From a virus: a stretch of 29,068 nt of DNA. How positions within the stretch are numbered: position 1 is the first letter of the stretch; every line of letters begins with the position of its first letter. The notes beneath the pieces are model-generated. The model was given only the letters and a program-made list of their open reading frames with translations. It searched no databases and had not been told where the DNA came from. Below are positions 1 to 29,068 of this stretch, one piece after another. The stretch lies in IMG/VR virus record IMGVR_UViG_3300027796_000037, positions 1-29,068 of that record, one strand, 5' to 3'. A program made the translations under genes and the position numbers.

Positions 1-1614
1 TTGTAGGTCTAATAGATCAGTCTTTATCTTTGATACAGGAATGAGTGGTGAAATATATGATTGATTAAACTTTGTTCCAAGATCACCCAACGTATTTTCA
101 TTCAATTCGATAATCCGTGTTCCTGAGGTTGGAATAAATAAGAAGTGGGAATTGCCATTGGTATCGGTATATTCAAAGAATTGTTTTGCTCCAACATTCC
201 AATCGACTGCCCAATTTCCCCGCTCTGTATCATAAATAATGGTCTTGTCATTCCCGGAAGTTGACGTTGGTACGGAAATAAAAATCTTTGCATCATAAAA
301 ATATGACGCTATTCCTGATATCTTATTTGATATCAAACTTCTCCAATAGGGCCGGATAAGTGATGATCGTTCGTTGGTTCTCAATATTCCGTAAAACTGC
401 TTTTCAGGTCCAAGTGAAAACCATCCCCGTCTATTTGGGAAGGCAATATCATTTGCTGTTGCGACAGTTCCGCTGATTGATTCCGTTCCGAATGATCCGA
501 CTACTTTCTGAGCAGAAGGAACTGAGAATGAGGTATCACCGACTGTAGCTGTTGAAATATCGATCTGCCATACTGCCCCTTGTCCATCGGGTGTTTTACA
601 TAAGACTGTGGCTCTGCCTACACCTTGCCCGGATTGGTAGTGAACAACCTTGACGGGCATCTCACGACCACCTTTTTCAAGATTGATCCACCCACCACCA
701 TAGAAGTCTGAGAAGTTCCCAATATACTGCCCTGTACCAGAAAAATAGACCTTATACTTATCCGTTGAATCATTTGTTGCCCATATCCTATTCCCTGATA
801 CACACATACTCTTAAATTTTGGTGCTGAGGTCGTATTTTGAAGTGGCGGTTCAACATAAGGATTCAATTCAGTCGTTCCATCATCAACAAAGCTCGTACT
901 CGTTGTTGATACCAAGAGTGTTTCATCACCTGATTCATCAGCTAAGTACAATTGATACCTATTCGCTCCTGCTGAGGCTGTCCATCCCCAATAGATTTTA
1001 TCTGTCGTTGAAGTCCATGTATCACGCTTTTTATTACACGTTATTGAAGCCTCTGTTGATCCTACTGTTTCACCAACGTCATTAAGTGCGGTTACTTCTG
1101 CATAATACTTAAAAGATCCACTTGAAAGACCTGATGCAACAAGTGAAGCGGTTAGATTTGTTGGTGCATCAATTCCTGTATAGGTACTCAGTGATGTTCC
1201 GTTATAGCGAGCGAGTGCATCAGTCCCATTGGCTATATATAAAAATCCTGCAATCTGCATGAAATAACAGGGTGTCCCTTCGGTAAATGTTGCTCCTGAA
1301 ATTTCATTCGCTGTACCACCATCAGTTGACTTCCATGCCTTCCCACCAGCAATAACGACCATTTCTGTTGTTCCATCTGTTTTGACAAATTCAGCAGCAC
1401 CATCAGGAGTAGCAGTATATGTTGCTCCATAATAATTCGTTCCCCACCGTGTTTTCCAAAGTCCGTCACTAACCTGTAACATATTATTCGATTCTTTGGC
1501 GAACTTCGTATCCATCCGAGCTTCATCAATGAGGTTGACGTATCCACCATTGAACTTATCAATCGTGATTGTGACTTTCTTTGCCCCTGATTGTTGTGTC
1601 GGAATAAATTTCAT
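1..1614 (-). CDS. Phage tail structural protein with FN3-like region, partial
   Basis: The frame is open from the ATG at 1614 to the left edge (at least 537 codons), so the C-terminus is missing. I checked several separate stretches codon by codon and found no stops. The N-terminus reads KFNGGYVNLIDEAR and then ESNNMLQVSDGLWKTRWG, a pattern I associate with podovirus tail proteins of the P22 gp10 (stabilisation) type. Residues about 155-265 look like a fibronectin-III-like beta domain (tandem short strands ending DGTTELNPYVEPPL). The rest is beta-rich with many Trp, Gly and Ser residues. The start lies 2 nt after the stop of the preceding gene, with only a weak GGTGA-type site, so translation is probably coupled. 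The role (tail hub, tube or stabilisation) is inferred from position and composition; a structural role is fairly sure. Confidence 0.85.
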   Translation of the reverse strand, partial: MKFIPTQQSGAKKVTITIDKFNGGYVNLIDEARMDTKFAKESNNMLQVSDGLWKTRWGTNYYGATYTATPDGAAEFVKTDGTTEMVVIAGGKAWKSTDGGTANEISGATFTEGTPCYFMQIAGFLYIANGTDALARYNGTSLSTYTGIDAPTNLTASLVASGLSSGSFKYYAEVTALNDVGETVGSTEASITCNKKRDTWTSTTDKIYWGWTASAGANRYQLYLADESGDETLLVSTTSTSFVDDGTTELNPYVEPPLQNTTSAPKFKSMCVSGNRIWATNDSTDKYKVYFSGTGQYIGNFSDFYGGGWINLEKGGREMPVKVVHYQSGQGVGRATVLCKTPDGQGAVWQIDISTATVGDTSFSVPSAQKVVGSFGTESISGTVATANDIAFPNRRGWFSLGPEKQFYGILRTNERSSLIRPYWRSLISNKISGIASYFYDAKIFISVPTSTSGNDKTIIYDTERGNWAVDWNVGAKQFFEYTDTNGNSHFLFIPTSGTRIIELNENTLGDLGTKFNQSYISPLIPVSKIKTDLLDLQ

Positions 1615-1616
1615 AC

Positions 1617-2297
1617 TCAATCACCAAACCCTACTCCGGGTGAAGATAGAAAAGAACTTTCCTGATACCACGTAGGCATCTGATTTATTGTTTTCATCGC
1701 TTCAAGTTTCTGTTGTGCAATCTGAATCTCTGCTTGGTTTCCTTCTTCTTTCTTGAGTTCTGCAAGTGCGTAATAGACCGCAAACATTGGATCGCTCATC
1801 TCGAAAGTATCAGTTCCAGTAGTTAGTTTTGTTGCTTTCTTATAGAACTGGTAATTGATCGTTTCATCGCCCGTAATCGTGCAGTTTGGATTAAATTCAA
1901 GTGTTGGTGATCCATCCATCAGGAAATAACACCAATTTCCGCTGTCATTTTCATAGAGTTGTAAGTCCTCAGGCCGGATCACTTTATATGCAACTTTTCC
2001 TGTTCCGCTTCCAAGCCAAACAAAGCCACAAGCCGGGAATCGAAATAGCGTTGGACAAGTATAGCTGTGATCTCCTGCTACCGTTGTTTTATCTCCATCT
2101 GCTGCACTTGCAAGACTGACAAATAACTCATTCCATAAAATACCTTCTTCTTTTTCCCATACGTTGATTGCGATATTGGCAAGATCAGTCCAAACTAAAT
2201 AATCTTCTTCTCCTGAGGTTGGTTCTGTTGAGGATGAGTTGTAGAGTGTATTAAGATAGCTGATAAAATCTGCAAGTGTTGATGTGATAATTGCCAT
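1617..2297 (-). CDS. Putative head-tail adaptor (gp4-like)
   Basis: The product is 226 aa. The ATG at 2297 is chosen because GAAGGAG lies 5 nt upstream; a longer reading (start 2318) would use leader and terminator sequence. The N-terminus ADFISYLNTLYNS is helical and followed by EDYLVWTDLANIAINVWE, similar in kind to small podovirus adaptors that bind the portal. The middle is beta-rich (FRFPACGFVWLGSGTGKVAYK) and the C-terminus is a helical AVYYALAELKKEEGNQAEIQ segment. It is the first gene after its own promoter and terminator module and sits directly before the gp10-like tail gene, the same order as adaptor and stabilisation genes in P22-like phages. The family call is inferred from position and general look rather than a diagnostic motif. 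Confidence 0.7.
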   Translation of the reverse strand: MAIITSTLADFISYLNTLYNSSSTEPTSGEEDYLVWTDLANIAINVWEKEEGILWNELFVSLASAADGDKTTVAGDHSYTCPTLFRFPACGFVWLGSGTGKVAYKVIRPEDLQLYENDSGNWCYFLMDGSPTLEFNPNCTITGDETINYQFYKKATKLTTGTDTFEMSDPMFAVYYALAELKKEEGNQAEIQIAQQKLEAMKTINQMPTWYQESSFLSSPGVGFGD

Positions 2298-2316
2298 ATA
2301 TTCTCCTTCAAACCAC

Positions 2317-2345
2317 AAAAAAAGACAGCCCTTTTCAAGGCTGTC
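2317..2345 (-). terminator. Leader intrinsic terminator, module 4
   Basis: On the minus strand GACAGCC and GGCTGTC form a perfect 7-bp stem with an 8-nt loop, followed by seven T and then GTGG. It lies between the promoter at 2385-2412 and the gene starting at 2297, so it would stop transcripts before that gene unless bypassed. A separate small hairpin (TCCGC, loop GTGAT, GCGGA; 2350-2364) lies just upstream in the same leader. Confidence 0.8.
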
Positions 2346-2384
2346 CGAATCCGCATCACGCGGACATTGACGTTCCTAAGTCCG

Positions 2385-2412
2385 ATATTATTATTTGATC
2401 AAAAAAAGTCAA
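2385..2412 (-). promoter_or_regulatory. Sigma70-like promoter, module 4
   Basis: The -35 box TTGACT (2412-2407) and -10 box TAATAT (2390-2385) are separated by 16 nt. The promoter begins just after the TAG stop (2417-2419) of the large virion gene. Predicted transcripts would start near 2378, form the 5' hairpin at 2350-2364 and meet the terminator at 2317-2345 before reaching the adaptor gene. Three other places in the window have the same layout. Confidence 0.7.
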
Positions 2413-2416
2413 GTGC

Positions 2417-5400
2417 CTATACAAGCGTTGTCCCGACTTTTGGCCCTTTGATCTTCTTAAATGAAATCGGTTTCATTTTCGTTGATGCAATCTTGATTGT
2501 TTTACTCTTTGCAGTCTTTGGTTTTGCTAACTTTGCAATCTTGATATTCTGCACCTTTGATGTTTTTGGAAGGGAAATATTGAACTTCTTACTCGCTGAC
2601 TTCTTGAACGTGATTTTCTTTAGTTTCTTTCCCGATCCATAGGATGAATATCCAGCAAGAGGGGGTAATCCTAGTTTTTCTCTTTGTGCATTGTTATATG
2701 CGGTATTTGCATCAAGATATTCTCGAACCCCCGGATATGTCCAATTCTTTGCATCCATCGCTGCTTGAACATCTGCCGATGCTATTGGCCGTGAGGATGA
2801 TTGTGAATTAGGTAATGGGTTTTCATCAAAATACTGACTTCGAATATCAAACATCGCAACAAGATCGGGATATGCTTTGGTCATTTCTTTTCTATCTTGT
2901 GATCCTTCCGGCAATGATTCATACCGCATATACCGCTTCGCTGTTTCATAATCCACAAGATATAATGGATCAATCGCTTTTCCTGTTCGTGCTGCGGTTT
3001 CTAATTCTGTCTTTTGTTTTGCCTCAAATACGCTTGGATATGTTAAATATATCTGATACTTTAATATTCGGGTGTCTGGATCATTTGAATCTGATTTTGG
3101 AATTGCGTTATATGCCTGTTGTGATTGGGTATCTAATTTTTTGTACGCTTCATCTTTTGCACCATAATAATATTTTGTGTCGATTTGTTTTTGTGTATAG
3201 TACCGTATCGGCAATTCCATTGCCCGTGATAATCGTTGATATGCCGGGTCTTTCTGATTAGTTGGACTGAATAATTCTTTTAAGTATGGATGATTAAATT
3301 GATTTGCATAATACTTAAGATTTTTAATCCATTTACCCATTGGAGCATCACTATCTTCTGATATTTGCTTTCCAAAATAATCCTCGTTTTTCATAATATC
3401 AAACGCTGGTTTAATTGGCTGGGATAATAACGTACCACCGACATCTTTGACTGCTGTTGTTACATCACCTTTTAGAACATTTCCAATGGTTCTAGCTCCT
3501 AATCTTGGAAGCGTAGCGATTGATGATAAGAACGGAATTGCAACAACAGTATCATCATCTGTGTTTCCAGTTATTTTTGACAAAGGAATCATCAATTTAT
3601 CTTCCATCCCTTGTGGGTTTTCTGTCATTCCATGTCCTGTCAACATTCTATTTGCTTGATCCATTGCGCCAATCGTAATAGCTGCACCAGCAAGAAATTT
3701 TGTATTATTTATATTTTCAGGAGCTAATGGATTTTTCAGACCTTTAATAGAGTTGACCCAAAAATTGACAATAGATTCTCTATATTTCGGTGCAAAGAAA
3801 AATGTTTTTACTGCCGCTCTTATTGTAGGGTTTGATGTTGCATCTTTATAGATTCCAGATGATCCATAAAAGTTTTTTACAGCTTTTGCAGCAATAGAAT
3901 CAGCTTGTTCTAACGAATACCCTTTTTTCTGTAAAGAGTTCGATATATCTTCAAAAAAATGTATCTGTAATGCCGGACTGAATCGTTTGAATGTCGGATC
4001 ATTGACTACCTTATTCCAAACATTTCCCAATACTCCCAATCCTTGTGGTGCAGACAGATCATTTATTGACCGACCAATGTTTACGGATATGTCATTCTGT
4101 TGCATCCGCTTAATGGTATCTATTTTAGAATCAAAATATTTTCTTCCAGCAAATAACGATTGAATTGGTGATTTTATTCTTCCTGCAAGAACTTCCTTAA
4201 GCATTTGTGCAGAAGTCCAAGCATTTACTGGTGTTCCCGGTAATCCACCTGACATAGTAATATCTTGAACTTTTCCTGATACATTTGATCCAAACTTAAG
4301 CAATGGGTTTACCGATGCTTTTTCTCCAAATACCTTATTTATTTCATCGGCAATTTCTTTTGGTGCATACCAACTTCCAATGAATGTTTTTCCTTCATCT
4401 ACCATTTGTGAAGACTGTGGAAATCCAATGGCTCGTACTGGTCTGAATCCAGAATCTTTAGCTCCAACTGCTGCCGGAACAATAAGACCCTGATCTTTTA
4501 ATTGCGTAAACGCTTCCATTCCATTTTGTACTTTTAATAATTGTTTGATTTGATACCCTAATATTTGTCTTGGATCAGTATATCGGGGAGTAAGACCCAT
4601 CTTTATACCTTCTTCATACGAAGGAATAGTCCTTGAGTTATTCAATCCATATTTGAACTTAAATTTTTGATATTGTTGTTGAACTTGTGTCGCTCCCTCT
4701 TTCCAAATATGAGATACATGATCCCGTAAATATCGAATATCCATTCCAGATTCTTTTGCTTGTGCAAATACCTGATCATCTAATTGTCGGTATTTATCTG
4801 CAAGAGGTTTTAGGTCTTCACGAACGTTTCCAGATTCCAAACCCTTAATCAATTCTTCTGCTTGAGTTTTGTTAGTTTTATCAAACTTTGTTCCGAACTG
4901 GTATCCTTCAAGTTCTGCGTTTTTATTATTACCTAGCCAACGGGATATAATTGATTTCCATTCTTTTTGGTTCCCCTCTGTTTTTATCTGTGCTGTTGCT
5001 TTCATTTGTTCAACATCAGTATTATTTATTCTTTGTGATTGATTTGCTTCTATTTGCGTTTTCCCTGTAATTGGTGTTCTATTCTGAACCATTGCATCCA
5101 TTTCAGCCTCAAAATTGCTTTTTTGTGGTATAATAGGCTTTGATGTTAGAGAATTTTTGTTATCTAGCAATGCTGTTTGTTGGTCTATTTTTACTTTTTG
5201 TGTATCTAAAGGACTGGAATCAACGGAAGTATTGGCAAGACCACGATTATTTTTTCCTAATTGTTGGGGGTTTATTTGTGCTTGGTTCTTGTTATTGTTT
5301 AATAATTTAATATTTTGCTTTGTCTTAACTCCCCCTATCTCTCCCCCTACTGGTGAGGATGGTTTAGAAATGCCTAATTCTGTTTCAACTGCAATCTTTG

Positions 5401-6373
5401 GATCAACTTTACGAACTGATTTTATTGACATTCCTACTTGCGGAAGTTTCCGTTGTAATTCTGCTGCTTTGGAAACAGCTAATTGATTGCGATAATATTT
5501 GTATAAATATTCTTCGACTTCTTCTTGGGACTTAAACTGTTTCATCCATGAAGGCCGAAGTTTTGAATCACTAGACAATAGTTGTTTTGTCCATGTTTTC
5601 GCTTGTGTTCGTGCATCACCTTGAATCTTATCGATAATGACTTTTCCTGTTCGTGCGATAGCTGATGTTCCTGCACCTAATACTCCACCAATAACAGCAC
5701 CCGTTCCTGCACCCATGATGGTTCCCTTGAGTTGATTCCATTCTGAATCCTGATTCTGTCTTGCTCCACCCAATGCTCCAAACGCTCCACCCATTTGAGC
5801 ACCTTGATACGCTCCTTGTTTAATCGACTGCATTAGAGGGTTTTTAATATATTGTGGTTGGTTAATAACTGAACTGATCCCTTGTTTGATTGCTTTTGGT
5901 GTACCAAGTGTTCCAACACCTTCTAATATTCCGGCAGTCTTTCCGATAAACTCTGTTGGTGTTTTTGACTGTGGAAGTCGGTATGCGTTATATACAAACT
6001 GCGGAAGTGCATTGGCATACCCTTCTCCAATTCCTGTTCCAACGTTTACACCTGCCTTGAATGGCATATTGACTGCATTTCTCACTTGTGTCGGAAGTTG
6101 TGGAAATAAAGGATTTGTATTGGCCCAATTTCTCACTCCCTGAAAATTGACGGGATTCTGTGGAATTGATGCAACAGTCCTTTGAACAAAGTTATGCACA
6201 GGCTCAAAGTTCATCGCTAATTTTGTAGCTCTTGGATGATTTTGTGCAAACTGTTGGATTGCTTGCCGACCTTGCGGAATATCCCGTTGGAAACTCTGAT
6301 ATAACTGTCCAGCGGGTGTTGCGCCTCCAATAAACCCCTTTAGCCTCTCTGCCAAGTCTTTCAATGTAGCCAC
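2417..6373 (-). CDS. Very large putative internal virion / DNA-ejection protein
   Basis: The product is 1318 aa. It starts with GTG at 6373, with AAAGGAGG 5 nt upstream. Residues about 190-250 are Gly/Ala-rich and hydrophobic (GAYQGAQMGGAFGALGG, GTGAVIGGVLGAGTS), like glycine-zipper membrane segments. Residues about 330-450 are polar, Asn/Gln/Lys-rich and probably flexible. The centre, from about residue 530, is helical and resembles the large polyvalent-protein modules found in phage internal proteins. It includes LRDHVSHIWKEG and later FFFAPKYRESIVNFWVN. The last ~75 residues are strongly basic with many Lys-Ile and Lys-Thr pairs, suggesting nucleic-acid contact. I see no transglycosylase motif. 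With the 369-aa gene before it and tail genes after it, a packaged protein ejected with the DNA is the best guess. Length and position support this; the function is not proven. Confidence 0.75.
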   Translation of the reverse strand: MATLKDLAERLKGFIGGATPAGQLYQSFQRDIPQGRQAIQQFAQNHPRATKLAMNFEPVHNFVQRTVASIPQNPVNFQGVRNWANTNPLFPQLPTQVRNAVNMPFKAGVNVGTGIGEGYANALPQFVYNAYRLPQSKTPTEFIGKTAGILEGVGTLGTPKAIKQGISSVINQPQYIKNPLMQSIKQGAYQGAQMGGAFGALGGARQNQDSEWNQLKGTIMGAGTGAVIGGVLGAGTSAIARTGKVIIDKIQGDARTQAKTWTKQLLSSDSKLRPSWMKQFKSQEEVEEYLYKYYRNQLAVSKAAELQRKLPQVGMSIKSVRKVDPKIAVETELGISKPSSPVGGEIGGVKTKQNIKLLNNNKNQAQINPQQLGKNNRGLANTSVDSSPLDTQKVKIDQQTALLDNKNSLTSKPIIPQKSNFEAEMDAMVQNRTPITGKTQIEANQSQRINNTDVEQMKATAQIKTEGNQKEWKSIISRWLGNNKNAELEGYQFGTKFDKTNKTQAEELIKGLESGNVREDLKPLADKYRQLDDQVFAQAKESGMDIRYLRDHVSHIWKEGATQVQQQYQKFKFKYGLNNSRTIPSYEEGIKMGLTPRYTDPRQILGYQIKQLLKVQNGMEAFTQLKDQGLIVPAAVGAKDSGFRPVRAIGFPQSSQMVDEGKTFIGSWYAPKEIADEINKVFGEKASVNPLLKFGSNVSGKVQDITMSGGLPGTPVNAWTSAQMLKEVLAGRIKSPIQSLFAGRKYFDSKIDTIKRMQQNDISVNIGRSINDLSAPQGLGVLGNVWNKVVNDPTFKRFSPALQIHFFEDISNSLQKKGYSLEQADSIAAKAVKNFYGSSGIYKDATSNPTIRAAVKTFFFAPKYRESIVNFWVNSIKGLKNPLAPENINNTKFLAGAAITIGAMDQANRMLTGHGMTENPQGMEDKLMIPLSKITGNTDDDTVVAIPFLSSIATLPRLGARTIGNVLKGDVTTAVKDVGGTLLSQPIKPAFDIMKNEDYFGKQISEDSDAPMGKWIKNLKYYANQFNHPYLKELFSPTNQKDPAYQRLSRAMELPIRYYTQKQIDTKYYYGAKDEAYKKLDTQSQQAYNAIPKSDSNDPDTRILKYQIYLTYPSVFEAKQKTELETAARTGKAIDPLYLVDYETAKRYMRYESLPEGSQDRKEMTKAYPDLVAMFDIRSQYFDENPLPNSQSSSRPIASADVQAAMDAKNWTYPGVREYLDANTAYNNAQREKLGLPPLAGYSSYGSGKKLKKITFKKSASKKFNISLPKTSKVQNIKIAKLAKPKTAKSKTIKIASTKMKPISFKKIKGPKVGTTLV

Positions 6374-6384
6374 AGGAACCTCCT

Positions 6385-7494
6385 TTAGCCGAATATGCTT
6401 TTCTTTTCTTCTGTCTTAGACCCGTATCCTGTTGCGACAGGAAGTTGATAATTTCCTGAGCTGTCAACACTTGGCATCCCGGTATTTAATCCTTGGAATT
6501 GGGGCATACTAGATGCAACGGTTTTCATGTTGGAAATTGCTTCCTGAACCGTCTTTGAGTTATTAAGTGCCCACGTTTCAAGTGTTTGTTGTCGGGATCG
6601 TGCGTCTGCCTGAACAGTCTGCAATTCAGTAAGTGCTTGATTGTATAACTGTTGGGATAGAGCCTGTAAGTCTTTAGACCGATTCAATCCTGACGATGCA
6701 AGACTGGATTTCAGATTTTGCTGTTGCGTAGAGAACCAATCAGCTATTTGTCCCATTCTTGAATTGAGTTCCGTTGATATACGGTTCTTTTCAGAATTGA
6801 AAATATCTCCGATCTGTTGCATCCGTGAATTAGCCTGACCCATAATATCTCCACGTGCTTTTGATCCGAGTTTAGATATGGCGTATGAATATTGATTCGC
6901 TGCGCTGGAATCCCCTGCGCCCCGTGAACCAAGATAAATATTCCCTGACTGGAACAGGTTTTTTACATTTGATCCTAAGTCTTTAAGATTTGATGCTTGC
7001 TGTTCATTGACCTGTCGTTCACTCCCACCCCGTTGAATACCAGCTTGATCGATTGCAAGGTTCGCTGAGTTCGCTGCAAGGCCTTCCTGTTCTTTACGGT
7101 ATCCCGGAAGATCAGTATTCAACATTGAATTGAGTTGTCCTTCATAGGAATCCCATCCTGAATTGATTTGATTTTGCATTTGATTCTGATAATCAGAACT
7201 TCCAGCTTGTTGTGATGCAAAATAATTATCATCCCATTGTCCCGTTGATGGATTTATATGTGGATCAAGATTGTTAGATGAACCACCAGATGAACCACCA
7301 GATGATCCTCCTGTTGGAAGTGGTGTCCATGAATTATTAGGAACCAAACTTCCACTTGATACACCTTGATTTATTGCACTATTATCAACAACTGGATAAT
7401 ATATTGATCCTGAGCCAATATTATTTGAATTGGGTGATAATGGTTGTAATGCACCAGAACTTATTAAACTATTAAAATCAATTTCTCCTGCCAT
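6385..7494 (-). CDS. Putative internal virion protein, coiled-coil rich
   Basis: The product is 369 aa with an ATG start preceded by AAGGAGG. Residues 1-60 are low-complexity (Ser, Asn, Pro, Gly). A Gly-Gly-Ser-Ser repeat follows at about 61-75, probably a flexible linker. Residues about 100-330 are a long Gln/Asn/Ser-rich helical region (NRISTELNSRMGQIADWF, SKDLQALSQQLYNQALTELQ) that should form coiled coils. I find no enzyme motif and no signal peptide. The gene is the first after the promoter module at 7512-7624, and its stop is followed closely by the GTG of the 1318-aa gene, so the two are very likely cotranscribed. Together they look like an ejection-protein pair. The call rests on composition and neighbourhood only. 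Confidence 0.7.
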   Translation of the reverse strand: MAGEIDFNSLISSGALQPLSPNSNNIGSGSIYYPVVDNSAINQGVSSGSLVPNNSWTPLPTGGSSGGSSGGSSNNLDPHINPSTGQWDDNYFASQQAGSSDYQNQMQNQINSGWDSYEGQLNSMLNTDLPGYRKEQEGLAANSANLAIDQAGIQRGGSERQVNEQQASNLKDLGSNVKNLFQSGNIYLGSRGAGDSSAANQYSYAISKLGSKARGDIMGQANSRMQQIGDIFNSEKNRISTELNSRMGQIADWFSTQQQNLKSSLASSGLNRSKDLQALSQQLYNQALTELQTVQADARSRQQTLETWALNNSKTVQEAISNMKTVASSMPQFQGLNTGMPSVDSSGNYQLPVATGYGSKTEEKKSIFG

Positions 7495-7511
7495 ATTCCT
7501 CCTTAAAACAC

Positions 7512-7555
7512 AAAAAATCCCCGTTCAGAAACATAAAACGTTCCCTACTTGAGGA
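7512..7555 (-). terminator. Weak terminator-like leader element, module 3
   Basis: On the minus strand TCCTC can pair with GGGGA, with an inner CGTTT/GAACG stem, followed by ATTTTTT and GTG. The hairpin is less regular than in the other three modules, but the order (promoter, 5' hairpin at 7564-7581, hairpin with T run, then GTG, then ribosome site) is the same. Termination here is plausible, not certain. Confidence 0.45.
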
Positions 7556-7596
7556 CTTGTTTTCCGACAACCTTGTGCCGGTTACTGCCTACTTAC

Positions 7597-7624
7597 AAAA
7601 TAAGTGATTTTCAATTCTTGTCAA
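7597..7624 (-). promoter_or_regulatory. Sigma70-like promoter, module 3
   Basis: TTGACA (7624-7619) and TATTTT (7602-7597) are separated by 16 nt. The -35 box overlaps the TGA stop of the glycosyltransferase gene that ends the sugar cluster. The promoter drives the pair of putative internal virion genes. The following leader has a 6-bp hairpin (CCGGCA, loop CAAGGT, TGTCGG; one G-U pair) at 7564-7581. Confidence 0.75.
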
Positions 7625-8712
7625 GTGCCTTCAATAATCTGCTGAATAAAGTCTGCATATGGCTTGATATTCTGCTGTATTTGCCGATTCTCTTTTACAT
7701 AATTATATGCGTTTGTTCCAATTTCAATTCGTTTCTCCCGGCTTTCAATCAATTCTTTGATAGCTGAATACCATTCCTGAGCTGTTTGTGCGAGGTATCC
7801 TGTCTTTCCATCTTCAATCGTATCAACATATGGTCGGGTGCGTGAGAATACTCCCGGCTTCATCGCTGATGCTGATTCACAGAATTTTATATCACTCTTG
7901 CATCGGTTGTACTTTGTATCGCGTAATGGAACAACCATAATATCCGCTTCATCCATAAAGATAGGAAATCTGTTTTCTATCCACTTATAAATATCTACAT
8001 CGCCAAAGTCATTTTCATACCGTATTCCCCACTTATACTTTAATTCAGGAACATACGATCCAATCGTCTTTAATTTCACATTCGGATAATCTGAGAATAT
8101 TTTATTGATTCCCTCAACAAAGTCTTTATCTAAAAGATCGTCAAAGTGTCCAGTTGCTCCAAAGTGCATGAGGGTAATCTGTTGTCTGTCTTTTGGTGGG
8201 AAGGTTTTACTATACCGTGTAAAGTCGACCTGATTCGGCATGATTTTTACCTTGTCATGGTACTTCCTGCTCTTATCGACTATCACATTTCTCAAATACG
8301 GGTTCGTTGTAGTTACTCCATCTACATCGCTAATAATACAACTGAGAATATAATCTGCATTGAGTTTCTTGAATTGCTCATACGTTATATTATCTTTTTG
8401 AACAAACCATATTGCATCATCTACGTCTAATATAATTTTCTTCCCCTCTCCCCGGACACACGCACCCATCGCTGCGTACTGCCAATCAAGCACCGTGTAA
8501 TTGAGAAATACCGCATCATATTCTTTTGCAATTTCCAACCAACTGTCTTTCTTGTCATTGTGAATGTCGTACAATGTTACTTCAAAACGTACATCACCAT
8601 TCTCATACCCATTAAGGTACTTCATTGGTTGAATAACCCGTGCATAATCCACTCCTGATGTCCGTTCTTTTGTCTGATGGCTTGGTACTGCATAGATTTT
8701 ATATGTCTTCAT
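7621..8712 (-). CDS. GT-B (GT4-like) glycosyltransferase
   Basis: The product is 363 aa. The ATG at 8712 follows a purine-rich GGGGGG ribosome site and overlaps the preceding stop by 4 nt. The N-terminal half has LDVDDAIWF, seen in GT4-like enzymes, and a Rossmann-type start. The C-terminal half holds the usual GT-B donor-site pattern KSDIKFCESASAMKPGVFS and then DGKTGYLAQTAQEW, as in GT4 enzymes (the E-x7-E region followed by the NG-loop). It probably transfers a nucleotide-activated sugar in the cytoplasm, but the donor and acceptor cannot be read from sequence. It is the last gene of the sugar cluster and is cotranscribed with it. The fold call is firm; specificity is unknown. Confidence 0.85.
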   Translation of the reverse strand: MKTYKIYAVPSHQTKERTSGVDYARVIQPMKYLNGYENGDVRFEVTLYDIHNDKKDSWLEIAKEYDAVFLNYTVLDWQYAAMGACVRGEGKKIILDVDDAIWFVQKDNITYEQFKKLNADYILSCIISDVDGVTTTNPYLRNVIVDKSRKYHDKVKIMPNQVDFTRYSKTFPPKDRQQITLMHFGATGHFDDLLDKDFVEGINKIFSDYPNVKLKTIGSYVPELKYKWGIRYENDFGDVDIYKWIENRFPIFMDEADIMVVPLRDTKYNRCKSDIKFCESASAMKPGVFSRTRPYVDTIEDGKTGYLAQTAQEWYSAIKELIESREKRIEIGTNAYNYVKENRQIQQNIKPYADFIQQIIEGT

Positions 8713-9482
8713 ATTCCCCCCTGTGTTTCATCGATGAATTGGTCAAGTCTGATAGAAAAAAGGTCGTACAGGTCAACGTAGTGGCTTCTGAACTCATCAA
8801 TATCGAGTGTTTTCTCCTCTCCAAGTATTCCAATCCCATTTAATCCCGGTTCATACTTGCGTAATTCATTCTCATCATATTCTCCGTAATACATCACTCT
8901 GCATCCGCAAAGTCGGGCAACTTCCATCATGGCGGAAATCTTGTCGTAACAGTACATGACTTGGCACTCGTTGAGTAAGTCTGCTAATGCTCCCTGATCT
9001 GATGAAAACTCACGTGTCAGTTCTATTGATCCTTCCGGGTGTTGTCTTCTATTTGTCCCTTTACCAATTAAGTAACAGGTCTTTGTCCGTTTCTTTTTCT
9101 GATCTTTGAATAGGTGCATATTGAGGATCGGTAGGAATAAAACATGATCTTCTTTTACCCCAACCGTATCAAAGAGTTTTGAAAAGACATATATAGAATC
9201 AGTTGGATCAAAGGATGTTGGTCCGGGTGTAAAGTTTCCATATTGATCTGTTGCTCCCATAACACCGGGTGTATTAAGAAGATACCGAACAACAGTCTTT
9301 GCACCCATTGGATTGCCATGTACGATCTCAGGATAAACTGCGATCCGATCAACATTCGGATACCTATTCATGTAGGCAATCTGTCCTTTAGCAAGAAGCC
9401 ACCCATATAGTCCCCACATGACACGAATACCACCAGAAGTAGGATCGAAGTCAGGACTACTCAATACATAGGGTTTATACAT
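8709..9482 (-). CDS. Putative GT-B glycosyltransferase
   Basis: The product is 257 aa. The ATG overlaps the preceding stop by 8 nt and has AAGGTGG 3 nt upstream. The N-terminus SGGIRVMWGLYGWLLAKG is the Gly-rich acceptor-side loop typical of GT-B enzymes. The centre (VLFLPILNMHLF, then KTCYLIGKG) and the later EVARLCGCRVMYYGE resemble the inter-domain and donor-binding parts of WsaF-like or GT4-like transferases, though the protein is shorter than usual (about 350 aa). It may use a reduced C-terminal domain. It lies between two other transferases in an overlapping operon, so a role in building the same glycan is likely. Confidence 0.7.
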   Translation of the reverse strand: MYKPYVLSSPDFDPTSGGIRVMWGLYGWLLAKGQIAYMNRYPNVDRIAVYPEIVHGNPMGAKTVVRYLLNTPGVMGATDQYGNFTPGPTSFDPTDSIYVFSKLFDTVGVKEDHVLFLPILNMHLFKDQKKKRTKTCYLIGKGTNRRQHPEGSIELTREFSSDQGALADLLNECQVMYCYDKISAMMEVARLCGCRVMYYGEYDENELRKYEPGLNGIGILGEEKTLDIDEFRSHYVDLYDLFSIRLDQFIDETQGGI

Positions 9483-10209
9483 TGACCACCTTCACAGTCT
9501 GTCCGTAATAGGCAATCTTCCTCATCCATTCACGAACATCATCTTTAAGTGGCATCTGATCGAAGTCTAGTTTCGGAAATACATTCCCCCGTGCGAAGTG
9601 ATAGGCAATTACTTGTTCATTCCGGCACATAAGTTTATCGTCTTCTATGTAAAATTGTGGCTCTCTGCCCAATGACTTGCATCCGTAGTAATCTTTGTCT
9701 TTATCAAATATCCGAAGGGACAACTCCGGCATATGATTATAAATTACAAGGTTCATCACATCATTTTCTTTCCGAATGTAATTCATCGCTTCTCTGTTTG
9801 CGTCTTCCCATGTATCCCAAAACTTCTTGTTTGTTGAAGCAACTAATCCACCTTGCAAGTACATTTCCTCAGTAATATTGTCAAAGGATGAGTTTTCATA
9901 ATCGTTGTAATTCCACGGACAACCAACATCATAATTTCCTTCTAATATCCGTTCCATTCTGCCGGCAATAAAATGATCAGCGTCAATATTCACAACAAGG
10001 TCATAATCGTTATAGAGAAGTTTTGCGAATGTCGGTTTTGCATTGTAAAAGTTTATTCCCTTTTCCTTGAATACTTGATCCACCATGTTCTGTCTAAAAA
10101 CCACTAAATCAATATCAGGATGGAACCGCTTAAAAGAATTGATAAAGATATGCGTTCCCTCAGGGTAATAATGAGCGTCATCTACAAGGGTAAAGAATAC
10201 AGTTTTCAT
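9475..10209 (-). CDS. GT-A glycosyltransferase (GT8-like)
   Basis: The product is 244 aa. The ATG has GGGAGG 5 nt upstream and overlaps the stop of the methyltransferase gene by 4 nt. It has the GT-A layout: an N-terminal strand MKTVFFTLVDD, then a DXD metal and nucleotide-sugar motif in VVNIDADHF near residue 75. LQGGLVAST and the late YHFARGN segment fit the acceptor and second metal-binding regions of GT8-type enzymes. It would act in the cytoplasm on a nucleotide sugar. Donor and acceptor are unknown. Confidence 0.8.
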   Translation of the reverse strand: MKTVFFTLVDDAHYYPEGTHIFINSFKRFHPDIDLVVFRQNMVDQVFKEKGINFYNAKPTFAKLLYNDYDLVVNIDADHFIAGRMERILEGNYDVGCPWNYNDYENSSFDNITEEMYLQGGLVASTNKKFWDTWEDANREAMNYIRKENDVMNLVIYNHMPELSLRIFDKDKDYYGCKSLGREPQFYIEDDKLMCRNEQVIAYHFARGNVFPKLDFDQMPLKDDVREWMRKIAYYGQTVKVVNV

Positions 10210-10787
10210 TTTTTCCTCCCTACAAAGTGTGAATCATTCCCAGTCCATTTATATCCATGCTGATTAAGAATATTTTTGATAGAAAGCCATGTTCCTTGTC
10301 CGTGCGTTTCACCAACTATCAATCCAACTCTATCGAATGGAAAATCCTCTGCTAAAAGTATTTCTTCTTCTGCACCCTCAACATCTAATTTAAGAATATC
10401 AACATAATCAAGGCTTTCTCTTGACATGAAGTTTCCAAATGAAAAAACCTGAACAGTACTGTCACTCTTTCCTGCAAAGTGCCATGATCCACCACTTGGA
10501 CTTCCCGCTTTTTCAATATACCGTTCTCCTGTATAGCCTCCAATTCCAAAACACAACGGTATAATCTTTTTAAGATCATTCATTTCAATATTCTTTTTAA
10601 TGGCATTGATGTTTTCTTGTGCAAAGTCGATAGCATAAATCTTTTTTGCCAATGGATATATCCACATTGAAAATGTCCCGATATTACAACCAACATCAAC
10701 AACCGTAAAATCACGGAACATATAGGAATATTCATTCCCTTCTATGACTTCTCGAACAAATCGGTCTGTATCACAGTCAATGAGCAT
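10206..10787 (-). CDS. FkbM-family SAM-dependent methyltransferase
   Basis: The product is 193 aa. The start ATG has GAGGT 4 nt upstream. SAM-binding motif I is VVDVGCNIGTFS near residue 29, with the acidic ribose-binding residue in YAIDFAQ. The family hallmark DILKLDVEGAEEEIL follows at about residues 128-142. FkbM enzymes O-methylate sugar or polyketide hydroxyls, so this one probably methylates a sugar made or transferred by its neighbours. At 193 aa it is near the small end of the family. A second FkbM gene lies directly upstream, suggesting two methylation positions or an old duplication. Confidence 0.88.
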   Translation of the reverse strand: MLIDCDTDRFVREVIEGNEYSYMFRDFTVVDVGCNIGTFSMWIYPLAKKIYAIDFAQENINAIKKNIEMNDLKKIIPLCFGIGGYTGERYIEKAGSPSGGSWHFAGKSDSTVQVFSFGNFMSRESLDYVDILKLDVEGAEEEILLAEDFPFDRVGLIVGETHGQGTWLSIKNILNQHGYKWTGNDSHFVGRKK

Positions 10788-10789
10788 AG

Positions 10790-11521
10790 TTACCTCGAAA
10801 ATAAAATGACAATTGCGGAACAGTTATATCGCCTTGCTTTATATCCCATGTCTAATAGATATTGAGCAAGATCAGGCCATGAAGGGAAATGAAACTCAAT
10901 TTCAATAGCTTTTATCCTGTCTGCTACTTTTTTGAACCCTTCTGAGCGAAGTATCATGTCTTCTGATCCCTCAACGTCAAACTTCATAAAATCCACTTCA
11001 TCAATCTTATTTTCCTCAAAGAAGGTATCAATCGCAAAAGTTTTGACGCTAACGGTTGTATTATATCCGCTTGTGTGCATCTCACCTCCCATTCCCTTAA
11101 TACCTGTATTGAGAATATAGTTTCCATCAGCACTCTTATTATTAGGGTTTACAATAAGCGTATTCATTGTTCTATTGCCATCGTTCATGGAAAACTCCAT
11201 CTCTCCATCTTTATCTGCAAGCGCAATATTGAAGACTTCCACGTTGTCCCAATTGTTGAACTCTTTATTTTTCTTGAGTGCCTCGAAATGCTCTGGTGAT
11301 GGTTCTATGGCATACAATTTCTTTGCATGAGGTTGAAGGTGCTGTGTCACAACCCCGATATTTGCTCCAACATCAAGAATCGTCATGTCATTTTTTCCGT
11401 TGAGTATATCGATGTATACTCCATCAAAGTAAATCTCTTTATAAATATATGGGATATACAATGAATCAAACGGAATGGGTTTGTCTTCTGTTCCCTTTGG
11501 ATAAAATAATGCTCCTAACAT
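10790..11521 (-). CDS. FkbM-family SAM-dependent methyltransferase
   Basis: The product is 243 aa. The ATG at 11521 is preferred over an upstream ATG at 11578, because GAGGAGGG lies 8 nt before it and the longer form would overlap the preceding gene. Motif I is ILDVGANIGVVT, followed by YAIEPSPEHFEALKKN (ribose contact and helix), and the FkbM motif DFMKFDVEGSEDMIL lies in the C-terminal half. The terminal YNCSAIVILFSR strand is typical. The expected substrate is a sugar hydroxyl. It differs clearly from the neighbouring FkbM protein, so this is not a recent duplication. Confidence 0.88.
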   Translation of the reverse strand: MLGALFYPKGTEDKPIPFDSLYIPYIYKEIYFDGVYIDILNGKNDMTILDVGANIGVVTQHLQPHAKKLYAIEPSPEHFEALKKNKEFNNWDNVEVFNIALADKDGEMEFSMNDGNRTMNTLIVNPNNKSADGNYILNTGIKGMGGEMHTSGYNTTVSVKTFAIDTFFEENKIDEVDFMKFDVEGSEDMILRSEGFKKVADRIKAIEIEFHFPSWPDLAQYLLDMGYKARRYNCSAIVILFSR

Positions 11522-11522
11522 A

Positions 11523-12125
11523 TTACAGTCCCTCCTCAATAACCATATCTTGATACTTTTCCCTATTATAGGAATCATTAGCCCAATGCCACCCTTTATT
11601 TTCGATCATATAATCAGAACCAAAATAATGGGAAAGCCAATCATGCTGATTTTTTGGAGTTGACACACGTCTTCCACCAAGGTCAATACAATTAAATTCT
11701 TCAAGCTGTTCCTTTGGCCATGTTAAGCACGTATCACATCCCATATATTCAATCCACTTTGTTTTTCCTTCCCAAAAAGTCGCTATCAAAGCAATTCCCG
11801 GATTCATAGACCAATGATCCTCATTCTTTGATAGATATTTAATTATTGGTTCAGGACCAAAATATATAAGTGAGTTTTCTTTTTTATCTCCTACGGATTG
11901 AAAGTAAGGAAAATCATGTTTAAGGTCGGATAAAAATTGTTGTGATATGTCTTGCGCTCTCATTCCGAAATTTAATTCTTTATCAAACGGTATACGATCT
12001 AGTAGTTTATGATTTCTTATTTGTCCTAAAAGCGTTGATCCATGAATAAAATATTGCACTTTCTTTTTATCAAGATAATCAACAACGTATTTCCACCAAT
12101 CATCAAGTGTTTCAATAGGGATCAT
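11523..12125 (-). CDS. LicD-like phosphotransferase / nucleotidyltransferase-fold protein
   Basis: The product is 200 aa. The ATG at 12125 has AAAGGAA upstream; a TTG at 12131 is the other option. The N-terminal IHGSTLLGQIRNHKLL followed by PFDKELNFGM matches the LicD pattern (GTLLGAxR, then acidic residues before DIGM). LicD usually has several Asp residues where this protein has D-x-E, so the active site may vary. The C-terminal HDWLSHYFGSDYM corresponds to the LicD segment with a Trp and a Tyr-Gly. LicD-family proteins move phosphocholine or phospho-alditols from CDP-linked donors. The neighbouring cytidylyltransferase gene, overlapped by 14 nt, could supply such a donor. Confidence 0.7.
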   Translation of the reverse strand: MIPIETLDDWWKYVVDYLDKKKVQYFIHGSTLLGQIRNHKLLDRIPFDKELNFGMRAQDISQQFLSDLKHDFPYFQSVGDKKENSLIYFGPEPIIKYLSKNEDHWSMNPGIALIATFWEGKTKWIEYMGCDTCLTWPKEQLEEFNCIDLGGRRVSTPKNQHDWLSHYFGSDYMIENKGWHWANDSYNREKYQDMVIEEGL

Positions 12126-12531
12126 ACTCAATTCCTTTCTTTATTTTTGTTGAACTAATTTCTTCCGTATATGGAACATAAACTAATCGTGGATATAACC
12201 ATTCCTTGTCTACGTTATATTGCTTTGCTAAGTCTTTTGTAGCCCAATCACTCCCAATAACAATAATGTCAGCGTTTACTTCTTCTATCTGTTGTTTTGT
12301 TTGAAGGTTATTTGCCTCAATTACCATATCTACATATCTACATGATTTTATAATTTCCATTCGGTGTTCAAATGGAATTGTTGAAGAATATCCACGGTAT
12401 CGAACATATGCTTCATCGGAAAGCACAGCTACAATAACGCTGTCAGATCCAGCAAGTTGTCTACACCTTCTCAATAAATTTACATGACCAATGTGAAAAA
12501 GATCGAATGATCCTTGCGTATAAACTCTCAT
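12112..12531 (-). CDS. Cytidylyltransferase, glycerol-3-phosphate type
   Basis: The product is 139 aa, close to the usual length of TagD-like enzymes. The HxGH nucleotide-binding motif is HIGH at residues 13-16, preceded by TQGSFDLF. The second family motif is EEISSTKIKKGI near residue 122, comparable to the ISTTKI of glycerol-3-phosphate cytidylyltransferases. The expected reaction is CTP plus an alditol or sugar phosphate giving a CDP-linked product and pyrophosphate. The start ATG overlaps the preceding stop as ATGA. The exact substrate (glycerol, ribitol, another polyol or a sugar phosphate) is not decided by sequence. Confidence 0.85.
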   Translation of the reverse strand: MRVYTQGSFDLFHIGHVNLLRRCRQLAGSDSVIVAVLSDEAYVRYRGYSSTIPFEHRMEIIKSCRYVDMVIEANNLQTKQQIEEVNADIIVIGSDWATKDLAKQYNVDKEWLYPRLVYVPYTEEISSTKIKKGIEYDPY

Positions 12532-12839
12532 AAGCTGTAAAGAATAAAAAGAACCAATACATGAAGTGCTTGATCAATATATAAATATCTTTTGTCTAAT
12601 GGATCAGGTGCAAATTGAACCTTCCATTCATCAGTCAGGAAATGCGTGAAGAATAGGATAGGAAGTTTCCAGTCTGCATACTGTCCAAGCATAGAAAATG
12701 CTATCGCGATTCCACCAGTCCATATAAAACAATGTTCCATCATCACATACCAATTAGCCTTCTTTGCAATAAGCATCCATGATGGTTGAAGTGCTGCGTC
12801 TGAAATATAGTGAGCAAATAATATCCAAAAGAAATCCAT
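12528..12839 (-). CDS. DUF3307-like small membrane protein
   Basis: The product is 103 aa. The ATG has AGAGGT 4 nt upstream and lies directly after the stop of the transketolase subunit gene. It has three or four hydrophobic segments: about 2-17, 32-52, 57-68 and 89-103. His-Tyr-x-x-Ser-Asp-Ala near the start, a mid-chain EHCFIWT, then HFLTDEWK and YIDQALHVL match the spaced His/Asp pattern of the DUF3307 family. It would sit in the cytoplasmic membrane. Its function is unknown. Its place inside a sugar operon could mean a membrane-linked acceptor or transport step, but that is only context. Confidence 0.65.
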   Translation of the reverse strand: MDFFWILFAHYISDAALQPSWMLIAKKANWYVMMEHCFIWTGGIAIAFSMLGQYADWKLPILFFTHFLTDEWKVQFAPDPLDKRYLYIDQALHVLVLFILYSL

Positions 12840-12840
12840 A

Positions 12841-13317
12841 TTACCTCTTGAGTGAAATAAATGTCGGCCTGTTGTTTGTAATTGCTACTCGTAAAATTGA
12901 CGGGACATCCTCTTTTGTTTGAGGCCACATCTGCACAATGTTTGGAACAGTATTCAAGACTTCATCGACCCCTGTTGCATCGTGGGAAATTCCATCATGG
13001 GAATAATCATTGTCCCTTCCTGATCCAATGAGTTTCACGGGTATATGCTCATGGTGTAAGTACAATCTAAGCGTTTCATATGCCCGATAAATTAAGAATG
13101 GCGTAATGGTATAGACAAACGGAATCTTTCCTTCGAGTGCAAGACCAACAGCAATACCGATCATCGCCTGTTCGCTTGCTCCACAGTTTAGACATCTATC
13201 CGGGAAATCCTTGAAGTGCTGGTCAAAGACTTTGTATCCCAAATCACCAACCAACAAAAATATCTTGTCATTGGTTTTCATTTCTTCATAGAGCGTATCA
13301 GCCAGTAATCTTCTCAT
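12841..13317 (-). CDS. Transketolase C-terminal subunit (pyrimidine-binding)
   Basis: The product is 158 aa. The ATG at 13317 has AAGGAGG 3 nt upstream and overlaps the end of the N-terminal subunit gene by 20 nt. NCGASEQAMIGIAVGLALEG carries the Glu that activates the thiamine aminopyrimidine ring in transketolases. Later SHDATGVDEVLNTVPNIVQ is the usual transketolase helix and strand. The third domain of full-length transketolases is missing, so this is a minimal two-subunit form. With the N-terminal gene it should form a heteromeric ThDP enzyme moving two-carbon units between sugar phosphates. Confidence 0.87.
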   Translation of the reverse strand: MRRLLADTLYEEMKTNDKIFLLVGDLGYKVFDQHFKDFPDRCLNCGASEQAMIGIAVGLALEGKIPFVYTITPFLIYRAYETLRLYLHHEHIPVKLIGSGRDNDYSHDGISHDATGVDEVLNTVPNIVQMWPQTKEDVPSILRVAITNNRPTFISLKR

Positions 13318-13939
13318 AATCCTCCTTGGTCAACGTGTAATAATGCCCGGACAATCCTTGCAGATAGTCAGGGAGTGCGTATACATCGGTTTTCATAACA
13401 AGCGATGGGTAGAAGTATTGAAGTCGAAGATCGAGCCAATCGGTATCGACCTTTTGATATGCGGAATACCCGTTTGCGTTGACCATGATTTTGAGGTTTT
13501 CCAATCGAAGCTCTGCTGCGATTCTCAACGCTTCCCAACATGACCCTTCCGCAAGTTCCCCATCGCTTGTCAATACGTATATATCGCGGGTTTTATCCGC
13601 AATTGCCATTCCTACTGCTATTGGTAATGCTTGTCCAAGGCTTCCAGAAGATACCCATATACCATTCTCAACATCACGATTCGGGTGTACACCGTGTTTC
13701 TCAAATAACTGCTCTGCGTCTTTCCCCTCATGTTTTTCAAGAACAACGTATAACGCAAGTCCCGCATGACCGTTTGATAAGACAACTTTATCTTTCGGTG
13801 TTTTTGCTAAGTAGATTTTATCCAATAATCCAACAGAGGTAAGACACGATCCAAGATGGGATAAACCTTTTTTGTAGGATATATCAATCACCCTACGTTC
13901 TAACTTATTCAATACGGTTGTTCCACCTTTAGTTACCAT
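13298..13939 (-). CDS. Transketolase N-terminal subunit (ThDP pyrophosphate-binding)
   Basis: The product is 213 aa. GLSHLGSCLT near residue 25 supplies the first active-site His, and SNGHAGLALY a second. The ThDP/Mg motif is SDGELAEGSCWEAL and then MVNANG about 27 residues later. Ser replaces the first Gly of the GDG motif, a variant also known among surface-polysaccharide transketolases. The ATG at 13939 overlaps the epimerase stop. A TTG at 13912 with AAAGGTGG before it is a possible alternative start, since the first nine residues look non-conserved. Two-subunit transketolases are common in polysaccharide gene clusters, which fits the neighbours here. Confidence 0.87.
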   Translation of the reverse strand: MVTKGGTTVLNKLERRVIDISYKKGLSHLGSCLTSVGLLDKIYLAKTPKDKVVLSNGHAGLALYVVLEKHEGKDAEQLFEKHGVHPNRDVENGIWVSSGSLGQALPIAVGMAIADKTRDIYVLTSDGELAEGSCWEALRIAAELRLENLKIMVNANGYSAYQKVDTDWLDLRLQYFYPSLVMKTDVYALPDYLQGLSGHYYTLTKEDYEKITG

Positions 13940-14717
13940 ATGCGTTCACCTGCTCCTTTATAGATTCTTCTAATGTTTTACGAGGTAGCCATCCCCACGA
14001 ACGAACACGGTAATTTGTTGAAAACCATTGGAAATTATCATACGGTCGCATGGAATCAACAATGGTAATGTTTGCTTTCTTTCCTGTTATCTTTTCCACT
14101 AATTCAAGGACTTTTTGATTGCTTACTCTCTCACCCCATCCAACCTCAAATATTCCATGCACAGACCTGCTTGAAAGATTCATAATTGCCGATACAACGT
14201 CAGATACATCTATATAGTCGTGGGTAGCTTTCGGAACGAAGTTTATTTTCTCTCCTGTCATACATGACCGAATAAGTGTCGGAATTAAGTGTTCTTTTTG
14301 TTCTCCAACACCAGTAATTGATAGTGGTCTGATAATGCAGATTGGAAGACTATACTTCTCCATATAAGTCAGTAGTATTTCCTCTGCTGCTTTCTTTGCC
14401 CGTGAATATGGAGTTTGAATCTCTAGTTTGACTGACGAGGTTGAAATATAAACAAACGACTTGAATGATAGCTTTGACGCTTGCCCTATCATCGCCAATA
14501 GATCAAGCACGTTTGCTTTGATCGTCTGTTCAATGTCTGTCTGATAGTGCATATTCCCGTAGGAAGACAGAAAATAGAAGTTGTCAAACTCTCTAAGTTT
14601 TGTTACATCAAGAAGTTCGTGAGGAATACAGGATGCGGTATGTTTCTCCTGCTCTAATTTACGAAGCAAGTGTTGTCCTAAAAATCCCCCACTACCAGTA
14701 AGGTAAGACTTTGCCAT
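13929..14717 (-). CDS. NAD-dependent sugar epimerase/dehydratase (extended SDR)
   Basis: The product is 262 aa. The dinucleotide-binding motif TGSGGFLGQH lies at residues 7-16. FVYISTSSV carries the catalytic Ser/Thr and YSRAKKAAEE the Tyr-xxx-Lys pair. ICIIRPLSITGVGEQ matches the substrate-side PxxVxGPG-like region of nucleotide-sugar epimerases. At 262 aa it is shorter than typical family members (about 310-330). It would epimerise, dehydrate or reduce a nucleotide sugar in the cytoplasm. It is the first gene of the sugar cluster, directly after the promoter and terminator module at 14735-14823, and overlaps the transketolase gene. Confidence 0.87.
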   Translation of the reverse strand: MAKSYLTGSGGFLGQHLLRKLEQEKHTASCIPHELLDVTKLREFDNFYFLSSYGNMHYQTDIEQTIKANVLDLLAMIGQASKLSFKSFVYISTSSVKLEIQTPYSRAKKAAEEILLTYMEKYSLPICIIRPLSITGVGEQKEHLIPTLIRSCMTGEKINFVPKATHDYIDVSDVVSAIMNLSSRSVHGIFEVGWGERVSNQKVLELVEKITGKKANITIVDSMRPYDNFQWFSTNYRVRSWGWLPRKTLEESIKEQVNAYGN

Positions 14718-14734
14718 AAGACCCTAATAACCAC

Positions 14735-14763
14735 AAAAAAACCCACAGGAAAATTCCTGCGGG
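14735..14763 (-). terminator. Leader intrinsic terminator, module 2
   Basis: On the minus strand CCCGCAGGAA pairs with TTCCTGTGGG (one G-U pair), followed by seven T and GTGG. It lies between the promoter at 14804-14823 and the epimerase gene. The 5' hairpin GCGGC, loop ATATG, GCCGC (14768-14782) directly precedes it. Confidence 0.85.
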
Positions 14764-14803
14764 TCGAGCGGCCATATGCCGCATAACCTATACTCTGTAT
14801 GTA

Positions 14804-14823
14804 ATTATATCACACGCTGTCAA
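14804..14823 (-). promoter_or_regulatory. Sigma70-like promoter, module 2 (extended -10)
   Basis: TGATATAAT (14812-14804) is an extended -10 box with a perfect TATAAT. A TTGACA at 14823-14818 lies only 8 nt upstream of it, too close to serve as its -35. If that TTGACA is used, the -10 would be a poor CATACA 16 nt downstream. The extended -10 choice places the 5' hairpin 21 nt after the -10 box, close to the 19-20 nt seen in modules 1 and 4. It drives the sugar cluster. Confidence 0.7.
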
Positions 14824-14844
14824 TCTACTTATTCTATTAGATAG

Positions 14845-16293
14845 TTAGTAAATCATTATTCTTCGTAAAATAGTTGATATGCTTGCGAGATAGTAAATCC
14901 ACTTGATGGCTCCTGTACTGGATAATGCACGAATCCATATCCTGTTTCCTTGTGCAACTGCTCCCGCAAGATACCAATCTGTGGTTACAGGTTTGACACT
15001 ATTCTTTACAACGGAATATCGGTAGAACCGCGCCGGTACGGTTGCTGATGGTGCAGTATAGAAATAGATATATTCCCCAGTCCAATCACTCCCCGACCCA
15101 GTTGCGAGAACGTGTATGTTTGGCAAGTAGGTTATTGCTTCCCATGTATACGCTCCGCTCGTTCCACCATTTAAGGATAACCGTGCCAATACCGAGGTTG
15201 TTCCATCAAAGGAATAGATATACCTTCCATCTTTAATATTGGTTATATCAGCCCATCCCGTATCCCCAGTTACTCCGACAAAATCAGCCGTCATCCCTGC
15301 GACTGCGTTATTTGCCCGCGCAGCAGTTGGTGAGATGTTTCCCCATGAATTTCCCGATATGGAGTATTTAACTACTGTTTTTACATTGTTCCCCAATAGA
15401 TAAATGGCATTTTCATCCCCTTCAATAACGTAAGTTGATGAGGAATCTATCGTTGCGCCCGTTGCAAAAGTTAGGGATGTTGCATCGGAATCGGTAATTG
15501 TTCTAATCTGTCCAATCCCTGTTCCCCCTGTGATTCTCACTTGATAGTTTATCCATTGGTCGGTTGCCCAGCCTTTTGATGAATCAACAAGTGTCGTTGC
15601 GCTTCCGCTTGATGCTGTTCCCGAATCGTAGGAAACACCCAACATTCCCGTATGTACCATTCTTCCGTCTGTTCCCCATGTTGACGCAAGGTTTGTAATG
15701 GAAAGTGTTGAACCCCATGACATCGTTCCGACATCAAAGCGTTTGAATGACGTAGCAACAACTCCTGATGTAAAGATAAAGAATGACCCTGATGCAATCC
15801 TAAACGTATCTGTGTTTGCAACGGATGATGGTACTGCGCTGTCAAAGGTAATCGTTATCGTAGACCCCGCCACCCCAGTCGTAAGGATTTTTGTTATCGT
15901 TCTTCGTAGTCCGATATTTGCTGCCGTTCCCGAAAGAAACTCAATCGTCTTTCCGATAACGAATCCATTGATGTTATGGGTGCTCAATGCAACCGTGACT
16001 GTCGTTGTTGACCCGCCGGTTGCCGTATACGTTGGTGACCAATCGCTAAAACACCCACACGCACCTGCGGTTATAGCAGGGCTGAACGCTCCTGATGTGA
16101 CTTGAATCCAGTCATCATTATCATGGTCATACAGGTAATGTACCGTTGCTGAAACCATGTAGAATGAAAGCCTGTGTAGGTTTGCATTATCATTGACCAC
16201 GAAAGTATTTGCTGCGCTTGCAGTCAAGGCTGGCATCATGGTCTGCCATTCTTTCCTATGTAATAATGCTACGTTGTTTTGTGCTTCTGCCAT
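14845..16293 (-). CDS. Beta-rich virion structural protein, kelch-like
   Basis: The product is 482 aa. The ATG has AAAAGGAG 6 nt upstream. It is rich in Ser, Thr and Gly with almost no Cys. Several segments look like kelch or beta-propeller blades, for example NAIYLLGNNVKTVVKYS followed by NSWGNISP, and GRYIYSFDGTTSVLARLS. The middle contains two similar motifs, LRRTITKI..ITFDSA and IGQIRTITD..LTFATGA, that may be small duplicated barrels. It is the last gene of the structural block before the sugar cluster. A surface-exposed fibre, decoration or receptor-contact role is possible; the sequence shows only a secreted-style beta fold. Confidence 0.7.
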   Translation of the reverse strand: MAEAQNNVALLHRKEWQTMMPALTASAANTFVVNDNANLHRLSFYMVSATVHYLYDHDNDDWIQVTSGAFSPAITAGACGCFSDWSPTYTATGGSTTTVTVALSTHNINGFVIGKTIEFLSGTAANIGLRRTITKILTTGVAGSTITITFDSAVPSSVANTDTFRIASGSFFIFTSGVVATSFKRFDVGTMSWGSTLSITNLASTWGTDGRMVHTGMLGVSYDSGTASSGSATTLVDSSKGWATDQWINYQVRITGGTGIGQIRTITDSDATSLTFATGATIDSSSTYVIEGDENAIYLLGNNVKTVVKYSISGNSWGNISPTAARANNAVAGMTADFVGVTGDTGWADITNIKDGRYIYSFDGTTSVLARLSLNGGTSGAYTWEAITYLPNIHVLATGSGSDWTGEYIYFYTAPSATVPARFYRYSVVKNSVKPVTTDWYLAGAVAQGNRIWIRALSSTGAIKWIYYLASISTILRRIMIY

Positions 16294-16305
16294 ATATGCT
16301 CCTTT

Positions 16306-16875
16306 TTATCCGACACAATTGTTTATATTAGATTGAATCGCTGTAAGATTTTCCTGTGCAAGTCTCATGGTATATCCAATACCAGAAAGGCTCTTTTCTG
16401 CGATTGAATTTGCTGATGTAATCGGCCCTGTCACCGCAGTTGAAACAGATGCTATTGGTGTTACCCGAAGCGATGGATTTCCTGCGTTCATCGCACTTGC
16501 CAATGGCGCAAGCCGACTTGTCAATTCCTGTAATGTTTCTATAAGAGAATTGAGCGTTGTTTCCAACGCTACCTGTGAATCCTGTTTTGCAGATGTTGCT
16601 GCCCCCGTAGGTAATGGCAAAGCTGAAGCAGATACTGGTTGTGATGCGGGAAAATTAGATACAGCCACCTGATGATTGTCTGGTAATTGTTTTGCAGATG
16701 TAGCAAAACCAATAATTGCAGATGGTGGTGTTAAAGTTGTTATTTGTGCTGCTGGTAATGGATATTCCGTAGGAAATGTAATTGCTTTTACATCAACTTC
16801 TACTCCATTTTCTCCAACATTTGCTGTTATATCACTATCACCACTTTTTATTGTAATGTTTTTTAAGTATGACAT
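16306..16875 (-). CDS. Virion protein with ATSAKQ repeats
   Basis: The product is 189 aa. It starts 4 nt after the preceding stop without a clear ribosome site, so it is probably translated by coupling. The motif ATSAKQ occurs twice (GFATSAKQLPDN and LPLPTGAATSAKQDSQ), the second time in the form I associate with structural proteins of many environmental phages. The N-terminus is beta-like (ITIKSGDSDITANVGENGVEV). The middle is a Leu-rich helix (LETTLNSLIETLQELTSRL) that may trimerise. It lies among large beta-rich virion genes and is probably a fibre or baseplate-linked part. The exact role is unknown. Confidence 0.65.
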   Translation of the reverse strand: MSYLKNITIKSGDSDITANVGENGVEVDVKAITFPTEYPLPAAQITTLTPPSAIIGFATSAKQLPDNHQVAVSNFPASQPVSASALPLPTGAATSAKQDSQVALETTLNSLIETLQELTSRLAPLASAMNAGNPSLRVTPIASVSTAVTGPITSANSIAEKSLSGIGYTMRLAQENLTAIQSNINNCVG

Positions 16876-16879
16876 AGGT

Positions 16880-17743
16880 TTATATTACACTCCATGAACC
16901 AGATGAACCATCAATAATATCTACACTTTCCCATTGATGTAATGATTGTGTTATTTCATCATCTATTGTTTCACTATCATTTCCATCAATAGTTACAACT
17001 CCACTATTTATGTTTTTAATTGTGATAATACGACTGCTTCCTGTTGCCGAAGGTAGTGTAACTGTCATTGAAGATGCTTTATTACAAATAACTACCGCGT
17101 CTATAGATTGAACAATATAATCATCTAATGCTACGCTTACAACTGTGTTTGGATTTTGAATTTGTATCCATGTTCCATTTGACCTGAAATATATATCATT
17201 ATTGTTTGCATTTATAACAATCATTCCATCGTTTGCTGAAAATGTTGGTTCTTCTTCCACAACACCAATCATTGATGGCTTTCCTGCGCTATCAGGAAGC
17301 ATCTCTGAGGATGCTCCATCTATGGTCCACGGGCTTTGAACATCTACTGCATTCCGATTAAAACTTGCAGCTCTAACCGTAAAACTCACGCCCGTTGAAT
17401 AGGCTGTACTTCCTCCATCGGAATCAACATAGAGAACTCTGACATAGTAAGAGGTAGAAAGAGCGAGTTTGGTTAATCCTGCTAACGCTCCAGCGAAAGT
17501 TCCATTTGTGGCATTGACGACTATTGAAGTCTTATTTGAAGTATCTGCTGACTTTGACCACACAACTGACGAAAACCCGCTATCTGTAGCAATCTGCCAT
17601 GTACTGCTGGTATGGGTAAAACTCTCTGAAGAACTAAAAGTAGAGGATGTAATGGTCGGATTCCGAGATACATTCGTTTCTCCACTTGTGGGTGAAGTAA
17701 TGGTTGGTGTTGCTGGACTGGTTAGTGTTGTAAATGATGCCAT
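16880..17743 (-). CDS. Virion protein with N-terminal FN3-like domain
   Basis: The product is 287 aa. The ATG at 17743 is chosen because GGGAG precedes it; the upstream ATG at 17767 lies inside the previous gene. Residues about 8-120 form an FN3 or Ig-like domain closely similar to the C-terminal domain of the preceding protein (shared PATPTI, DSGFSS / DAGFSS, N-TNGTF-GAL). Residues about 205-287 are a compact beta domain (AVVICNKASSMTVTLPSA, VTIDGNDSETI) of the kind found at the ends of phage fibre proteins. Probably an accessory fibre or decoration protein. Confidence 0.7.
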   Translation of the reverse strand: MASFTTLTSPATPTITSPTSGETNVSRNPTITSSTFSSSESFTHTSSTWQIATDSGFSSVVWSKSADTSNKTSIVVNATNGTFAGALAGLTKLALSTSYYVRVLYVDSDGGSTAYSTGVSFTVRAASFNRNAVDVQSPWTIDGASSEMLPDSAGKPSMIGVVEEEPTFSANDGMIVINANNNDIYFRSNGTWIQIQNPNTVVSVALDDYIVQSIDAVVICNKASSMTVTLPSATGSSRIITIKNINSGVVTIDGNDSETIDDEITQSLHQWESVDIIDGSSGSWSVI

Positions 17744-17745
17744 AA

Positions 17746-19083
17746 TTAGCTCCCGTATGCACTCCATCCCCCTGCGGAATCTTTATATCTCACTCTCCAA
17801 TAATAGGTTGTATTTGAGGCAAGAGTTGTTCTTCCTTCCAATGCGCCACTAAAGGTTCCATTCGTACTATTGACCACACATGAGGTTAGGTTTGTACTTG
17901 TATCACCACTATCCCAAACTTTAGAAGAAAACCCCGCATCGGTATAGACTTCCCATTGGCTTCCTGCATGAGTTTGACCTACATCAGTATCACTAAAGGC
18001 TGACGCTGTGAGTGTAGGTGTTCGTGATTGATTGGTAGCACCGTTCGTTGGAGTAGAAATAGTTGGAGTTGCAGGAACAGTATTATTTGATTCTTCTGCT
18101 CCAACTGCATAGAAGGTAGAAGATGAGTTTTCATTATTATAAACAGCAGTAATCCAGCTATCGGCTTTTCGTGCGCCTTCCATGAACATCCAGCTTTTCA
18201 GACTTCCCTGAAAATACCACGTTGAAAAATTACCCTGTTGAAATGCTTGACCAGAATGAGCAGATGTTTTATGCCACCCAATATTTGCTCCTGATGTCCC
18301 ATCTAATGCACCATTGACGTACACTTTTGTATTATTGTCTGTTGAACTCCATGTAACAGCAACGTGATAGAGCGTATTTACGCTGATACTTGTCGTAAAA
18401 TTATAATAATTCGGTGCTCCTGTATACCAATACACCCGAAGTGCGCTTGTGCTTGGATTCCATAATAAGCCATGATAGATTCCATCAATAGCAATTACTG
18501 GTGGTTTTTGAAATTCTTCTGCTCCACCAGCTCCATTTCCTGTTGGTTTAATCCACCCATAGACCGTTCCCGATGTCGGTGGTCCATTCATAAGAGTAGT
18601 CCCTGCAGCTACTTTACTTGAACTTCCATTAAAGACTGCTCCAAGTGCGCTATATGTTATGCTTGTTGCTGTTCCGTTGTTTCCAACCTGTGACCGATCT
18701 GTAACATCTGCATCATAAGGGAAATAGGACTTTACAATTGATGGATATGTTGACGTTGAGTTTGTTTCTGCACCAGCACTATTCCCATAGTAGATATAAA
18801 AGTCTGTATCAGTTGACGCAGAGAGCGTATCAGCAAGAAATTTTAAGTGTCCTGTTTTTGCAGACGTATCTATGGCAATAAGATCACGGTTTACCTTTGT
18901 TGTCCCATCGGTTTTTGTAACAACAATATCTGATCCATCTGCCTTTGCTCCTGTAAAGAACGCATCAGGCATATCATCTAAATCAACCTTCACAGGAAAG
19001 TCAGTCTGGTTTTCCCCACCAAGGAGATCTTTATCAACCGTAACTTTAATCCGATGGTCCCATGATGCGTTATACCATGCCAT
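17746..19083 (-). CDS. Virion protein: DUF2341-like, LamG and FN3-like domains
   Basis: The product is 445 aa. The ATG has GGAG about 6 nt upstream. Residues 1-100 (WYNASWDHRIKVTVD, FYIYYGNSAG) match the DUF2341-type beta domain that often precedes LamG domains. Residues about 115-315 resemble a LamG or concanavalin-like jelly roll (GTVYGWIKPTG, YHVAVTWSSTDNNTKVYVNG), a fold that often binds carbohydrate. Residues about 335-445 are an FN3-like domain. The protein ends at SAYGS without the last strand seen in the related domain of the next gene. The domain set suggests a surface-exposed, glycan-binding virion part such as a tail fibre or head decoration. Confidence 0.8.
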   Translation of the reverse strand: MAWYNASWDHRIKVTVDKDLLGGENQTDFPVKVDLDDMPDAFFTGAKADGSDIVVTKTDGTTKVNRDLIAIDTSAKTGHLKFLADTLSASTDTDFYIYYGNSAGAETNSTSTYPSIVKSYFPYDADVTDRSQVGNNGTATSITYSALGAVFNGSSSKVAAGTTLMNGPPTSGTVYGWIKPTGNGAGGAEEFQKPPVIAIDGIYHGLLWNPSTSALRVYWYTGAPNYYNFTTSISVNTLYHVAVTWSSTDNNTKVYVNGALDGTSGANIGWHKTSAHSGQAFQQGNFSTWYFQGSLKSWMFMEGARKADSWITAVYNNENSSSTFYAVGAEESNNTVPATPTISTPTNGATNQSRTPTLTASAFSDTDVGQTHAGSQWEVYTDAGFSSKVWDSGDTSTNLTSCVVNSTNGTFSGALEGRTTLASNTTYYWRVRYKDSAGGWSAYGS

Positions 19084-19084
19084 A

Positions 19085-19378
19085 TCAACTCCATGCAGAA
19101 ATACTTACTGCATCTCCAGCAGCGTTATAACTAATTGTCTTTGTGTAAGATGTTGAACCTATGGTCTTTGTAAGAACCTTTGTAGATGTAACTGTGGTAT
19201 CTGCGTTGGAAATAGTCATAGACCCATTCCCTTGCATACCAGTTATCGCTTCCATTTGACTTAATACAGGGTTATACGACATGGATTCAACCTGTAGTAA
19301 CCCATAAATAGGATCAAACGATGTACTCAGTACATTTTGTTCACTGTATTTTGTTTGAGTTGGTCTAGTAGTAGCCAT
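19085..19378 (-). CDS. Small virion protein, unknown function
   Basis: The product is 97 aa. The start ATG is preceded by a weak AAAGTG. It is rich in Ser, Thr and Met, with strands such as GSMTISNADTTVTSTKVLTKT and SYTKTISYNAAGDAVSI. A beta-sandwich or fibre-base subunit is plausible. It lies 2 nt before the LamG gene and overlaps the end of the preceding one by 14 nt, so it is cotranslated with structural genes. No named family recognised. Confidence 0.65.
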   Translation of the reverse strand: MATTRPTQTKYSEQNVLSTSFDPIYGLLQVESMSYNPVLSQMEAITGMQGNGSMTISNADTTVTSTKVLTKTIGSTSYTKTISYNAAGDAVSISAWS

Positions 19379-19790
19379 ACTTTTTCACTTTCTGTTTTAA
19401 GTCTTTGGTTGATAAAAGAAATTTCATATAGTTTGATAGAACACCGATTTTAATGACTGATCGTTCTTCTTTTGATAATCCATGTAACTTTTCCATGTCT
19501 TTCAATTCTTTCTCAACAGCGGTCACGCTGTTGGCTATCTCACCATCCTCAATTTTATTGGTAAGATACTGTTCTATTGTTCCGATCTCATCACTAAACC
19601 CTTCTTCCCAATATTCCCCAAGATCATAATGCTTGACGGAAAACGGTTTTCCATGCGCTTTTTGATAGTCCGTATATGGAACCTCGATTCCTGTTTCAAT
19701 AGGGGTACTATCAACCTTGGGAGCTGTTGGTACTTCCTCAGGCTTTATTGATTCTGATTGTGTTCTAATAATCGTGTCCATGTGTTTCAT
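19365..19790 (-). CDS. Unknown phage protein, helical C-terminus
   Basis: The product is about 141 aa. Starts at GTG 19796, ATG 19790 and ATG 19781 are all possible; none has a strong ribosome site, and the region overlaps the preceding gene, so coupling is likely. The N-terminal 35 residues are polar and disordered. The middle has HGKPFSVKHYDLGEYWEEGF and the rest is a charged helix (ANSVTAVEKELKDMEKLHGLSKEERSV). No enzymatic motif. Its place after the capsid gene suggests a head-completion or connector role, but this is inference. Confidence 0.65.
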   Translation of the reverse strand: MKHMDTIIRTQSESIKPEEVPTAPKVDSTPIETGIEVPYTDYQKAHGKPFSVKHYDLGEYWEEGFSDEIGTIEQYLTNKIEDGEIANSVTAVEKELKDMEKLHGLSKEERSVIKIGVLSNYMKFLLSTKDLKQKVKKYGYY

Positions 19791-20007
19791 CCGCACGAAT
19801 CATCAATAATTCATGCCGGAACCTCTCAACCGCCCTGCGGTCATCATTCCGAATTGCCATAATAAGTTTCTTCCGATAATCCTCGACCATCGGGCTTTCT
19901 GATCTGATCCGATAGAGTGTCCGATCAATCATGTCCCTCTCAAAGAGGTTACGCGCTTTATCCCGATGCTCTAAGAGCTGTAATATGTCTTCTTTTCGTG
20001 TATCCAT
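19765..20007 (-). CDS. Small charged helical protein, unknown
   Basis: The product is 80 aa from the ATG at 20007. A longer reading to 20085 would lie inside the HNH gene and has a different composition. It is almost entirely helical and strongly charged (TRKEDILQLLEHRDKARNLF, RAVERFRHELLMIRAD). The HNH gene overlaps its first 50 nt and no Shine-Dalgarno sequence is visible, so the endonuclease may have inserted over its original ribosome site. Head-tail connector context; function unknown. Confidence 0.6.
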   Translation of the reverse strand: MDTRKEDILQLLEHRDKARNLFERDMIDRTLYRIRSESPMVEDYRKKLIMAIRNDDRRAVERFRHELLMIRADETHGHDY

Positions 20008-20599
20008 ACGTTTCAAATAATTTATGACACTTTGAACATAATTCAATCCATGTATCTTTATTTTCTCTGTCGTACTTTCCATCAAGATTATGCCATTGAG
20101 TAGGATTTTTTATCCTTCCCTGTGGTGTTGGAATATCACCACAATTCTGACATATCCCTGACTTATTCCAATGTTTAATGATCCACTTATGCTTAGAAGT
20201 GTAACTTGCGTTATTACCCTTCCAACTTTCGTGCTTTTCTCCTATAATTCCAATTCTTCCTTTGTAACTATGATTTTCTAACCCTGAAATAATTGCCTTT
20301 TTCTGCATTTCTCTATAATCTTCCTTCGACCTTTTTTTTGCATTTATCCTATTTATTTGAGTTATTTTCAAAAGCGCACTTTTTTTATGCTTTTGGAAAT
20401 GACCCATATTCGGATATTTTTCCCTATCAATCTTTATTCCAAAGTTCCAAGATTTCTTTCCAATTTTATCTAAATCTGAACACTTTCTACTGCAAAATCT
20501 GGTTGAAATCCACTTTGTTCTACTTAAATATCTTTTTTTTCCAAAAACTTTTTTACAATATTCACATACTTTTGTTTCAGGTGGGGATATAGTTTTCAT
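19958..20599 (-). CDS. Free-standing HNH homing endonuclease
   Basis: The product is 213 aa. An N-terminal zinc-finger-like motif has Cys at 12, 15, 36 and 40. The middle is Lys-rich and DNA-binding in character. The C-terminal HNH region has a CQNCG and CSKCH zinc pair around QWHNLDGKYDRENKDTW. The gene is visibly more A/T-rich than the flanking structural genes, which suggests recent arrival. It lies between the capsid gene and a small head gene, and its last ~16 codons run into the next gene. Its ribosome site and start codon are folded into a 12-bp hairpin (20580-20610). It would cut related phage DNA lacking the insert and spread by repair. Confidence 0.88.
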   Translation of the reverse strand: MKTISPPETKVCEYCKKVFGKKRYLSRTKWISTRFCSRKCSDLDKIGKKSWNFGIKIDREKYPNMGHFQKHKKSALLKITQINRINAKKRSKEDYREMQKKAIISGLENHSYKGRIGIIGEKHESWKGNNASYTSKHKWIIKHWNKSGICQNCGDIPTPQGRIKNPTQWHNLDGKYDRENKDTWIELCSKCHKLFETYGYTKRRHITALRASG

Positions 20600-20610
20600 A
20601 TACCCCCACC
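20580..20610 (-). promoter_or_regulatory. RBS-sequestering hairpin of the HNH gene
   Basis: On the minus strand the ribosome site GGTGGGG pairs with CCCCACC, which encodes part of codons 5-8. A G-U pair and TATA/TATA extend the stem to 12 bp around a 7-nt loop TGAAAAC. The start codon ATG lies at the stem-loop junction. Translation of full-length mRNA should be strongly limited, as is known for the T4 intron endonuclease I-TevI. Confidence 0.8.
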
Positions 20611-20657
20611 TTACTACAATTCACCGACATTAGCAACTAGTAAAACTAGCTGTAACA

Positions 20658-21614
20658 CTACACAGCGGCGAATCTGGCGGCGACTACCCAAGCTGAGTTG
20701 AGTAATTTACACGCATAGCTTCCTGCCCAAGATATGATAGAAATACGCCCTGCGGGTGAATTGCTATCGACTTGATTCGGAAGAATGTAAAGTTTCGGCT
20801 GATCTTTCTCAAGATCATAGATACCGAAGGCATCTTTGCCATGAACATAGGTATAGAACCTAGTTGTGGTAGAAGAAGCTGTTGAGGCTGCTTCTGTGCC
20901 GGACATGACATCAATGTTTAATAACCAGCGAACTCCATAGAGTTCACCGATTTCACCTTTGTAGAGGCCTTTTACGTCAGAATACGTTTTTGCTGCTACC
21001 CACGTGGTATCTGCAATAAGGTTATTCTTTGAGTATGGGTCTGTTTTCCCCAAGAACAAGCCATCCTGATATTTCATCGCTTTGGCAAGCTCAAGAGTGC
21101 GAACCATCGCACGGATATCACACGCATCAAGGGTGTCACCTGCCGTGAACGAAGCCACGTTATGTGTGTTACCGAAGAATGATGTGCCGTTTTGAAGTTC
21201 GTTTCCTACAAGTCGGTTCAATGTTTCTCCCATGTTCTGTCCCATCGCTTCAACTGCTTCTTTCATGTTGGTATCAATAGATACTAACGAGCCAAGACGG
21301 GATGTTTGAGTGGTTAGACCATACTCAGACAATGTCATGGAAACGGTTGATAGATTGATTGCACAGGTTACTGGGTTGGACATTTCTCCAAGAGGAGTTG
21401 TTACAACCGAGAATGGTTGGAACCGTGTGAAATTGACTGTGCGACCTTCATTGGTCGGGTGAGTTCTTTTTTGACCTCCCTCTCCTAAAATGAACGGATA
21501 TTGTGCACGTGCCAAGAACACTTTTTCGTAATATGTTGCTACACCGGGAGCCAACGTTCCAGACGAAATGTTTGGATTGCTGACGCCGGAAATTCCTGAT
21601 CCTACGACTGCCAT
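20658..21614 (-). CDS. Major capsid protein, N4-gp56 family
   Basis: The product is 318 aa. The ATG is preceded by AAAGGATGG. Segments TYYEKVFLARAQYPFILGEG, KRTHPTNEGRTVNFTRF, LSEYGLTTQTSRLG and AVEAMGQNMGETLNRLVGNE appear in the order seen in N4-gp56-type capsid proteins, which have the HK97 fold. Length is in the expected range (about 300-400 aa). It follows the scaffold-like gene, as is usual. There is no obvious cleaved prodomain, consistent with a separate scaffold protein. This is the main shell subunit of the head. Confidence 0.92.
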   Translation of the reverse strand: MAVVGSGISGVSNPNISSGTLAPGVATYYEKVFLARAQYPFILGEGGQKRTHPTNEGRTVNFTRFQPFSVVTTPLGEMSNPVTCAINLSTVSMTLSEYGLTTQTSRLGSLVSIDTNMKEAVEAMGQNMGETLNRLVGNELQNGTSFFGNTHNVASFTAGDTLDACDIRAMVRTLELAKAMKYQDGLFLGKTDPYSKNNLIADTTWVAAKTYSDVKGLYKGEIGELYGVRWLLNIDVMSGTEAASTASSTTTRFYTYVHGKDAFGIYDLEKDQPKLYILPNQVDSNSPAGRISIISWAGSYACKLLNSAWVVAARFAAV

Positions 21615-21633
21615 ATGTATTCACCATCCTTTC

Positions 21634-21647
21634 GAGCAAGATTGCTC
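21634..21647 (-). promoter_or_regulatory. Small hairpin in the leader of the capsid gene
   Basis: GAGCAA and TTGCTC pair around a 2-nt TC gap on the minus strand, in the 53-nt space between the scaffold stop and the capsid start and just before the ribosome site. There is no T run, so it is not a normal terminator. It could mark a processing or stability point. Confidence 0.4.
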
Positions 21648-21667
21648 ATGTTGCAAAGTTCTTGCGC

Positions 21668-22420
21668 TTAGTTGACGAATCCCAGTTCTTTTTCAAGTTC
21701 TGCAATCGACTTATCACTATGCGTTTTTCCACCTTTCGTTGATACAGAAGTCGGTCGTGTGGCGGTTTCAGATACTTGCTTTGCTATATTCTCTGTTACC
21801 TTGCCGACTTCTTTTTGTACCGCCCTTGTGTAGGGTTTCATCATCTTTTCCACGAATTTCTTAGGTGATGCTGTGTAGGGGTTAGCCTTCACATAGGCCT
21901 CTGTGGCCTCGGTAATCGAATCGGATAGTTCCCTATCAAAGTCAACGTGATCAGGATCAAGTTGTGGAAATAGCTGAACAACCTGCTGTGCCTCAGAATT
22001 GATCCGGGTGATTGCTTCGCTCTGTTTAATCTTTAGACTAACCAGACTTTCCGCTGTCCGCATCACGTCTTGTTTGTACTGTTCGGTTGTTAATTCAGAC
22101 CCTTCACTCACTTGCGGTTGATATGGTGCCTGTGGCATCTGTTGGTCTACTTGACCTGTAAGTTCCGCAAGTTTTTGTTCAAGGCTTTTTGCTTTTTCCT
22201 CAGCACTCTTTGCTTTCGCATTGAGTTCCCTGATTCTCTGATTCGCTCCTTTTTTGGGAGCTTCCTCCGTTTCAGTTTGTGTTTCCTCTGATTCCTCCAC
22301 CGTCGCTTCAGATTCAGGAGTTTCCACTTCCTCGGTTGCTTTTGGTTCTTCGGTTGACGGTTCCGAAACGCTGGCTTCTTCCCCAGCTTCAAGTTTTACG
22401 TCAAGTTGATCATCATTCAT
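21668..22420 (-). CDS. Putative capsid scaffolding protein
   Basis: The product is 250 aa. The ATG has AAGGAG 6 nt upstream. Residues 1-54 are extremely acidic (mostly Glu, Thr, Ser, Pro). Residues about 57-95 form a charged coiled coil (AKSAEEKAKSLEQKLAEL). The C-terminal half is helical, with basic residues (KMMKPYTRAVQKEVGKV). Position directly before the capsid gene, the acidic N-terminus, coiled coil and basic C-terminus are the classical look of a phage scaffold protein. No protease motif is present. Confidence 0.8.
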   Translation of the reverse strand: MNDDQLDVKLEAGEEASVSEPSTEEPKATEEVETPESEATVEESEETQTETEEAPKKGANQRIRELNAKAKSAEEKAKSLEQKLAELTGQVDQQMPQAPYQPQVSEGSELTTEQYKQDVMRTAESLVSLKIKQSEAITRINSEAQQVVQLFPQLDPDHVDFDRELSDSITEATEAYVKANPYTASPKKFVEKMMKPYTRAVQKEVGKVTENIAKQVSETATRPTSVSTKGGKTHSDKSIAELEKELGFVN

Positions 22421-22466
22421 GGTGATCTCCTTCCGTTACACACCGATTGCGTCATGTGAGAATACG

Positions 22467-22492
22467 AGGCCATGAATACGATTCATGTGCCT
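22467..22492 (-). promoter_or_regulatory. Strong stem-loop between small head gene and scaffold gene
   Basis: AGGC, CATGAAT and their complements ATTCATG, GCCT form an 11-bp stem with a single bulged A and a CGT loop. It lies in the 79-nt gap before the scaffold ribosome site. No T run follows, so it more likely acts on mRNA ends or processing than as a terminator. Confidence 0.55.
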
Positions 22493-22499
22493 ATCACGC

Positions 22500-22745
22500 T
22501 CACATCCCTACTTCTTTCCGATCTTTAAGAATCGCCTCACCTGTTTCCGTAACGCCAACCATGATCTTTTTAGGTCCAATCCATACCGCGTGTTGAATTT
22601 CACAGCTTTTACATACAAGATAAAAACCCTGTTGACGGTATGTATGATTGCCTTTCGGCAAGAACACGAAATCAGGTTTCGTAAAATCCAACTGTTCTTG
22701 TGCTTCCTCGATCTCTGTTTCATTGTTTTGCGCTTGGTCGTTCAC
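22500..22745 (-). CDS. Small phage protein with CxxC, unknown
   Basis: The product is 81 aa. It begins with GTG at 22745, preceded by AAGGAGG 3 nt upstream. Residues 1-22 are acidic and Gln-rich. The core FTKPDFVFLPKGNHTYRQQG leads to LVCKSCEIQHAVWIGPKK, with one Cys-x-x-Cys pair and nearby His residues that could bind metal. Only one pair is present, so a zinc site would need a partner or a dimer. It overlaps the preceding gene by 26 nt. It lies in the head block between portal and scaffold. Function unknown. Confidence 0.7.
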   Translation of the reverse strand: MNDQAQNNETEIEEAQEQLDFTKPDFVFLPKGNHTYRQQGFYLVCKSCEIQHAVWIGPKKIMVGVTETGEAILKDRKEVGM

Positions 22746-23043
22746 AAGCCTCCTTGCTATCCGATACTTTATTGAGCAGCTTATTGATGATCCCTTTAGT
22801 CAGGGATATGACAATCGTGTTCTTTCCTAATTCTTCATACGTTGCCCCATTTGCTACTGCTGAATCATTCAACTGATCTAATTCTTTAACTAATGTTTCT
22901 GCATACTCTGAAAAGAGTTTCCATCCATTCGTCTTGCTCATCCCATAGAGCATTTGTTCATCATCTGTTGCTTCTTTCTTCGTGTCTTCCCGTTGAAGCG
23001 TAGGAAAGCTGGAATAGAAATCAGGTCGGACTGCTTTAGCCAT
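22720..23043 (-). CDS. Small head-block protein, unknown
   Basis: The product is 107 aa. The ATG is preceded by AAGGAGG. The N-terminus (VRPDFYSSFPTLQRED) is polar; most of the rest is helical (GWKLFSEYAETLVKELDQL). I recognise no family or catalytic motif. It overlaps the portal gene end by 8 nt, so it is translated with the portal. Function unknown. Confidence 0.65.
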   Translation of the reverse strand: MAKAVRPDFYSSFPTLQREDTKKEATDDEQMLYGMSKTNGWKLFSEYAETLVKELDQLNDSAVANGATYEELGKNTIVISLTKGIINKLLNKVSDSKEACERPSAKQ

Positions 23044-24868
23044 TGAATCCTCCTTGTTGTGGTAGTTGTTCCATTTGTGGTTGCATCTGCTGTTCCATCT
23101 GTCCCGGTTGTGTTGGAACTTGGTTCATGTTCCCGGATACTGCCTGTTGCATCGCCATCTGAAGCTGTTGCTGTTGTTGCATGAGAATTGCATCGTCTTT
23201 TTCTTCCGGGGTCTTCTCGACCACGATCTTGTCCCAATCCTGTATTCCTGAGTTGGATACAACTTTCTTGAATAGCTCACCCAATTTGACGGTAAACCCT
23301 TCCTGATCAAGCTTTTGGATTAAGGCATCACCCATCTGTGGGTTAGCAGTAAACATGGTCAGAAGGTTCGTCAGATTATCCTGCTGGCTCTTTTGATCAA
23401 GAGCGAATGTTGATCCTGATACCAGTTCATAGTCATAGACTGTTGATCCTGTGGTCTTTTTATCAATCGTGACTTTCCCGGTCTTTGGATCGTACATCTG
23501 CTCAATGTCTTTATAACTGCGTGCCAATTCTTCAACCTCATTCTCAAACAACCGTAATGTTATGGCTGATGATTGTTTTTTTGAAATGAGGTTGACCATT
23601 TTCTTATAAACTTTTTTCAGGTATTGCTCCATGAAAAATCTATCAGCGTTATCACGGGTATTCTCCCGTTGTGATTGCATCTTTAATGCTTGTGGTGTCT
23701 TTCCAAACCCTGCTTCTGTCTGTTGTGTGACTGAGGTATCTGTTGTTCCAAACAGATTAAGAAGTGATCCATTGGCCACTTGGTAGGTATTGTTGAATGT
23801 TGCAATACCCTGAGGGTTTAAGTTGATCGGCATGGCTACGTTGCTGATATTTCCCCGTGCTAACCACTTTGCAGCCGGAACATACTGAATGGATGATGAT
23901 GATGCGATGTTATCTTTGTTTAATATGACTGGCGGGAATATGGACATCTTGACCGCATCAAGATAGAGGTTCCATGCGCTATTGATCGCCTGTTGCATGG
24001 ATGCTCCACGTTCAAAATCACCCATCCCCATAAAATCATCCAAGAGTGGAATGGAGTATTTGCAGACAACAGGTAATTCACCGTCATCATGCGGGTTCTT
24101 AATATCCCGAAACTCCATGTCTGCATCGGTGCAGAAGTCTACCCACCGATCACCTTCGTACTGTGTCAGGACTTCGTAATATCCTTTGGACTTTGCTTCT
24201 TCGCTTGTCGGATATGCTGTGTCTTCTCTCCTCGACTTCTCATCTGAATCCCGGTCTTGTTTTGATCCGGCTCTGTCTTTCAGTTCGGTAATGATCTTGT
24301 CTATATTCTTGAATCCTTCACGTTTAGATTCTTTGAGGTTTTCAAAATATGACAATGGTTTCCATGTACGGACGATGATGTAATCACTATCGTCTACACT
24401 TACTGCTCCCACTTGCGGGAATACATCACGGATATTTAATAGCCATATATCAGGCCCAACGTATCCATTCTTTTTGACATCCCAATCCACAAGCGTAAAG
24501 AAATTTCCGTAGATGTTGGAATATAAATCTACCATCCGAAGTTTTGTCAGAAGATCAAACTGTGCATTTGCATTGGGATTGACATACTTCTCAAGAATCA
24601 AGTTCATCAAAGATGCTGCACCCATATCGTTTCTTGATATTGCTTTGACTTTCCCAACAGGAAGCTGTGCCATGACCCGATAGGATCGTTCAAGAGAAAG
24701 TGTTGAGAGTTTTGGATCAAAGACTGAGGACCTTGTTGTTCCTGAAATGGAATCGGCTAGTTGGTTATGAAAGAGTTTTTCGTAGGTATCCCATGCTTCT
24801 GTTTTAGTCGAAAGATAATCCTCTGCTGCGCTTTTACGGGTTAGAATTTCATCACGTATTTTTGACAT
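23036..24868 (-). CDS. Portal protein
   Basis: The product is 610 aa. The ATG at 24868 has AAGGA 4 nt upstream. A reading from 24940 would translate the leader terminator hairpin and is rejected. Size and order (after the terminase, before scaffold and capsid) fit a phage portal. Segments such as DLYSNIYGNFFTLVDWDV, FPQVGAVSVDDSDYIIVRTW and the long helix region QKSQQDNLTNLLTMFTAN resemble podovirus portal proteins, with a wing and clip core. The last ~50 residues are Gln/Met/Pro-rich, probably an inward-facing or disordered tail. It forms the dodecameric DNA gate and docks the terminase. It is the first gene after promoter module 1. Confidence 0.85.
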   Translation of the reverse strand: MSKIRDEILTRKSAAEDYLSTKTEAWDTYEKLFHNQLADSISGTTRSSVFDPKLSTLSLERSYRVMAQLPVGKVKAISRNDMGAASLMNLILEKYVNPNANAQFDLLTKLRMVDLYSNIYGNFFTLVDWDVKKNGYVGPDIWLLNIRDVFPQVGAVSVDDSDYIIVRTWKPLSYFENLKESKREGFKNIDKIITELKDRAGSKQDRDSDEKSRREDTAYPTSEEAKSKGYYEVLTQYEGDRWVDFCTDADMEFRDIKNPHDDGELPVVCKYSIPLLDDFMGMGDFERGASMQQAINSAWNLYLDAVKMSIFPPVILNKDNIASSSSIQYVPAAKWLARGNISNVAMPINLNPQGIATFNNTYQVANGSLLNLFGTTDTSVTQQTEAGFGKTPQALKMQSQRENTRDNADRFFMEQYLKKVYKKMVNLISKKQSSAITLRLFENEVEELARSYKDIEQMYDPKTGKVTIDKKTTGSTVYDYELVSGSTFALDQKSQQDNLTNLLTMFTANPQMGDALIQKLDQEGFTVKLGELFKKVVSNSGIQDWDKIVVEKTPEEKDDAILMQQQQQLQMAMQQAVSGNMNQVPTQPGQMEQQMQPQMEQLPQQGGFNG

Positions 24869-24887
24869 AGGTTCCTTTGATTGCCAC

Positions 24888-24914
24888 AAAAAAAGCAGGG
24901 GGACTTCCCCTGCT
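24888..24914 (-). terminator. Leader intrinsic terminator, module 1
   Basis: On the minus strand AGCAGGGG and CCCCTGCT form an 8-bp stem with a 5-nt loop, followed by seven T and GTGG. It is placed between the promoter at 24952-24979 and the portal gene. The 5' hairpin GCTGC, loop ATATG, GCAGC (24918-24932) lies directly upstream. Confidence 0.85.
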
Positions 24915-24951
24915 AGAGCTGCCATATGCAGCATGAGCAATATTGATTAGC

Positions 24952-24979
24952 AGAATAAATGGTTTTTGATTTCTGTCAA
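24952..24979 (-). promoter_or_regulatory. Sigma70-like promoter, module 1
   Basis: TTGACA (24979-24974) and TATTCT (24957-24952) are separated by 16 nt. This is almost the same layout as the promoter at 7597-7624. It lies just after the stop of the ORF ending at 24986 and should drive the portal, scaffold and capsid block, if the leader terminator is passed. Confidence 0.75.
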
Positions 24980-24985
24980 GGGGGT

Positions 24986-25099
24986 CTAGTATCTGATCCG
25001 CTTGTTCTTCACTAGATTGAGTGTTGAAAGATCAGCGATCCCGTCTTTTACTACGACATTAACGCTTATCTGGCCGTATTGCATTTTGGTAGTTTCCAT
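24986..25099 (-). CDS. Possible tiny ORF overlapping the preceding gene
   Basis: The product would be 37 aa (start METTKMQYGQ, end VKNKRIRY). It overlaps the preceding gene by 41 nt in another frame and has no clear ribosome site. The peptide looks protein-like (alternating hydrophobic and polar residues) and fills the space up to promoter module 1. It could also be reached by a frameshift from the preceding gene. Low confidence. Confidence 0.3.
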   Translation of the reverse strand: METTKMQYGQISVNVVVKDGIADLSTLNLVKNKRIRY

Positions 25100-25322
25100 C
25101 GCTAGTATCGTATGAAAACCCACGTTCTTTTTGAGCAACGAATACACACCCTCTGTAGTTGTCTGTGTAGGTGATTGTTTCGAATTGGGCATAGTCTTCG
25201 ATATTTCCTTGACTTACTCTGATTGTGAAAGTGAACAATCCATCCTTCTTCTCTTGCATATCCCGTTCAATATCAAGATGCGGTCTAATGTTATGCTGGT
25301 TGATCGTAAGTTCATAGTTCAT
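25059..25322 (-). CDS. Small phage protein, unknown
   Basis: The product is 87 aa. The ATG at 25322 has AAGGA 3 nt upstream and overlaps the terminase stop by 4 nt. It is beta-rich (DGLFTFTIRVSQGNIEDYAQ, FETITYTDNYRGCVFVA) and may be a small barrel. There are no catalytic motifs. It is cotranscribed with the terminase. Function unknown. Confidence 0.65.
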   Translation of the reverse strand: MNYELTINQHNIRPHLDIERDMQEKKDGLFTFTIRVSQGNIEDYAQFETITYTDNYRGCVFVAQKERGFSYDTSDGNYQNAIRPDKR

Positions 25323-26488
25323 ATTCCTTGTACCCACTTGGTATCATCCGGCAATTCAAAGTCTTCTTCTTGTCGGTTCATACTGTTGAGGGCATAGCGT
25401 ATCGCATCCATCGCGTGATTGAAGATCACATCGGGTTCATTGATGGTCTTTCCGTCTTTGTCTGTTTGCCATAGATAGTTCCGATATTCTTTCAATACAT
25501 TGGTGCTACGTTTTGTTACAGATATACGCTGCTGTTGTACGTATTGGATACCCTTTAATATACTTCCCTGACCTTTGAGTGATGGTTGGATACTCACTCC
25601 GTAACTCATAATCTCATCAATGCTCTTGGGTTCTGCGCTGTCTGCAATACAAAGTGCTGTCCGTTGGTTGAGGATAATATCGGCAATCTGTTTATTTGAT
25701 AATCCTTTTTGATACGTTATTTCATCGAAGATATATCCCCCGTTATACCAGTAGATTGCGATGATTGCTGTAGGGTCGTTGGAGTATCCGAAATCTATCC
25801 CGAAGCGTTCTAATCGTGCTTCATGGGGTATCTCGTCTATCGTTTGCCAATCGATGTATATCTTGCCTTCATAGTCACCCAGTTGTCCTTCACCGTACAC
25901 TTTCCACCAGTTCTTGTTTCCTTTTCGGGATTCAATCGCTTGTACGATCTGTGGATCAAGGGCTTCATTGTCTTTGTAGGTAAGGATAAGAAAATCATTC
26001 TCTTGTTTGTTGAGTATATCGGTATAGAACCAAAACTCTGAAACAGGATTCCAGTCGAGCCATATAATCTTTTTCGTTCTGACTTCCAACTGTGTATATG
26101 TTTCATAGCTGATATTGTTTGCTTCATTCACAAACAGAATGTCCCGCCTTGGCCCTCGTACTTTCCCCGGTTGGTCTGCACTAAAGAACTCGATGATGGA
26201 TTCATTCGGGAATGTATAGATAAAATCCGTTTTATTCCACCGTTTATCATCAAAGCATTTGTGTTCCTGCATGATGGATAGGAAGTCCCGGATTGCTCCC
26301 CGTTTGAGGTGTGGCATGGATTCAGATACTACCGAGAGTGTTTCTTTTTCTTTGTTGGTTCCGGCTCTCTGAATCATCCACAAAAGAATTGAAATTGTCT
26401 TAGATGCTGACGTACCACCAGCCACTCCCCTAAGTCGTTTCCGTAGTGATAGTATCTTGTCTGTTGCTGTTGTCCGTTGATACATCAT
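25319..26488 (-). CDS. terL: Terminase large subunit
   Basis: The product is 389 aa, close to the PBSX/Terminase_3 length. Walker A is GGTSASKT at residues 24-31. Walker B is DILFVNE at 116-122, ending in the catalytic Glu, and the coupling motif LDWNP follows near residue 145. The nuclease domain has its three metal-binding acidic positions in GIDFGYSNDP (about 230), ADSAEPKSIDE (about 285) and NHAMDAIRYA (about 365), so all motor and nuclease sites look intact. It packages and cuts DNA at the portal. The ATG overlaps the small-subunit stop as ATGA, so the two are translated together. Confidence 0.93.
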   Translation of the reverse strand: MMYQRTTATDKILSLRKRLRGVAGGTSASKTISILLWMIQRAGTNKEKETLSVVSESMPHLKRGAIRDFLSIMQEHKCFDDKRWNKTDFIYTFPNESIIEFFSADQPGKVRGPRRDILFVNEANNISYETYTQLEVRTKKIIWLDWNPVSEFWFYTDILNKQENDFLILTYKDNEALDPQIVQAIESRKGNKNWWKVYGEGQLGDYEGKIYIDWQTIDEIPHEARLERFGIDFGYSNDPTAIIAIYWYNGGYIFDEITYQKGLSNKQIADIILNQRTALCIADSAEPKSIDEIMSYGVSIQPSLKGQGSILKGIQYVQQQRISVTKRSTNVLKEYRNYLWQTDKDGKTINEPDVIFNHAMDAIRYALNSMNRQEEDFELPDDTKWVQGI

Positions 26489-26910
26489 TCCGCCTTTACA
26501 TTTCCAAGGATTGCAATAATATTTTCACCGTTTATTGTGACTGTTTGCTCTTGTGCTTTTTCTTTTCGTAACATCGCCAGTCGTTCTCTCCACATCTTCC
26601 AATCCCGTTTCCCTACGTGTTCCATTTCTGATATTGACCGATCAATTCCTTTTGATAACGCTTTCTGAAACTCTGGTAGATTCTTCCACTTATTTATCGT
26701 ATTTCTATGTACACCAAGTGCTTCTGCAAGCATCTCCCAATGTTCGGGTATCTCTCCATTCTCAACAATCTTCATAAATCGTTGGTACTCTATCTCTTTA
26801 TACGGCTCTTGCACTTTTTGAACATTTTGCGACACGGATACTACAATGCCCTTCTCGCTGTCTGTAGTGCCCTTAGATGCCCTGTTTACACTAGCTGTAG
26901 TATCTTCCAT
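26485..26910 (-). CDS. terS: Terminase small subunit (DNA-binding)
   Basis: The product is 141 aa. The HTH-like segment EMLAEALGVHRNTINKWKN is at about residues 59-77 and fits the DNA-recognition helix of small terminases. A long C-terminal helix (RDWKMWRERLAMLRKEKAQE) could be the oligomerisation stem. It overlaps the large subunit gene by 4 nt. It would bind the packaging site and recruit the large subunit. The start at 26910 has no strong ribosome site. An extended -10-like TGATAGAAT lies about 15 nt upstream and might be a promoter, though no -35 matches. Confidence 0.8.
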   Translation of the reverse strand: MEDTTASVNRASKGTTDSEKGIVVSVSQNVQKVQEPYKEIEYQRFMKIVENGEIPEHWEMLAEALGVHRNTINKWKNLPEFQKALSKGIDRSISEMEHVGKRDWKMWRERLAMLRKEKAQEQTVTINGENIIAILGNVKAE

Positions 26911-26939
26911 AGTTTACTATTCTATCATGTCGTACAATG

Positions 26940-27137
26940 TCATCTGACAGAATAATCCTCCGCAAATTCAACTTTGATTACATAACACCGATCAATGGTT
27001 CCATCTTGGTTGTCTGTATCTTCAATCTTTGTTACTGTTCCCTTTGCGCCAATCGTTACTTCTTGGCCAATTTCTAACTCTTTGTCTATTGGTGCTTTCC
27101 CTGCGCTTATTCGTACTAATTTCTCATTTATTTTCAT
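26940..27137 (-). CDS. Small unknown phage protein, beta-rich
   Basis: The product is 65 aa from the ATG at 27137. A longer reading to 27197 would overlap the previous gene. The sequence (NEKLVRISAGKAPI, LEIGQEVTIGAKGTVTKIED, TDNQDGTIDRCYVIKVE) looks like a small beta barrel, possibly an OB-like fold. It overlaps the preceding gene by 14 nt. I recognise the style from other phage genomes but no function. Confidence 0.6.
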   Translation of the reverse strand: MKINEKLVRISAGKAPIDKELEIGQEVTIGAKGTVTKIEDTDNQDGTIDRCYVIKVEFAEDYSVR

Positions 27138-27309
27138 GTTCTTTCTGTCCTTTCCACTTCTCCCAATCCCATGAATAGATAATTGTTTTTCCATCAATCA
27201 GCCCTACGGTTTGTCCACCAATCCATCGGGTAAACTCAGTAAATTCTTCTTTGCTAAGTAACGTTCTAATATCTTCTAAATCGTATCCGAGCTTGTTATA
27301 TTTTTTCAT
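27124..27309 (-). CDS. Small unknown phage protein
   Basis: The product is 61 aa. The ATG has AAAGGAG 4 nt upstream. It is a mostly helical, charged protein with an aromatic patch (IIYSWDWEKWKG). It starts just downstream of the tRNA-like element and overlaps the next gene by 14 nt. Function unknown. Confidence 0.6.
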   Translation of the reverse strand: MKKYNKLGYDLEDIRTLLSKEEFTEFTRWIGGQTVGLIDGKTIIYSWDWEKWKGQKEHENK

Positions 27310-27322
27310 AGTTCTCCTTTAG

Positions 27323-27385
27323 CGGGGTTTGAGGGAATTGAACCCACAGACACGCTACATAGTCCATGCGTCACCAGACAACCCC
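27323..27385 (-). tRNA. tRNA-like element, degenerate
   Basis: The minus strand holds GGGTTCAATTCCC, a textbook T-arm and B-box sequence. A 7-nt 5' strand (GGGGTTG) matches AAACCCC at the 3' end in 6 of 7 pairs, in exact tRNA spacing. A possible D-arm (GTCT, GG-containing loop, GGAC) is also present. The total is only 63 nt, about 10 nt short, and no normal 5+7+5 anticodon arm can be drawn, so an anticodon cannot be assigned. It could be a shortened pseudo-tRNA or a tRNA-mimicking structure. Confidence 0.4.
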
Positions 27386-27390
27386 TATGT

Positions 27391-27555
27391 TTACTTTTTC
27401 CAAAACTGCCACCACTTTCTGTTTGTTGGAATTTCAATAAACTGTATCTTTTCAGGCATATCTGCTACAGAAATACACCAATAATATTCAGAGAATTTTG
27501 GTAATGTATCTCTGCCTACGGATGAATCAATCAAAACTAACCATTTCTTTTTCAT
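27391..27555 (-). CDS. Short unknown protein (54 aa)
   Basis: A complete ORF of 54 codons (start MKKKWLVLIDSSVGRDTL, end NRKWWQFWKK). The ATG has AAAGGG 5 nt upstream, in the same 18-nt start cassette as the 74-aa gene upstream. It has several Trp residues near the C-terminus. Its spacing fits the flanking genes and leaves the tRNA-like element directly downstream. Function unknown. Confidence 0.6.
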   Translation of the reverse strand: MKKKWLVLIDSSVGRDTLPKFSEYYWCISVADMPEKIQFIEIPTNRKWWQFWKK

Positions 27556-27566
27556 ATCAACCCTTT

Positions 27567-27791
27567 CTAATAGTCAAAACCATCAAGCTCATAGATTAAA
27601 TATTTTCTTCCCGAATCTACATACCGAAATACAAAACAAATAAAATTGCTTTTATCCATTTCTGCCTGTTCTGGTTCAAGTTTATACGCAACATTGAATA
27701 CCCTACGAATAGGAATTTTTATTTCTGGTTCTCTATTTTCAGCTTCTATTGTCTTTATTACTTTGTCCCCCCACATCAATAATGCTTTCAT
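27567..27791 (-). CDS. Small unknown phage protein
   Basis: The product is 74 aa. The ATG at 27791 has AAAGGG 5 nt upstream and overlaps the preceding stop as ATGA. The centre (PEIKIPIRRVFNVAYKLEP) and the end (RKYLIYELDGFDY) are beta-like. It belongs to the block of small early-type genes upstream of the terminase. Function unknown. Confidence 0.6.
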   Translation of the reverse strand: MKALLMWGDKVIKTIEAENREPEIKIPIRRVFNVAYKLEPEQAEMDKSNFICFVFRYVDSGRKYLIYELDGFDY

Positions 27792-28108
27792 ATCAACCCT
27801 TTCTTTTTCAATGCAGACTGAATATCAGATAGTGCTCGGTTATAGCCAACTAAACCGCAAGTACAATCAATCCACTTCAAATCCATTTCTCTTTCGCATT
27901 CTTTTGTATGTTTTTTTGATTTCTTTGGTATCGCCTCACTCACTTCTTGACGGATTTTGAGGGCAAAGGAACGGATGAAATCTTTAACATCATCCGCTGA
28001 CCCTATTACAAAGTTTTTTTCCATCATAGGAAAGCATTTGCCTTCTGGTGGTTCTCCTAAAAACTTTTTAGAAAAAAATTCTATTTCCTGTTCTACTATG
28101 TCTTTCAT
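27788..28108 (-). CDS. Small unknown phage protein
   Basis: The product is 106 aa from the ATG at 28108, which is 6 nt after AAGGAGA; the ATG at 28114 would sit directly on the ribosome site. It is a charged, mostly helical protein. The C-terminal part has KECEREMDLKWIDCTCGLVG with three Cys residues, a possible metal site, followed by an Arg/Ser helix. Function unknown. Confidence 0.6.
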   Translation of the reverse strand: MKDIVEQEIEFFSKKFLGEPPEGKCFPMMEKNFVIGSADDVKDFIRSFALKIRQEVSEAIPKKSKKHTKECEREMDLKWIDCTCGLVGYNRALSDIQSALKKKGLI

Positions 28109-28124
28109 AGTCATTCTCCTTTCA
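28106..28124 (-). repeat. Duplicated translation-start cassette, copy A
   Basis: A 19-nt segment containing AAAGGAGA, a 6-nt spacer and ATG is identical to the one at 28212-28230. Each copy starts a different gene. It also overlaps the stop of the 30-aa gene. Confidence 0.7.
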
Positions 28125-28214
28125 AAAAAACAATTTGAATATCGCCGATGAAATAAATCCAGCTATAAGTGAAATAATTGAAACGTAAATAAATTTTTTC
28201 TCCTGTATATCCAT
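28122..28214 (-). CDS. Single-pass 30-aa membrane peptide
   Basis: A complete 30-codon ORF (start MDIQEKKFIYVSI, end AIFKLFF). The ATG has AAGGAGA 6 nt upstream in a start cassette identical to that of the next gene. Residues about 8-30 are hydrophobic and form one likely membrane helix, preceded by a charged N-terminus. The strong ribosome site and tight packing between genes support expression. Membrane peptides of this size in phages include lysis and superinfection-exclusion proteins; nothing here decides between them. Confidence 0.55.
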   Translation of the reverse strand: MDIQEKKFIYVSIISLIAGFISSAIFKLFF

Positions 28215-28230
28215 AGTCATTCTCCTTTCA
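28212..28230 (-). repeat. Duplicated translation-start cassette, copy B
   Basis: Identical over 19 nt to the segment at 28106-28124. It carries the ribosome site and start of the 30-aa membrane peptide. Confidence 0.7.
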
Positions 28231-28250
28231 TATCCTCACTCTATGCTCCA

Positions 28251-28571
28251 TCAATCTTTCCAATAAACATTTATTTCACCAGTAAATTTTGGGTCGTACA
28301 TATTATTAGCTTTTAATCCACACACTTTGCATATATGCCTATTTTTTTCACCATAACCAGTCCATTTATGTTCGCCAAATAGATAACAGCGTTGCATCTT
28401 ATAAAGAATTTCATTCTTAATTCTGCTTTCAATAATTGACCAATCACGTTCCATAAATTTCGTAATCAATTCTGCTTTTTTCATTTCATCTTTTGTTTGA
28501 CTTATTGGTATAACCTTAAACTTTGGAATATCCTTTAATAATTTTTCAATTGTTTTAATATAACTTTTCAT
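28251..28571 (-). CDS. Small unknown protein with putative zinc site
   Basis: The product is 106 aa. The ATG has AAAGGAGA 7 nt upstream. The first 60 residues are helical and Lys-rich. The C-terminus has CYLFGEHKWTGYG and then HICKVCGLKANNMY, a Cys/His set that could bind zinc (C, H, C-x-x-C). Such short zinc-ribbon proteins often bind nucleic acid or protein partners. Function unknown. Confidence 0.6.
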   Translation of the reverse strand: MKSYIKTIEKLLKDIPKFKVIPISQTKDEMKKAELITKFMERDWSIIESRIKNEILYKMQRCYLFGEHKWTGYGEKNRHICKVCGLKANNMYDPKFTGEINVYWKD

Positions 28572-28599
28572 ATCCTATTCTCCTTTCAACAATACTTTT

Positions 28600-28780
28600 T
28601 TATATTCCATCAAAGGCTCCAGCTCCAGCTCCTGCTCCTGCTCCAGCTCCAGCTCCTGCTCCTGCTCCTGCTCCTGCTACCGCTCCCGCTCCTGCTACCG
28701 CTCCCGCTCCTGCTCCTGCTCCTGCTCCTGCTCCAGCTCCTGCTACCGCTCCAATGGTCTTGTAATAAAGGAAATGTCAT
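28600..28780 (-). pseudogene. Gly-Ala hexamer-repeat gene with apparent frameshift
   Basis: The ATG at 28780, with AGGAG 5 nt upstream, opens a 56-aa frame (MTFPLLQDHWSG) that becomes a Ser-Arg/Ser-Trp repeat and ends at 28610. A second frame covers the same array as 23 Gly-Ala or Val-Ala pairs, ends AFDGI and stops at 28600, but has no start codon. In the Gly-Ala frame almost all repeat variation is at third codon positions of Ala, so this looks like the selected frame. Dropping one C near codon 4 would join the good start to it (MTFLYYKTIGAVAG). This may be a real frameshift, a sequencing error or programmed +1 shifting. Function unknown. Confidence 0.55.
28615..28752 (-). repeat. Tandem hexamer array, 23 units
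   Basis: About 138 bp of 6-bp units read GGAGCA, GGAGCT, GGAGCG or GTAGCA on the minus strand. The units have no unique spacers, so this is not a CRISPR array. It lies wholly inside the coding feature at 28600-28780 and will be prone to slippage. Confidence 0.9.
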
Positions 28781-28782
28781 AG

Positions 28783-29068
28783 TTACTCCTGTGTGGTTGG
28801 TAATGCGTGTTTCCATAAAAACATATCAACAATGCTGTTTATGTTAATCATCGCCTCGCCAACTGGCTCTACTTCGGATAATTTTCCTTCTTTAATTGCG
28901 TTCATAAACCGCCCACTGTCTGCTATCCATGCCGCATCTACAAGGTGGAAAAAGTTGCCAATCCGTGCTTTTACTTTTCCCGTCATGTGGTAGGTAACGG
29001 TTCGGATAAATAACTTCTTACCAATGAAGTCATCAATATCGTTTAGCTCAAAGGATTCCGTATCCTCG
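28783..29068 (-). CDS. Unknown phage protein, partial at the right edge
   Basis: The frame is open from the right edge to the TGA/TAA region at 28783 (at least 94 codons). An internal ATG at 28986 is not taken as the start, because the upstream codons continue in frame and look like protein (DDFIGKKLFIRTVTYHMTGK). Later segments are FFHLVDAAWIADSGRFMNAI and EVEPVGEAMININSIVDMF. I associate this mix of short beta strands and a DAAW/DSGRF core with a recurrent hypothetical phage family, but no function is known. Its stop lies 2 nt before the start of the Gly-Ala repeat gene. Confidence 0.7.
   Translation of the reverse strand, partial: EDTESFELNDIDDFIGKKLFIRTVTYHMTGKVKARIGNFFHLVDAAWIADSGRFMNAIKEGKLSEVEPVGEAMININSIVDMFLWKHALPTTQE

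Follow-up and report, generated by a model that had tools for sequence, protein, structure and literature searches.

A putative RNA attenuator repeated before the late gene blocks of an uncultivated phage and conserved in divergent relatives

The late genes of the analyzed virus are encoded on the minus strand and are preceded, block by block, by four leaders that we interpret as one kind of RNA attenuator, on balance probably a local antitermination switch that is stabilized by a factor and repeated before each late block. The window, i.e., the whole stretch of DNA under study, is the complete IMG/VR virus record IMGVR_UViG_3300027796_000037 (29,068 bases). The layout of the leaders, their conservation, the covariation of an outer helix (P1) and an inner hairpin (P2), and the overlap of the former with the terminator are shown by the sequences. 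In known phages, late genes are switched on by a dedicated RNA polymerase, by a sigma factor or an activator, or through a single antitermination site. The late genes studied here may be under a repeated RNA switch rather than one master antiterminator site; if so, such a repeated-attenuator regulon would be a different way of timing late genes in a large group of uncultivated podoviruses, and its leaders would offer compact promoter-attenuator parts.

At all four sites the same order can be read directly on the minus strand: a promoter-like -35 box, a small hairpin, a terminator-like hairpin, a run of six or seven T, GTG(G), and the start of a gene (Table 1). This four-fold order had been claimed in an earlier note on this DNA, and a scan of the window returns exactly the same sites. 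With a terminator defined as a hairpin of -9.5 kcal/mol or lower followed by at least five T, and with TTGAC[AT] located 14-85 nt upstream, the minus strand contains four matches that end exactly at the four leaders, compared with one match on the plus strand and 0.47 per strand in dinucleotide shuffles (maximum 3, 60 shuffles). The sigma70-like promoters and intrinsic terminators described in the note are confirmed, with corrections: the -35 boxes are present at all four sites, but leader 2 has no good -10 box at a spacer of 16-17 nt, its likely -10 being the extended box TGTGATATAAT just 8 nt past TTGACA; T6-T7 runs are likewise present at every site, but the terminator of leader 3 is irregular. 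A similarly short spacing is also seen in two leaders of relatives, L003 and L056. Comparison with the Rfam covariance models gave no gathering-level match in the window, and only chance-level matches in two leaders.

Table 1. Coordinates of the leaders, their predicted RNA elements, and selected late genes in the window.
Feature	Position	Strand	Details
Terminase gene	25319-26488	minus	
68-aa protein gene	24986-25192	minus	NLVKNKRIRY at the basic C-terminus; end of gene adjoins leader 1
Leader 1 (head block, portal gene)	24888-24979	minus	-35 TTGACA 24979-24974; -10 TATTCT 24957-24952
Leader 1 helices			P1 TGCT 24939-24936 with AGCA 24914-24911; P2 GCTGC(ATATG)GCAGC 24932-24918
Leader 1 terminator	24914-24888	minus	T7; first bases are the P1 3' strand AGCA
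Portal gene	23036-24862	minus	first gene past leader 1; PHROG head-tail adaptor/portal matches
Scaffold-like gene	21668-22420	minus	
Major head protein gene	20658-21614	minus	
Leader 2 (sugar cluster, epimerase gene)	14735-14823	minus	-35 TTGACA 14823-14818; extended -10 (TATAAT 14809-14804)
Leader 2 helices			P1 GGTT 14788-14785 with GACC 14765-14762; P2 GCGGC(ATATG)GCCGC 14782-14768; terminator to 14735
Sugar/glycosyltransferase cluster	7621-14717	minus	
NAD-dependent epimerase gene	13929-14717	minus	first gene past leader 2; Pfam Epimerase, E=8e-21
Leader 3 (internal-protein block, ORF 6385-7494)	7512-7624	minus	-35 TTGACA 7624-7619; -10 TATTTT 7602-7597
Leader 3 helices			weak, marginal P1 AGG 7590-7588 with CCT 7554-7552; P2 CCGGCA(CAAGGT)TGTCGG 7581-7564
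Leader 3 terminator	to 7512	minus	irregular
Gene for 369-aa virion/internal protein candidate	6385-7494	minus	first gene past leader 3
1318-aa ORF	2417-6373	minus	
Leader 4 (tail block, SU10-like adaptor gene)	2317-2412	minus	-35 TTGACT 2412-2407; -10 TAATAT 2390-2385
Leader 4 helices			P1 GTC 2371-2369 with GAC 2345-2343; internal loop AATG; P2 TCCGC(GTGAT)GCGGA 2364-2350
Leader 4 terminator	2346-2317	minus	
SU10-type adaptor gene	1617-2297	minus	first gene past leader 4; Pfam SU10_adaptor, 37 bits

Searches with the portal, head and adaptor proteins gathered well over 100 relatives. Among the non-redundant ones, a terminator stands directly before the portal gene in 78 of 81 upstream regions; the promoter rule is passed by 59 of the 81, and TTGACA is visible in most of the others. 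In 20 long relative records, a strict scanner identified 37 modules on the late strand and one on the other strand (0-1 in shuffles), and none with promoter and terminator in the reversed order. Modules account for 37 of the 51 late-strand terminators in these records, several of the remaining 14 being modules that the strict rule missed. The modules are followed by homologues of the portal, the adaptor, ORF 6385, and the epimerase, as well as by a further late gene, c14. Thus, the modules head each functional block, as the earlier note had stated, and the relatives retain hairpin and terminator at the boundaries where their absence was to count against its proposal. In P22 and in HK022, the same scanner detects a single module on the plus strand, in each case the known Q-dependent pR'-tR' region, and it gives one further strict match on the other strand of P22; no module was found in 40 kb of SU10. 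Sequence comparison thus indicates that dozens of divergent phages keep the module design, and no cultured phage was found among them; searches of cultured phages for nucleotide and protein relatives of the window gave none that was useful or close. The only hint of a host is a 4.7-kb phage contig within a Chloroflexi MAG, which is too weak to name one.

Beyond the -35 and TG-10 boxes, 101 leaders share little sequence information, and a phage-specific DNA element is conceivable. The GTG(G) reported after the T-run exists in the window but is local to it and not family-wide, since 47 of the 101 leaders have the triplet ATG at this place and 9 have GTG. In relatives such as L003, L042, and L120, the portal start codon abuts the terminator U-tract and has no Shine-Dalgarno sequence, whereas the head-protein genes of many such relatives have a strong one (e.g., AAGGAGGTGA); translation of the portal, the first gene, may be unusual in these phages.

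Comparison of the leaders indicates that the small hairpin P2 is real and carries compensatory changes. A strong hairpin lies 0-10 nt before the terminator in 68 of 87 non-redundant leaders, compared with 22 in shuffles (maximum 33, 100 shuffles), and the P2 stems vary in sequence while their pairing is kept. When portal leaders were chosen by a TATAAT/TCTAAT-like loop motif only, all four flanking pairs were present in 13 of 18; the control values were 2.3% for the same motif elsewhere in the genomes and 0-2 in slid controls. In the tail/c14 class (CTTTACC-AAGAGTG-GGTTAGAC), two-sided changes occur in seven of nine pairs, and the covariation score was matched by none of 500 shuffles. The pair count of another alignment (A2) was excluded as evidence because this alignment had been chosen on pairing. 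Taken leader by leader, the MFE z-scores before the terminator are weak (19% at p<0.05), although they give a combined Fisher p=7e-7. A covariance model limited to P2 (R1) retrieves mostly its own training leaders, and a pattern scan with the CATATG hairpin of the window returned only a near-identical relative and one chance match. A correlation exists between the bases on either side of P2 (G...G 10, A...A 14, A...T 6, others 3; Fisher 1e-6 with relatedness ignored). In the portal class, e.g., L125 (3147-3247), the G...G and A...A combinations suggest a non-canonical pair in a structured internal loop. Two other interpretations of the P2 region were rejected by inspection: a mini-ORF (ATG NNN CTA TAA), whose ATG is ATA in about half of the leaders, and a second promoter formed by the TATAAT loop, which has no -35 box in register.

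The earlier note had described the small hairpin as an element of its own; it is present and covaries, but it is not freestanding, as the opening bases of the terminator form part of its outer helix in leaders 1, 2, and 4. In P1, 3-5 nt upstream of P2, near the RNA 5' end (median start 10 nt past the -10 box), pair with the bases that open the terminator 5' arm. For instance, one relative (G010) has GTGC-cgatg-CCGC-TATAAT-GCGG-gttaca-GCAC, where GCAC is the terminator foot that is also needed to pair with ...GTGTTTTTTT. When partners were swapped among leaders, none of 1000 permutations matched the observed P1 complementarity in the complete, portal, and non-portal sets, whether or not P2 was located beforehand; no excess of such pairing is seen farther up the terminator arm, in its apical part, and the P1 spans cluster at 21-29 nt. 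A 4-nt strand placed by rule directly before the internal-loop RAWR pairs with the terminator foot in 27 of 29 leaders (0/2000 permutations), and ten further, newly fetched leaders follow as a trend only (107/2000), all of these permutation tests accounting only partly for relatedness. Together, the compensatory changes in P2 and the sharing of the terminator foot by P1 are the findings new to this analysis.

Since the P1 3' strand is the terminator foot, the P1-P2 fold and the complete terminator are mutually exclusive beside the U-tract. Folded up to the terminator foot, leaders 1, 2, and 4 adopt exactly P1-P2 at -12 to -14 kcal/mol and leader 3 does so weakly; across leaders, the median is -7 kcal/mol for P1-P2, the antiterminator, vs. 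-13.8 kcal/mol for the terminator. In leader 1, the state combining P2 with the complete terminator is about 10 kcal/mol more stable, and therefore P1 cannot block termination on its own. P1 is a short helix, and either it or P2 is weak or missing in leader 3 and several relatives (the epimerase class and distant portal loci); the P1-P2 model is a poor fit to leader 3, to the epimerase class, and to the most distant relatives.

We propose that a host sigma70-type RNA polymerase would start at each leader promoter, and that the first ~40 nt of RNA would form an interrupted hairpin consisting of P1 (3-5 bp), a small internal loop with RAWR on its 5' side, P2, and a loop of 5-8 nt. P1-P2 would fold first, but being weaker than the terminator it would give way by default, so that only ~65-90 nt of RNA is made; read-through would then need something that holds P1-P2. 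Binding of a factor, most likely a phage RNA-binding protein, although a host factor, a sigma-dependent pause, or a ligand is possible, would hold P1-P2 so that the terminator cannot close beside the U-tract and the late block is transcribed. A single factor could turn on all late blocks together. Default termination, the existence and nature of the factor, and the timing are the predicted components of this model. The argument of the earlier note that a terminator before every block implies bypass remains sound, as read-through must be conditional if every promoter is followed by a terminator.

The leaders would thus work like a RAT or ANTAR attenuator by analogy, and we assign them to neither family. 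The resemblance to the RAT of BglG/SacY/LicT lies in an interrupted hairpin of ~30 nt directly before the terminator, an overlapping foot, and exclusive folds; in the RAT leaders of BglG/SacY proteins the terminator foot overlaps the end of the antiterminator hairpin, and one RAT protein can serve more than one operon, as in the NagY case (PMC9981650). However, a RAT-like consensus is not apparent by eye, a search for a CAT-RBD gene found none, and the leaders occur in phage late blocks, in 1-4 copies per genome, with the U-tract often abutting the start codon. With ANTAR/EutV they share repeated terminators before several genes of a regulon and a hairpin that overlaps the terminator stem, and in ANTAR leaders such switches are repeated at four terminators of one operon (PMC8934654). 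In contrast to the dual hexaloops of that system, there is one P2 per leader, and the loops TATAAT, ATATG, CAAGGT, and AAGAGTG fail the A1/G4 rule. A search of the literature on leader terminators at phage late promoters yielded nothing describing such a module.

Lambda Q and HK022 put act processively, and the put RNA binds the beta' zinc-binding domain. The earlier note had offered both as analogies, and a processive analogy is not supported, given that no Q-type gene and no shared DNA element besides the -35 and TG-10 boxes were found and that the RNA structure overlaps the terminator base. A processive mechanism loaded at the promoter (lambdoid Q/P22 gp23, phage 21 Q, AlpA) is in our estimate an unlikely explanation: a phage protein would bind promoter DNA and the paused polymerase, with the TATAAT in many P2 loops acting as a -10-like sigma-dependent pause, and the modified polymerase would pass the proximal and later terminators. 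The gross layout, a late promoter with an intrinsic terminator within 30-90 nt, is indeed that of AlpA and of pR'-tR', which the P22 and HK022 late-strand modules represent, and AlpA targets have terminators 26-54 nt past the start (PMC7969949). Of 40 portal leaders, 18 have TATAAT/TCTAAT-like motifs between the -10 box and the terminator (10.8 on average and at most 19 in shuffles), at varying distance from the -10 box; however, the window loops ATATG, CAAGGT, and GTGAT are poor -10 matches. P22 and HK022 have one site each, whereas the phages studied here have up to four; P1 is absent from the P22 and HK022 leaders, and the -35/-10 spacer has no DNA binding element conserved across the family. 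A processive mechanism does not need the adjacency of hairpin and terminator or their shared strand; these two features and the lack of a conserved promoter DNA element make a local switch the likelier explanation.

An RNA-only variant, in which the leader itself binds RNA polymerase as HK022 put does and renders it terminator-resistant with no protein involved, is highly improbable. Like put, the leaders are cis-acting structured RNAs right at a phage promoter with a -10-like sequence inside (at +23..+28 in putL; PMC9378689), and the shared protein clusters gave no universal early regulatory protein. Yet put spans ~70 nt with two stem-loops, has no terminator overlap, and works at terminators kilobases away, over 10 kb, whereas the leaders have a single interrupted hairpin of ~30 nt with fully variable stems, in which only loop and internal-loop motifs are kept and terminator bases are shared; besides, a constitutive put would make the terminators pointless. 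It also seems improbable, if less so, that these are ordinary insulated promoters, where leaky terminators end the upstream block and the hairpins protect the 5' end or lower translation with no regulated switch. Block-border terminators would also stop upstream transcription, and the first gene could conceivably be expressed at a low, constant level, given the abutting start codons that lack a Shine-Dalgarno sequence in many relatives, next to the strong ones of the MCP genes; but the terminators follow the promoter, with no case of the reversed order (37 vs. 0), which is the worst position for insulation, and the complementarity of P1 to the terminator foot would be left unexplained.

The preferred local switch calls for a trans-acting factor, and the search for a phage antiterminator gene suggested by the earlier note, carried out in the relatives, returned no known type. 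The Q families PF06530 and PF03589 are absent from all 20 related records at E<=1, although these records may be incomplete; the CAT-RBD PF03123 is likewise absent from the 20 records, and a host protein is conceivable. No NusG-type antiterminator was found, nor an ANTAR domain, the latter in a weak test in which no control genome passed the cut-off. The 68-aa protein encoded just upstream of leader 1 is a candidate for the factor and the first that we would test. In 20 of 21 records, a homologue of 60-75 aa with a conserved basic C-terminus (TLNIVKNRRRKY) is encoded immediately ahead of leader 1, and the exception (G018) appears to lack that region. The protein has no Pfam, PHROG, or PDB match, with at best a weak DUF2292 match for one member, and AlphaFold gives a confident small alpha/beta model (pLDDT 86). 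It is possible, although we regard it as doubtful, that the system represents a new phage RNA antiterminator family, in which a single phage-encoded RNA-binding protein from an undescribed family, perhaps the 68-aa protein, would bind the P1-P2 hairpin of each leader and so activate all late blocks simultaneously. A 92-aa protein resembling sigma70 region 4 (L126, G010 36588-36866) exceeds the Pfam cut-off in G010 only.

Several genes and ORFs of the window can be described briefly. The sugar cluster encodes epimerase, split transketolase-like, nucleotidyltransferase, and glycosyltransferase genes and is kept in most relatives; in G001 it has extra genes that by eye resemble a heptose-type pathway. 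The product of ORF 6385-7494 has homologues in 19 of 21 records, and its sole family signal is a weak Mu Gam-like stretch. A free-standing HNH endonuclease gene (19958-20599) adjoins the major head protein gene, and ORF 28610-28816 encodes Ser-Arg/Ser-Trp/Ser-Gly repeats with the look of a low-complexity tandem repeat.

Follow-up and report, generated by a model that had tools for sequence, protein, structure and literature searches.

Leaders that look like an undescribed RNA switch for late genes in an uncultured phage family

Several late operons of one uncultured phage family seem to be headed by RNA switches, and the leader sequences look like a switch type that is as yet undescribed. Known phage late-gene switches are mostly Q-type proteins, sigma factors or phage polymerases. 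In the window, the whole stretch of 29,068 nt analysed here (IMG/VR record IMGVR_UViG_3300027796_000037), four operon starts on the minus strand carry the same module, consisting of a promoter, a small hairpin (P2), an intrinsic terminator with T-run, and the gene start. An outer helix (P1) joins the bases immediately 5' of P2 to the first bases of the terminator's 5' arm. Each module is probably a promoter-proximal transcription attenuator that heads a late (structural) operon, is off by default and needs stabilisation of its antiterminator.

The leader module in the window and in related phages

The features of the window are as follows.

24986..25192, minus strand: small ORF Y, 68 aa, helix plus beta-hairpin, basic C-terminus KNKRIRY; candidate partner
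24952..24979, minus strand: portal-operon promoter, TTGACA-16-TATTCT, with exact TTGACA at the same place in homologous leaders
24936..24940, minus strand: portal module, P1 5' side TTGCT, pairing with the start of the terminator arm (folding, P1 covariation)
24918..24932, minus strand: portal module, P2 hairpin GCTGC-ATATG-GCAGC (sequence; homologues covary)
24914..24910, minus strand: portal module, P1 3' side AGCAG, which is the terminator start (folding)
24888..24914, minus strand: portal module, intrinsic terminator AGCAGGGGAAGTCCCCCTGCT plus T-run (sequence, folding)
23036..24868, minus strand: portal protein gene (PHROG portal/adaptor matches; reading frame verified)
14818-14823, minus strand: glycan-operon module, promoter-like TTGACA at unusual spacing (sequence)
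14804-14812, minus strand: glycan-operon module, promoter-like extended -10 TGATATAAT (sequence)
14785..14788, minus strand: 14.7-kb module, P1 5' side GGTT, pairing with GACC at 14765..14762 (folding)
14768..14782, minus strand: 14.7-kb module, P2 hairpin GCGGC-ATATG-GCCGC (sequence)
14735..14765, minus strand: 14.7-kb module, terminator GACCCGCAGGAATTTTCCTGTGGG plus T-run, preceding the epimerase gene (13929-14717)
7512..7624, minus strand: 7.5-kb module, the weakest of the four, preceding a gene at 6385-7494
7624..7597, minus strand: 7.5-kb module, promoter TTGACA-16-TATTTT (sequence)
7581..7564, minus strand: 7.5-kb module, hairpin of 6 pairs, one of them G-T
2385..2412, minus strand: adaptor-gene promoter, TTGACT-16-TAATAT (sequence)
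2350..2371, minus strand: adaptor module, P1 5' side GTC (2371..2369) and P2 hairpin TCCGC-GTGAT-GCGGA (sequence, folding)
2345..2343, minus strand: adaptor module, P1 3' side GAC (folding)
2317..2346, minus strand: adaptor module, terminator GGACAGCC...GGCTGTCT plus T-run (sequence, folding)
2297, minus strand: start of the adaptor gene, after the terminator (Pfam SU10_adaptor match)

Three of the modules fold alike with different P1 helices (TTGCT/AGCAG, GGTT/GACC and GTC/GAC), giving three usable examples within the window. In the 7.5-kb module the terminator is longer and imperfect, followed by T6, and folding gives no convincing P1. The terminators are G+C-rich stem-loops with a T-run directly after, as expected of intrinsic terminators, and the portal ATG lies 19 nt past the T-run. 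Hairpins of this class are not rare, with 34 perfect ones (5-nt loop, stem of at least 5) in 29 kb; it is the shared position of the hairpin in the module, not the hairpin alone, that exceeds chance. Within the window, the combination of promoter, hairpin, terminator, T6-7 and GTG(G) is confined to the four operon starts. The motif GAGTGCTAA near the promoters is explained by an extended -10 at a fixed distance from TTGACA, and reading it as CIRCE-like was abandoned.

Of 89 distinct portal upstream regions from related phages, 79 place a terminator immediately in front of the gene; an exact TTGACA lies upstream in 70 of the 79, compared with 3 for a control window. Such a terminator is lacking in front of most other core genes (0 of 16–25 each). 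A module scan of 1.84 Mb returned 60 matches, and none in the reversed sequence. One copy adjoins the portal gene in nearly all relatives; most relatives also carry a module in front of the adaptor gene, with the same anatomy and a different loop class. Several phages have 2–4 modules at operon starts, with differing loops, and the modules head multi-gene operons. At sequence level, the order promoter, leader, terminator, gene is thereby evident. As to the host of the phages, three MAG contigs bore host labels that were unlike or uninformative, no isolate came closer than 22% in the portal protein, and a plasmid search gave no match.

Selection on P2 and overlap of P1 with the terminator

An earlier note on this DNA had drawn attention to two copies of P2, and both are present on the minus strand, at 24932..24918 and 14782..14768. 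They differ in the central stem pair (T-A versus G-C) and are identical in the loop and close flanks, as had been described; independent repeat finding pairs 24916-24942 with 14766-14792 at 81% identity. The further hairpins reported at 2364..2350 (loop GTGAT) and 7581..7564 (6 pairs) were also found. The loop ATATG, taken to be invariant, is so in the two modules of this phage only, and relatives mostly have UNUAAU. A single compensatory change between two copies is slender evidence on its own for the proposed selection of RNA structure; the homologous leaders support it strongly. In 23 of them, with rows picked by eye, both members of each of the four P2 stem pairs vary, and pairing is kept in 92 of 92 cells; variation without complementary changes, which the note had named as speaking against selection, is not what these leaders show. 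When the loop motif was the sole criterion for picking leaders, 16 of 18 had a fully paired 4-bp stem, with many different stems. An R-scape-like covariation test, of the kind the note had suggested and with its null derived from the portal tree, places the four pairs of P2 at ranks 1–4 among 300 column pairs (E at most 0.0033). A covariance model from a MAFFT alignment of whole leaders contained zero base pairs and was dropped, because the variable terminators spoil the alignment. The loop and flanks of P2 are conserved and the stems are not. UNUAAU is the usual loop in portal leaders, where position 2 is freely A, C or G and many loops read TATAAT, and NNGAGUG is found in most adaptor leaders. 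Comparative sequence evidence thus strongly supports selection of the P2 hairpin as an RNA structure.

The outer helix P1 and its overlap with the terminator had been missed in the earlier note, and with them the likely function of the module. Since the terminator 5' arm begins with the bases that form the 3' side of P1, P1+P2 and the terminator are mutually exclusive by base overlap. In 48 of 55 leaders, 3 or more bases pair within the opening 6 nt of the terminator arm, against 30.4 ± 2.6 with permuted 3' flanks (maximum 40 in 5000). With a limited register, portal-class leaders have P1 in 23 of 41 cases (permuted 12.8 ± 2.4), and P1 does not exceed permutation in adaptor-class leaders alone (p 0.54). 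Nearest-relative swaps gave 9 cases for and 1 against (sign p 0.011, Wilcoxon p 0.003). Permutation and swaps were used here in place of column-wise pair counting because the register of P1 shifts between leaders. RNAfold forms P1+P2 in 34 of 41 and 12 of 14 truncated leaders and favours the terminator in full leaders (median 5.1 kcal/mol). Fold-based permutation gave p 0.007 for P1, p 0.051 for P1 and P2 together and p 0.16 for mean energy. P1 is short and variable in register, the class consensus alone already favours it, and a handful of leaders (L111, L113, L110, L049 and L200) have it weakly or not at all. On these comparisons P1 co-varies with the terminator arm.

Proposed attenuation switch and its alternatives

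In the proposed attenuator, RNA polymerase would initiate at the sigma70-type promoter and make a leader of ~50–70 nt. Its first fold would be the antiterminator, formed by P1 (3–5 bp), an internal loop with AAUR on one side and about GNUUA on the other, and P2 (4–6 bp, conserved loop). The emerging 3' arm of the terminator would tend to displace P1, as the 3' side of P1 begins the 5' arm, and transcription would end at the T-run directly ahead of the gene. Late in infection, the operon would be opened by a factor that binds the P2 loop and the internal loop and so keeps the antiterminator in place. We infer that termination is the default state and that it is overcome by stabilisation of P1+P2; readthrough would be timed late in infection and driven by a phage or host factor.

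Such a leader switch points to a putative RNA-binding factor. The CAT RNA-binding domain (PF03123) was found in 0 of 20 related records (controls 4 of 14 genomes), the NusG family (PF02357; LoaP-type paralogue) in 0 of 20 (controls 10 of 14), and Antiterm (Q) in 0 of 20, with a positive E. coli control and a search covering one family, PF03589. A CAT-domain protein or a LoaP-type NusG paralogue might still be supplied by the host. The conserved genes of the relatives include no obvious antitermination factor. The product of ORF Y, an ORF whose 3' end lies shortly before the portal promoter in most relatives, is a possible partner of the switch. Its predicted model had no match in Foldseek, and kinship to DUF2292 was set aside as a single weak match (E 0.027). 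In Rfam 15 the window and 8 relatives gave no gathering-level match, and a permissive search gave nothing credible; a match to CyaR (18.5 bits against a threshold of 47 bits) is due to chance.

The leaders may instead be processive elements similar to put or nut/LoaP, in which RNA polymerase or a travelling factor binds P2, alone or together with P1, so that this and later terminators are ignored, the overlap of P1 with the terminator being secondary. HK022 put and LoaP leaders share the layout of a hairpin close to the promoter and ahead of a terminator (PMC9378689, PMC12691694), and both the conserved P2 loop and flanks on variable stems and the location at heads of multi-gene operons would suit this reading. 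It is nevertheless rather unlikely, as there are few internal operon terminators to overcome, most core genes having none in front, only ~30 nt precede the terminator where put RNA has ~70 nt and two stem-loops, co-variation of P1 with the terminator arm would be unexpected, and the NusG-family domain is absent from the 20 related records. There is only a slim chance that the product is the terminated transcript of 50–70 nt itself, an sRNA or packaging RNA placed beside the portal gene by ancestry. The module is a complete promoter-to-terminator unit with selected structure, and almost every relative has a single one beside the portal gene. Against a stand-alone RNA gene, the T-run directly abuts the portal ATG in 40 leaders; no space is left there for a second promoter, so the portal gene must be read through from the leader or upstream. 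The 2–4 modules with differing loops in several phages and the absent Rfam match argue in the same direction.

Control at the DNA level is very improbable. It would make the inverted repeat an operator, or the TATAAT-like loop a -10-like element at which sigma-bearing polymerase pauses, on the model of lambda pR', and a Q-type protein would act there. The TATAAT reading of many loops would fit, and a -10-like element is likewise found in HK022 putL, at +23 to +28 (PMC9378689). Operators, however, conserve the arms and vary the centre, the reverse of what is found here; the adaptor-class loops are NNGAGUG, and PF03589 is absent from the 20 records. The pause reading was rejected because the second base of the loop, the key A of a -10 element, is free. 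Least probable of all is mainly translational control or mRNA protection, with hairpins masking the start region or shielding the 5' end and the T-run serving as ribosome landing site. An SD-like motif is found in only 13 leaders, and with the ATG at the T-run in 40 the terminator helix would cover the start site; yet a strong hairpin followed immediately by 6–8 T, downstream of a promoter, is a textbook intrinsic terminator. Translational control may be an added layer on the attenuator and not an alternative to it.

The compact putative antiterminator (~35 nt) is testable and is present in >100 uncultured phage contigs, and its covariation signature can be used to find related phages. It is conceivable, though somewhat short of an even chance, that the leaders represent a new class of phage riboregulator. 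In such a late regulon, several structural operons would each have a promoter and a switch RNA, with loop classes differing between operons; the RNA would be served by a factor unrelated to known antiterminators (possibly protein Y) or would act on RNA polymerase with no protein factor.

Comparison with known antitermination systems

In RAT leaders (BglG/SacY/LicT) the 3' side of the hairpin overlaps the foot of an intrinsic terminator and the two are mutually exclusive (PMC9981650, PMC3369936). The phage leaders share this overlap and exclusion as judged by sequence and folding. They differ in heading phage structural operons instead of sugar operons, in sequence and loops (RAT consensus compared by eye), and in that a cognate CAT-domain protein is absent from the 20 related records. 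ANTAR-responsive leaders (AmiR, NasR, EutV) have small hairpins with conserved loops before the terminator, the second overlapping the terminator arm (PMC3369936). The phage leaders likewise have a small hairpin with conserved loop and an overlap with the terminator arm, but one hairpin and not two, and loops of UNUAAU or NNGAGUG, not A1 + G4 (PMC3369936).

HK022 put is also a phage-encoded RNA just after a promoter and is linked to readthrough (PMC9378689). It antiterminates with no protein factor, acts on polymerase over long distances in early operons, and its two stem-loops do not overlap a terminator, whereas here there is only P1+P2, with P1 using the terminator arm. In the LoaP/dfn leader, too, an intrinsic terminator comes after a small hairpin near the promoter (PMC12691694); the dfn hairpin is of UNCG type and lies apart from the terminator, and a NusG-family protein is missing from the 20 records of relatives. 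In lambda-type Q and AlpA late-gene systems a terminator after the promoter is overcome by antitermination (PMC6606751, PMC9371919). The operons studied here likewise have a terminator after the promoter; Q and AlpA use a DNA site within the promoter, unlike the RNA hairpin with variable stem of the phage leaders.

Promoter, hairpin and terminator modules in the window and its relatives

Nearly all genes of the window (a 29,068-base virus record) lie on the minus strand, and they encode terminase, portal, major capsid protein, adaptor and a glycan-modifying cassette, the last assigned from translations. Four modules are present, composed in order of a sigma70-type promoter, a small hairpin (P2), an intrinsic terminator with T6-7, GTG(G) and the gene. 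The two hairpins of the earlier note (24918-24932 and 14768-14782) match their description exactly when read on the minus strand, and each forms the centre of a module.

Modules of the window
Module 1, minus strand: before the portal gene
Module 2, minus strand: before the glycan operon (14.7 kb)
Module 3, minus strand: before the gene at 6385-7494 (7.5-kb module)
Module 4, minus strand: before the adaptor gene (2.3-kb module)

Capsid, terminase and portal protein searches gave over 150 related contigs, almost all of them IMG/VR records of uncultured viruses, and the module recurs upstream of their portal gene. A terminator immediately precedes this gene in 79 of 89 distinct upstream regions, 70 of these 79 carrying a correctly placed exact TTGACA (3 in a control window). 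Terminators also precede the adaptor gene (12/17), the upstream regions of which provide a second leader class; none was found in front of most other core genes. A stricter module scan of 1.84 Mb returned 60 modules, compared with 0 in reversed sequence, and whole related records hold up to three each (34 vs. 2 in the reversed control).

At the start of the glycan operon a terminator occurs only in the window and a few other records (G003, G014). In most relatives (G001, G002, G010, G016, and others), the epimerase gene follows a TATAAT-like promoter and a short, terminator-free leader rich in TTAGG. Two adjacent minus-strand genes (12841-13317 and 13298-13939) resemble the two halves of transketolase and, with glycosyl- and methyltransferase-like genes, sit within the structural gene cluster; they are conserved across 17-18 of the 19 relatives compared. 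Window positions 28592-28771 contain 12-base repeats of the GCTCCTGCTCCA type, giving alternative candidate frames of low complexity (RS/SG if the minus strand is read, AP if the plus strand is).

Covariation in hairpin P2

A 4-bp stem with a UNUAAU loop is a frequent form of P2 in portal leaders, others having longer or shorter loops and 5-bp stems. The stems vary widely (CTGC/GCAG, CCGC/GCGG, GTGC/GCAC, CGAT/ATCG, AAGT/ACTT, and more). Adaptor leaders have 4-5 bp, an NNGAGUG-like loop and several different stems. Such variable stems around a fixed loop are characteristic of an RNA hairpin and not of a DNA operator. Pairing is intact in 92 of 92 cells, a figure biased by picking the rows by eye; a perfect stem is found in 16 of 18 leaders picked by loop alone, and among all 74 distinct leaders 62% score 7 or more for the stem, compared with 12% of dinucleotide shuffles.

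The selection on RNA structure proposed in the earlier note is supported by covariation: with substitutions shuffled on the portal tree as null, and in the same 23 rows chosen by eye, the four P2 pairs rank as the top four among 300 column pairs (E at most 0.0033). The fifth (alignment A3, columns 8 and 23; E 0.04) is a flanking purine-purine position, G.G or A.A, as might be expected of a structured internal loop, and is possibly a non-canonical pair in a putative protein-binding internal loop.

Helix P1 and the proposed switch

An outer helix, P1, can form between bases 5' of P2, which read GCY in most portal leaders and GTCT in many adaptor leaders, and the complementary start of the 5' arm of the terminator itself. 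Pairing of at least 3 bases occurs in 48 of 55 leaders, compared with 30.4 +/- 2.6 (maximum 40) in 5000 permutations of the 3' flanks, and in 23 of 41 portal-class leaders in a limited register (vs. 12.8 +/- 2.4). Because relatedness can inflate the permutation result, flanks were swapped within each of 20 disjoint nearest-relative pairs; own pairing was better in 9, worse in 1 and equal in 10 (sign p 0.011, Wilcoxon p 0.003). Among the matched changes are GCC/GGC, GCT/AGC, AGC/GCT, GTC/GAC, and ACC/GGT. Permutation of folding energies was not significant and adaptor leaders taken alone showed no P1 covariation, so that the support for P1 is good without being overwhelming.

When truncated ahead of the terminator's 3' arm, leaders adopt the P1+P2 fold in 34/41 and 12/14 cases; in full leaders the terminator is the more stable fold, with a median difference of 5.1 kcal/mol. 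Three window modules (portal, 14.7-kb and 2.3-kb) form P1+P2, each with a different P1 helix; the 7.5-kb module does not do so convincingly. The antiterminator (P1+P2) and the terminator share bases and are thereby mutually exclusive, and the module most likely works as an attenuator. The terminator should win when the leader is alone, and the operon would thus stay off until something stabilises the antiterminator.

Antiterm (PF03589), CAT (PF03123) and NusG (PF02357) domains are absent from 20 related records, and the core genes of 19 records include no obvious factor. ORF Y, of 60-70 residues with a basic tail, lies just upstream of the portal promoter and was found by pattern search in about 50 of 74 leaders; its model (helix and beta-hairpin, pLDDT 82) has no PDB match. 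It is a weak lead as antitermination factor, a role in the virion being equally plausible. ORFs Y (24986-25192) and X (25059-25337) overlap on the minus strand between terminase and the portal promoter; both are conserved across the phage family and match no known family.

In 40 leaders from relatives (e.g., L109, L114, L121) no base separates the T-run of the terminator from the portal ATG, and only 13 of these have an SD-like motif at the usual place; the terminator helix may therefore mask translation of the portal gene too. In L017, L123, L128, L178, L187, and L019 the ATG behind the T-run is not that of the portal gene but begins a frame of very few codons (e.g., ATG GCC TAA), the true portal start lying slightly downstream.

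Relation to RAT and ANTAR leaders

No Rfam family matches the leader, and searches of the open-access literature found no account of leaders of this type in phages. In RAT and ANTAR leaders, antiterminator and terminator exclude each other and the antiterminator needs stabilisation (PMC3369936, PMC9981650). The phage leader is like these attenuators in anatomy but falls outside both types in their membership tests, which argues for a variant distinct from both.
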